DNA of 64,000 bases. Origin: Antedon mediterranea. Its lineage: Eukaryota; Echinodermata; Crinoidea; Comatulida; Antedonidae. Both the position numbers and the translations under genes were made by a program. The stretch spans positions 16,249,001 through 16,313,000 of the forward strand of contig NC_092674.1 in NCBI RefSeq assembly GCF_964355755.1. Reading direction: 5' to 3'. Positions 1 through 64,000 of the stretch are shown piece by piece. Each line of letters begins with the position of its first letter. Positions within the stretch are counted from its first letter, which is position 1. The notes below the pieces were generated by a model. It saw nothing but the letters and a program-made list of their open reading frames with translations, was not told where the DNA came from and did not search any database.

Positions 1-2017
1 AATCTAATCATGTGATAATTAAATACTGCCCCCTATAGGTGTTGCTGCCCCCTATAATTGTAACAGTCTTTTTTCAAATGATTTGCTTTCTTTTGTATTC
101 ATGAACCGGTCAAGGAAGCAGATAGTTTTGTCTCTTATTTAATTAAAGATCTGATTAAAAGGTAATTGCTCTACTTTATACATATATTACTTTGTTATAC
201 ATTTATAAGATTCTGTTATGTTTAAGAAACATTAATGTTGTATTTTAAGATGATTGCATTCATAGGCCTAGACATTTGTTTTGGGTTAACCTTGACTCAT
301 GGAATGTGCAGTTAGGAAGCCTATTGACAATAGTAGCAGAATAGTATTGTGTTACAATCTTTGAACTAGGATTTTATGCCATATAATGTTATAATATATA
401 CTTTTGTGATAAACCTTCGGCGCTAGTTCCGTTTCGCACCTGTTTTTATTTCAACTTCCTTTTGACTCCAAATTGTTAAGCAACTTATTGTGAATACCAC
501 ACCTTAAAATTGGGCCTCATAAGTACTTTTATGAAGAAGAATCACATAAAAAGTAACAAATAAATCCTTAAATTGATGATTTTACAGACATGTTTCTCGC
601 ATACCGTTCGCCGCGAATTTAGCATACTCGAAGTTCAATATTTTCGTTTCTATGGAGCGCCAAAAGAGCAACAACAATAGATGGTTAAAACCTCAGTGGA
701 ATGCGTCTTCTTTTAATGCATTTATTATTGAAATACACGTTTAATTTTAATATATTTTGTCAATAAAAATGCTGTAACATTTTACTGCTAATAATTTGCT
801 GTTTTCAAATAGCAACCAACCCTAGGCCTAAGAGTAAGACTAAGACTAACTAAGAGGCATATTATTTAGATTAAGGTATACCCCTACAGTACATGTAATA
901 TGATGATGAATTTGTCGATTTTCATTCCTAAAAGCTCCTGCAAAAACCATGTACAGTATTAACAGTAATATTTTTGTTGCATTGACATTGACAAAATATG
1001 ATAAAATTGAACGTAATTTTCACCAATAAATGCATTAAATATACACAATTTACTGAGTTGTTAGCCCTCTATTATGATTGCTCTTTTGGCGCTCCATAGA
1101 AACAACAACATTGAACATGATGGAGTATGCGAAATTCACGAACCGATGTGCGAGAAACACGTCTGTAAATTCATCAATTTAAAGGATTCATTTTTTACTT
1201 TTTGTGTGATCTCCTTTGTAAAAGTATTTTTGAGACTTAATTCTAAGGTGTGGTACTCACGATAAAGTTACTTAACAAATTTTGAGTCGAAATAAACGAC
1301 AGGTGCGAAACGGAACTAGCGCCAAACCTTCTTTGTATTAACAAAATATGTTTAGATAGATTTAGTAATGTTTAGTTTATAGAAGATAGTTTCTAGTTAA
1401 CAGTTTGTATAAAATAGTTCATCCTACAGTTCACACTTGATTAATTTGTATACACGAGGCTACCATGCTCGTGATAGATCGTCATGTAGTGCGCCCTCTA
1501 TTTGTCATACAAAATGGCTGCGCCCATGGATTTGTTATTGTTTATATATTTTACACAAACCTAAGATTATAACTCCTTGATTCAATGAATAGACTAAGTT
1601 TAGTATTCAAATAGTGTGAGTAAATTCCAACATGCATTTATTCTAGTAATATAATACTAATATTCAGGCACTTATGATGCAATTGTGTAGGTAATTAATT
1701 AGGTATTTGTATACTCTAACAAAGTATACAGAGGCTGTTTAGGTAGACGTGCCGTTTGATGTAATAGTCGCAGTCCTCAGAGAGAATCCTTTTTATTAGA
1801 GTCGCCTGTTAAGTTGAGGTCGTTACTAAGAATTGGCTTGTATTTTAGAATATTATTTACTTTTGTTTCTCATTGTATTTTTTTTTTGTGGTTTTCTGGA
1901 CCATACTGATCTCTATTGTTATGCTAAAAACAAATTAAAACCAAATACACCACCGGACCGTGGTAAAAGTGAGAAAAGGCGTGTTTTTCCTTTTGTGTTG
2001 TCGTCCACATCCTTACA
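1..2017 (+). mobile_element. 5' LTR of a gypsy-type retrotransposon (start just outside the window)
   Basis: Positions 1-2017 repeat at 2390-3488 almost base for base, apart from a 905-bp insertion (419-1323) and a few small differences, such as an extra 3 bases near 330 and a changed T run near 1870. The 3' copy starts TGTGGGGATT directly after a purine tract, so this copy should begin about 10 bases before the window. It ends CCTTACA at 2017, three bases before a primer-binding site. The near identity of the two LTRs implies a recent insertion. Open frames inside it (for example 1833-2060) are not coding. Confidence 0.85.
419..1323. mobile_element. 905-bp non-autonomous DNA transposon with long inverted repeats, inserted in the 5' LTR
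   Basis: The ends are inverted repeats (419 onward: GGCGCTAGTTCCGTTTCGCA; its complement ends at 1323). The inverted similarity continues for about 250 bases, up to motifs such as TCTATGGAGCGCCAAAAGAG near 650 and its complement near 1085. It is flanked by a perfect 8-bp target duplication AAACCTTC (411-418 and 1324-1331). The 3' LTR has the uninterrupted site with one AAACCTTC at 2797-2804. No transposase is encoded. An 8-bp duplication fits hAT, Merlin or related superfamilies; I cannot assign one. Confidence 0.88.
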
Positions 2018-2020
2018 ATT

Positions 2021-2039
2021 TGGTGTCAGAAGTGGGATT
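2021..2039 (+). other. Primer-binding site, complementary to a tRNA-Leu 3' end
   Basis: TGGTGTCAGAAGTGGGATT starts three bases after the LTR end. It begins TGG, as expected for the complement of a tRNA CCA end, and the rest fits the acceptor and T-arm end of animal tRNA-Leu. This is where minus-strand synthesis of a Ty3/gypsy-like element would be primed. The tRNA identity is from knowledge of tRNA ends, not from a search. Confidence 0.8.
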
Positions 2040-2075
2040 GTGGATCGTATTTGGCTTTAACATTAGAGATCAGTG

Positions 2076-2396
2076 ATGGCAAGCAAGGCATCGTTGCGAG
2101 ATGTGCAGAGGACGGTTGATGAGCTAAGAGCCGAACTAGAAGCAACTAGGCGTGCTGCCCATGGTAATGGAAACACAGTATATGTTCTCCCAGAGAAGAA
2201 GATGAGACACTTTGTGGGAGCCGGAGGGGAATGTGTAGAGTCCTTTGTTGAAGACGATGGTACTGGGGACGTTTACCCTGACTGGCCTGATGATGCTGGC
2301 ATTGACTCTGAAAATGCTGAAAAGATTCTTCTTGTTGTGAATAATAAGTTTGAGGACAAACTCAGCTTAAACAGGGGAGTGTGGGGATTAATCTAA
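2076..2396 (+). pseudogene. Truncated gag start of the LTR retrotransposon
   Basis: An ATG at 2076 opens a frame beginning MASKASLRDVQRTVDEL, a charged, heptad-like stretch (residues about 5-30) typical of the start of gypsy-type Gag. It is followed by RHFVGAGGECVESFVED (about residues 45-62), which resembles the segment that opens the Gag core domain. The frame then turns acidic and runs into the 3' LTR, stopping at 2394. There is no nucleocapsid, protease, reverse transcriptase or integrase between the LTRs, so a large internal deletion has removed nearly all coding capacity. A purine tract at 2369-2379 (AAACAGGGGAG) just before the 3' LTR is the plus-strand primer. The acidic tail may be sequence joined across the deletion rather than true Gag. 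The copy is not functional. Confidence 0.7.
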
Positions 2397-3488
2397 TCAT
2401 GTGATAATTAAATACTGCCCCCTATAGGTGTTGCTGCCCCCTATAATTGTAACAGTCTTTTTTCAAATGATTTGCTTTCTTTTGTATTCATGAACCGGTC
2501 AAGGAAGCAGATAGTTTTGTCTCTTATTTAATTAAAGATCTGATTAAAAGGTAATTGCTCTACTTTATACATATATTACTTTGTTATACATTTATAAGAT
2601 TCTGTTATGTTTAAGAAACATTAATGTTGTATTTTAAGATGATTGCATTCATAGGCCTAGACATTTGTTTTGGGTTAACCTTGACTCATGGAATGTGCAG
2701 TTAGGAAGCCTATTGACAATAGCAGAATAGTATTGTGTTACAATCTTTGAACTAGGATTTTATGCCATATAATGTTATAATATATACTTTTGTGATAAAC
2801 CTTCTTTGTATTAACAAAATATGTTTAGATAGATTTAGTAATGTTTAGTTTATAGAAGATAGTTTCTAGTTAACAGTTTGTATAAAATAGTTCATCCTAC
2901 AGTTCACACTTGATTAATTTGTATACACGAGGCTACCATGCTCGTGATAGATCGTCATGTAGTGCGCCCTCTATTTGTCATACAAAATGGCTGCGCCCAT
3001 GGATTTGTTATTGTTTATATATTTTACACAAACCTAAGATTATAACTCCTTGATTCAATGAATAGACTAAGTTTAGTATTCAAATAGTGTGAGTAAATTC
3101 CAACATGCATTTATTCTAGTAATATAATACTAATATTCAGGCACTTATGATGCAATTGTGTAGGTAATTAATTAGGTATTTGTATACTCTAACAAAGTAT
3201 ACAGAGGCTGTTTAGGTAGACGTGCCGTTTGATGTAATAGTCGCAGTCCTCAGAGAGAATCCTTTTTATTAGAGTCGCCTGTTAAGTTGAGGTCGTTACT
3301 AAGAATTGGCTTGTATTTTAGAATATTATTTACTTTTGTTTCTCATTGTATTTATTTTGTGGTTTTCAGGACCATACTGATCTCTATTGTTATGCTAAAA
3401 ACAAATTAAAACCAAATACACCACCGGACCGTGGTAAAAGTGAGAAAAGGCGTGTTTTTCCTTTTGTGTTGTCGTCCACATCCTTACA
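2380..3488 (+). mobile_element. 3' LTR of the gypsy-type retrotransposon
   Basis: It starts TGTGGGG after the purine tract and ends CCTTACA at 3488. It is the uninterrupted version of the 5' LTR. The outside flank begins TTTAT; the matching 5-bp duplication cannot be tested because the left flank is outside the window. Confidence 0.85.
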
Positions 3489-3619
3489 TTTATTTCTCAC
3501 TTTATCAAAATTGAATCAAAGATTTTATACAAATAAAGGCATCTACAGCATATAATAATTGGTAAATAATTGCTTTAAAAAAAATAAAATTGTCAATTTT
3601 AATAAAAAAATCTTTTTGT

Positions 3620-4098
3620 GGCACATACTCGACTGCGGCGCTTACTGAACTGTGGCGCTTACTGGACGGTGGGACTTTGTGGATTGTGGCGTTTACTGGA
3701 CTGCGGCGCTTACTGGACTGTGGTGCTTATTAGACTGTGGCGCTTACTGGACGGTGGCACTTTGTGGATTGTGGCGTTTACTGGACTGCGGCGCTTACTG
3801 GACGGTGGCGCTTACTAGACTGTGGCGCTTACTGGACGGTGGCACTTTGTGGATTTTGGCGTTTACTTGACTGTGGCGCTTACTTGTGTGGTGCGTACTG
3901 GACTGAGGCGCTTACTGGACTGTTGCGCTTACTAGACTGCGGTGCTTACCGGACTGCGGCGCTTACTGGACTGCGGCGCTTATTAGACTGCGGCGCTTAC
4001 TGGACGGTGGCGCTTACTAGACTGTGGCGCTTACTGGACGGTGGCACTTTGTGGACTGCAGAGCTTACTGTGGCGCTTTGTGGATTGTGGATGACTAC
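3620..4098. repeat. 17-bp minisatellite with higher-order pattern
   Basis: About 28 tandem units of 17 bases, consensus GGCGCTTACTGGACTGT, with variants such as GGCACTTTGTGGATTGT and GGCGTTTACTGGACTGC. The order 'GGACGGT unit, CTTTGTGGATT unit, GTTTACTGG unit' recurs near 3655, 3739 and 3823, showing blocks of several units duplicated together. Since 17 is not a multiple of three, the same repeat yields overlapping open frames in several phases (3618-4195), which I treat as non-coding. Confidence 0.9.
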
Positions 4099-4239
4099 TT
4101 ACAAATGGATCTGTATTTTGCTGTGTTGGTGGTCTATGTATTTGCTGTGGTCCTGCTGCATTGTATGCCATACCTGTTCTCATTCCCTAAAATAAAGAAG
4201 TATTCAACACTTGTTATATATATATTGATTACTTATGTC

Positions 4240-4680
4240 CCGTTCAAACTAACACAAATTTTTGTCCGCACTGTTCCGCATTCAGTGTGTGTCATTTAAT
4301 GTTGTCACAAATATTTTACGCATCGTACCCTAGGTCACATGGTCTGCATGGGCAATCTATTACCTAAAAAACCAGCGTAAATTATGCACAAATTATTATC
4401 ACCCATGTCGTGAAATGCGTGTCATTTCCCACAATAACATCTGAGACAACAATCAATTGATTGTTGTCTCAGATAACATGCACGGCTGCAACCATGGTGC
4501 GCATCATTGCACAGTTCAGGAATATGGATGCAGGCGCAAATATTCAGTAATGTTGAACATTTGTGCATGCATTACATGCAATGTCCCTCAAATTTCCGCA
4601 AAATGGTACACATGATTCCCACATTGTAATGAATTCAATGCGGGGCAGTGCAGGACCAATATTCGTGTCAACATAGTTTT
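4240..4680. mobile_element. Diverged palindromic (foldback) element with a perfect 36-bp core palindrome
   Basis: The outer arms match in inverted orientation: near 4247-4285 CTAACACAAAT...GTCC.CACTG..CCGCATT, against the complement near 4640-4675. At the centre, 4439-4474 is a perfect 36-base palindrome with half ATCTGAGACAACAATCAA. No coding region or clean target duplication is visible. The exact ends are uncertain. Confidence 0.55.
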
Positions 4681-4751
4681 AGGCCTACTTTATAAAATCA
4701 TGAACATTCTTTGTATAAATATATCTATTTTGTTATATTGAATTGATTGGT

Positions 4752-4945
4752 ATTGACAAACTTTTCTTAATCGTTAATTCTCAACAGAGTTTATTCAATA
4801 ACGAACGAAGGCTTTTGAATTATTATAATTATTCATTTGTTTACCTTAACATACCATATTAATTTAGTTTTGTTATTGTTATTGACAGACCTTTCTTAAT
4901 CGTTCTCAACAGAGTTTATTCAATAACGAACGAAGGCTTTTGAAT
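4752..4945. repeat. Two tandem copies of a dispersed repeat
   Basis: The segment ATTGAC-AAC-TTTCTTAATCG followed by CTCAACAGAGTTTATTCAAT and CGAACGAAGGCTTTTGAAT occurs at 4752-4858 and again at 4881-4945, and a third time at 7901-8015. No coding potential is visible and the family is unknown. Confidence 0.7.
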
Positions 4946-5100
4946 CATTTTAACTTTATTGTACAAATACATTTACATGACAAAAGGATCATAGGAAATA
5001 AGCTAAATATTAATTATTATTATTTGTTATATTTTCAAAACTGTGAATCCAGAACTTATGTAGGAAATGAGACATACCATTTGTTGATTAGATGCCACAA

Positions 5101-5745
5101 CAGGCCCGTAGCCAGGGGGGGTTTTTATGGTTCGGGCGAACCCGCCCTTTACAGCGAACCCCCCTTAACCAACTGCGAACCCCCATCCTCGACATGCCCA
5201 ATACCTCACCCTCATCTCCAAAAATCCTCCAAATACGTGCCCCACAGTACAAAAAGTTGTTTGTAAATTGAAAAATTCGTAAACTTGTTCGTGAACCTTC
5301 TTTTCTGTATGAGCGTCAACTAGTGATACGTGTCTGTAAATTTCTAAAAGCTGCAAATGAATTGCCGATTTTAACCTGAAAAATAAATGTTTGGTCCCTG
5401 CATGTAACATGATATTGACGCGTCTCATAGCGAGCTGGCGCACGAACGATTCGTACAAAGGACACTGTCAGACAACTGCGTACTTATAATTGTTTAGATC
5501 ACTGGCAGTCAGGCAGCATGCATAAAGTATATAGCCTTCCGACGTACATCAGTATTTATGTGTGACTATGAAGTATAATGTATCATAGAGGATTATAGTG
5601 AATATTAATATTTTACACTATAATATCTATGGTATCAAGTACTGTAGTTCACATTATGGCATCCGATTATTTTGAGAGTTGACCCAAATATTTAGTGTCC
5701 GAACCCCCCCCCCCCCCCCCTTGACAGATCCTGGCTACGGCCCTG
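5101..5745. mobile_element. 645-bp non-autonomous DNA transposon with CAGGSCCGTAGCCAGG ends
   Basis: The terminal inverted repeats are CAGGCCCGTAGCCAGG (5101-5116) and CCTGGCTACGGCCCTG (5730-5745), with CACAA directly outside both ends (5096-5100 and 5746-5750). The terminal sequence has the look of hAT elements, which normally make 8-bp duplications; only 5 bp match here. A 17-base C run (5704-5720) lies just inside the right end. Frames inside show no transposase. Confidence 0.75.
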
Positions 5746-5750
5746 CACAA

Positions 5751-6674
5751 TCTGTCCAGAAAAAGCTCCTGATCTCCAATCAGCTGGCTGACCTCCCTGC
5801 AACAACAATGGAACATACCAAATACTAGTAAACTAATTTTGATTAAAAAACAAACTGAAAGTAATTGTAACAATAGAAGCACTTAGTAGAATATAAAGTA
5901 GTTGTTGTGGTAGATGACTAGTAATTTTATTTTACATGATGTTAAATGGTTTAGTAAACATTAAAATATTAATTAAAAAATATTTTTTAGTAACATTATC
6001 ATTATATCATATTGCCTTTTCATATTCAGTACTGGATTTTCATCTACAAAATGTAAAATAAAAAGTAATAGAATATGCTCAAATATTTCACTAAAATCAT
6101 AGTTATCACTTCTTTGAACTAATATTAACATCAATTCCATATTACAAGGAAAGTTTAAAAGTACAGTAAAAAAAAAAGATTATTTTCAAGGCTTAACTAA
6201 TTATTATATTCGACACAAAATTAATATGATCACACACAATAACTGAAAAAAATGATTAAAATAACTCTTAATACACAATATGTGCAGATACTGCTGAGGA
6301 ATGAGAATAGGTCCATCCCTTCTATGCACTATATAGAGGTAATATTTAACTAGTAGTTTGCACAGTTGAAAAGAGTCCATTTCTCAACAAGAGAGGCACA
6401 CAAATAATACTATTTTAGAAGAATGTTTTCACCCACCACACATCAAAGAACTTTAAATATTTGACAACTAACAACTTTATAAACATTTAAGAACATTAGG
6501 AAAGAAATTTTAAAAAAAAGAAAAATAAATTATATTTAAAAAAAAATCATAATTATAGCACAAAAATAAACACACAATTTAATATATGTGCAGTTGATAC
6601 AATATACCATACAATGTACTAGAAGTTAAAAAACACAAGGAAAAAATAGAAATTGTTGCAAATATAAAACGGTT
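5751..6674. other. AT-rich intergenic sequence, nothing recognised
   Basis: No credible coding frame, RNA gene or structured repeat was seen, only short A and T runs. Confidence 0.5.
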
Positions 6675-6678
6675 TTAA

Positions 6679-7264
6679 AGGCCAGGTGCGGGCAAAAAAT
6701 TTCTATTGATCATACATTCCAATAATTATCGATCTACAGTTTCCCCTATGTTTCATAATTTTTGGGATTTTATTTGTGTTACACGAGCTTGTTGAAAATA
6801 AGCACTTTCTTATCAGTGGGGGGATAGTTCAAATTATAGTAAAATCTCTATTCTTTTGTACACAAATTTTGTAAATAGAGAGGCATTTTAAAAAGGTATG
6901 AAAAATAAATGGTGTGGTAAAAAATGTTATCAGATATATAGGTAATATAACTTGAATATTACATTTCTGATATTTTTATTCAACTTCAGATTTTTATTTT
7001 CATGCTATAGCAAAAATTATCCACCGTATATCCACCATCTTTTTTCACCGTCTAGGGAGTCACCAGACATGTTATTACATTAGGTTAACTACCTAACTAC
7101 TGAAAAAAAGTCTTCCTGGTTTTTATGGAAGAATTTTGCCAAATTTTGTATTTGACCATATTAAGGGAAATTCATGTTTTTTCGTCTCGATTTCTGTTAC
7201 AAATATTTGATTTATGTACAATTAACCAAATATTATATTTAAAATTCATGCCTGTACCTGAGCT
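6679..7264 (+). mobile_element. TTAA-flanked non-autonomous element, copy 1
   Basis: TTAA lies on both sides (6675-6678 and 7265-7268) and the ends are imperfect inverted repeats (AGGCCAGGTGCGGGCA on the left; the right end read inward is AGCTCAGGTACAGGCAT). A full copy in the opposite orientation lies at 22965-23557, and partial copies at 59734-60114 and 61635-62010. TTAA duplications are typical of piggyBac- and Kolobok-type transposition. There is no coding region. Confidence 0.75.
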
Positions 7265-7353
7265 TTAAAGTGACATGCTAAAATCCTAAAAATAAAACCC
7301 TTAATGCAAAATTGAACAATAATTTTGAATTATTAATATTAATATCATACAAT

Positions 7354-7503
7354 TGGTTCCTACTTGGATGCAACGCAAGTACGTGAGCACAACATATGTA
7401 ATTTGACCAATCACGATGCAATGGATCATCCAAACTGTCGCTTGTGATTGGTCAACTCACTTGCGTTGTTCTCACATTCTTGCGTTACGTCCTAGTGGAA
7501 CCA
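7354..7503. mobile_element. 150-bp foldback MITE
   Basis: Inverted ends TGGTTCC (7354) and GGAACCA (7503). The arms stay similar inward: GCAACGCAAGTACGTGAGCA on the left against the complement of TCTCACATTCTTGCGTTACG on the right, and TTGACCAATCAC against GTGATTGGTCAA near the centre. The element is almost all hairpin, has no coding capacity, and has no unambiguous target duplication. Confidence 0.7.
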
Positions 7504-8280
7504 GCTTTTAGGTCTAAACCTATACTTTATGATTATTATTTAGGCTTTTTTTACTCTATTATGTCATTACATTCCAAACTAACTACCAGATTTCTGACAT
7601 TATCATTTGTAAATAAACTTTAAAATTTGTTTTAGTCATGTTTGGAAGATTTGATTGAACAAAAACTTATATTACATCTTTAAAAATATAAAGTAGTTTT
7701 TTTTATATGGAATAATAACTTTATTAAAACTGTAAAAACTAAAATGGCCTATTAAAAGTCTGATTTTATAAATCTTCTTTTTTCTTGATTTTCAAGAAAA
7801 ACACATCTTTAAAAAAAGTTGTAGCTTAAATTGCATTTTTCATTTACACAAGTAAAAATAAGAATTTTAATTATATAAATATTGTTTAATTTCGTTTTTT
7901 TATTGTTATTAACAGACCTTTCTTAATCGTTAATTCTCAACAGAGTTTATTCAATAACGAACGATGGCTTTTGAATTATTATAATTAGTCCATTGTTTAC
8001 CTTAACATATCATAATTCATAATTATTATCCTAGCAGTATCTTCATTGCAGTACTTTGATTAATATGAATTAACAAACGCTTTCCTGGTAGCTGCATAAA
8101 TTATTTACAGGGTGCTTTTAGCCATATGATAATATGTATTATAATACACATCCGTTGCTGTGATAGCAATCAATGCAAGCCACATCAAGATCTGAACTTT
8201 ACATTTCCAACAAAGTCTAGTAGTTTATTTGATCAAAATAAAACAATGTAAATTTGAAAATTAGATTCTCCAGACTGTAA
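7504..8280. other. AT-rich intergenic sequence with one dispersed repeat copy
   Basis: 7901-8015 is a third copy of the repeat seen at 4752-4858 (shared CAACAGAGTTTATTCAATAA). Nothing else is recognised. Confidence 0.55.
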
Positions 8281-8284
8281 TTAA

Positions 8285-8727
8285 AGACACTAGCCCTGCG
8301 TTTCTTTGACCTAATTTAAGGTTACACACTATACACACATATTATATGGACCTATTGCGATATTTCTTCGTCTTTAAACGGTTAAAAATGTGAAAAATAA
8401 GTCGATTCTAATAATTTTAGCGGTCCGTTATAAATCCAAATATATATCGCGCACGGATTGATATTTCCACATTTTTATGTAATGCACCCACTTCGACCGA
8501 TCGAATGAAAGGGTAACCAAATAAAAGAACCGTAACTTTTCAGCGAAAATACCAAGTCTTCTCCAATTTATTTTAACAGATTCTGGCAAAAAAGCTACTA
8601 AAGGTACAATTCATAGTGCATTGTTTTTTCACTTCACCCACATTTAAGACAAGAAATGACCTGGTTTAATGTTTTTAAAGTTATGCATTATTTTTACAAA
8701 AAGTCAAAAATTGCAGGTCTAGTGTCT
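8285..8727. mobile_element. 443-bp TTAA-flanked MITE of a second type
   Basis: TTAA at 8281-8284 and 8728-8731 flanks inverted ends AGACACTAGCCCTGC and, read inward from the right, AGACACTAGACCTGC. The ends differ from those of the 6679 family, so this is a separate TTAA-specific family. No coding region is present. Confidence 0.75.
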
Positions 8728-8731
8728 TTAA

Positions 8732-9633
8732 TAAAAACATCAACAAAATACTGGAAATACAAAACTAGAACCATAAACAGTTGTATAGACATGGTATACA
8801 GATATATTGTTTAATTTTTAACATTTTGTTATTAAAACCAGTTTTTGTTTCTTCTTTATACTGTGTGAACTCTTCAATCAAGGACTGTTCTCCCATAGGG
8901 CACAGTAGCCTACTCACAGTGGCCGAGTGTGAACTAGTACACTGGGGTAACCCCCTACTCGTCTCCAAAGTGCACACAAGCATTTTGTGTACATTGGACC
9001 TACAGTTTACAGTCCTTAACCGCACAAGACGACGGGAAGAAATATATTAAATATTAAAATATTTTCTGCTATCAATTTGATATGTAAGCCAATACAAAGC
9101 CTGCATTAAACTATAGAGAATAGAAAACTATTCAGTAATAGAGGGGGTATTTTGGGGGCGGGGGGCAGAGGTCACACGACACCATGACATCATCTCTAAA
9201 TGAAGGGGTCACATACATTACAGAAAATATACTAAATGTCTGTTGATTTAGTAGCACTGATCTCAATGGTAGCATATTAGGCCTACAAATGAAACATATT
9301 AAAATAATTATAAGCTAAAATAATTATGTATTTTGTATACAGTAAATGATATTAAAATATATTTTAAGATAACTAAAACTAATGTTATCAATATGCTTTT
9401 TGTAAATTCATATTCAACACCATTATGAAACATGTTAATGTTATTAATAATCATTGATCAAACTGTTATATACTGTATATTAAATGTTCATACAGTACAC
9501 TCCAACAACTCCAGGACCAAACAAAAGTTTACCCTTAATACGGCCGTTATGTTAGCACACATATTGCTCCTAGTTCATTTTATTGGGAAATTATCCCCTA
9601 AATAGGGGGTGTTACAAAGATTATTTTAAGCCG
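8732..9633. other. Intergenic sequence, nothing recognised
   Basis: Two overlapping opposite-strand open frames near 8765-9050 have no recognisable domain or codon signature. The rest is AT-rich. Confidence 0.45.
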
Positions 9634-10660
9634 TTAATGTTACTTTATGAGATATGAGTTCAGTATGTTACCCTTTATGAGATAGGAGTTCAGTAGGCCT
9701 ATGTTACCCTTTATGAGATAGGAGTTCAGTATGTCACCCATTATGAGATAGGAGTTCAGTATGTTACCCTTTATGAGATAGGAGTTCAGTATGTTACCTT
9801 TTATGAGATAGGAGTTCAGTATGTTACCCTTTATGAGATAGGAGTTCAGTATGTTACCCTTTATGGGATAGGAGTTCAGTATGTTACCCTTTATGGGATA
9901 GGAGTTCAGTATGTTACCTTTTATGAGATAGGAGTTCAGTATGTTACCCATATGAGATAGGAGTTCAGTATGTTACCTTTTATGAGATAGGAGTTCAGTA
10001 TGTTACCCTTTATGAGATAGGAGTTCAGTATGTTACCCATATGAGATAGGAGTTCAGTATGTTACCCTTTATGAGATATGAGTTCAGTATGTTACCCTTT
10101 ATGAGATAGGAGTTCAGTATGTTACCCTTTATGAGATAGGAGTTCAGTATGTTACCCATGAGATAGGAGTTCAGTATGTTACCCTTTATGAGATAGGAGT
10201 TCAGTATGTTACCCATTATGAGATAGGCGTTCAGTATGTTACCCTTTATGGGATAGGCGTTCAGTATGTTACCCTTTATGAGATAGGAGTTTAGTATGTT
10301 ACTCTTTATGAGATAGGAGTTCAGTATGTTACCCTTTATGAGATAGGAGTTCAGTATGTTACCCTTTATGAGATAGGAGTTCAGTATGTTACCCTTTATG
10401 AGATAGGAGTTCAGTATGTTACCCATGAGATAGGAGTTCAGTATGTTACCCTTTATGAGATAGGAGTTCAGTATGTTATCCTTTATGAGATAGGAGTTCA
10501 GTATGTTACCCTTTATGAGATAGGAGTTCAGTATGTTACCCTTTATGAGATAGGAGTTCAGTATGTTACCTTTTATGAGATAGGAGTTCAGTATGTTACC
10601 CTTTATGAGATAGGAGTTCAGTATGTTACCCTTTATGAGATAGGAGTTCAGTATGTTACC
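9634..10660. repeat. 30-bp minisatellite, about 34 units
   Basis: Tandem copies of a 30-base unit containing GAGATAGGAGTTCAGTATG then TTACCCTTTAT. A few units are shortened by two to four bases, for example near 9950, 10040, 10157 and 10425. Because 30 is divisible by three, the minus strand reads open as repeated GNILNSYLIK in blocks (9640-9951 and 10025-10426), but the short units break the frame and no gene structure surrounds it. Confidence 0.93.
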
Positions 10661-11588
10661 AGTATGTTATACTTTATTGGATAGAGTGCTATACCAAAGC
10701 CAGTATAGTGAATTAATTATAAACCAACTACAATACCCAACCAGTTGTCATGATTAAACTACAGTAAATACATTGATGATGATGTGATGTTTTCTATTCT
10801 ATCTGATTCCATTAATATGAATTCTTCACCGTGACGTTATTAAAACTAATAAATCTCGTACATCATGCATGCCGAAAAAACGAAACTTTATAATTTTTCA
10901 AAACCTGAAGATGAGTAAGAGGTCCGTATAAAGAGTGGGCATATGTTTATACGTAGTGATAACAGATGTAAGGTATACTAAATTACAAGAAGAACATAAA
11001 GAAAAATAATAATATTGAAACATGCATTTGTATAGAGTTTATAGTACTGTACATACAAAAATATAATTTGTTAGTGCTAAGTTTAATGTCATGGTTTATT
11101 TTATATTTCTATTTTTGTGCCTGTGAGAATTTGAATTAAATTTAAAATAAATAAATAAAACTAAATGGTGCAAGTTGTACATAAAAGTTGTTTCTAGTAT
11201 GTTGCTACAAATTAAGAAATAATATAATTATTTTTTTGTTTAGCAATCATTGTATTTGACTACTGTAATTAGTTGCATCCAATAATGTTTTCAGCTTTCT
11301 GTGGTGGGGCCTTGTGGGATATAGTAATTGCCTAATATGGAAATAAGTTTATCCAAATGGTATATTGTGTTTATAAATAGACAATTACGGCGATACGGGT
11401 TATCCAAAAATGATACTGGTTTTTTTAATTAGCCAAATATGGTAATAATGTTGATAATTAAATCCTACTCAGAATTTCACTGAACAAAATACTTTTACAG
11501 TATTTCTGATTTTTTTGTAATGTAAAAATTATAATAATTAACACGTTGATTTCAAATGTAACATGCTTATTGACACAAAATGGTACAA
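10661..11588. other. AT-rich intergenic sequence, nothing recognised
   Basis: No coding frame, RNA gene or repeat structure could be supported. Confidence 0.45.
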
Positions 11589-11922
11589 GTTCGTAAAAGT
11601 CAGTTACTTATTCGCCGTAGAGGGCCTAGATACAAAAAAGTTCGCGGAACTAAGGTGGCATAATTATGGTAAAGTAGGTCAAGGATTATCGATTCATACC
11701 AAAATATTTTGAAAAAATTAAGTAGGTCAAGTGTTATAATGTTCGTAAAAGTCAGTTACTTATTCGCCGTAGAGGGCGTAGATGCAAAAATGTTCACGGA
11801 ACTACGGTGGCAAATGGTAAAGTAGGTCAAGGGTCGTCGATCCATACCAAAATATTTTGAAAAAATTAAGTAGGTCAAGTGTTATAACGTTCGTAAAGCC
11901 AGGTACTTATTCGCCGTAGATA
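11589..11922. repeat. Tandem repeat with ~150-bp unit, 2.2 copies
   Basis: Units start at 11589, 11741 and 11889 with GTTCGTAAA-GTCAG followed by TACTTATTCGCCGTAGA. Units 1 and 2 also share GGTAAAGTAGGTCAAGG and CCAAAATATTTTGAAAAAAT. The third copy stops after about 34 bases. No coding potential. Confidence 0.85.
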
Positions 11923-13064
11923 AATCTGTTTTTTTATTTAAATATTTGTGACTGTCCCTTTTTGATTGAGGAATTGAATAAGGAACTAGGAACTAGTAAC
12001 CAACTTCACAGACATGCAATGACGTTCCTCGCGAAATCAAGCTATTTGCATTAAACCTTATGGAAAAACGATCAACTTAACATGTTTAATATAACTATCA
12101 AGAACGAAGTGTAGTCCAACTATCAATACATCATAGCGATCTTATCTTACACATACTTTGACTTACATAAATGCATCGGATGATCTAATTCCTCACGTAA
12201 ACTTGATTACATACGTTTAATGAAAACATGAACATGCTGGCGCTGTTTACCCACAACAAGGACGGCGCGCGTGCACAACTGCTGCACGTTATGCCAAGGT
12301 TGTCACGATGTTCTATCAACATCTTATTTTACGAATATCTCGAACATTAATTTAAACTATTAACTATATCAATCAAATCAGTAGTATAACTAGAACATTA
12401 CTACTTATACAATTATAATCAACTAGATGGTACGCGAGCGTACCAGCTAGGTCGTGCCCACGATCTGATGGTTCTCGAATACATAGTAATTTCAGTGTAA
12501 AAAACTAGCGATTTCAAATGTACGTAATAAACAGACACGGTGATTTATGTAGCCAACTAAAATTAATACCCTGGGAATTACTTGAGTAAACAAACCCAAT
12601 TTGTGTTTTGTATGTAACATTAGGGTTGAGGGATGGTAAGAGGTTTGGTGCAAAGAGGAACTAAATATATTCTTTATCCGTAACGACATATTTGTTTTTA
12701 TGTTTTATAAATAATAAACCACTAAACATTATCAGGTGGTTAAAATCAGTACCGAAAGTACGAACCAACTTTATTTACCATCGAGTAAAAATTCCAGAAG
12801 TAAGGTACGATTTAACGAATTTTGCCCTTACGTAAATTTATATATAGATGAACTTCATTAAACATAACAAATACTACATAGATTTCTTCACTTCGAAATC
12901 TGCAAACATCCTCGCAATAACAGCTGCGTTACCTCTTAACCTCCTTTGCCGTTACATAGGCTTTATAACTACATTGCAAAGAACTTATAACGCTTTTAAG
13001 TTCTTAGCTACAATTATAATATATCTTTCTAAAAGTGTAGGCCCTATGTTCATTCCTGCTTTTT
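11923..13064. other. Intergenic sequence with one short perfect hairpin
   Basis: No gene is recognised. At 12428-12445 there is an 8+2+8 hairpin (TGGTACGC, GA, GCGTACCA) followed by a second small one (TCGTG/CACGA, from about 12451). This resembles the hairpin-rich ends of the Helitron-like elements elsewhere in the window, but no partner end was found. Confidence 0.4.
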
Positions 13065-13366
13065 ACTCGGGGTACCCGAGTCTAGGACTTACTCATTTTC
13101 TCCTTCTCCTCCATCTGGACACTATTGAGTAAAAAGTGCGATTTTCAAAGTACTACTCCTCCCTTATTCGTTGTAGTATTGAGCTGGGATTTCGCATGAA
13201 TATACTAAAGGCACATGTCCTCAAAGCTATAGAGCCGGATTTTTCATTTTCAAACCAGATGCAGCCATAAGACGTCTCGAAGATGGTACCATATAGCCGT
13301 ATTTGGTAGGTTATTGATGTGTATGTGACATTTGCTGTACACCGAGTATCGCACATTCGTGCTTAT
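13065..13366 (+). mobile_element. Small Helitron-like element, family H, copy 1
   Basis: The 5' end is a hairpin ACTCGGGGTACCCGAGT (13065-13081). The body closely matches 14299-14639 (shared CTCCATCTGGACACTATTGA and CTATAGAG.CGGATTTT). Near the 3' end an arm-like ACACCGAGTATC precedes a small hairpin GCACATTCGTGC and the terminus GCTTAT. There is no coding region. The layout (5' hairpin, its arm repeated inverted, 3' hairpin) is the one seen in the large nested elements at 31951-56140. Confidence 0.6.
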
Positions 13367-13437
13367 TTGTTAATTAATTTGTTTAATTAAAAAGCCACAA
13401 TGTGTGACACACACCACAGCGTTATGTAGTTATATGC

Positions 13438-13509
13438 GGCTTCTTGGCGTAGTGGTTATCACGTTTGCTTAACACGCAGAAGGTACCTGGTTCGAGCCCG
13501 GGCGAAACC
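13438..13509 (+). tRNA. tRNA-Val(AAC)-like gene
   Basis: The 72-nt sequence folds into a cloverleaf: D arm with GTAGTGGTTATCAC, anticodon stem TTTGC/GCAGA with loop TTAACAC (anticodon AAC at 13471-13473), variable loop AGGTA, and T arm CCTGG-TTCGAGC-CCGGG. The B box GGTTCGAGCCC matches the pol III consensus and a T7 run follows immediately. The acceptor stem GGCTTCT/CGAAACC has two mismatches (positions 3 and 7), and there is a C-A mismatch in the D stem, so it may be a decaying copy or a tRNA-derived repeat. No intron and no encoded CCA. Confidence 0.62.
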
Positions 13510-13727
13510 TTTTTTTAAAACTTTATGGTGAAAAGTACTGTATACGCAATATGATAATAATTATACACAGTATATCTTATTTTTATTATTTTTTAAAATA
13601 CTTATTTTGCGTAATCGGTAATTATCACTTTTACACATGTTTATTTTGCTTTGTGCTTATTACCATATTTATTTGTAATTTAAATGGATTAAAAAACTTT
13701 CTGTAACCCACATTTTTAGTGTAAGTA

Positions 13728-13798
13728 GGTTTCGTAGTGTAGTGGTTGTCAAGTCTGCTTAACACGCAGAAGGAACCGGTTCGAGCCCTGGCGAAACC
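13728..13798 (+). pseudogene. Second tRNA-Val(AAC)-like copy, probably defective
   Basis: It has a perfect acceptor stem GGTTTCG/CGAAACC and a perfect anticodon stem TCTGC/GCAGA with AAC at 13761-13763. The D arm has an unpaired end, and the variable loop/T arm (AGGAACCGG...CCCTGG) is one base short with two mismatches. The downstream flank (ACTTTATGGTGAAA, then ACTGTATAC) is shared with the copy at 13438, so the two were duplicated together with flanking DNA, or both belong to a tRNA-derived repeat. Confidence 0.55.
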
Positions 13799-13846
13799 TA
13801 TTTTTCTTTAACTTTATGGTGAAATAACTGTATACTGTGTCTGTAT

Positions 13847-13892
13847 ACAGCTTCTTTCGCTGTACCCCGAGTATTGCACATTCGTGCTTGTT
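13847..13892 (+). mobile_element. 3' end fragment of a family H Helitron-like element
   Basis: ACAGCTTCTTTCGCTGTACC then CCGAGTATTGCACATTCGTG matches the last ~45 bases of the copy at 14299-14639. The 5' part is missing. Confidence 0.55.
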
Positions 13893-13894
13893 TT

Positions 13895-14298
13895 TTCTGT
13901 CATTCCTAGTGTGTACAAAATCGGCGTATCGGCAACTATGCCACCTGTATTTTAACAATAGGAATGCTAATTATTTGTTTAGGTGACTATAACCTTATGT
14001 TACGTTTTTATTCTAGGTATACTCTAGCATTATTACCATTAAAGAGGTGAGTCGATAGGGTAGGATTAAGTACAAGAAAAGCCATTTGGTCGTGGATTAC
14101 TTCAGTTCACTTCCATTTGTAATAACATTTATATTATATGATAATTTATGTAGGCTATATAACTGTATTGTATATCTTCTAAAAATTGAAGTGTAGGCTC
14201 TACGTTTATTCGTTTTTCTTGCGTGCAAACGTACATCAGCTATGCCACCTGTAACAATGGGAATGCGAATCATTACTATAACCTTATGCTACGTTTTT
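13895..14298. repeat. Locally duplicated segment around family H insertions
   Basis: 13920-14035 (GCAACTATGCCACCTGTA, ATAACCTTATGTTACGTTTT, TTCTAGGTATACTCTAGC) is repeated at 14230-14298 and continues at 14640-14659 on the other side of the family H element. The left copy is therefore the empty-site version of the right copy. No genes. Confidence 0.6.
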
Positions 14299-14639
14299 AC
14301 TCGGGGTACCCGAGTCTAGGATTTTCTCCTCCTCTTCTTCCTCCATCTGGACACTATTGAGTAAAAAGTGCGATTTTTAAAGTACTACTCCTTCCTTATT
14401 CGTTGTAGTATTGAGCTGGGATTTGGCATGAATATGTTACAGGGACATGTCCTCAAAGCTATAGAGACGGATTTTAAAATTTCAAACCGGATGCAGCTAT
14501 TTTACGTCTCGAAGATGGTACCGTATAGCCGTATTTGGTAGCGAGGTTATTGATGTGTATGTGACGTTACATCCGGTCTAATGACGTCATTACAGCTTCC
14601 TTTTCTGTACCCCGAGTATCGCACATTCGTGCTTGTTAT
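14299..14639 (+). mobile_element. Small Helitron-like element, family H, copy 2
   Basis: It starts with the hairpin ACTCGGGGTACCCGAGT and carries GTACCCCGAGTATC, the inverted arm, near the 3' end. This is followed by hairpin GCACATTCGTGC and a GCTTGTTAT terminus. The related segment at 14001-14016 reads ACGTTTTTATTCTAGG without the insert, so about 341 bases were added after ACGTTTTT (boundary ambiguous by one A). No coding sequence. Confidence 0.7.
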
Positions 14640-14658
14640 ATTCTAGGCGTACTCTAGC

Positions 14659-14796
14659 CATGGAGGTAAGTTAATACAACTTTGGAACCAGAAATTTCGA
14701 TACCTTACTTTCAACAATTTTCTGGAGTGGACAGTATACATATTGGCTGTGTATTGTCCCATGGAGGTAAAAAATAAATTATTTTGTACCTCCATG
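14659..14796. mobile_element. 138-bp MITE with CATGGAGGTA ends
   Basis: The 10-bp inverted ends CATGGAGGTA and TACCTCCATG are flanked by CTCTAGC (14652-14658 and 14797-14803). An internal 37-base hairpin (14760-14796) is formed by a second CATGGAGGTA pairing with the right end. No coding capacity; superfamily not identified. Confidence 0.6.
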
Positions 14797-14835
14797 CTCT
14801 AGCCCTGTCCGTCCCTACACAATCCCATGTTATAC

Positions 14836-15827
14836 TAGACTTGCCCCAAGTCTGTATTTATTGTCTTTTTTTATATTTATTTGTTTTTATTTCGACCGCG
14901 ATTTTTCTCTGAAAATACAGACTTGTGAAACACGTATAGAAATCGATTTGCAGACCGCAAACATCCGATAAGAATGACGTAGGTTATCATACCGTATTTG
15001 GCTATATGGGGCGGGCGGTATGTAAATATGGATTTCGAATCAACCAATGATCATTTTGTTTCAAAATGAAAAAGATAGAGTACGTACAGTGCTGAATGTA
15101 CGATCGAGACTGAACAACTGTTGAAATATAAAATCGTGTTGCCAAGTTGTTTTGTTTATTAATTGTTTAGTCCTGGCGCCCTAGGCCTCCGATCCTTCGT
15201 AGGGATACTCAACTCGTACGTATGACCTGCCAAATAGAACGCCAATAAGGTACATACCAACACCGACCGGCACACAACAGGGCTACACCGGCACACAACA
15301 GGGCTACACCACCACAAAGAACAGGACAGGGTATGGATGGGTGGGAAATAAATTAAATTATCTCCGCATAATAAATGATCCATTCAATGTTTGATTTGCG
15401 GAGAAGCTAGCCTATCATATCAAGACGAGTTTTCATGTTCTTGGGAAAAATCCCATCAAATATTTACCAGACTACTAGGCATATAAAATCATTTCTAGCT
15501 TTCAGAAACTTTCATCAATGTACCCAAGTACACATTGTCTAAACGTAATATAGCGCATGCGCATCGTCTTAGATGTTGAGTCTTTGAAATTCTGAAATAT
15601 GAATATTAAAACAGTGTACGAGTGAGTAGCCAATCGCATGCAGCTGAAACGAGTCAACCGGATAATCGTATGCACCAAGAATTCTTGGTGTCAAACCACG
15701 TGACTTGTGCGTGTTTCCCCAGACGGAGTATCCAAACTCAAGTAATACATGTATGAAACGCCATATGTGCAAAAATATTTATATTTTTACTAATATTAAG
15801 ACAAAACTCCGTCTGGAGCCCAGACTA
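14836..15827. mobile_element. 992-bp element with 9-bp target duplication, long member
   Basis: It is bounded by TAGACTTGCCCCAAGTCT on the left and GTCTGGAGCCCAGACTA on the right, and flanked by a perfect 9-bp duplication ATGTTATAC (14827-14835 and 15828-15836). The same two ends bound a 162-bp relative at 17352-17513. The ends are only roughly inverted and each is a small hairpin by itself. A short duplicated motif (CACCGGCACACAACAGGGCT) lies near 15270-15305. No transposase is recognised. A 9-bp duplication is usual for Mutator-like elements, but the assignment is open. Confidence 0.78.
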
Positions 15828-15836
15828 ATGTTATAC

Positions 15837-16019
15837 CTGAGGTTTGAACGTAGTATTCTTCATTATTATACTAATCCGCCGAATAATTACCAGCTTATAC
15901 AGAAGCTTAATTTTTATTACGGCTACCCTTTGACGCCTCTCATTGTTTACTCTGGATTTTCTAATTTGTATTCAAAATGTATGCATTTTACTTTGAAGTG
16001 CTTACATCGGTTTACATTA
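15837..16019. other. Short spacer, nothing recognised
   Basis: Ordinary AT-rich sequence between the 992-bp element and the 35-bp tandem repeat. Confidence 0.4.
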
Positions 16020-16194
16020 GGGATACTGTACCTACAATTCCCATTGTATCATGCGGGATACTGTACCTACAATTTCCATTGTATCATGCGGGATACTGTA
16101 CCTACAATTCCCATTGTATCATGAAGGATACTGTACCTACAATTCCCATTGTATCATGCGGGATACTGTACCTACAATTCCCATTGTATCAACG
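16020..16194. repeat. 35-bp tandem repeat, 5 copies
   Basis: Units begin at 16020, 16055, 16090, 16125 and 16160; each contains GGATACTGTACCTACAATT then CCATTGTATCATGCG. The overlapping open frames here (15705-16293) come from the repeat and are not taken as genes. Confidence 0.92.
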
Positions 16195-16746
16195 TATTCG
16201 AGATTGTCAACGTTACACCAACCTGAGTCTGCTAATTTCCAGTTTATTGATCAGTATAGTAACGTAATTGTTATAAAACGTCACACGCCTTAACAGTTTG
16301 TCCCCATATACTGTAGCTTATGTTGTCTTCAATTTTTGTCTCCAATCCAAGTACACTTTTGTAATGAAAGTCCTACAGTTAAGTGTTAATGTATAGCCCA
16401 TGATGGAGTAATGTATAGTTCTTCCATAAGCTTCCTAACTACATGAATACAGTCAAGATAAAAGCGTCAAATTTATATCTTATTTGTTTTGTGTAGGCCC
16501 TATTTGCATTGTATTTCAGTAATAAACGGCTACTAACATAAGGGCCTGTTTCTATTGAAAAATAAAAAAAGAACGGTTTTCTTGGAAACCGGTTTCGGCA
16601 GTTGTTTTCGTAGGGTCTTCCTTGGCTTTTGCGCGCGCGCGCGGTCATTTTCTCTGCATGGTCTTAGCTTTAGAAACCCATCATTAGAGGGCGACATCAA
16701 AAACAATGATACAAAATTTGTTTTCAGGTATTTAGATTTTGTTATT
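16195..16746. other. Intergenic sequence; contains a motif shared with 18413-18470
   Basis: GGGCGACATCAAAAA and ATTTGTTTTCAGGTATTTAG just before the next element (about 16690-16740) recur with changes at 18415-18470. No gene recognised. Confidence 0.4.
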
Positions 16747-17643
16747 GGTTATCCGCACTTGGCGGATAACCCCTTGTTATTGTCAGGATCTTTTTTTTTT
16801 TGGTTATCCGCACTTTCTCCCATATTTTGATATTTGATAGATCAATCAATTATCTTTCGCATGATTTACCATTTTAAAATGTTTTATTACGCCATCATAC
16901 GCAAAAACGTGAATAACTTGGGTCACTTATTTTCATCATTCCAATAAATTTTAATTTGTTATAGCTCCTCAGAATGAAAAGTGATTAAAACGTTTTCTGG
17001 AAGCTGTTGAATTGTAGATACGAATTCATGTACAATGAATTATGCGCATCGGATGTTGTGACGTCATCATATTGCTAGTTCAATTATATAAGTCGTAATT
17101 TCATATTTTGCGTCATATGACATTTAAAAGAACGCGCTCTCATATTCTACGTATCCTAATTTCTTCAAGACGTTGATATGTTGTTGCTCAGATAATTTCC
17201 TTCCAAAATTGCTATCTACGTGTTTCATTTTAATGACGTCATCATGTTAAAAATTGGATTAAAAGATGGTTCATCTATGCTACACTGTATAACATATAAT
17301 GTATCTTTAAATACTGTTATAATACCGCAATGATATAGGTACAATTCAGCATAGACTTGCCCCAAGTCTTTTTTTTATTTATTTGTTTTTATTTCGATTT
17401 TTGTCTGCAAAAAATATCCAAAATCAAGTAGTATACGTATGAAACGCCACATGTGCCAAAATATTTATCTTTTTACTAATATTAAGACAAAACTCCGTCT
17501 GGAACCCAGACTAAATTCAGCACTATAAACATATGTAACTCATGTCTTAGGATGGCATAATAATTGTCGGCCTTCATATAGTATTTGCATGTTGCGTGTC
17601 CGCTGATAACCCGAACTCGTCAAAGTGACGAGTTCAAATCTAG
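16747..17643 (+). mobile_element. Internally deleted Helitron-like element, relative of the big nest
   Basis: It starts GGTTATCCGCACTTGGCGGA, a 5' hairpin. It ends with GATAACC, the hairpin ACTCGTCAAAGTGACGAGT, then TCAAATCTAG at 17643. Internal blocks (for example ATCTTTCGCATGA, GATGTTGTGACGTCATCATA) match the ~1.6-kb copies at 31951-56140, but roughly 0.8 kb of the 5' body is missing. It carries a nested 162-bp element at 17352-17513. This copy shows the family is dispersed and not confined to the receptor intron. Confidence 0.82.
17352..17513. mobile_element. 162-bp element with 9-bp target duplication, short member
   Basis: It has the same ends as 14836-15827 (TAGACTTGCCCCAAGTCT; GTCTGGAACCCAGACTA) and a perfect 9-bp duplication AATTCAGCA (17343-17351 and 17514-17522). 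The target is the conserved AATTCAGCA motif near the 3' end of the surrounding Helitron-like element, so it inserted after that element. Confidence 0.82.
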
Positions 17644-19319
17644 TTCTTATTCTCCTTTCTTTCCACGAATTTTGTTGCGCGTGTATCTCTAAATCTTCTC
17701 AACATAACATTTTTTTTGTGTCTTGTGTGGGTTCGTCCCACTTTTATTATAGTTCTCTGTTATAAATATAATAATATATATATACTGTATGCACATTTAT
17801 ATATTTCTCTTATTTATAAGGTACATTGCTAAAAAAATACATATCTTTTAAACAGTATATACATAGGCTAAGATTATTTTGATGTTAAAAAGAAACCACA
17901 TTTACATTCATATACATTTTTAAAAATACAATTAGTTAAAATATGTCGATGGCAATAAAATGACGATAAAAATTGATTTAAAAAAAACGTACTTATGAAA
18001 AAGTAATTATTATTGTTTTATTCTGTTCGTGTCCGTGTCTGGGTAGAGAGGCTATAAACTCAGGGCAAGAATATAAAGTATCTTCCCTTTTCACCAAGAC
18101 AAAAATGGATGAGATGAAAACGAAGAATGCAAAAGCTTGAAAAAAGGGTGTTTAGAATGGATAGGATGGAATGATATATATATAATGAAAACCGTAAGGT
18201 TAGAGTCTATACAAAGTCTCAACATAACATTGTATAACTTTATCAGAAGATTGGCCTCTATCTGAAGATGTCGTAATTAGGTTTCCGGTCCCGTCCGTGT
18301 TGCGCAGTGTAACATACGCATGATTATACGATGCGTTTTTTTTTATTAGAGGGCTTAAATGCAAATTAATAAAATATTCAAGGTATAGGCAAGTTATTTT
18401 GCAATTCTTAACATGGGGCGACATTAAAAATATATAGATACAAATTTGTTTTTGGTATTTAGATTTTTTTGTTTATGGTTGTTTTCATGGTTTTTTTTTC
18501 AGTTTTTGTCGGTAATTAGACTGACCCAAAAATACAGTTCAATAATTATATGATTTGTGGGCCGGAGATTCAAATTCAATACATAAGTTCGGCACAATTG
18601 CTGTACTTTTGCACATAACTTGAAACCGCTGCTGCAAATAAAGATTACCACCGCGCAATGCCGAGAGGGTGAATGTTTTTAATTGGGTTGAGATTGAGTT
18701 GCGAACAGTACCGCCCAATATTATCATGTTGCAAAAAGAAGACAAATGTTAAGTATTACGTGAGTTGACGACTACCATATGCGGTTGTGGTATCATATGT
18801 TCTTCCATACCGCATAGTCAAAATGAGCGAAATAAATATTTCATCAGCGGCACACTAATGATGAATTTGGTGTATGGACTGAACGTCATCGTTATGCACC
18901 ATTATTTGGACAAGACTGCTAATTAGTAAAAATGTTATGTAAGTATTTCTCTATCGCCTCTTGATGTTTACCTATGTCTGGCTGGTTAAGGCAGCTATGG
19001 CCAAATTTGTATTATTTTTCTTTTATATTAGATTAAAGATCCATCAAAATAAACCCATTTATTCACCTAGTTAATAAATATTTTGCATTATTCTGTAAAA
19101 TCAGGAGTTCGTTAGTTAGCTGGAAAGCGGAATCAAAAGTGTTCCAGTTTATCTTCCTGTAAGAGCATAGAGCCATGCTGTACAGTATAAAGTAAGGTAT
19201 TACAGAGTTTATGGAAATAGCATAATGAAATTCAATGTCTAATGCTGTCATGCATTGCTAACATTTACAAAGATTCTGATATCTTATATATAAAAGAGAA
19301 GTAGTACAGTAGCAGGAAA
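17644..19319. other. Intergenic sequence upstream of the SSAT locus
   Basis: No gene recognised. There is an imperfect inverted repeat near 18766-18815 (GACTACCATATGCGGT and ATACCGCATAGTC), and a TATA-like TATATATAAAAG at 19285-19296, only 24 bases before the SSAT start codon. It may be a chance match in AT-rich DNA. Confidence 0.4.
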
Positions 19320-21895
19320 ATGGAAGATGGCAACTTCCGTATACGAGATGCAAGACCGGAGGATTGCGCTGCGATAATGAAGATGATTGTGGAATTAGCA
19401 GTGTTTGAAAATTCAGAAGATTAAGTAGAAAACACTACTGAAGGTATACTGCACATTACATTAAAAATGAAATTAAGGAGTAGTGTAGTATAGGTATATT
19501 AAATAGGGTACACTATTGTAACATAGTCATAGTCATATATACTTTATTGTCCATTTAAAAAACAGAAATGTGATTTGAAAACTGGCAAAATACAAAAATA
19601 TAAAATACAATTTACAAGAACACACACAAAAAGTTAAGAGGCTAAAAATTGTTAAAATTAGATAAAAATTATCGGTTACATTTTACCTTTGTACTCTGGA
19701 GTTATATAAGTGTATAGCATTAGGTACAAACGAGCACCTAAACCGTTTTGTTTTGGTATTAAGTGCACGTAGTCTTATGCCAGAATTCATGAGAGCAAAT
19801 TGTTTGTGAAGAGGATGTGTTTCATCATCAATGATACTTTTTACTTTTTTAACACATTTTCTTTATACAAGGATTCAACATCAGGTAAGTGCTCTCCTAC
19901 TAGTCTAATTGCTCTATTTCCTATTCGATTAAGTTTAATTTTATCTTTTTGCATTGTATTACCATAAAAACAAACATTACAAAAAAGTATTACACTGAGA
20001 ATTACAGAGTTATAAAACAATTTAAGTATAGTTTTGTCAAATTGTAGGTACTTCATTTTTCTTAAAATAAACATCCTTTGGTTGGCTTTGCATGTGGCTT
20101 TATTTACATTATTTATCCAATTTAGCTTATTGTCAATTATACAACCCAGATATTTGTACTCATTTACTACTTCAATCTCATTTTCATTTATAATCAGAGG
20201 TTCTAAGGGTTCTTTAATTTTCCTAAAACATTAACATTACTAAAATAAAGCACAAATTACCCATACATGTCCAGTACGGATTAGTGAGGCTTTCATCCCA
20301 GGACCATTTTGGCCCTGGGCATTTTGACCATATTTAGGAAATCTCAAGCCAGTAGCAACCCTAAACGATTTAACAACCAATAGATTTTAATATACTTTTT
20401 TTCATGAAGAAAACAATAACAAACAATAGGCTATTCTACTGAGATTTACAGTACTTTATTCACTTTACATGCACAGTGATTTTACCGCTGGAACTAACCC
20501 ATGGACGATAATTTGATCACTGGATGAACTGCCATTTTATGACTGCTGGGTCTTACGCACGGACTGGTTAACCAACTTATAGTATGACCCTGCTGTAATG
20601 TAAACACTATGAAGATCCAATTTAATATCAACGGCGCAGATCCGTTTTTAATAGTGGGTGGAGGACGTATAAAAATGAAATACTTAGTGAGCAAAGCGAG
20701 CACTATTAGGCTGGGGACCGCCAAAGGCCCCCAGAAGCTGGCTCTTTGAATAATTTTTAGATCGTTTTAATCGATTTTGTGATCACATAAAAATCCCGCC
20801 CGGAAGAATATTATTTTGGGTACACACTTTTTAGGCACTGGTCCTGATGCGCCACTGGTTATATTCACTCAAAATCTATTCTTAATAGATACTGAATTTT
20901 CTGAAATTTCATACGATACGTCATGCATGTCAAAGAAGTCTTACTGTCTATTTCATTTCAACAATTTAATCTGCGCCGGTGTTTAATACTATAAGGTTTG
21001 TGCAAAAAAGTGTACATAATTAAAACTCGCACTTGCACACTTGTCTTCTGAAATGTAGCTTTCCTGTGAGATGTTTATTGAACTTGTTAAAACTCTTGTT
21101 TTTTTTAGGTCTACAGAAGGATATACTTGAACCAGGAAGCATTGTGTCTTGCATAGTAGCGGAATATAAAAGCCCAGAAGTAGAGACATTTGAAGTAATT
21201 GGTTACAGTGTTTTCTTCTATACATACAGTACTTGGAAGGGAAAGGTGGTTTATATGGAAGACCTATATATCATGAAAGAGTTCAGAGGTAAATGACCTA
21301 CTAACTGACCTATGACCTACTTCTAACTGACCTTTAATGTACCTGAATGCATCCAAAGATTTTGATTGGTTTCAATCGGTTAAAATTAAGCTGATGTATT
21401 TCTAACTATGTTATTATTATTTTTCACTGCTGAAACTGAACATTCTTAAAAGTTGAAATCCAACCCAAACCAAAAAAAATGGTTTTGATATTTAAAAAAT
21501 TCTTTCTGTTAATATAAACCAAATTTCAATAAAAAGTCAATTAGCATGTCACAAAAAAAGAAAATATAAATGTTATTCTTTACTTAAATTTTATAGGAAT
21601 AGGTTAAGGACGAATTTTGATGAGAAGGGTTGCTGAGGTAATTATGTCAAAAAAATAACTAAAAAACGTGAATAAATGAATATATTTAATATAAATAATT
21701 TCTAACTCATTATAATTTTTTCAGATTGGTTTAGAGAAAGGTTGCCAGAGAATGCAGTGGGCAGTGCTGGGTTGGAATAAACCAGCAATTAATATGTATA
21801 AAACAATCAACTCAATAGATTTAACAGCAACTGAGGACTGGCATATGTACACAATGTTTAAGCCTCAATTGTTAACATTTGTGACTAATTCTTAA
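19320..21895 (+). pseudogene. SAT1-like: Spermidine/spermine N1-acetyltransferase (SSAT) locus, four exons, two in-frame TAA codons
   Basis: SSAT transfers acetyl from acetyl-CoA to the N1 amine of spermidine or spermine in the cytosol, the rate-limiting step of polyamine catabolism. Exons: 19320-19443, 21109-21288, 21597-21637, 21725-21895, all with GT-AG borders and matching phases (1, 1, 0). Exon 1 encodes FRIRDARPEDCAAI, the family start. Exon 2 has IVAEY and YMEDLYIMKEFR. Exon 3 encodes the short acetyl-CoA loop (GIG-stop-GRIL). Exon 4 has EKGCQRMQWAVLGWNKPAIN, then EDWHMY, ending TAA at 21893. Spliced length is about 171 codons, the usual SSAT size. However, TAA interrupts exon 1 (19422-19424, after NSED) and exon 3 (21604-21606, inside the G-x-G-x-G loop). 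No frameshifts are seen. A recently disabled copy is most likely; both positions could be former CAA (Gln). An expressed paralog would be expected elsewhere. Confidence 0.85.
19525..20240 (-). mobile_element. 5'-truncated non-LTR retrotransposon (reverse transcriptase tail) in SSAT intron 1
   Basis: Read on the minus strand, a continuous frame from about 20220 down to 19841 encodes EYKYLGCIIDNKLNW, then RMFILRKMKYLQFDKTILK, LFYNSVILSVILFCN and GNRAIRLVG. These are the YLG thumb motif and C-terminal segment typical of CR1/L2/Jockey-type reverse transcriptases. The frame leads into a ~300-base 3' tail ending in short repeats (TATGACTATGACTATG complement, around 19525-19545). The upstream part, including the catalytic motifs, is missing. 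It lies antisense to SSAT and is a dead fragment. Confidence 0.78.
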
Positions 21896-22964
21896 TTTTT
21901 CTATTTAAACACAATTTTCATTTTAGAAATGTTAGTATAATAATGTAATATTGTAATGCCTTTTCAACATGTTCTGCTTGCTGCTTTCCATGTGGCTACG
22001 TATGATTCGTTTACACCAGACATGTGGCTACGCGCATATCACGTTTTCGTCATGATTAATTTGCCGTATCAGACTGGAGCATGTGTGAAAGACCATTCAT
22101 TAGTCTGGTCAAACTACGGTTTGACCTAGACAAAATTAGAACAGAATTTATTTTTGTTGTGCTTCCTAACAGTAAGACCCATCTGAACAACATATGAAAA
22201 ATGGAGAAAAAGGGAAGATGAAGAAAAATTGCTAATTTGCATATAACTAAAATGGCCGTTTTCTCTCAATTTTACACAAATATCAGTATTAAAGCATCCG
22301 ATTTTGGCAAACATATATTTTGCAAGAAAATCATGGAGATGTTTAAAAAATAAATTGTTACACTTTTAAAAATCCAAGATGGTTTAAAATATACTTCAAA
22401 TATGGCTGCGATTTTTCTTATCCTGTATAAAACACCAAATCAAGTCTTTCACAATTGTCTGTCATAGGTCGTAGTCACGTATAGATTTTGCTTTTAGAAG
22501 CAGTCCTCATGAAACATTCATTTTCAGTATTAATATTGTAAAGTTTTCAAAGTAAAAGTTGGTCCTATTATCACCAATGGGAGTTTACGAATTAGCTGTC
22601 GCATTTATAAATTCCAAAACAAAAATGAAATACTTAGATTCAACAAATATTATTTAATTTTACTTTATTGATAAAATCAGATTTCTTTCTTCTTCTAACA
22701 ATGTTAGACAACTTTAATCATGTTTAATGAAGATTGAATTATCATGTATTTAGAAGATAGGCCTACTGAAAGTTTTTCAGACAAAAAATATTTATAAAAA
22801 ACAAATTACCATAGATGTAAATAGATAAAACTCGCGTTATTCACCAAACTAGTTACCAATTAACAATAATTAACTATTAATAAATAAATTAGTTTGAATC
22901 TATGAAACATCCACATATCAATAATGAAATTACTAACTTATTAGGAATAGATGAATTTCTTTAA
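21896..22964. other. Intergenic sequence between SSAT and the TTAA element
   Basis: No genes recognised. GTGGCTACG recurs twice near 21990-22035. Otherwise AT-rich. Confidence 0.4.
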
Positions 22965-23557
22965 AGCTCAGGTACAGGCATGAATTTTAAATATAATATC
23001 TGGTTAATTGTACATAAATCAAATATTTGTAACAGAAATCAAGACGAAAAACCATGAATAATAATATGGTCAAATACAAAATTTGGCAAAATTCTGCCAA
23101 AAAAAAAAACAGGAAGACTTTTTTTCAGTAGTTAGGTAGTTAACATAATGTAATAACATGTCTGGTGACTCCCTAGAAGGTGAAAAAAGATGGTGGATAT
23201 ACGGTGGATAATTTTTGCTATAGCATGAAAATAAAATTCTGAAGTTGAATAAAAATACCAGAAATGTAAAATTCAAGTTATATTACCTATATTTATTCAT
23301 CTGATAACATTTTTTACCACATCGTTTATTTTTCATAGCTTTTTAAAATGCCTCTCTATTTTCAAAATTTGTGTACAAAGGAATAGAGATTTTACTGTGT
23401 AATTTGAACTATCCCCCCACTGATAAGAAAGTGCTTATTTTCAACAAGCTTGTGTAACACAAATAAAATCCCCAAAATTATGAAACATAAGGGAAACTAT
23501 AGATCGATAATTATTGGAATGTATGATCAATAGAAATTTTTTGCCCACACCTGGCCT
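22965..23557 (-). mobile_element. TTAA-flanked non-autonomous element, copy 2 (opposite orientation)
   Basis: TTAA at 22961-22964 and 23558-23561. The whole segment is the reverse complement of 6679-7264 with modest divergence (AGCTCAGGTACAGGCAT at the left end, GCCCACACCTGGCCT at the right). No coding region. Confidence 0.78.
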
Positions 23558-23561
23558 TTAA

Positions 23562-23956
23562 AATCGTGACAAAACTTAAAATAAATTAAATGAATTATAT
23601 ATACTAAAATCTTGACAATTATAAAACAACATTACCAAAATACATTGATGAATAATTTAAATGTGCATATAAATATACTGAAATCTTGAAAATTAAAATT
23701 ATCAAACTACATTGATGAATTCATTAAATATTCTACAATCTTGACATAAATAAATTCTTAAATCATTTTAGCACAAACAAAAATATGAATTGTACAAGAA
23801 TTAAGATAATTGTATAATAATAAAAATGCTTTTAAATGATATTAGTAAAAAGTTAACAAGTTTAAATTAGATAAAAATATGATTAAAACAAAATCAAAAC
23901 AGAGAGTTATCAATTGCAACTCCCTGATTAGTGATTGAATTCAATAAATAGCCAAA
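23562..23956 (-). other. Downstream flank / probable 3' UTR of the LGR-type receptor
   Basis: AT-rich sequence after the receptor stop codon on the minus strand. I see no well-placed AATAAA signal in this stretch, so the end of the transcript cannot be set. Confidence 0.35.
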
Positions 23957-24980
23957 TCACAATGTATTAAGTGGAATCTGTAGAGGTGCCGGTTGACGCA
24001 CTTTGCACTTAAACATATAAGCAATTGTGTAAAGATACGGATTGACTGAGGAGTTGATGGGTATGATGAATGTCGCTGCCCAAACATATATTTCATCAGG
24101 AATCGTCATCCAACCCGTCTCGGAACCAATTGCCATTACTATAATCGGGGCCCAGCAACAGAAATCAGTGAAAACTATCAGGCCTAGTTTTCTCGCCATT
24201 TTTAACTGTTCTTTTCTCTGCTGTCTTCTGTTGACAGTGGCCCCCGATCTCTTCACTGACAAGAAAATTGTCAGATAACTAAGTACAATTACAAAAAAGC
24301 CGACGCCATTAAAGGCAACAAAAATGGCAACAGCATACTCCCAACCTGGCCACCGACTTCTGGTTAAAGGTAGTGCAAGGCACACACTTTCCTTTCCATA
24401 ATAATTGTCACTAAAATACGATAAGTTTAATTCATTGGCTGTCACTGGAAGAAAACTCAGCACAATCCAGAATAGCCATCCGAAGCTGATAATGATTCGA
24501 CATTTTGTACGATTGAGGCGTTTCGTACTAAATGGATTAACAATGTTAATAGCTCGATCCACACTCAGCAGCATCAGTGTAAACACTGAACATTGCCCAG
24601 AGAGTGTAGAAATAGCCCCTGCAAAACTGCAAAGAACACTATTTCTCCAAACTCTGGAAACCTTTCCGTATCTTCCTCTGTAATGTATATCCACACTCGC
24701 AATGATGATCAGATAGACTGCCATCAGCAGGTCAGACACGGCGAGGTTGGTGATAAGTGTAGTTTGGACTTTGTTAACATTGTTAATATCATTATCTTTT
24801 TTAAACTTTCGTGAAACGATAACAACAACATTCCCAATGACCGAAGATAACCCGATAATCATCATCAGCACACGGAGAAGTTCATTTTTTAGCAAGTCTT
24901 CACACGATGCAAATGCATCTGAAGGTTCGCAGACATCGATGGCGCCCACAAGGAAACAGAGACTAGAGTATTCCGAGTAC
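23957..24980 (-). CDS. LGR / relaxin-receptor-like GPCR: terminal exon with hinge and seven-helix domain
   Basis: This exon starts at a TTTTAG acceptor (24982-24981) in phase 2, the phase left by every LRR exon upstream, and ends TGA at 23957-23959, giving 340 residues. The hinge has Cys residues in SLCF, VCEP and SCEDLL, the motif that joins the LRR domain to helix 1 in LGR receptors. Helix 1 contains GLSSVIGNVVVIV. Helix 2 has NLAVSDLLMAVYL. Helix 3 ends SVDRAINI (DRA where most relatives have DR/ER plus an aromatic). The loop before helix 5 has CLALPLTRSRWPGWEYAVAI. Helix 6 has ARKLGLIVFTDFCCWAP and helix 7 NSSVNPYLYTIAY. The C-tail is only about 18 residues with no obvious palmitoylation or PDZ site. 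It is a cell-surface receptor for a large extracellular ligand, probably a peptide. Ligand and exact subfamily cannot be told. The gene runs on the minus strand beyond the window's right edge. Confidence 0.93.
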
Positions 24981-25529
24981 CTAAAAGAATCAAATATAGC
25001 AACATAATAAGTGATAAGTTATTATTTTGTTGTATCTTAAAAGAAAATGTTATTATATTTTCAGAAATTTTTAAAAATACTCAAGAACCAACATTCTTAA
25101 GTTTTGAAATTTGTGCACATTTTTAAGTCACCCACCTGCATTCTTGAAATACCCACATGCAACTAATTCAAGTTTACGTGTCTCCCTTTTATTTTCCAGT
25201 CCCGAACTGCGACTGGATTAACAGAATGCTCCTGTGACTTAAGCACAAATTTAGTGGCGCATTTGTGAATTTCAAAAACATGCAAAATTAAATTTTGAAA
25301 AACAAGAGAGATCTTTATCGTCGTAAGTTTCCACTATCATCATGTTGATTGTAAACTAGTCCGTGTGGTGGCAGTCTTTCACAGATGGTTTTGGGGATTA
25401 GTAAAATACTTTTATTTCTATTTTTATTTTTTTTTTAACTAGATTTTTTAATTTATTTTTTTCAACAATTAATTTATTTTTACCAGGGAGTTACTTGGAT
25501 TTCCCAAATTGTGAAAAATCATTACTTAC

Positions 25530-25601
25530 AATTCGTTTAAGCTTATCAATTGTTGAAAGGTCCTATCCCTGTAAACCTGTATCTTGTTGCCTTTTAATTT
25601 T
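25530..25601 (-). CDS. LRR exon 1 (nearest the membrane domain) of the LGR-like receptor
   Basis: A 72-nt exon between TTTTTTAG and GTAAGT, phase 2-2. It encodes a 24-residue LRR with KLKGNKIQVY, then RTFQQLISLNEL, matching L-x-L-x-x-N-x-I ... F-x-x-L-x-x-L. It splices in frame to the terminal exon at 24980. It is well diverged from the distal exons, so this end of the array is old. Confidence 0.85.
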
Positions 25602-26131
25602 CTAAAAAAACAATAAATTCAAACTCAATAAGTTTGTTTTAACACTTCTTAATTCCTTCATTACTTAATATATATGCTGTACATATTAACATTTCTTATT
25701 TTAATACTGTACAGAAGGAATAATAAGTTTAGATTTGTGTGTGTGTGTGTGTGAACAACACAAATAGGTTAATGCTAAACTATCAAACTTTATGTGAAAA
25801 CCATATGGACACAATGATATCATATTACTAGCATATTCAGCACATCACACATTTTGTCCTTGTGTAGATTAGTGTTTAGTTACACATTGCACTGATTATA
25901 TAAGCATGTTCTCAGTTGCGAATCCATGATATCCGAAATGTGGAACACTATTGAATTTAGTGGTAAATCACACGCACTAATATTGTTAATAATAATTCAA
26001 TTGAGGCAGTCAAATGGGAATGTTCCCCCTGATCCTGATACAAATCAAATCAATTCAGGTCATCATAATTATGTGTTGTGGACATTCAGGAAGGCAATAT
26101 GCAAATTATATCTTACATAATGTTAACTTAC

Positions 26132-26206
26132 AAAATTAAAAGTGATGAAGCAAAAGAAGAGAATGCCTCAGGATCTATGGTAGTTATAGCGTTGTTATCT
26201 AAGTTC
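26132..26206 (-). CDS. LRR exon 2 of the LGR-like receptor
   Basis: A 75-nt exon between TTAAACAG and GTAAGT, phase 2-2, encoding NLDNNAITTI, then DPEAFSSFASSLLIL. It is one codon longer than the standard exon, with the F-to-L spacing slightly extended. Confidence 0.85.
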
Positions 26207-26640
26207 CTGTTTAAAGATAAATTAATAGACATTTAATAAATATTTGTTTATTGAAAAATATGTTTTATTTAAAAATGTTATGTCCCCTATCAAATCAGAC
26301 TTTGAATAGGCCGTTTTGTTATTTTAATAAAGTTATTCACTTCCATAGAATAAAAAAATTTAAACAATATAAAAAGACAAAGTAAATGGTTAAATTCAAC
26401 AATTTATTTTTTGCTTAATATATGTATATTTTTTTGGTCAAAGTGAACTTAAATATTTATGTGACAATTAAAAACATTGTTTTTTTAAATATTTGGACAA
26501 TGTATCTTTAAGACTATATTACGATTTAAAATGTTATACTGAGAGTAAAAAGCATTCCTGCTTGAAACTACGGTAGTTATTATACAGTAGAGGTAATGAT
26601 GAAAGAAAAGTCTATCTGGAGCTGACTACACCACAGACTC

Positions 26641-26800
26641 ATTCATTCATTCATTCTTTATTTAGCCTTTAAAATCGAAATACATTTAAAACAAGGTAAC
26701 AAAAACAAGACAGGGTGGAAATCTAAGGAGGCAAGGATAAGCAAAAGCAATTAAAATCGCTGTAGCTCGCAGGCTTGCTTATCCATCCTTAGACTAAAAA
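26641..26800 (-). mobile_element. 3' tail of an L2/CR1-like non-LTR element in a receptor intron
   Basis: (ATTC)n followed by TTTATTTAGCC reads on the minus strand as GGCTAAATAAA then (GAAT)n, the usual 3' end of L2-like elements. The 5' part is missing. Confidence 0.5.
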
Positions 26801-27532
26801 TAAAATAATTTATAGTAATTAAAATCATATAATAATATATAATTTGTTTGATTCAGTCTTATGGTAAGATTTCATTCTTTTTAAAGTCACGGAAATATCT
26901 TTAAATCAATTAATCAATTATAATTAATGTTGTTCATTCGAATTCCATTGACTGACACAGGTGTTTACTCAATGTTTGTTAGGGCAGTCCATGAAATTCA
27001 GTATTAACTGGAATAATTATATATAATAACCATAATTTAGGAAGTATTGAAAAAAATCTCCAAATGATTTCAAACATTGGTACCAGTGTTACAGCAATGT
27101 TAGGGCAGTCCATGACATCCAGTATCAACTGGAATAATTAGAATAGTTCTAAAACCTTAAATGATAAATAATACAAATTAAGTTAGTTGCAAATCATCTA
27201 TTGATTTAATATAAACACTGCATTTACTCCTTTTATTTTTGTTTGTTTTCAGTTTATAAGTTCCATTTACAGCTTTGTTGGCAACAAAAACCACTCCGCT
27301 ACTAAGTCTCAAGCTTTACTTGCCCACCCTGTAAATGTTTTGCTTTATCCTAGAGAATAGTAACCCTTTTATAGTACAAAAGTGTTATTTCAGGCAAGTC
27401 GACCAGTGGCTCCAGGTTCATCATCATAAAATAGGCATAATTTTACAAACATTTAATTGAAAGATTACACTATAAAATACATATTGTACAATGTAGTGAT
27501 TTGGGATAAATTTGTTAAGATATTATACTCAC

Positions 27533-27604
27533 AGTTCTGTCAATGCTGTCAAACCATTAAATGCATTTGCTGGCAATTTCTTTATTTGGTTATTGTCCAA
27601 CCTC
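27533..27604 (-). CDS. LRR exon 3 of the LGR-like receptor
   Basis: A 72-nt exon (TTTTAG acceptor, GTGAGT donor), phase 2-2, encoding RLDNNQIKKL and PANAFNGLTALTEL. This is a canonical 24-residue repeat that resembles the distal duplicated exons in its second half (ANAF.GLTAL). Confidence 0.9.
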
Positions 27605-28026
27605 CTAAAATAAAGAATACACAGTCAAAAGAAATTAAAATATATTTTGTACGATTTTCTTTTCCTATGACTTGTTTTAGATATGGTCCATAATACGTCA
27701 GTTGAAACCTCCTGTGGACACCACTTGTAAATGTACACCTCATAACGGATACTCACATAAAAGTCTGTGTGTCCTTTTTATTCAATATAGTGCATTGGTA
27801 AGTACCATTAGGGAAGAGTGGAATTACTTTCCCTGTTACCATCTTAAATCATCTCAAACATTTCCATAAGAGGACAGGAAAAACATTTTATTTGTATAGA
27901 TAACTTCTAAAAACTGTTTATTTTCTAAAAATAATTTTAAATACTGAAATCTATGTTACTTTACTTTAAAATAGCCTTTATGTTGGAGAATTAGACGCTA
28001 TACATTATTTGTTATAGTACAAGATT

Positions 28027-28140
28027 AAATTCATTCATTCATTCATTTTATTTGGTCCAATATAAAAATACATCAGAAATTCCTCTTATATACACTGCAG
28101 AGATAATAACAATATACGTACATGCAGAAAACAATCAATA
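28027..28140 (-). mobile_element. Second L2/CR1-like 3' tail in a receptor intron
   Basis: (ATTC)n then TTTTATTTGGTCCAATAT, i.e. ATATTGGACCAAATAAAA then (GAAT)n on the minus strand. Only the tail is present. Confidence 0.5.
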
Positions 28141-28334
28141 TAAAAAATCACTGATAAAATATCAATTCTAATTCTCCGACTGGGCAATTATCACAAAATT
28201 TAATGCAATATTGTGTTTTGTCTGATTGTGAAATCTACTTTTGACTTACTGTATAACAAAATTTAAACATGAACTCATTTTTTATGTAGTAATTCAATCA
28301 TAATTATAAAGTACATATCAATAAAAATACTCAC

Positions 28335-28406
28335 AGCAATGTCAATGCAGTTAAACCAAAAAATGCATTTGCTGGCAATGTGCTTATCTTGAAATCTCTC
28401 AACCAC
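28335..28406 (-). CDS. LRR exon 4 of the LGR-like receptor
   Basis: A 72-nt exon, phase 2-2, GTGAGT donor. It encodes WLRDFKISTL then PANAFFGLTALTLL. The usual Asn of L-x-x-N is replaced (RDFKI), so this repeat lacks the asparagine-ladder residue while the rest is conserved. Confidence 0.85.
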
Positions 28407-28819
28407 CTTCAAGATAAAACAATTTAGTATTAACCAAGTAGCAGACCATGTATTAAGAAATATACCTGTATAGACTCTACATATGCCATTATTCCCAATA
28501 TGGACACCCCTCGAAAGGAAAATGGAATAGTCCAGGCGCCGTAGCGGGCCGTACAAACGTCTCTCACGCATGACATCGTCCTCATATTCCGAGATCCACG
28601 TGATCACGGCGAGGGGAGGCGGGAGGGATTGCTATACAGTTAGGTATCTCACTTATAGACACCACTGTTGGTTTGTGTAATCATATACCATCTTGTAAGT
28701 GGCCATGTTTTTTTGTTGGTTTTAGTTTGGAACAAAATTTTTTCAAAAACTTTCTAAAATTTAGTTTTATTTGAAATTTCTAGAAAGTTTGTAGGAATTC
28801 AGAGTAAAAAAATACTCAC

Positions 28820-28897
28820 AGTTGTGGCAGTGATGTCAACCCATTAAATGCATAGGCTTCCAGTGTACTAATTTGATTAGTTTCCACCCATTCAGGA
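28820..28897 (-). CDS. LRR exon 5 of the LGR-like receptor (78 nt)
   Basis: It runs from a TTCTTTAG acceptor to a GTGAGT donor, phase 2-2, encoding PEWVETNQISTL then EAYAFNGLTSLPQL. Two codons longer than the standard exon, giving a 26-residue repeat with the extra length before N-Q-I. Confidence 0.8.
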
Positions 28898-29742
28898 CTA
28901 AAGAAAAGGAAAGTTCAGTAAGAAAAAATTGCAGTATTTAAAACTATATATACTACTATAAACTATAATTTAAAACCATTAGTTACCATTAAAGATGAGA
29001 TCTAAGAATTCTAATTCTCCGACTGGGTAATTATCACAACATTTAATTCAAAATTGTGTTTTGTCTGCTTGCTTGTGAAATGTTACTTTTCTTTGTTTTC
29101 CACGGGATTACACTGTAGTGATATAGGTGGACTACATTATACATCACAATTCAGTTATTTTTGTAAACACACATATCCCCCCCCCCCCTGTTTTTTAATG
29201 GTGGTGGGGGAGGGGATCCTGTTGTCACCGCTGTAATTCAATAAATGAAACAGGTACTGAAATGGTACTGAATGATGCTTCATTTTATGAAAACCACATA
29301 AAATAATCATGATTATTGAAAGAAAATTAGACATTGGTATAAGAAATGCATTAAAAAAAAGTAGAATTAACAAAGCAATTTCAATAAATATGTAAATAAT
29401 GTTTAGGTAAGTTTTGATTTTTAAAGAATAGGTTTAAGCAGCAAGACAAGAAATATGATATGAACTAACTTTAATTTAATAGCCTTGTTTTGTTCACATT
29501 CATTTATTCATTCATATTCAATATCATAAGTAAAAAATAGACATTTTGTTCTCATAGTACACTGTTTAAGCTAAATTATGTTACAAAATAAAATATAACA
29601 GTTTATTATATCTCAACCGTATGTTGTAACAGTAAATAAAAATATAATTATATTTTATTTGTATTACCAACTGAATGGATCTTTTAAAGGGTAAATTATT
29701 AATCAAAAGAAATTCATAAGAGTAACTATAAAAAAAAAATAC

Positions 29743-29775
29743 CTGTAATCAATGATTTGCCCGACGTGCAATATC
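29743..29775 (-). CDS. Tentative 33-nt LRR microexon
   Basis: Between a pyrimidine-rich TTTGAAG acceptor and a GTATTT donor lies a 33-nt phase 2-2 segment reading ILHVGQIIDY. It would splice in frame with both neighbours and resembles the first half of an LRR (L-x-x-x-x-Q-I). Its second half is missing, and it could equally be a decayed exon or chance. Confidence 0.3.
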
Positions 29776-29783
29776 CTTCAAAG

Positions 29784-31244
29784 TAAGAGAAATACAAAGT
29801 AATTGTTATTATAAAAAAATATATATATATATATATTTTGATAATTCAAAACAAAATAACTACATAAACAAAATGTAGTAAATCTTACTTAAATGATATT
29901 TAAATTGTAAAATATTATTTTACAACTGAAAATTTATTTTGATTTATTATATTATCTTACAAAAAATTAAAAAAATTCATACTGAATTCATTAAAAAGAA
30001 GTTGTTTATTGTCGTGATGTGGTTTCCCGATTAATCGTACGATCAAAACGGTACTGGGTATGATTAAAAAGAAGTTGTTTATTTTTGGGGTTGGGTGTGG
30101 GGAGTGGTTTAAACTTATAATCACATAATAATATAATTATATATTAATTATTTTGTTATAGTTGTCCTACAATGTAAAATACAATTTCTAATTTAACTTT
30201 TTAATTAAAACTAAATTGTAGTACAGTAAATACATTATACTGCATGTAATCCATCTATTGTATACTTTAGTATGTCAAAATATAATATGTTAAAATAAAA
30301 ATTTGGTAAATATATTTTAATAATTTATTTCCTAAAACAAAATGTTTACACCAAATTCAAATCGTTAGCAACCATAATAAATGTATTATCTAATATGTAA
30401 TACAGATTCAGTTTCAATTGTTATATCTTACAAAATTAAATAGTTCAATCATGGTGTATACATTTAAAAAATGTTGATTTTAAAATTATTTGAAATAATT
30501 TGATAAATTTAAAAATGTTGATTTTAAAATTCTTTTTCTGTAAATAGTCGTAATGTACACATTAGTCCATTTTTACAATTGAACCTACAATGAATGCACT
30601 CCATTGTATAAACATTTTAATGTCAAAATATAAAATATATATGTAAATTTTAATTTTAAATCACTACATAAACAAATACTAATTATTTAGTAACATTTGT
30701 TATAATGATATTTATATTGTGACATTTACAATAAAAATTTATTTTGAATTATTTTTATTTTTAAAAAATAAAATTTGTGGATGGGAAAAAAAACTATTGA
30801 TTTTTAAAGATATTTAAAAAAATAAAGTTCATTCATGGTGGATGAGAAAAAAACTATTAATTACTAAATTATAAATTACATTATTACTCTATTAGTGATG
30901 TCAAAATATGTTATGTTAAAATAAATGTGGTAAATATAATTATTTTAACAATTTGCAAAGTATAAGTAAATTGCTATATATCCAATCTGTTTTTACATTA
31001 TTTTGTTGAAATGTCTACATATATATATATTGTGATATTGATTTTAAATTATTATGTATTATTAAACAAATTAAGTTCAAACTATTGATTTTTAAAGTTA
31101 TTTATTACAAGATCACAAATTGTGAAATTATATAATAATATTAATCCATTATCATTGCTTAACCAACAATGTAAAACAATTTGTAATTTAATTCTAAATT
31201 AAACCAAATTGGTAAAAGTAAGCAAACATAAGCAATACACTTAC
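29784..31244. other. Receptor intron sequence, very AT-rich
   Basis: It contains an (AT)n run near 29819-29837 and cassette-type intron blocks: 30896-31244 matches 56275-56621 closely, and 30590-30850 resembles other distal introns. No other exon was found. Confidence 0.55.
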
Positions 31245-31316
31245 AGTGTTTTCAATGCTGTCAAACCAGCAAATACATTGGCTTGTAATGTACTTATTTG
31301 GTTATAGTACAAATCC
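31245..31316 (-). CDS. LRR exon 6 of the LGR-like receptor (distal type)
   Basis: A 72-nt exon, phase 2-2, GTAAGT donor. It encodes DLYYNQISTLQAN then VFAGLTALKTL. It is the first of the near-identical distal type and is separated from the next one (56622) by the 24.2-kb mobile-element nest. Confidence 0.92.
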
Positions 31317-31950
31317 CTTAAAAGTAAAAAGAATGCACAGTATAAGTAAATCACAATATCCAAGCTGTTTTTAAATTATTTTAGTTTTTCTGTCACCTCA
31401 AATGTTGAAATGTCTACATTCCTGTACATTATTACTCTATTAGTGATGTCAAAATATGTTATGTTAAAATAAATATGGTAAATATAATTATAAAAATAAA
31501 AAATGATAGAATATATTCTATTATTAATGTGTAATTGTATTTCTAAATTAAAACCAAATAAATAAACTGATTGAAACAACATAAAATTACTCTAAACCAT
31601 CAGCTGTAGTTCAACATTAACAACTGCACCCCCCCCCCCCCCTCTGGTCACTATTATCATGGACCTTTAAATTAGCATGAATCTATATAAATTCTTTCTT
31701 TCTTTGGTTGCAGAATATTTGTTGTATCAATAAACTTATGTTAAACCGATTCAATTTCAATTATTATCTTACAAAAATAAATAATTCAAACATGGTAGAT
31801 ACATTTTAAAAATGTTGATTTTAAAATAATTCTTTTTGCTATACATACAAATATAAAATATATATTTATATTTTAATAATTTTTTTCTCATAAGACAAAA
31901 TTAATACATAAACAAATACTAATTATTTAGTAACATTTGTTATAATAATT
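31317..31950. repeat. Distal-cassette intron sequence left of the nest, with a poly(C) tract
   Basis: It matches the intron blocks at 57529-58160 and 60487-60895, including a 14-base C run (31629-31642) whose counterparts are 26, 17 and 13 bases long. It ends GTTATAATAAT at the insertion point of the nest, and the right half of the same block resumes at 56141. Confidence 0.8.
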
Positions 31951-32007
31951 AGGTGATCATTTTTAGAATAAAATGATCACCTATTGTTATTGTATAAAAT
32001 CTTTATT

Positions 32008-33569
32008 GGTTATCCGCAACGAAGTTGCAGGATAACCTCTTGTGATTGTACGAAATCAACCTGTATGATTTTTGTGTAACGCTTTTCTCTAAAACTCGCA
32101 AACATAACATTTCGGTAACTATCTTAACATATTGACATTTACGTAACGTCGTCAAGCGAAGCTTTTCATGACGTTTACAATTGCGCAACGTGACTTACGC
32201 GCGATTTAACGATTTTGTCGTATTTAACATAGCTCGACAACCAAATAACATTTCAACTTGAAACTTTGCAAAAGTTTAATTTATATCATGCGCTAACTTT
32301 CTGTTGAAAAAAAATTGCGTGTTTTACACAAAGTTACGCGCGCACGCGCATTTAAAATTTCAAAATGCGCAAAATTAATTTATAATCAACTTTCTACGAG
32401 TTTCATGTCGTTTTAAGCATGTCAAAAATTCCCACGCGTGCGCACATTTTTACGTGTGCGGTGCGCACGTAGTATTGAAAACGTACTTTTTTCACGTGAT
32501 TTATATTTTTCCAGCCTTTTCTAGTAATTTTACCAAATTTTAAACAATTTCGACTTAAAGATACGTCATACGAGCACGTCGAATTGGACAATTTGCGCGC
32601 GTTTTTTATGAAAAGGTTAAAAAATTCGTTTAAAATATGCCTTTTTTTAAACAGTCGTAATTTCTAAACTAGACGGTCAACTTTTTGTGGATGGCATATT
32701 CTGGAAGTAGATGAGTTGTAGATATCGGATCAGGTATTAATATGGCTAACCGGACATTGTGACGTCATCGTATGGCCACGCGAATATAAAATTTAGGATT
32801 TTTGTATCTTTCGTCATAGCTCATCACATTGAATAGAGCGCATCTCCACTTATCCGTTTTCCATTTTCACCCCGATTTTGATTTTGTCTAGGTCAATCAA
32901 GTATCTTTCGCATGAGTTAAAAATATTTTAATTTTTTTGACGTCATCATGCCTAAAAATTTTAATCACGTGTGGCATCAATTTCATCTTTACAGTAAATT
33001 TTAATCTGTTATAGCTCGTAAGAATAAAACTTGATAATCACGATTAAAACTTTTTCTGGAAGCTATTGGATTGTAGATACGAAATTATGTAAAAATGTTG
33101 CCAATCGGATGTTGTGACGTCATCATATGGCCAGTTAAATAAAAAAGGTCGTATTTTCATCTTTTGCGTCATAATTCATTACATTTAAAAGAGCGCGCAT
33201 CAATATTTCACGTATTCAAATTTCTTCTACACGCTAATACGTTGTTGCTGAGATAATTTCCTTTCGGAATTGCTAACTTCGCGTTTCATTTTAAAACCGT
33301 CAACATGTTAAAAATTGTAATAAATAGCGGGTCCCGTAATTTCACCTATTCTACACTGTATGTGATATGGATACAGATTATACTGTGTATACTATATATG
33401 AATTTAAATAATAAAATTCAGCAATAACAACAGATCATATTCTTCAGTTCAGTTCATAATGCCAACGTGAACACTTCCTTTTGTCCTCAACCTATCCCCT
33501 TAATGTTAATGTTGCACCACTTGCGCGGCGGATAACCAAACTCGTCAAAGTGACGAGTTACATGTCTAG
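32008..33569 (+). mobile_element. Helitron-like element type 1, uninterrupted copy
   Basis: The 5' hairpin has arms GGTTATCC and GGATAACC around a second stem GCAAC-GAA-GTTGC. The 3' end reads GCGGATAACC (the 5' arm inverted), hairpin ACTCGTCAAAGTGACGAGT, TACATGTCTAG. 1562 bp. The ~60-residue open frames in it recur in every copy with substitutions and have no domain, so the element is non-autonomous. It has CTRR-like 3' termini and a 3' hairpin as in Helitrons, but the 5' end is not TC. Confidence 0.85.
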
Positions 33570-33571
33570 TT

Positions 33572-33716
33572 GGTTATCCGCAACGAAGTTGCAGGATAAC
33601 CTCTTGTGATTGTACGAAATCATTGGTTATCCGCAACGAAGTTGCAGGATAACCTCTTGTGATTGTACGAAATCATCATCATCATCATCATCATCAACTT
33701 TTTATTGGTTATCCGC
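33572..33716 (+). mobile_element. Two orphan 5' ends of type 1 elements
   Basis: 5' hairpin modules start at 33572 and 33625 (the second followed by an ATC microsatellite). When the nest is unpacked, every 3' end downstream pairs with another 5' end, leaving these two without bodies. Confidence 0.65.
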
Positions 33717-33973
33717 AACGAAGTTGCAGGATAACCTCTTGTGATTGTACGAAATCATCATCATCATCATCATCATCAACTTTTTGGTTATCCGCAACGA
33801 AGTTGCAGGATAACCTCTTGTGATTGTACGAAATCATCATCATTGGTTATCCGCAACGAAGTTGCAGGATAACCTCTTGTGATTGTACGAAATCATTGGT
33901 TATCCGCAACGAAGTTGCAGGATAACCTCTTGTGATTGTACGAAATCATCATCATCATCATCAACTTTTTATT

Positions 33974-36900
33974 AGGTGATCATTTAGAATAAAATGATCA
34001 CCTATTGTTATTGTATGAAATCTTTATTCTTCTTATTCTTATTATTTATTTCTCTCTGTACAGATTTTGTGTAACAAATATCTCAAAAAGTTTAATGTTA
34101 ATGATTACCAAAATTTCACAATGTCTTTCAAATACGTTAACTTAGTCCTAATAAGCTTTTCAGCGTGATCACTCATCCGTGACGTCACGTATACGCCATT
34201 TTGTGAAATCACATTATCAATCATATCTCCATAATTCATTATCGCATATTAATGAAAATCACTACACGTAAACTTGAGGTCAAGATAAAAAATATTAGCA
34301 AATAAAAACTCGGGCGTTTCAAGGTCATGCGCGTGAAATCGCCCGTTGAAATTTTAAAAAGCTCAAAATTTAGTTTTTATCAATTTAGAGCATGAAATAG
34401 GCCATTTGCGTGTTTCAAAAAATTACTGCGTAAAAACACATTTTTGCGCACGCGATTTTTAAAAAGGGTAAAAAATAAAATTTGATGTATACATCATATT
34501 CTACTCACAATCCTTAGTACATTCTCCGACTTTGAGTCCATTCCGACTTAAAATAACGCTATACGAGCACGTTAAAAATGACAAAATGCGCACATTAATT
34601 GTACAAAAGTGCTAAAAATGGTAAAAAATAAGGCCTTTTTAAAATGAATATAACTCTTCAGAATGGCAGGTGACCCCCAATTTTTTTAACTTATTATGGA
34701 AGCCAATAAGTTGTAGATATAAATATATATACATATTAGACGTACAAAATGGTATGACGTCATCAAATGGCCACTTGAATTTAAAAATTAGTAATTTTTA
34801 TCTTTTTGTGTGGGTTATCACATTCAATAGAGCGCATCTCCGTTATTTGAGCCCGATTTTCGCACACATTTTAGTATGTGCTTGCTCAATTAATTATCTT
34901 TCTCGTGAGTTGTGAACATTTTTATTGTGATGACGTCATCACGCGTAAAAACTTGAATAACCTAGGTCGTGTAATTTCAGCTACACCATACATTTGAATA
35001 TCTTATAGCTCCTTAGAATTAAAGGTGACCTTGAAGATTATAATTTATTATGAAAGCTGATGAAATGTAGATATGAATTCATATTAAAATTAAGCCTATC
35101 GGATGCTGTGATGTTATCATATGACCAGTTGAAGTTAAAAAGTAGTTTTTAAATTTCTTTAGTCGAAGTTATAAAAATTTCAAAGACCGCGCATTGCGCT
35201 TCTACGTGTCAAATTTTCTTCCAATCCTTATATTTATTTGCTCAATTCATTATCTTTCGAAATTGTCATCTTCGAGTTTATTTTGAAAATTCCATCATAC
35301 CAAAAAATTAGAACACGATATGAGTCCCGTAATTTCACCTATGCTACACTGTATATAGATATACAGTATATACTGTACATATTGTATGACACATAGGTAG
35401 AACTCAGCACTATAAGTGTATATGCAATCATGTCATAGGATGGCGTACATCAACTTTTAACGATCGTATGTTAACGTACATGCATATTTAAAAAATGTTA
35501 ATTTTATTAAAATGATAAAAATGATCACCTATAATTCGTCAAAGTGACGAATTAAATTGGTTATCCGCAACGAAGTTGCAGGATAACCTCTTGTGATTGT
35601 ACGAAATCATCATCATCATCATCATCAACTTTTTATTCTTCTTCTTTCTTTCTGTATGATTTTTGTGTAACGCTTTTCTCTAAAACTCGCAAACATAACA
35701 TTTTGTTAACTATGTTAACATTTTGACATTTATGTAACGTCGTCAAGCGAAGCTTTTCATGATGTTTACAATTGCGCAACGTGACGTACGCGCGATTTAA
35801 CGATTTTATCGTATTTAACATATGTCGAAAACCAAATAACATTTTAAAGTGAAACTTTTCAAAAGTTTAATTTATATCATGCGCTAAATTTCTGTTGAAA
35901 AAAAATTGCGTGTTTTACACAAAGTTACGCGCGCACGCACATTTAAAATTTCAAAATGCGCAAAATTAATTTATAATCAACTTTCTACGCGTTTCATGTC
36001 GTTTTAAGCATGTCAAAAATTCCCACGCGTGCGCACATTTCTACGTGTGCGATGCGCACGTAGCATTGAAAACGTATTTTTTTCGCGTGATTTATGTTTT
36101 TCCAGCCTTTTCTAGTAATTTTACCAAATTTTAAACAATTTCGACTTAAAGATACGTCATACGAGCACGTCGAATTGGACAATTTGCGCGCGTTTTTTAT
36201 AAAAAGGTTAAAAAATTCGTTTAAAATATGCCTTTTTTTAAACAGTCGTAATTTCTAAACTAGACGGTCAAATTTTTGTGGATGACATATTCTGGAAGTA
36301 GATGAGTTGTAGATATCGGATCAGGTATTAATATGGCTAACCGGACATTGTGACGTCATCGTATGGCCACGCGAATATAAAATTTAGTATTTTTATATCT
36401 TTCGTCATAGCTCATCACATTGAATAGAGCGCATCTCCACTTATCCGTTTTCCATTTTCACCCCGATTTTGATATTGTCTAGGTCAATCAACTATCTTTC
36501 GCATGAGTTAAAAATATTTTAATTTTTTTGACGTCATCATGCCTAAAAATTTAAATCACGTGTGGCATCAATTTCATCTTTACAGTAAATTTTAATCTGT
36601 TATAGCTCGTAAGAATAAAATGTGATAATCACGATTAAAACTTTTTCTGGAAGCTATTGGATTGTAGATATGAAATTATGTAAAAATGTTGCCAATCGGA
36701 TGTTGTGACGTCATCATATGGCCAGTTAAATAAAAAAGGTCGTATTTTCATCTTTTTCGTCATAATTCATTACATTTAAAAGAGCGCGCATCAATATTTA
36801 ACGTATTCAAATTTCTTCTACACGCTAATACGTTGTTGCTGAGATAATTTGCTTTCGGAATTGCTAACTTCGCTTTTCATTTTAAAACCATCAACATCTT

Positions 36901-37176
36901 AAAAATTGCAATAAATAGCAGGTCCCGTAATTTCACCTATTCTACACTGTATGTCACTGTATGTGATATGGATACAGAATATACTGTGTATACTATATAT
37001 GAATTTAAATAATAAAATTCAGCAATAACAACATATCATATTCTTCAGTTCAGATCATAATGCCAACGTGAACACTTCCTTTTGTCCTCAACCTATCCCC
37101 TTAATGTTAATGTTGCACCACTTGCGCGGCGGATAACCAAACTCGTCAAAGTGACGAGTTACATGTCTAGTTCTAG
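33974..37176 (+). mobile_element. Type 2 element, interrupted six bases before its end
   Basis: Own segments 33974-35557 and 37171-37176 (TTCTAG). It has the same 5' hairpin as the outer type 2 element. A type 1 element landed in its terminal AAATTCTAG, and the missing TTCTAG is found exactly behind the intruder's CTAG, which proves the nesting. Confidence 0.88.
35558..37170 (+). mobile_element. Type 1 element inserted in the terminus of the type 2 element
   Basis: An uninterrupted ~1.61-kb copy with hairpin GGTTATCC/GGATAACC at 35559 and CTAG at 37167-37170. A short duplication of TCACTGTATG is present near 36953-36965. The flanks show net addition of T...CTAGT at a T-T step. Confidence 0.88.
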
Positions 37177-40100
37177 TTCTTCTTCTTTCTTTCTGTATGA
37201 TTTTTGTGTAACGCTTTTCTCTAAAACTCGCAAACATAACATTTCGGTAACTATCTTAACATATTGACATTTACGTAACGTCGTCAAGCGAAGCTTTTCA
37301 TGACGTTTACAATTGCGCAACGTGACTTACGCGCGATTTAACGATTTTGTCGTATTTAACATAGCTCGACAACCATATAACATTTCAACTTGAAAATTTG
37401 CAAAAGTTTAATTTATATCATGCGCTAACTTTCTGTTGAAAAAAAATTGCGTGTTTTACACAAAGTTACGCGCGCACGCGCATTTAAAATTTCAAAATGC
37501 GCAAAATTAATTTATAATCATTTTTCTACGCGTTTCATGTCGTTTTAAGCATGTCAAAAATTCCCACGCGTGCGCACATTTCTACGTGTGCGGTGCGCAC
37601 GTAGCATTGAAAACGTATTTTTTTCGCGTGATTTATGTTTTTCCAGCCTTTTCTAGTAAATTTACCAAATTTTAAACAACTTCGACTTAAAGATACGTCA
37701 TACGAGCACGTCGAATTGGACAATTTGCGCGCGTTTTTTATGAAAAGGTTAAAAAATTCGTTTAAAATATGCCTTTTTTTAAACAGTCGTAATTTCTAAA
37801 CTAGACGGTCAAATTTTTGTGGATGACATATTCTGGAAGTAGATGAGTTGTAGATATCGGATCAGGTATTAATATGGCTAACCGGACATTTTGACGTCAT
37901 CGTATGGCCACGCGAATATAAAATTTAGGATTTTTGTATCTTTCGTCATAGCTCATCACATTGAATAGAGCGCATCTCCACTTATCCGTTTTCCATTTTC
38001 ACCCCGATTTTGACATTGTCTAGGTCAATCAACTATCTTTCGCATGAGTTAAAAATATTTAAATTTTTTTGACGTCATCATGCCTAAAAATTAAAATCAC
38101 CTGTGGCAGTAATTTCATCTTTACAGTAAATTTTAATCTGTTATAGCTCGTAAGAATAAAATGTGATAATCAAGATTAAAACTTTTTCTGGAAGCTATTG
38201 GATTGTAGATACGAAATTATGTAAAAATGTTGCCAATCGGATGTTGTGACGTCATCATATGGCCAGTTAAATAAAAAAGGTCGTATTTTCATCTTTTGCG
38301 TCATAATTCATTACATTTAAAAGAGCGCGCATCAATATTTCACGTATTCAAATTTCTTCTACACGTTAATACGTTGTTGCTGAGATAATTTGCTTTCGGA
38401 ATTGCTACCTTCGCGTTTCATTTTAAAACCGTCAACATGTTAAAAATTGCAATAAATAGCGGGTCCCGTAATTTCACCTATTCTACACTGTATGTGATAT
38501 GGATACAGATTATACTGTGTATACTATATATGGATTTAAATAATAAAATTCAGTAATAACAACATATCATATTCTTCAGTTCAGGTCATAATGCCAACGT
38601 GAACACTTCCTTTTGTCCTCAACCTATCCCCTTAATGTTAATGTTTCACCACTTGCGCGGCGGATAACCAAACTCGTCAAAGTGACGAGTTACATGTCTA
38701 GTCATCTTTTTATTTTTCTTCTTTCTTTCTGTATGATTTTTGTGTAACGCTTTTCTCTAAAACTCGCAAACATAACATTTCGGTAACTATCTTAACATAT
38801 TGACATTTACGTAACGTCGTCAAGCGAAGCTTTTCATGATGTTTGCAATTGCGCAACGTGACGTACGCGCGATTTAACGATTTTCTCGTATTTAACATAT
38901 GTTGAAAACCAAATAACATTTCAACTTGAAACTTCGCAAAAGTTTAATTTATATCATGCGCTAACTTTATGTTGAAAAAAAATTGCGTGTTTTACACAAA
39001 GTTACGCGCGCACGCGCATTTAAAATTTCAAAATGCGCAAAATTAATTTATAATCAACTTTCTACGCGTTTCTGGTCGTTTTAAGCATGTCAAAAATTCC
39101 CACGCGTGCGCACATTTTTACGTGTGCGGTACGCACGTAGCATTGAAAACGTATTTTTTTCGCGTGATTTATGTTTTTCCAGCCTTTTCTAGTAATTTTA
39201 CCAAATTTTAAACAATTTCAACTTAAAGATACGTCATACGAGTACGTCGAATTGGACAATTTGCGCGCGTTTTTTATGAAAAGGTTAAAAAATTCGTTTA
39301 AAATATGCCTTTTTTTAAACAGTCGTAATTTCTAAACTAGACGGTCAATTTTTTGTGGATGACATATTCTGGAAGTAGATGAGTGGTAGATATCGGATCA
39401 GGTATTGATATGGCTAACCGGACATTGTGACGTCATCGTATGGCCACGCAAATATAAAATTTAGGATTTTTGTATCTTTCGTCATAGCTCATCACATTGA
39501 ATAGAGCGTATCTCCACTTATCCGTTTTCCATTTTCACCCCGATTTTGATATTGTCTAGGTCAATCAACTATCTTTCGCATGAGTTAAAAATATTTTAAT
39601 TTTTTTTACGTCATCGTGCTTAAAAATTTAAATCACGTGTGGCATTAATTTCATCTTTACAGTAAATTTTAATCTGTTATAGCTCGTAAGAATAAAATGT
39701 GATAATCACGATTAAAACTTTTTCTGGAAGCTATTGAATTTTAGATACGAAATTATGTAAAAATGTTGCCAATCGGATGTTGTGACGTCATCATATGGCC
39801 AGTTATATAAAAAAGGTCGTATTTTCATCTTTTGCGTCATAATTCATTACATTTAAACGAGCGCGCATCAATATTTCCCGTATTCAAATTTCTTCTACAC
39901 GCTAATACGTTGTTGCTGAGATAATTTCCTTTCGGAATTGCTACCTTCGCGTTTCATTTTAAAACCGTCAACATGTTAAAAATTGCAATAAATAGCGGGT
40001 CCCGTAATTTCACCTATTCTATGTATGTCACTGTATGTGATATGGATACAGATTATACTGTGTATACTATATATGAATTTAAATAATAAAATTCAGCAAC

Positions 40101-40246
40101 ATATCATATTCTTCAGTTCAGGTCATAATGCCAACATGAACACTTCCTTTTGTCCTCAACCTATCCCCTTAATGTTAATGTTGCACCACTTGCGCGGCGG
40201 ATAACCAAACTCGTCAAAGTGACGAGTTACATGTCTAGTCTTTTTT

Positions 40247-41833
40247 AGTTATCCGCACTCAGCGGATAACTCCTTGTAACTGTCCTGTTTCATCATCTTT
40301 TTTTTTTTTCTGTATTATTCTTTCTTTCTGTCATTTTTGTGCAGAGCATATCTCAAAAACGTGTAAAGTTAACATTTCATAACTTTGTCAACATATGGGT
40401 ATTCACCTGAAGTTGTGCTTTTCTATTTTTGAATGACGTCAGAATTGCACAACATGACTTACGCGCGTTTTAACGAATTTCGCGTATTTAACATACATCG
40501 AAAACCATATAACAATTTAAATTGAAACTTAACAAAAGTTTTAGTTATATCTTGCGGTAACTGACTTTGTAAAAAAAATGGCATGTTCTACACAAAGTTA
40601 CGCGCGCACGCGCGTTTAAAATTTCAAAACGCGAAAATTCAATTTCTAATCAACTTTCTACGCGTTTCATGTCATTTTGACCAGGTAAAAAATTCCCACG
40701 CGTGCGCATTTTTTTACGCGCGCCGTGCGCACGTAGCGTTGAAAACAAATTTTTTCACGTGATTTATGTTTTTCCAGCCTTTTGTAGTAATTTTACCAAC
40801 TTTTAAACGATTTAGACTTAAAATTACGTCATACGGGCACGTCGAATTGGATAATTTACGTGGGTTTTTGATGAAAAAGGTAAAAAATTCGTTAAAATTT
40901 GTCAAAATTATGCCTTTTTTTAAACAGTCGTAATTTCTAAACTGGACGGTCAACTTTTTGTGGATGACATATTCTTGAAGTTGATGAGGTGTAGATATCG
41001 GATCATGTAATAATATGGCTAACCGGACATTGTGACGTCATCGTATGGCCACGCGAATATAAAATATAGGATTTTTGTATCTTTCATCATAGCGCATGAC
41101 ATTTAATAGAGCGCATCTCCAATTATCTGTTTTCCATTTTTACCCCGATTTTTATATTATCTAGGTCAATCAACTATCTTTCGTATGAGTTAAAAATATT
41201 TTAATTTTTATGACGTCATCATGTCTAAAAATGTAAATAACGTGGGTCACTTATTTTCGTCTTTACAGTAAATTTCAATCTGTTATAGCTCGTCAGAATA
41301 AAACGTGATAATCATTATTAAAACGTTTTCTGGAAGCTATTGGATTGTAGATACGAATTTATGTAAACATTTTGCCAATCGGATGTTGTGACGTCATCAT
41401 ATGACCAGTTAAATAAAAAAAGTCGTATTTTCATCTTTTGCGTCATAATTCATCACATTTAAAAGAGCGCGCATCAATATTTTACGTATTTAAATTTCTT
41501 CTACACATTAATATTTTGTTGCCGAGATAATTTCCTTCCGAAATTGCTATCTTAGTATTTCATTTTGATACCGTCGCTATGTTAAAAATTGGATTAAATG
41601 GCGTGTCCAGTCATTTCACCTATTCTACACAGTATGTAATATGTATACAGATTACATTGTATATATAATATGACACAAAATAACAGAATTCAGCAATAAC
41701 AACATATCATATTCTTCAGATCAGGTCATATTGCCACAATCTTTTTCTGTGTGCAATATTCTAACGTATGACGTCTACGTGACCTTTGTCGTGCGGATAA
41801 CTAACTCGTCAAAGTGACGAGTTACATGTCTAG
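40247..41833 (+). mobile_element. Helitron-like element type 3, copy 1
   Basis: The 5' hairpin is AGTTATCCGC-ACTCA-GCGGATAACT. The 3' side has GCGGATAACT, hairpin ACTCGTCAAAGTGACGAGT and TACATGTCTAG. 1587 bp. The body is homologous to type 1 but clearly diverged. It interrupts type 1 copy b. Confidence 0.85.
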
Positions 41834-43366
41834 TCTTAATCTTCTTTCTTTCTGTATGATTTTTGTGTAACGCTTTTCTCTAAAACTTGCAAACATAACA
41901 TTTTGTTAACTATGTTAACATTTTGACATTTATGTAACGTCGTCAAGCGAAGCTTTTCATGATGTTTACAATCGCGCAACGTGACGTACGCGCGATTTAA
42001 CGATTTTCTCGTATTTAACATATGTCGAAAACCAAATAACATTTTAAAGTGAAACTTTGCAAAAGTTTAATTTATATCATGCGCTAACCTTCTGTTGAAA
42101 AAAAATTGCGTGTTTTACACAAAGTTACGCGCGCACGCGCATTTAAAATTTCAAAATGCGCAAAATTAATTTCTAATCAACTTTCTACGCGTTTCATGTC
42201 GGTTTAAGCATGTCAAAAATTCCCACGCATGCGCACATTTTTACGTGTGCGGAGCGCACGTAGCATTGAAAACGTATTTTTTTCGCGTGATTTATGTTTT
42301 TCCAGCCTTTTCTAGTAATTTTACCAAATTTTAAACAATTTTGACTTAAAGATACGTCATACGAGCACGTCGAATTGGACAATTTGCGCGCGTTTTTTAT
42401 GAAAACGTTAAAAAATTCGTTTAAAATATGCCTTTTTTAAAACAGTCGTAATTTCTAAACTAAACGGTCAACTTTTTGTGGATGGCATTTTCTGGAAGTA
42501 GATGAGTTGTAGATATTGGATCAGGTATTAATATGGCTAACCGGACATTGTGATGTCATCGTATGGGCACGCAAATATAAAATTTAGGATTTTGTATCTT
42601 TCGTCATAGCTCATCACATTGAATAGAGCGCATCTCCACTTATCCGTTTTCCATTTTTACCCCGATTTTGATATTGTCTAGGTCAATCAACTATCTTTCG
42701 CATGAGTTAAAAATATTTTAATTTTTTTTACGTCATCGTGCTTAAAAATTTAAATCACGTGTGGCATTAATTTCATCTTTACAGTAAATTTTAATCTGTT
42801 ATAGCTCGTAAGAATAAAATGTGATAATCACGATTAAAACTTTTTCTGGAAGCTATTGGACTGTAGATACGAAATTATGTAAAAATGTTGCCAATCGGAT
42901 GTTGTGACGTCATCATATGGCCAGTTAAATAAAAAAGGTCGTATTTTCATCTTTTGCGTCATAATTCATTACATTTAAACGAGCGCGCATCAATATTTCA
43001 CGTATTCAAATTTCTTCTACATGCTAATACGTTGTTGCTGAGATAATTTCCTTTCGGAATTGCTAGCTTCGCGTTTCATTTTAAAACCGTCAACATGTTA
43101 AAAATTGCAATAAATAGCGGGTCCCGTAATTTCACCTATTCTACACTGTATGTGATATGGATACAGATTATACTGTGTATACTACAGTATATATGAATTT
43201 AAACAATAAATTTCAGCAATAACAACATATCATATTCTTCAGTTCAGGTCATAATGCCAACGTGAACACTTCCTTTTGTCCTCAACCTATCCCCTTAATG
43301 TTAATGTTGCACCACTTGCGCGGCGGATAACCAAACTCGTCAAAGTGACGAGTTACATGTCTAGTT

Positions 43367-44949
43367 AGTTATCCGCTTAGTAGCGGATAACTCCTTGTGA
43401 TTGTAGTGGATCAATATTTTTTTTTTTTTTCTGTATTATTCTTATTTCTTTCCCATTTTTTTGTGAGTCACGTTTCTCTAAAATGTGTAAACGTAACATT
43501 TTATAACTTTGACAACATGTGGGCATTTACGTGAAGTTGTGCATCTCCTATTTTGAATGACGTCAGAGTTGCGCAACGTGACTTGCGCGCGATTTTATGA
43601 ATTTCAATGATTGATCATAGCTTAAAAACCAAGAGTAATTTTTTGTTTACCCTTTATGAAAATTTAAGTCATATCAAGGGCAAACTGTTAGTGCACTAAA
43701 AATGGCATGTTTTACAAAAAGTTACGCGTGCACGCGCATTTAAAATTTCAAAATGCGCAAAATTAATTTCTAATCAACTTTCTACGCGTTTCATGTCATT
43801 TTAAGCATGTAAAAAATTCCCACGCGTGCGCACATTTTTACGTGTGCGGTGCGCACGTAGCATTAAAAACATGTTTTTTTCGAGTGATTTATGTTTTTCC
43901 AGTCTTTTATAGTAATTTTACCAACTTTTAATCACTTTCGACTTAAAAGTTACGTCATACGAGCACGTCGAATTGGACAATTTGCGCTCGTTTTTGATGA
44001 AAAAGTACAAAAATTTGTCAAAATTATGCCTTTTTTTAAACAGTCGTAATTTCTAAACTACACGGTCAACTTTTTGTGGATGACATATTCCGGAAGTTGA
44101 TGAGTTGTAGATATCGGATCATGTATTAATATGGCTAACCGGACATTTTAACGTCATCGTATGGCCACGCGAATATAAAATTGAGGATTTTTGTATCTTT
44201 CGTCATAGCTCATCACATTTAATAGAGCGCATCTCCACTTATCCATTTTCCATTTTCACCCCGATTTTGATATTGTCTAGGTCAATCAACTATCTTTCGC
44301 ATGAGTTAAAAATATTTTAATGATTATGACGTCATCATGCCTAAAAATTTAAATTACATGTGGCATTAATTTCATCTTTACAGAACATTTTAATCTGTTA
44401 TAGCTCGTAAGAATAAAATGTGATAATCACGATTAAAACGTTTTCTGGAAGCTATTGGATTGTAGATACAAAATCATGTAAAAATTTGGCAAATCGGATG
44501 TTGTGACGTCATCATATGGCCAGTTAAATAAAAAAAGTCGTATTTTCATATTTTGCGTCATAGTTCATTACATTTAAAAGAGCGCGCATTAATATTTTAC
44601 GTATTAAAATTTCTTCTACACGTTAATATGTTGTTGCTGAGATAATTTCCTTCCGAAATTCCTATATCAGTGTTTCATTTTCATACCGTCACCATGTTAA
44701 AAATTGGAATAAATGACGGGACCCGTAATTTCGCCTATCCTACACTGTATTAATATGTATACAGATTATACTATGTATACTGTAAATAGTATATGACACA
44801 AAATATACAGCATTTAGCACTAACAACATATTATACTCTTCAGTTCATGTCAATATGCCATAATCTTTTTCTGTGTCCAATGTATGACGTGCACGTGGCG
44901 TTTGTCGTGCGGATAACTAACTCGTCAAAGTGACGAGTTTCATGTCTAG
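43367..44949 (+). mobile_element. Helitron-like element type 3, copy 2
   Basis: The 5' hairpin is AGTTATCCGC-TTAGTA-GCGGATAACT and the 3' end is GCGGATAACT, hairpin, CATGTCTAG. 1583 bp. It sits directly behind the 3' end of copy b. Confidence 0.85.
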
Positions 44950-46490
44950 TTATTCTTCTTCTTTCTTTCTGTATGATTTTTGTGTAACGCTTTTCTCTAA
45001 AACTCGCAAACATAACATTTCGGTAACTATGTTAACATTTTGACATTTATGTAACGTCGTCAAGCGAAGCTTTTCATGATGTTTACAATTGCGCAACGTG
45101 ACGTACGCGCGATTTAACGATTTTCTCGTATCTAACATATGTCGAAAACCAAATAACATTTTAAAGTGAAACTTTGCAAAAGTTTAATTTATATCATGCG
45201 CTAACTTTCTGTTGAAAAAAAATTGCGTGTTTTACACAAAGTTACGCGCGCACGCGTATTTAAAATTTCAAAATGCGCAAAATTAATTTATAATCAACTT
45301 TCTACGCGTTTTATGTCGTTTTAAGCATGTCAAAAATTCCCACGCGTGCGCACATTTTTACGTGTGCGGTGCGCACGTAGCATTGAAAACGTATTTTTTT
45401 CGCGTGATTTATGTTTTTCCAGCCTTTTCTAGCAATTTTACCAAATTTTAAACAATTTCGACTTAAAGATACGTCATACGAGCACGTCGAATTGGGCAAT
45501 TTGCGCGCGTTTTTTATGAAAAGGTTAAAAAATTCGTTTAAAATATGCCTTTTTTTAAACAGTCGTAATTTCTAAACTAGACGGTCAACTTTTTGTGGAT
45601 GACATATTCTGGAAGTAGATGAGTTGTAGATATCGGATCAGGTATTAATATGGCTAACCGGACATTGTGACGTCATCGTATGGCCACGCGAATATAAAAT
45701 TTAGGATTTTTGTATCTTTCGTCATAACTCATCACATTGAATAGAGCGCATCTCCACCTATTCGTTTTCTATTTTCACCCTGATTTTGATATTGTCTAGG
45801 TCAATCAACTATCTTTCGCATGAGTTAAAAATATTTTAATTTTTTTGACGTCATCATGCCTAAAAATTTAAATCACGTGTGGCATCAATTTCATCTTTAC
45901 AGTAAATTTTAATCTGTTATAGCTCGTAAGAATAAAATGTGATAATCACGATTAAAACTTTTTCTGGAAGCTATTGGATTGTAGATACGAAATTATGTAA
46001 AAATGTTGCCAATCGGATGTTGTGACGTCATCATATGGCCAGTTAAATGAAAAAGGTCGTATTTTCATCTTTTGCGTCATAATTCATTACATTTAAAAGA
46101 GCGCGCATCAATATTTCACGTATTCAAATTTCTTCTACACGCTAATACGTTGTTGCTGAGATAATTTCCTTTCGGAATTGCTACCTTCGCGTTTTATTTT
46201 AAAACCGTCAACATGTTAAAAATTGCAATAAATAGCAGGTCCCGTAATTTCACCTATTCTACACTGTATGTCACTGTATGTGATATGGATACAGAATATA
46301 CTGTGTATACTATTATATGAATTTAAATAATAAAATTCAGCAATAACAACATATCATATTCTTCAGTTCAGATCATAATGCCAACGTGAACACTTCCTTT
46401 TGTCCTCAACCTATCCCCTTAATGTTAATGTTGCACCACTTGCGCGGCGGATAACCAAACTCGTCAAAGTGACGAGTTACATGTCTAGTT

Positions 46491-46535
46491 GGTTATCCGC
46501 AACGAAGTTGCAGGATAACCTCTTGTGATTGTACG

Positions 46536-46568
<33 letters not shown>

Positions 46569-46631
46569 ACTTTTTATTGGTTATCCGCAACGAAGTTGCA
46601 GGATAACCTCTTGTGATTGTACGAAATCATT
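46491..46631 (+). mobile_element. Two orphan 5' ends of type 1 elements
   Basis: 5' hairpin modules at 46491 (long ATC run) and 46579. The 46579 copy may also own 51404-51419 (CATCTTTTTATTTT), but no 3' end remains for either in the nest. Confidence 0.6.
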
Positions 46632-46701
46632 GGTTATCCGCAACGAAGTTGCAGGATAACCTCTTGTGATTGTACGAAATCATCATCAACATCTTTTTAT
46701 T

Positions 46702-49700
46702 GGTTATCCGCAACGAAGTTGCAGGATAACCTCTTGTGATTGTACGAAATCATCATCAACATCAACTTTTTATTAGTTATCCGCTTAGTAGCGGATAACT
46801 CCTTGTGATTGTAGTGGATCAATATTTTTTTTTTTTTTCTGTATTCTTCTTATTTCTTTCCCATTTTTTTGTGAATCACGTTTCTCTAAAATGTGTAAAC
46901 ATAACATTTTATAACTTTGACAACATGTGGGCATTTACGTGAAGTTGTGCATCTCCTATTTTGAATGACGTCAGAGTTGCGCAACGTGACTTGCGCGCGA
47001 TTTTATGATTTTTAATGATTGATCATAGCTTTAAAACCAAGAGTAATTTTTTTTTTACCCTTTATGAAAATTTAAGTCATATCAAGGGCAAATTGTTAGT
47101 ACACTAAAAATGGCATGTTTTACAAAAAGTTACGCGTGCACGCGCATTTAAAATTTCAAAATGCGCAAAATTAATTTCTAATCAACTTTCTACGCGTTTC
47201 ATGTCATTTTAAGCATGTAAAAAATTCCCACGCGTGCGCACATTTTTGCGTGTGCGGTGCGCACGTAGCATTAAAAACATATTTTTTTCGAGTGATTTAT
47301 GTTTTTCCAGCCTTTTATAGTACTTTTACCAACTTTTAAACACTTTCGACTTAAAGTTACGTCATACAAGCACGTCGAATTGGACAATTTGCGCACGTTT
47401 TTGATGAAAAAGTACAAAAATTTGTCAAAATTATGCCTTTTTTTAAACAGTCGTAATTTCTAAACTAAACGGTCAACTTTTTGTGGATGGCATATTCTGG
47501 AAGTAGATGAGTTGTAGATATCGAATCATGTATTAATATGGCTAACCGGACATTGTGACGTCATCGTATGGCCACGCGAATATAAAATTTAGGATTTTTG
47601 TATCTTTCGTCATAGCTCATCACATTTAATAGAGCGCATCTCCAGTTATCCGTTTTCCATTTTCACTTCGATTTTGATATTGTCTAGGACAATCAACTAT
47701 CTTTCGCACGAGTTAAAAAATTTTTATTTTTTATGACGTCATCATGCCTAAAACTTTTAATTACGTGTGGCATTAATTTCATCTTTACAGTAAATTTTAA
47801 TCTGTTATAGCTCGTAAGAGTAAAATGTGATAATTACGATTAAAACGTTTTCTGGAAGCTATTGGATTGTAGATACGAAATCATGTGAAAATGTTGCCAA
47901 TCGGTTGTTGTGACGTCATCATATGGCCAGTTAAATAAAAAAAGTCGTATTTTCATCTTTTACGTCATAATGCATTACATTTAAAAAAGCGCGCATCAAT
48001 ATTTCACGTATTCAAATTTCTTCTACACGTTAATATGTTGTTGCTGAGATAATTTCCTTCCGAAATTGCTACATTTGCGTTTCATTTTGAAACCGTCAAC
48101 ATGTTAAAAATTTCAATAAATAGCGGGTCCCGTAATTTCACCTATTCTACACTGTATGTAATATGTATACAGATTATACTGTGTATACTATATGACAGAA
48201 AATTGACAGAATTCAGCACCAACAACATATCATATTCTTCAGTTCATGTCATAATGCCATAATCTTTTTCTGTGTGCCATATACCAACGTATGACGTGCA
48301 CGTGGCGTTTGTCGTGCGGATAACTAACTCGTCAAAGTGACGAGTTACATGTCTAGTTTCTCTTCTTTCTTTCTGTATGATTTTTGTGGAACGCTTTTCT
48401 CGAAAACTTGCAAACATAACATTTTGTAACTTTCTCAACATATCGTCATGCACATGAAGATGTGCAGCGAAGCTTTTCATGATATTTACAATTGCGCAAC
48501 GTGACCTACGCGCGATTTAACGATTTTGTCGTATTTAACATAGCTCGACAACCAAATAACATTTCAACTTGAAACTTTGCAAAAGTTTAATTTATATCAT
48601 GCGCTAACTTTCTGTTGAAAAAAAATTGCGTGTTTTACACAAAGTTACGCGCGCACGCGCATATAAAATTTCAAAATGCGCAAAATTAATTTATAATCAA
48701 CTTTCTACGCGTTTCATGTCGTTTTAAGCATGTCAAAAATTCCCACGCGTGCGCACATTTTTACGTGTGCGGTGCGCACGTAGCATTGAAAACGTATTTT
48801 TTTCGCGTGATTTATGTTGTTCCAGCTTTTTCAAGTAATTTTACCAAATTTTAAACAATTTCGACTTAAAGATACGTCATACGAGCACGTCGAATTGGAC
48901 AATTGGCGCGCGTTTTTTATGAAAAGGTTAAAAAATTCGTTTAAAATATGCCTTTTTTTAAACAGTCGTAATTTCTAAACTAGACGGTCAACTTTTTGTG
49001 GATGGCATATTCTGGAAGTAGATGAGTTGTAGATATCGAATCAGGTAGTAATATGGCTAACTGGACATTGTGACGTCATTGTATGGCCACACGAATATAA
49101 AATTTAGGATTTTTGTATCTTTCGTCATAGCTCATCACATTGAATAGAGCGCATCTCCACTTATCCGTTTTCCATTTTCACCCCGATTTTGATATTGTCT
49201 AGGTCAATCAAGTATCTTTCGCATGAGTTAAAAATATTTTAATTTTTTTGACGTCATCATGCCTAAAAATTTAAATCACGTGTGGCATTAATTTCATCTT
49301 TACAGTAAATTTTAATCTGTTATAGCTCGTAAGAATAAAATGTGATAATCACGATTAAAACTTTTTCTGGAAGCTATTGGATTGTAGATACGAAATTATG
49401 TAAAAATGTTGCCAATCGGATGTTGTGACGTCATCATATGGCTAGTTAAACAAAAAAGGTCGTATTTTCATCTTTTGCGTCATAATTCATTACATTTAAA
49501 AGAGTGCGCATCAATATTTCACGTATTCAAATTTCTTCTACACGCTAATACGTTGTTGCTGAGATAATTTCCTTTCGGAATTGCTACCTTCGCGTTTCAT
49601 TTTAAAACCGTCAACATGTTAAAAATTGCAATAAATAGCGGGTCCCGTAATTTCACCTATTCTACACTGTATGTGATATGGATACAGATACTGTGTATAC

Positions 49701-49877
49701 TATATATGAATTTAAATAATAAAATTCAGCATTAACAACATATCATATTCTTCAGTTCAGGTCATAATGCCAACGTGAACACTTCCTTTTGTCCTCAACC
49801 TATCCTCTTAATGTTTATGTTGCACCACTTGCGCGGCGGATAACCAAACTCGTCAAATTGACGAGTTACATGTCTAG
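46702..49877 (+). mobile_element. Type 1 element split by a type 3 insertion (copy f)
   Basis: Own segments 46702-46774 and 48357-49877, about 1.59 kb in all. It is nearly identical to copy e, into which it is inserted. Confidence 0.7.
46775..48356 (+). mobile_element. Helitron-like element type 3, copy 3
   Basis: The same AGTTATCCGC-TTAGTA-GCGGATAACT hairpin as copy 2; ends GCGGATAACT, hairpin, TACATGTCTAG. 1582 bp. Inserted into copy f. Confidence 0.85.
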
Positions 49878-51419
49878 TTTCTCTTCTTTCTTTCTGTATG
49901 ATTTTTGTGGAACGCTTTTCTCGAAAACTTGCAAACATAACATTTTGTAACTTTCTCAACATATCGTCATGCACATGAAGATGTGCAGCGAAGCTTTTCA
50001 TGATATTTACAATTGCGCAACGTGACCTACGCGCGATTTAACGATTTTGTCGTATTTAACATAGCTCGACAACCAAATAACATTTCAACTTGAAACTTTG
50101 CAAAAGTTTAATTTATATCATGCGCTAACTTTCTGTTGAAAAAAAATTGCGTGTTTTACACAAAGTTACGCGCGCACGCGCATATAAAATTTCAAAATGC
50201 GCAAAATTAATTTATAATCAACTTTCTACGCGTTTCATGTCGTTTTAAGCATGTCAAAAATTCCCACGCGTGCGCACATTTTTACGTGTGCGGTGCGCAC
50301 GTAGCATTGAAAACGTATTTTTTTCGCGTGATTTATGTTGTTCCAGCTTTTTCAAGTAATTTTACCAAATTTTAAACAATTTCGACTTAAAGATACGTCA
50401 TACGAGCACGTCGAATTGGACAATTGGCGCGCGTTTTTTATGAAAAGGTTAAAAAATTCGTTTAAAATATGCCTTTTTTTAAACAGTCGTAATTTCTAAA
50501 CTAGACGGTCAACTTTTTGTGGATGGCATATTCTGGAAGTAGATGAGTTGTAGATATCGAATCAGGTAGTAATATGGCTAACTGGACATTGTGACGTTAT
50601 CGTATGGCCACACGAATATAAAATTTAGGATTTTTGTATCTTTCGTCATAGCTCATCAGATTGAATAGAGCGCATCTCCACTTATCCGTTTTCCATTTTC
50701 ACCCCGATTTTGATATTGTCTAGGTCAATCAAGTATCTTTCGCATGAGTTAAAAATATTTTAATTTTTTTGACGTCATCATGCCTAAAAATTTAAATCAC
50801 GTGTGGCATTAATTTCATCTTTACAGTAAATTTTAATCTGTTATAGCTCGTAAGAATAAAATGTGATAATCACGATTAAAACTTTTTCTGGAAGCTATTG
50901 GATTGTAGATACGAAATTATGTAAAAATGTTGCCAATCGGATGTTGTGACGTCATCATATGGCTAGTTAAACAAAAAAGGTCGTATTTTCATCTTTTGCG
51001 TCATAATTCATTACATTTAAAAGAGTGCGCATCAATATTTCACGTATTCAAATTTCTTCTACACGCTAATACGTTGTTGCTGAGATAATTTCCTTTCGGA
51101 ATTGCTACCTTCGCGTTTCATTTTAAAACCGTCAACATGTTATAAATTGCAATAAATAGCGGGTCCCGTAATTTCACCTATTCTACACTGTATGTGTGAT
51201 ATGGATACAGATTATACTGTGTATACTATATATGAATTTAAATAATAAAATTCAGCAATAACAACATATCATATTCTTCAGTTCAGGTCATAATGCCAAC
51301 GTGAACACTTCCTTTTGTCCTCAACCTATCCCCTTAATGTTAATGTTGCACCACTTGCGCGGCGGATAACCAAACTCGTCAAAGTGACGAGTTACATGTC
51401 TAGTCATCTTTTTATTTTT

Positions 51420-54400
51420 GGTTATCCGCAACGAAGTTGCAGGATAACCTCTTGTGATTGTACGAAATCATCATCATCATTGGTTATCCGCAACGAAGTT
51501 GCAGGATAACCTCTTGTGATTGTACGAAATCATCATCATCTTTTTCTTAATCTTCTTTCTTTCTGTATGATTTTTGTGTAACGCTTTTCTCTAAAACTTG
51601 CAAACATAACATTTTGTTAACCATGTTAACATTTTGACATTTATGTAACGTCGTCAAGCGAAGCTTTTCATGATGTTTACAATTGCGCAACGTGACGTAC
51701 GCGCGATTTAACGATTTTCTCGTATTTAACATATGTCGAAAACCAAATAACATTTTAAAGTGAAACTTTGCAAAAGTTTAATTTATATCATGCGCTAACT
51801 TTCTGTTGAAAAAAAATTGCGTGTTTTACACAAAGTTACGCGCGCACGCGCATTTAAAATTTCAAAATGCGCAAAATTAATTTATAATCAACTTTCTACG
51901 CGTTTCATGTCGTTTTAAGCATGTCAAAAATTCCCACGCGTGCGCACATTTCTACGTGTGCGGTGCGCACGTAGCATTGAAAACGTATTTTTTTCGCGTG
52001 ATTTATGTTTTTCCAGCCTTTTCTAGTAATTTTACCAAATTTTAAACAATTTCGACTTAAAGATACGTCATACGAGCACGTCAAATTGGACAATTTGCGC
52101 GCGTTTTTTATGAAAAGGTTAAAAAATTCGTTTAAAATATGCCTTTTTTTAAACAGTCGTAATTTCTAAACTAGACGGTCAAATTTTTGTGGATGACATA
52201 TTCTGGAAGTAGATGAGTTTTAGATATCGGATCAGGTATTAATATGGCTAACCGGACATTGTGACGTCATCGTATGGCCACGCGAATATAAAATTTAGGA
52301 TTTTTGTATCTTTCGTCATAGCTCATCACATTGAATAGAGCGCATCTCCACTTATCCGTTTTCCATTTTCACCCCGATTTTGATATTGTCTAGGTCAATC
52401 AACTATCTTTTGCATGAGTTAAAAATATTTTAATTTTTTTGACGTCATCATGCCTAAAAATTTAAATCACGTATGGCATCAATTTCATCTTTACAGTAAA
52501 TTTTAATCTGTTACAGCTCGTAAGAATAAAGTGTGATAATCACGATTAAAACTTTTTCTGGAAGCTATTGGATTGTAGATACGAAATTATGTAAAAATGT
52601 TGCCAATCGGATGTTGTGACGTCATCATATGGCCAGTTAAATAAAAAAGGTCGTATTTTCATCTTTTGCGTCATAATTCATTACATTTAAACGAGCGCGC
52701 ATCAATATTTCACGTATTCAAATTTCTTCTACACGCTAATACGTTGTTGCTGAGATAATTTCCTTTCGGAATTGCTACCTTCGCGTTTAATTTTAAAACC
52801 GTCAACATGTTAAAAATTGCAATAAATGGCGGGTCCCGTAATTTCACCTATTCTATGTATGTCACTGTATGTGATATGGATACAGATTATACTGTGTATA
52901 CTATATATGAATTTAAATAATAAAATTCAGCAATAACAACAGATCATATTCTTCAGTTCAGGTCATAATGCCAACGTGAACACTTCCTTTTGTCCTCAAC
53001 CTATCCCCTTAATGTTAATGTTGCACCACTTGCGCGGCGGATAACCAAACTCGTCAAAGTGACGAGTTACATGTCTAGTCATCTTTTTCTTAATCTTCTT
53101 TCTTTCTGTATGATTTTTGTGTAACGCTTTTCTCTAAAACTTGCAAACATAACATTTTGTTAACTATGTTAACATTTTGACATTTATGTAACGTCGTCAA
53201 GCGAAGCTTTTCATGATGTTTACAATCGCGCAACGTGACGTACGCGCGATTTAACGATTTTCTCGTATTTAACATATGTCGAAAACCAAATAACATTTTA
53301 AAGTGAAACTTTGCAAAAGTTTAATTTATATCATGCGCTAACCTTCTGTTGAAAAAAAATTGCGTGTTTTACACAAAGTTACGCGCGCACGCGCATTTAA
53401 AATTTTAAAATGCGCAAAATTAATTTCTAATCAACTTTCTACGCGTTTCATGTCGGTTTAAGCATGTCAAAAATTCCCACGCATGCGCACATTTTTACGT
53501 GTGCGGAGCACACGTAGCATTGAAAACGTATTTTTTTCGCGTGATTTATGTTTTTTCAGCCTTTTCTAGTAATTTTACCAAATTTTAAACAATTTTGACT
53601 TAAAGATACGTCATACGAGCACGTCGAATTGGCCAATTTGCGCGCGTTTTTTATGAAAAGGTTAAAAAATTCGTTTAAAATATGACTTTTTTTAAACAGT
53701 CGTAATTTCTAAACTAGACGGTCAAATTTTTGTGGATGACATTTTCTAGAAGTAGATGAGTTGTAGATATCGGATCAGGTATTAATATGGCTAACCGGAC
53801 ATTGTGACGTCATCGTATGGCCACGCGAATATAAAATTTAGGATTTTTGTATCTTTCGTCATAGCTCATCACATTGAATAGAGCGCATCTCCACTTATCC
53901 GTTTTTCATTTTCACCCCGATTTTGATATTGTCTAGGTCAATCAACTATCTTTCGCATAAGTTAAAAATATTATAATTTTTTTGACGTCATCATGCCTAA
54001 AAATTTAAATCACGTGTGGCATCAATTTCATCTTTACAGTAAATTTTAATCTGTTATAGCTCGTAAGAATAAAATTTGATAATCACGATTAAAACTTTTT
54101 CTGGAAGCTATTGGATTGTAGATACGAAATTATGTAAAAATGTTGCCAATCGGATGTTGTGACGTCATCATATGGCCAGTTAAATAAAAAAGGTCGTATT
54201 TTCATCTTTTGCGTCATAATTCATTACATTTAAAAGAGCGCGCATCAATATTTCACGTATTCAAATTTCTTCTACACGCTAATACGTTGTTGCTGAGATA
54301 ATTTCCTTTCGGAATTGCTACCTTCCCGTTTCATTTTAAAACCGTCAACATGTTAAAAATTGCAATAAATAGCGGGTCCCGTAAGTTCACATATTCTACA

Positions 54401-54619
54401 CTGTATGTGATATGGATACAGATTATACTGTGTATACTACAGTATATATGAATTTAAACAATAAATTTCAGCAATAACAACATATCATATTCTTCAGTTC
54501 AGGTCATAATGCCAACGTGAACACTTCCTTTTGTCCTCAACCTATCCCCTTAATGTTAATGTTGCACCACTTGCGCGGCGGATAACCAAACTCGTCAAAG
54601 TGACGAGTTACATGTCTAG
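51420..54619 (+). mobile_element. Type 1 element split by a nested insertion (copy g)
   Basis: Own segments 51420-51481 and 53079-54619, about 1.6 kb in all. It is interrupted after its ATC run by the element at 51482. Confidence 0.72.
51482..53078 (+). mobile_element. Helitron-like element type 1, uninterrupted copy
   Basis: Complete 1597-bp copy with both hairpins and a CTAG end, nested in copy g. It is the innermost element of the right half of the nest. Confidence 0.85.
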
Positions 54620-56621
54620 TTATTCTTCTTTCTGTACACTTTTTGTTCGTCAAATATCTCAAAAAGTTGAATAGCAATGATCACAAAAATTTTACAATGT
54701 CTTTCAAATACTTTAACTTAGCCATAATAAGCTTTTCAGCGTGATCACTGACCCGTGACGTCACGTATACGCGATTTTGTGAAATCACATTATCAATCAT
54801 ATATCCATAATTCATTATCACATATTTATGAAATTCACTACACGTAAACTTCAGGTCAAGGTAAAAATATTAGCAAATAAAAACGCATGCGCACGTATAG
54901 ACATGCGCGTGAAATCGCGCGTTAAAAATTTAAAAGGCTCAAAATTAAGTTTTGATCAATTTAGAGCATGAATTAGGCCATTTGCGTGTTTCAAAAAATT
55001 ACTGCGCAAAAACACGTTTTTGCGCGCGCGATACTTAAAAAGCGTAAAAATACGATTTTTTTGTAGAAATCGCATTCTACTCACCATCCTTAGTACATTC
55101 ACCAAATTTGAGTCAGTTCCGACTTAAAATAACGCTATACGAGCACGTTAAAAATGACAAAATGCGCACATTTATTTCACAAAAGTTCTGAAAATGGTGA
55201 AAAATATGTCTTTTTTAAAATGAAAATAACTCTTCAGAATGCACGATGACACCTAAGTTTTTTAACTTATTCGTGAAGCCATTGAGTTGTAGATATAAAT
55301 GTATATACACATTAGACGTAAAAAATGGTATTACGTCATCAAATGGCCACTTGAATTTAACAATTAGGATTTTTTTCCGTTTTGTTTAGGTTATCACATT
55401 CAATAGAGCGCATCTCCGCTATTTGACCTCGATTTTCGCACAAATTTCAGTGTGTGCTTGCTTAATTATTTATCTTTCTCATAAGTTGTCAGTGTTGTCA
55501 TTTTGATGACGTCATCACGCGTAAAAACTTGAATAACGTAGGTCGTGTAATTTCACCTTCGCCGTAAATTTGAATATCTTACAGCTTTTCAGAATTGAAG
55601 GTTACCTTGACGATTATAATTTATTATGAAAGCTGATGAAATGTAGATATGAATTCATATAAAAACCAAGCGTATCAGATGTTGTGACGTTAACATATGG
55701 CCAGATGAAGTTAAAAAGTAGTTTTTTCATCTTTTTCGTCAAAGTTATACAAATTTCAAAGAGCGCGCACAGCGCTTCTACGTGCCAGATTCTCTTCCAA
55801 TTCTTATATTTATTTGCTCAATTTATTATCTTTCGAAATTGTCATCTTTGAGTTTATTTTGATAATTCCATCATACCAAAAAATTAGAACATGATGTGTG
55901 TCCCGTAATTTCACCTATGCTACACTGTGTATAGATATACAGTATATACTGTACATATTGTATATGGCATATAATAGGCACAACTCAGCGATATAAGATT
56001 ATGCATCATGTCATAGGATGGCGTACATCAACTTTTTACGATCGTATGTTAACGTACATGCATGTTTAAAAAATGTTAATTTCATTAAAATGATAACAAT
56101 GATCACCTATAATTCGTCAAAGTGACGAATTAAATTCTAGTATTTATATTGTGATATTTAAAATAAAAATTTATTTTGAAATATTATTATTTAAAAAAAT
56201 AAAGTTCATTCATGGTGGATGAGAAAAAAACTATTAATTACTAAATTATAAATTACATTATTACTCTATTAGTGATGTCAAAATATGTTATGTTAAAATA
56301 AATGTGGTAAATATAATTATTTTAACAATTTGCAAAGTATAAGTAAATTGCTATATATCCAATCTGTTTTTACATTATTTTGTTGAAATGTCTACATATA
56401 TATATATTGTGATATTGATTTTAAATTATTATGTATTATTAAAAAAATTAAGTTCAAACTATTGATTTTTAAAGTTATTTATTACAAGATCACAAATTGT
56501 GAAATTATATAATAATATTAATCCATTATCATTGCTTAACCAACAATGTAAAACAATTTGTAATTTAATTCTAAATTAAACCAAATTGGTAAAACTAAGC
56601 AAACATAAGCAATACACTTAC

Positions 56622-56693
56622 AGTGTTTCCAATGCTGTCAAACCAGCAAATACATTGGCTTGTAATGTACTTATTTGGTTACTGTACAAATCC
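56622..56693 (-). CDS. LRR exon 7 of the LGR-like receptor
   Basis: 72 nt, phase 2-2, GTAAGT donor. It reads DLYSNQISTLQAN then VFAGLTALETL and matches exon 12 (61382) at the protein level. Confidence 0.92.
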
Positions 56694-57456
56694 CTTAAAA
56701 GTAAAAAGAATGCACAGTATGAGTAAATCACAATATCCAAGCTGTTTTAAAATTATTTTAGTTTTTCTGTCACCTCAAATGTTGAAATGTCTACATTCCT
56801 GTACATTATACAGTAGTTATACTGCATGTACTCTATTGTATGTACTTTAGTTATGTCAAAATATATTATGTTAAAATAAAAATGTGGTAAATATATTTAA
56901 ATTCACATTTTTTAATTGTTTTACAACAATAAATAATTCAATCATGGTAGATAAATTATAAAAAATGTTGATTTTAAAATTCTTTTTACTGTAAATAATT
57001 AAATTATGGAATCATAATGTACACATTAGTCCATTATTACAATTGAACCTACAACCTACAATGCATGCATTGTATTGTATCAATATTTTATGGAAAAATA
57101 TACAATATATAGGTAAATTTTAATAGTTTTTATTCTCATAAGACAAAATTATTACATAAATAAATATTATTTATTTAGTAACATTCATTATAATGATATT
57201 TATATTGCAAATATTTAAAATCAAAGATAAATTTTGAATTATTATATATTACAGAAAAAATAAAGTTCATTCATGGTGGATGAACTATGAGACTAGTGAT
57301 TTTTAAAGATATTTTTATAAGATCACAAATTGTGAAATTATGTAAACATTTTAATCCATTATCATTGTTTAACCAACAAAGTAAAATAATTTTATATTTA
57401 ATTTCTATATTTAAACCAAATTGGTAAAAGTAAGCAAACATAAGCAATACACTTAC

Positions 57457-57528
57457 AGTGTTTCCAATGCTGTCAAACCAGCAAATGCATTGGCTTGTAA
57501 TGTACTTATTTGGTTATACCTCAAATTC
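57457..57528 (-). CDS. LRR exon 8 of the LGR-like receptor
   Basis: 72 nt, phase 2-2. It reads NLRYNQISTLQAN then AFAGLTALETL. It differs from exon 10 only at Gln/Pro in STL(Q/P)AN. Confidence 0.92.
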
Positions 57529-58652
57529 CTTAAAAGTAAAAAGAATGCACAGTATAAGTAAATCACAATATCCAAGCTGTTTTTAAATTATTTTAGTTTT
57601 TCTGTCACCTCAAATGTTGAAATGTCTACATTCCTGTACATTATTACTCTATTAGTGATGTCAAAATATGTTATGTTAAAATAAATATGGTAAATATAAT
57701 TATAAAAATAAAAAATGATAGAATATATTCTATTATTAATGTCTAATTGTATTTCTAAATTAAAACCAAATAAATAAACTGATTGAAACAACATAAAATT
57801 ACTCTAAACCATCAGCTGTAGTTCAACATTAACAACTGCACCCCCCCCCCCCCCCCCCCCCCCCCCTCTGGTCACTATTATCATGGACCTTTAAATTAGC
57901 ATGAATCTATATAAATTCTTTCTTTCTTTGGTTGCAGAATATTTGTTGTATCAATAAACTTATGTTAAACCGATTCAATTTCAATTATTATCTTACAAAA
58001 ATAAATAATTCAATCATGGTGGATACATTTTAAAAATGTTGATTTTAAAATAATTCTTTTTGCTATACATACAAATATAAAATATATATTTATATTTTAA
58101 TAATTTTTTTCTCATAAGACAAAATTAATACATAAACAAATACTAATTATTTAGTAACATTTGTTATAATAATATTTATATTGTGATATTTAAATTAAAA
58201 TTTATTTTGAAATATTATTATTAAAAAAAATAAAGTTCATTCATGGTGGATGAGAAAAAAACTATTAATTACTAAATTATAAATTACATTATTACTCTAT
58301 TAGTGATGTCAAAATATGTTATGTTAAAATAAATGTGGTAAATATAATTATTTTAACAATTTGCAAAGTATAAGTAAATTGCTATATATCCAATCTGTTT
58401 TTACATTATTTTGTTGAAATGTCTACATATATATATATTGTGATATTGATTTTAAATTATTATGTATTATTAAAAAAATTAAGTTCAAACTATTGATTTT
58501 TAAAGTTATTTATTACAAGATCACAAATTGTGAAATTATATAATAATATTAATCCATTATCATTGCTTAACCAACAATGTAAAACAATTTGTAATTTAAT
58601 TCTAAATTTAACCAAATTGGTAAAACTAAGCAAACATAAGCAATACACTTAC

Positions 58653-58724
58653 AGTGTTTCCAATGCTGTCAAACCAGCAAATACATTGGCTTGTAATGTA
58701 CTTATTTGGTTACCGTACAAATAC
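58653..58724 (-). CDS. LRR exon 9 of the LGR-like receptor
   Basis: 72 nt, phase 2-2. It reads YLYGNQISTLQAN then VFAGLTALETL. Confidence 0.92.
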
Positions 58725-59480
58725 CTTAAAAGTAAAAAGAATGCACAGTATAAGTAAATCACAATATCCAAGCTGTTTTAAAATTATTTTAGTTTTTCTG
58801 TCACCTCAAATGTTGAAATGTCTACATTCCTGTACATTATACAGTAGTTATACTGCATGTACTCTATTGTATGTACTTTAGTGATGTCAAAATATATTAT
58901 GTTAAAATAAAAATGTGGTAAATATATTTAAATTCACATTTTTGAATTGTTTTACGACAATAAATAATTCAATCATAGTAGATAAATAAAAAAAAATGTT
59001 GATTTTAAAATTCTTTTTACTGTAAATAATTAAATTATGGAATCATAATGTACACATTAGTCCATTATTACAATTGAACCTACAATGCATGCATTGTATT
59101 GTATCAATATTTTATGGAAAAATATACAATATATATGTAAATTTTAATAGTTTTTATTCTCATAAGACAAAATTATTACATAAATAAATATTAATTATTT
59201 AGTAACATTCATTATAATGATATTTATATTGCAAATATTTAAAATCAAAGATAAATTTTGAATTATTATATATTACAGAAAAAATAAAGTTCATTCATGG
59301 TGGATGAACTATGAGACTAGTGATTTTTAAAGATATTTTTATAAGATCACAAATTGTGAAATTATGTAAACATTTTAATCCATTATCATTGTTTAACCAA
59401 CAAAGTAAAATAATTTTATATTTAATTTCTATATTTAAACCAAATTGGTAAAAGTAAGCAAACATAAGCAATACACTTAC

Positions 59481-59552
59481 AGTGTTTCCAATGCTGTCAA
59501 ACCAGCAAATGCATTGGCTGGTAATGTACTTATTTGGTTATACCTCAAATTC
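59481..59552 (-). CDS. LRR exon 10 of the LGR-like receptor
   Basis: 72 nt, phase 2-2. It reads NLRYNQISTLPAN then AFAGLTALETL, the same protein as exon 15 (63684). Confidence 0.92.
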
Positions 59553-59733
59553 CTTAAAAGTAAAAAGAATGCACAGTATAAGTAAATCACAATATCCAAG
59601 CTGTTTTAAAATTATTTTAGTTTTTCTGTCACCTCAAATGTTGAAATGTCTACATTCCTGTACATTATACAGTAGTTATACTGCATGTACTCTATTGTAT
59701 GTACTTTAGTTATGTCAAAATATATTATGTTAA

Positions 59734-60114
59734 AGCTTAGGTACAGTCATGAATTTTAAATATAATATTTGGTTAATTGTACATAAATCAAATATTTGTA
59801 ACAGAAATCGAGACGAAAAAACAAGAATTTCCCTTAATATGGTCAAATACAAAATTTGGCAAAATTCTTCCATAAAAACCAGGAAGACTTTTTTTCAGTA
59901 GTTAGGTAGTTAACCTAATGTAATAACATGACTCCCTAGACGGTGAAAAAAGATGGTGGATATACGGTGGATAATTTTTGCTATAGCATGAAAATAAAAA
60001 TCTGAAGTTGAATAAAAATATCAGAAATGTAATATTCAAGTTATTATTACCTATATTTAGTCATCCGAAAAAATTTTTTTACCACACTGTTTATTTTTCA
60101 TAGCTTTTTAAAAT
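59734..60114 (-). mobile_element. Truncated TTAA-family element inside a receptor intron
   Basis: It starts after TTAA (59730-59733) with AGCTTAGGTACAGTCATGAA and follows the 22965-23557 copy for about 380 bases. It then stops short, about 24 bases before the next LRR exon's splice donor, lacking the other end. Confidence 0.75.
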
Positions 60115-60138
60115 TTGTAATTTAAGCAATACACTTAC

Positions 60139-60210
60139 AGTGTTTCTAATGCTGTCAAACCAGCAAATGCATTGGCTTGTAATGTACTTATTTGGTTACC
60201 GTACAAATAC
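60139..60210 (-). CDS. LRR exon 11 of the LGR-like receptor
   Basis: 72 nt, phase 2-2. It reads YLYGNQISTLQAN then AFAGLTALETL, the same protein as exon 13 (62036). Its donor lies close to the truncated TTAA element. Confidence 0.92.
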
Positions 60211-61381
60211 CTTAAAAGTAAAAAGAATGCATAGTATAAGTAAATCACAATATCCAAGCTGTTTTTAAATTATTTTAGTTTTTCTGTCACCTCAAATGTT
60301 GAAATGTCTACATTCCTGTACATTATACAGTAGTTATACTGCATGTACTCTATTGTATGTACTTTAGTGATGTCAAAATATATTATGTTAAAATAAAAAT
60401 GTGGTAGATATATTTAAATTCACATTTTTGAATTGTTATATTTTACAACAATAAATAATTCAATCATGGTAGATAAATAAAAAAAAATTCTAAATTAAAA
60501 CCAAATAAATAAACTGATTGAAACAACATAAAATTACTCTAAACCATCAGCTGTAGTTCAACATTAACAACTGCACCCCCCCCCCCCCCCCCTCTGGTCA
60601 CTATTATCATGGACCTTTAAATTAGCATGAATCTATATAAATTCTTTCTTTCTTTGGTTGCAGAATATTTGTTGTATCAATCAACTTATGTTAAACCGAT
60701 TAAATTTCAATTATTATCATACAAAATTAAATAATTCAATCATGATGGATACATTTTAAAAATGTTGATTTTAAAATAATTTTTTTTTGCTATACATACA
60801 AATATAAAATATATATTTATATTTTAATAATTTTTTTTCTCATAAGACAAAATTAATACATAAACAAATACTAATTATTTAGTAACATTTGTTATAATAA
60901 TATTTATATTGTGATATTTAAAATAAAAATTTATTTTGAAATATTATTATTTAAAAAAATAAAGTTCATTCATGGTGGATGAGAAAAAAACTATTAATTA
61001 CTAAATTATAAATTACATTATTACTCTATTAGTGATGTCAAAATATGTTATGTTAAAATAAATGTGGTAAATATAATTATTTTAACAATTTGCAAAGTAT
61101 AAGTAAATTGCTATATATCCAATCTGTTTTTACATTATTTTGTTGAAATGTCTACATATATATATATTGTGATATTGATTTTAAATTACTATGTATTATT
61201 AAAAAAATTAAGTTCAAACTATTGATTTTTAAAGTTATTTATTACAAGATCACAAATTGTGAAATTATATAATAATATTAATCCATTATCATTGCTTAAC
61301 CAACAATGTAAAACAATTTGTAATTTAATTCTAAATTAAACCAAATTGGTAAAACTAAGCAAACATAAGCAATACACTTAC

Positions 61382-61453
61382 AGTGTTTCCAATGCTGTCA
61401 AACCAGCAAATACATTGGCTTGTAATGTACTTATTTGGTTACTGTACAAATCC
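61382..61453 (-). CDS. LRR exon 12 of the LGR-like receptor
   Basis: 72 nt, phase 2-2. Same protein as exon 7 (DLYSNQISTLQAN, VFAGLTALETL), indicating a recent duplication or conversion. Confidence 0.92.
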
Positions 61454-61634
61454 CTTAAAAGTAAAAAGAATGCACAGTATAAGTAAATCACAATATCCAA
61501 GCTGTTTTAAAATTATTTTAGTTTTTCTGTCACCTCAAATGTTGAAATGTCTACATTCCTGTACATTATACAGTAGTTATACTGCATGTACTCTATTGTA
61601 TGTACTTTAGTTATGTCAAAATATATTATGTTAA

Positions 61635-62010
61635 AGCTCAGGTACAGTCATGAATTTTAAATATAATATTTGGTTAATTGTACATAAATCAAATATTTGT
61701 AACAGAAATCGAGACGAAAAAACAAGAATTTCCCTTAATATGGTCAAATACAAAATTTGGCAAAATTCTTCCATAAAAACCAGGAAGACTTTTTTTCAGT
61801 AGTTAGGTAGTTAACCTAATGTAATAACATGACTCCCTAGACGGTGAAAAAAGATGGTGGATATATGGATAATTTTTGCTATAGCAAGAAAATAAAAATC
61901 TGAAGTTGAATAAAAATATCAGAAATGTAATATTCAAGTTATATTACCTATATTTAGTCATCCGAAAAAATTTTTTTACCACACTGTTTATTTTTCATAG
62001 CTTTTTAAAA
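61635..62010 (-). mobile_element. Second truncated TTAA-family element inside a receptor intron
   Basis: Truncated at the same place as 59734-60114 and nearly identical to it, so the insertion and truncation predate duplication of this cassette. Confidence 0.75.
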
Positions 62011-62035
62011 TTTGTAATTTAAGCAATACACTTAC

Positions 62036-62107
62036 AGTGTTTCTAATGCTGTCAAACCAGCAAATGCATTGGCTTGTAATGTACTTATTTGGTTACCGTA
62101 CAAATAC
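62036..62107 (-). CDS. LRR exon 13 of the LGR-like receptor
   Basis: 72 nt, phase 2-2. Same protein as exon 11 (YLYGNQISTLQAN, AFAGLTALETL). Confidence 0.92.
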
Positions 62108-62944
62108 CTTAAAAGTAAAAAGAATGCATAGTATAAGTAAATCACAATATCCAAGCTGTTTTAAAATTATTTTAGTTTTTCTGTCACCTCAAATGTTGAA
62201 ATGTCTACATTCCTGTACATTATACAGTAGTTATACTGCATTTACTCTATTGTATGTACTTTAGTGATGTCAAAATATATTATGTTAAAATAAAAATGTG
62301 GTAGATATATTTAAATTCACATTTTTGAATTGTTATATTTTACAACAATAAATAATTCAATCATGGTAGATAAATAAAAAAAATTTCTAAATTAAAACCA
62401 AATAAATAAACTGATTGAAACAACATAAAATTACTCTAAACCATCAGCTGTAGTTCAACATTAACAACTGCACCCCCCCCCCCCCTCTGGTCACTATTAT
62501 CATGGACCTTTAAATTAGCATGAATCTATATAAATTCTTTCTTTCTTTGGTTGCAGAATATTTGTTGTATCAATCAACTTATGTTAAACCGATTAAATTT
62601 CAATTATTATCATACAAAATTAAATAATTCAATCATGATGGATACATTTTAAAAATGTTGATTTTAAAATAATTTTTTTTTGCTATACATACAAATATAA
62701 AATATATATTTATATTTTAATAATTTTTTTTCTCATAAGACAAAATTAATACATAAACAAATACTAATTATTTAGTAACATTTGTTATAATGATATTTAT
62801 ATTGTGACATTTACAATAAAAATTTATTTTGAAATATTATTATTTAAAAAAATAAAGTTCATTCATGGTGGATGAGCAAAAAACTATTAATTACTAAATT
62901 AAACCAAATTGGTAAAACTAAGCAAACATAAGCAATACACTTAC

Positions 62945-63016
62945 AGTGTTTCCAATGCTATCAAACCAACAAATGCATTGGCTGGTAATGTACTTATTTT
63001 GTTATTGTCCAAATCC
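62945..63016 (-). CDS. LRR exon 14 of the LGR-like receptor
   Basis: 72 nt, phase 2-2. It reads DLDNNKISTLPAN then AFVGLIALETL, the most diverged of the distal exons, nearest in its first half to exon 3. Its intron to the left is shortened compared with the other cassettes. Confidence 0.92.
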
Positions 63017-63683
63017 CTTAAAAGTAAAAAGAATGCACAATATACAGTAGTTATACTGCATGTACTCTATTGTATGTACTTTAGTTATGTCAAAATATAT
63101 TATGTTAAAATAAAAATGTGGTAAATATATTTAAATTCACATTTTTGAATTGTTTTACAACAATAAATAATTCAATCATAGTAGATAAATAAAAAAAAAT
63201 GTTGATTTTAAAATTCTTTTTACTGTAAATAATTAAATTATGGAATCATAATGTACACATTAGTCCATTATTACAATTGAACCTACAATGCATGCATTGT
63301 ATTGTATCAATATTTTATGGAAAAATATACAATATATATGTAAATTTTAATAGTTTTTATTCTCATAAGACAAAATTATTACATAAATAAATATTAATTA
63401 TTTAGTAACATTCATTATAATGATATTTATATTGCAAATATTTAAAATCAAAGATAAATTTTGAATTATTATATATTACAGAAAAAATAAAGTTCATTCA
63501 TGGTGGATGAACTATGAGACTAGTGATTTTTAAAGATATTTTTATAAGATCACAAATTGTGAAATTATGTAAACATTTTAATCCATTATCATTGTTTAAC
63601 CAACAAAGTAAAATAATTTTATATTTAATTTCTATATTTAAACCAAATTGGTAAAAGTAAGCAAACATAAGCAATACACTTAC

Positions 63684-63755
63684 AGTGTTTCCAATGCTGT
63701 CAAACCAGCAAATGCATTGGCTGGTAATGTACTTATTTGGTTATACCTCAAATTC
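63684..63755 (-). CDS. LRR exon 15 of the LGR-like receptor (gene continues beyond the window)
   Basis: 72 nt, phase 2-2. It reads NLRYNQISTLPAN then AFAGLTALETL, the same protein as exon 10. It is preceded by a normal acceptor, so at least one more upstream exon must lie past 64000. Confidence 0.92.
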
Positions 63756-64000
63756 CTTAAAAGTAAAAAGAATGCACAGTATAAGTAAATCACAATATCC
63801 AAGCTGTTTTTAAATTATTTTAGTTTATTATTAGTTAGTTAGTTAGTTATTAGTTAGTTATTATTACTCTATTAGTGATGTCAAAATATGTTATGTTAAA
63901 ATAAATATGGTAAATATAATTATAAAAATAAAAAATGATAGAATATATTCTATTATTAATGTGTAATTGTATTTCTAAATTAAAACCAAATAAATAAACT

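Follow-up and report, generated by a model that had tools for sequence, protein, structure and literature searches.

The receptor gene of the analyzed window, a stretch of 64,000 nucleotides from the crinoid Antedon mediterranea (NC_092674.1, positions 16,249,001 to 16,313,000), is, judged by its sequence, one of dozens of genes in a large and recently expanded family of LGR-type GPCRs. Three residues in each of its near-identical leucine-rich repeats (LRRs), namely x5, x7 and x8 of the LxxLxLxxN motif, change in the manner expected of intense diversifying selection, whereas conservation marks the LRR scaffold, the membrane-proximal repeats and the seven-helix domain (7TM). With a probability of roughly two in three, we interpret these genes as a germline-diversified recognition family, shaped by exon gain and loss together with diversifying selection and probably serving immune or other non-self recognition.

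The predicted gene, R1, lies on the minus strand with most of its length inside the window, where it has 15 LRR exons and a 7TM domain in a single exon (see table). Thirteen of the LRR exons are exactly 72 nt long, one is 78 nt and one 75 nt, and all 15 are phase 2-2 with an AG acceptor and a GT donor. This bears out an earlier note on this DNA, which had claimed at least fifteen such single-LRR exons, at least twelve of them of exactly 72 nt, and a terminal seven-helix exon. The same note described the nine distal exons and exon 31316-31245 as nearly identical and the modular exons as interchangeable in frame. Indeed, among these ten exons most differences fall on residues 1, 3 and 4, joined by P/Q and A/V replacements, and since all array exons are phase 2-2, the frame is kept with any subset of them. 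The earlier note covered one gene; this gene continues past the window, and the strongest evidence comes from comparing dozens of family genes, with the concave codons set against the flanks, the 7TM and the proximal exons.

When spliced in silico, the 22 exons of R1 give a single open frame, 875 codons long and closed by a stop; by default, every exon is taken to be included in the transcript. An upstream scan for more small exons 5' of R1 found none. An SRCR-like scrap between the signal exon and the N-cap exon was rejected as an extra domain, having no Pfam match. The usual LRR pattern misses these LRRs in motif scans because the exon borders split the motif. In the window and further extracted DNA, 106 of the 111 exon-like copies (59-nt body with at most 14 mismatches) keep an intact frame, AG acceptor and GT donor, which exceeds chance.

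Between exon 31316-31245 and the nine distal exons stands an array of a ~1.5-kb repeat (32.1-54.1 kb), and similar tandem copies are also found elsewhere in the genome, on other contigs. Tandem Repeats Finder reports none at this array because its longest period is 500. The array was considered as a reservoir of extra LRR exons and discarded, as scans of the minus strand detected no LRR exons there and the unit is tandem on other contigs.

Predicted features of R1 and its intronic repeat (window positions, except where contig C5, which carries R1, is named)
Feature	Position	Strand
Terminal exon, holding the whole seven-helix domain and the LRR C-flank, stop at end	23957..24980	-
Proximal LRR exon, 72 nt, KLKGNK...	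25530..25601	-
Proximal LRR exon, 75 nt, NLDNNA...	26132..26206	-
Proximal LRR exon, 72 nt, RLDNNQI...	27533..27604	-
Proximal LRR exon, 72 nt, WLRDFKI...	28335..28406	-
LRR exon, 78 nt, PEWVETNQI...	28820..28897	-
Core LRR exon, concave residues D-Y-Y	31245..31316	-
13 copies of ~1.5-kb tandem repeat, intronic; dispersed genomic repeat, not receptor sequence	32111..54133	.
Core LRR exon, concave residues D-Y-S	56622..56693	-
Core LRR exon, concave residues N-R-Y	57457..57528	-
Core LRR exon, concave residues Y-Y-G	58653..58724	-
Core LRR exon, concave residues N-R-Y	59481..59552	-
Core LRR exon, concave residues Y-Y-G	60139..60210	-
Core LRR exon, concave residues D-Y-S	61382..61453	-
Core LRR exon, concave residues Y-Y-G	62036..62107	-
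Core LRR exon, concave residues D-D-N	62945..63016	-
Core LRR exon, concave residues N-R-Y	63684..63755	-
Four further core LRR exons, past window end	between C5:16316274 and 16313678	
LRR N-cap exon, past window end	C5:16318145-16317995	
Signal-peptide-like exon, past window end; start codon picked by eye	C5:16320216-16320141	

Among PDB entries the 7TM is matched best by relaxin receptor 1, RXFP1 (1.5e-47), followed by LHCGR, FSHR and TSHR, in agreement with the LGR-like receptor proposed earlier; the best beta-2 adrenergic entry reaches 1.6e-15 and LGR4 itself only 3.8e-13. Among class A receptors, LGRs thus appear nearest to the 7TM. Extracellular LRRs are joined to a rhodopsin-type 7TM in the model of the neighboring gene R2, and R1 is alike. 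In the parts of the literature available, an LDLa module at the N terminus is a trait of LGR type C, the relaxin type (PMC11863921), and the snail GRL101 (type C2) carries tandem LDLa repeats with LRRs (PMC2396169). No LDLa was found in the spliced R2 model or in three 5' reading frames of R1, a search that short further 5' exons could escape. Some RXFP/LGR3 genes (type C1) have phase-1 introns in TM2 and TM5, and some LGR4-type genes (C1) a phase-0 intron after TM7 (PMC11863921). Both are absent here, as the entire 7TM is one exon in which the frame reaches its stop.

Across the 354 Mb searched (18 contigs), 67 of 113 match rows are near-full-length copies of the 7TM exon (at least 300 of 353 residues aligned, at least 42% identity), the window's own included, and they are spread over 11 contigs. 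Nine rows, again with the own copy, are at least 97% identical, and 22 of the 67 contain a stop within the aligned stretch, mostly one, with natural ends and internal stops counted alike. R2 is the tandem neighbor of R1 on C5, and R3 is a related gene on C7. The spliced R2 model is a single frame of 702 aa with Pfam LRR_8 (3.8e-80) and 7tm_1 (2.9e-31); the layout of R1 (875 aa) matches it, the Pfam scan of R1 covering its 7TM exon. In both, the predicted order is a signal-like peptide, an LRR N-cap, a near-identical LRR run of variable length, a few conserved LRRs and the one-exon 7TM.

R1 has 14 core LRR exons and R2 only 7, even though the two genes are 98.8% identical in the 5' flank and 99.4% at the 3' end. 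By this comparison array length varies among very close paralogues, as had been suggested for the ectodomain in the earlier note, which also proposed possible variation by allele or alternative splicing. The view of a young expansion is likewise upheld, the arrays being young and duplicated block-wise. Movement of exons between chromosomes was considered and set aside: the cross-contig pair of R2 and R3 (flanks 98.8% identical) is the first listed core exon of R2 as well as of R3 and may go back to a plain gene duplication.

Among 84 core exons from ten genes of the family, entropy is concentrated at x5 (2.26 bits), x7 (2.34) and x8 (2.83), followed by position 11 (1.08), x3 (1.04) and x2 (0.97), so that the surface is variable at a few exposed positions, as had been expected. 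The LxxLxLxx motif would place x5, x7 and x8 on the concave face. Only 3 of 33,649 five-codon sets have an entropy as high as x2, x3, x5, x7 and x8. At x5, x7 and x8, pN/pS is 0.504/0.066 = 7.7, with a bootstrap range of 5.2-12.5 that is optimistic, because duplication, shared ancestry and conversion tie exons and exon pairs to one another. The ratio also exceeds 1 in the remaining 18 codons (0.044/0.012), owing to a very low synonymous diversity inside the exon, below that of the 30 nt upstream (0.076), and for this reason the flank comparison is a safer test than pN/pS.

Across eight exon pairs whose flanks are 98-99% identical, the flanks diverge by 1.45% and the first two bases of x5, x7 and x8 by 37.5%. 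When pairs are chosen by their flanks alone, with exon sequence ignored, divergence is 3.5% in the flanks and 3.3% at the concave codons for 25 proximal pairs of 72-nt exons, versus 4.9% and 54.4%, respectively, for 935 core pairs. The LRR exons adjoining the 7TM are conserved, like the 7TM itself, which has a pN/pS of 0.22 over nine genes and a pS of 0 among R1, R2 and R3. Of five other sub-families, three (C8, C7b and C10) show the concave pattern, one is equivocal (C7c, pN 0.27, pS 0.20) and one lacks it (C1, pN 0.37, pS 0.72).

The codons of x5, x7 and x8 are mostly NNT, NNC and NNT, with the third base fixed. Pyrimidine-ending codons carry the other pyrimidine of their position in 0 of 220 cases, whereas the first two bases are freely variable; a purine third base is found in 32 of 252 variable codons. 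Inside x5-L6-x7-x8, 81 of 84 exons use TTG for Leu, and 82 of 84 use AAC for the Asn that comes next. Among the 21 pairs of seven variable positions, linkage tops shuffles most for x7-x8 (2 of 500) and more weakly for x5-x8 (13), x7-p14 (18), x5-x7 (28) and x8-x2 (30), a pattern that whole-cassette movement does not fully explain. The cassette is also found beside unrelated flanks in 16 of 23 exons from recent different-cassette pairs versus 22 of 61 others (Fisher p = 0.007, the exons not being independent).

These results argue against neutral concerted evolution, in which young duplicated exons would drift without function. Although the arrays are young and block-duplicated, frames and splice sites are intact, variation is focused on exposed concave codons with their third-base pyrimidine preserved, and the 7TM is constrained; drift is the least probable of the explanations considered. 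Hardly more credible is a targeted mutator, template-driven or regional, acting on x5-L6-x7-x8 with selection as a mere filter. The divergence of this segment is ~25 times that of the flanks, and its fixed third bases resemble adenine-targeted diversification, which occurs in bacteria. However, the Leu and Asn codons are constant, purines do occur at the third base, and selection, perhaps with the inter-exon exchange that cassette sharing suggests, accounts for the pattern. Uncollapsed haplotypes or misjoined repeats could imitate arrays in a region this repetitive and represented by a single assembly; such an artefact is very improbable, since the copies lie on several contigs with different spacing and sequence, and both R1 and R2 have a single 5' end, a single 3' end and an unbroken frame.

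Two functional alternatives carry more weight. The diversified LGR family may read environmental chemicals or fast-evolving peptides, a possible role and our next choice, yet clearly less favored than non-self recognition. LGRs for peptide hormones tend to be few and conserved, and LRR ligands are rarely small molecules; here, in contrast, the copies number dozens, with 7TMs that are similar and partly almost identical but with different concave LRR residues. The closeness of the 7TM to relaxin and glycoprotein-hormone receptors speaks for such a role, as does GRL101, an LGR differentially expressed in starfish sensory organs according to the available part of the report (PMC6267866). It is doubtful that the ectodomain differs per cell or individual because the arrays are alternatively spliced or somatically rearranged. 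Any exon subset would stay in frame, and splice variants with different LRR sets are described for the 72-bp phase-2 LRR exons of brown-algal ROCO genes, for which this has been argued (PMC11378527, available text). Nevertheless, the acceptor and donor hexamers of the core exons are nearly uniform, and the open frames of R1 and R2 are complete in the genome as it stands.

Lamprey VLRs are not GPCRs and are assembled from an incomplete germline gene, whereas the germline frames of R1 and R2 are complete. VLRs share the LRR solenoid, the variable concave residues and the LRR N-cap, but owe their diversity to a gene-conversion-like process (PMC3900441; this and the following sources as far as available). 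The published parallel to the array architecture is, by sequence features, the brown-algal LRR-ROCO family of Ectocarpus and Saccharina, with one LRR per 72-bp phase-2 exon, tandem arrays and four positively selected concave sites, compared with x5, x7 and x8 here (PMC11378527, citing Zambounis et al. 2012). Its carrier is an algal GTPase with ROC-COR, and here an animal seven-helix GPCR with a signal-like peptide; the R2 model has no Pfam match to ROC-COR domains and a 7TM instead. Splice variants are reported for the algal family. In the ciliate Tetrahymena, LRR genes also form young tandem arrays of one-size exons with extreme phase-2 bias, with 1-50 exons in most genes and evidence of ectopic recombination; the exons are of 90 bp, no 7TM is mentioned in the text available, and its main text lacks the term "positive selection" (PMC6564038).

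Known LGR/relaxin-family receptors (types A, B, C1 and C2) share the LRR ectodomain and rhodopsin-type 7TM, here nearest to RXFP1, and differ from the present genes, where LDLa was not found, the 7TM is one exon, the repeats are near-identical and paralogues number dozens (PMC11863921). In the snail Biomphalaria sudanica, the SudRes2 region, which as a whole is associated with schistosome resistance, holds a cluster of 12 paralogous GRL101-like LRR-GPCR genes; most have C-type lectin and LDL domains, and the available text mentions no near-identical 72-nt LRR exon array (PMC12297450). The LDLRR-GPCRs of Ciona are a lineage-specific LGR-like expansion with a relaxin-receptor-like 7TM, but their 14 members carry LDL-A repeats and no LRRs (PMC2396169). 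Among the papers listed in a literature search, judged by title and abstract opening and with subscription literature covered in part, none describes near-identical 72-nt LRR exon arrays in an animal GPCR, which does not prove absence.

For the germline-diversified recognition family, we infer that unequal exchange within and between arrays would add, remove and reorder exons, and that the three concave residues would be refreshed by point mutation, perhaps with short inter-exon exchanges, and by selection. The genes would then share one signaling unit but differ in the binding face that they present. The fast-changing positions of this face suggest receptors evolving rapidly toward many shifting targets. 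The most likely purpose, at about even odds, is the sensing of varied and shifting non-self ligands, microbial or allogeneic, with G-protein signaling, and by analogy the family may have an immune role. A more speculative and rather unlikely extension is an anticipatory GPCR repertoire, in which the 72-nt exon arrays would be combinatorial by splicing or exchange, with faces differing per cell or individual and the same G-protein output, an independent counterpart of VLRs and brown-algal ROCO.

Other animal genomes may hold such arrays, whose 72-nt exons may be collapsed or overlooked by automatic annotation. The conserved 7TM and swappable LRR array make ligand specificity directly testable via chimeras in cultured cells. 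If the proposed explanation is true, a GPCR family, with its exon arrays in the germline and its selected binding face, would occupy the role that plant NLRs, VLRs and algal ROCO genes have among other proteins.

The receptor gene of the window (R1) lies on contig C5 of an assembly of 354 Mb and 18 contigs, the window being C5:16249001-16313000. Upstream of its seven-helix (7TM) exon, 15 leucine-rich-repeat (LRR) exons are found on the minus strand within the window, of which 13 are 72 nt long, one 75 and one 78. All 15 have AG/GT borders and phase 2-2, and the exon counts, phases and coordinates of the symmetric exons described in the earlier note were confirmed on them. The gene extends past the window with four further LRR exons; beyond these lie the exon of the LRR N-cap (GCPASCTC...) and another whose start resembles a signal peptide, as recognized by eye. 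Joining the 22 exons of the predicted gene model yields a single open frame, 875 codons long up to its stop, with 19 LRRs, the N-cap, a C-flank and the 7TM. All splice sites and gene models were predicted from the genomic sequence of one assembly and one individual.

Coordinates of features at and around R1 (L001 and L002 are stretches of DNA taken from the assembly)
Feature	Position	Strand	Description
R1 7TM exon	window 24980-23957	minus	Pfam 7tm_1, 5e-31
Further R1 LRR exons	C5:16316274 to 16313678	minus	four, near-identical
R2 7TM	C5:16220368		tandem neighbor of R1
SRCR-like scrap (GMSVHDCGHDEDASVICQC)	L001:5656-5486	minus	between signal-like exon and N-cap exon; Pfam scan, no match
Unbroken 291-codon frame	L002:9998-9126	minus	upstream of the receptor; Pfam scan, no family above cut-off
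Tandem repeat of ~1.5 kb	window 32111-54133		13 copies in receptor intron, 66-99% identical by segment; similar tandem copies (95-98%) on C1, C2, C3, C8, C9
Short-period repeats	window 9640-10684		open frames in both strands; probably a minisatellite
Open frame like a reverse transcriptase end (by eye)	window 20230-19841	minus	likely a retroelement remnant

By its domain content the receptor is an LGR (LRR-containing class A GPCR), and the nearest solved structure to its 7TM is RXFP1. The gene-structure marks reported for some RXFP/LGR3 and LGR4 genes are absent here, and LDLa was not found in the predicted model of R2 or in the 5′ reading frames of R1, where short 5′ exons could be missed; the gene is therefore not filed as a relaxin receptor.

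R1 is a member of a receptor family. The genome search with its 7TM gave 113 rows, of which 67 on 11 contigs, the window's own counted, align over ≥300 of the 353 residues with an identity of ≥42%; nine rows, own counted, are ≥97% identical. A stop, mostly a single one, falls within the aligned stretch of 22 of the 67 copies and may be a natural end. The search with one LRR exon gave 283 candidates, and LRR exon numbers are lower bounds because 150 of these were scored, all 150 passing E 0.1.

Ten of the 67 genes, on C5, C7 and C9, were sampled; R6, a repeat of R5 with equal spacing 119 kb away, was excluded. Exons were called by similarity to those of the window (score ≥30), so that diverged copies can be missed. 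The near-identical array exons (core exons) are 72 nt long with a common tttaag acceptor and a gtaagt donor (once gtgtat). In total 84 were found: R1 14, R2 7, R3 10, R4 14, R5 5, R7 6, R8 11, R9 1, R10 7 and R11 9. Both gene ends were traced in R1 and R2 alone; the other counts are lower bounds because the sample is without the 5′ ends of these eight genes, the middle stretch of R4, R5, R7 and R8, and the 7TM end of R11. One more copy each in R9 and R4 has lost a splice site.

The comparison of R1 with R2, whose 15 exons join into a predicted 702 codons, shows that array length has changed between neighbors. Their 5′ flanks are 98.8% identical across 7.3 kb and 98.9% across another 6.5 kb, and their 3′ ends 99.4% across 5.8 kb, yet seven core exons in R2 stand against 14 in R1. 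Self-comparison also revealed block duplications within arrays.

Variation is concentrated at positions that the LRR motif places on the concave face of the repeat. In the LxxLxLxxN strand, x5, x7 and x8 correspond to exon residues 1, 3 and 4 and have entropies of 2.26, 2.34 and 2.83 bits among the 84 core exons; residues 22 and 23 are x2 (0.97) and x3 (1.04). Position 11 (P/Q) reaches 1.08 and position 14 (A/V) 0.86 bits, the remaining 16 positions being at ≤0.69. Only 3 of 33,649 five-codon sets have an entropy as great as x2, x3, x5, x7 and x8. The residues at the variable positions are chiefly Y, S, D, N, G, R and W. His is absent from x5, x7 and x8 (0/252 core-exon codons of the ten genes) and C is the first base in just 1/252 of these codons, even though Tyr codons would be expected to change often from T to C. 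In plant NLRs the concave surface is lined by the variable positions of LxxLxLxx, and "highly variable" was the term given to clades that repeatedly exceeded 1.5 bits (PMC8226289).

At x5, x7 and x8, pN/pS is 0.504/0.066 = 7.7 (bootstrap on unique exons 5.2-12.5). In the other 18 codons it is 0.044/0.012 = 3.7, or 1.8 without positions 11 and 14, which exceeds 1 because synonymous diversity in the exons is unusually low; all these ratios are uncorrected counts, and the flanking intron is a fairer yardstick than synonymous sites. For the eight pairs of exons with 98-99% identity across 250-nt flanks, divergence is 1.45% in the flanks, 3.0% in the exon body and 37.5% in the first two bases of x5, x7 and x8, and the concave residues differ in all eight. 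They differ in 0/7 pairs at ≥99.8% flank identity, 2/4 at 99.0-99.8% and 11/17 (30% divergence) at 97-98%; several pairs have members in common and are thus not independent.

As a control, the 36 LRR exons of 72 nt that the ten genes have besides the core exons, mostly close to the 7TM, were paired on flanks alone. Their 25 pairs, a small proximal sample, showed 3.5% divergence in the flanks and 3.3% in the first two bases of the concave codons, with concave amino-acid differences in seven, versus 4.9%, 54.4% and 906 of 935 pairs for the core exons under the same pairing. Across nine genes the 7TM exons give a pN/pS of 0.22, and R1, R2 and R3 (on C7) have zero synonymous difference there.

The codons themselves argue against a mutational hot spot at x5-x8. 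The Leu codon between the variable codons is TTG in 81/84 exons, the next Asn codon is AAC in 82/84, and none of the 220 pyrimidine-ending variable codons carries the non-usual pyrimidine for its position, with free variation at bases 1 and 2. This pattern is the prediction of amino-acid selection at low neutral divergence. As for the origin of new faces, the closest relative by intron flank lies in the same gene for 42/84 exons; the remainder have theirs in a different gene, which may reflect common ancestry of duplicated genes or exchange. Among recent pairs (flanks ≥97% identical) that differ in the residues at x5, x7 and x8 (the cassette), 19/21 have at least one cassette also found beside unrelated flanks, against 2397/3426 for all pairs with differing cassettes; by exon the reuse is 16/23 versus 22/61 (p = 0.007, exons not being independent). 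Linkage among the variable positions is weak. Such reuse may point to short exchanges between exons, which it fits without proving; point mutation with selection is a possible alternative source.

Exons of 72 nt encoding LRRs also occur in five more arrays (L026-L030), where the concave excess holds in three of the five sub-families: C8 (pN/pS 0.45/0.00, 4 unique exons), C7b (0.55/0.12, 5) and C10 (0.54/0.03, 10). C7c is equivocal (0.27/0.20, 5) and C1 (L029) contrary, with no amino-acid excess (0.37/0.72, 6).

The closest published parallel is the LRR-ROCO genes of brown algae, whose 72-bp LRR exons are phase-2 and shuffled, with positive selection at four concave sites and with splice variants (PMC11378527). 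The LRR exon arrays of Tetrahymena are also phase-2, with exons of 90 bp (PMC6564038). In a snail, an LRR-GPCR gene cluster is placed inside a region associated with schistosome resistance (PMC12297450). Among the literature matches listed, judged by title or opening of the abstract and covering subscription papers in part, none describes the present combination in an animal GPCR.

Since the control exons track their flanks and the 7TM has a low pN/pS while the core exons diverge, both the signalling half and the repeats close to the membrane are conserved, in contrast to the changing outer repeats. In form and in evolution the receptor resembles a recognition receptor diversified in the germline, and by analogy an immune role is its most likely purpose.
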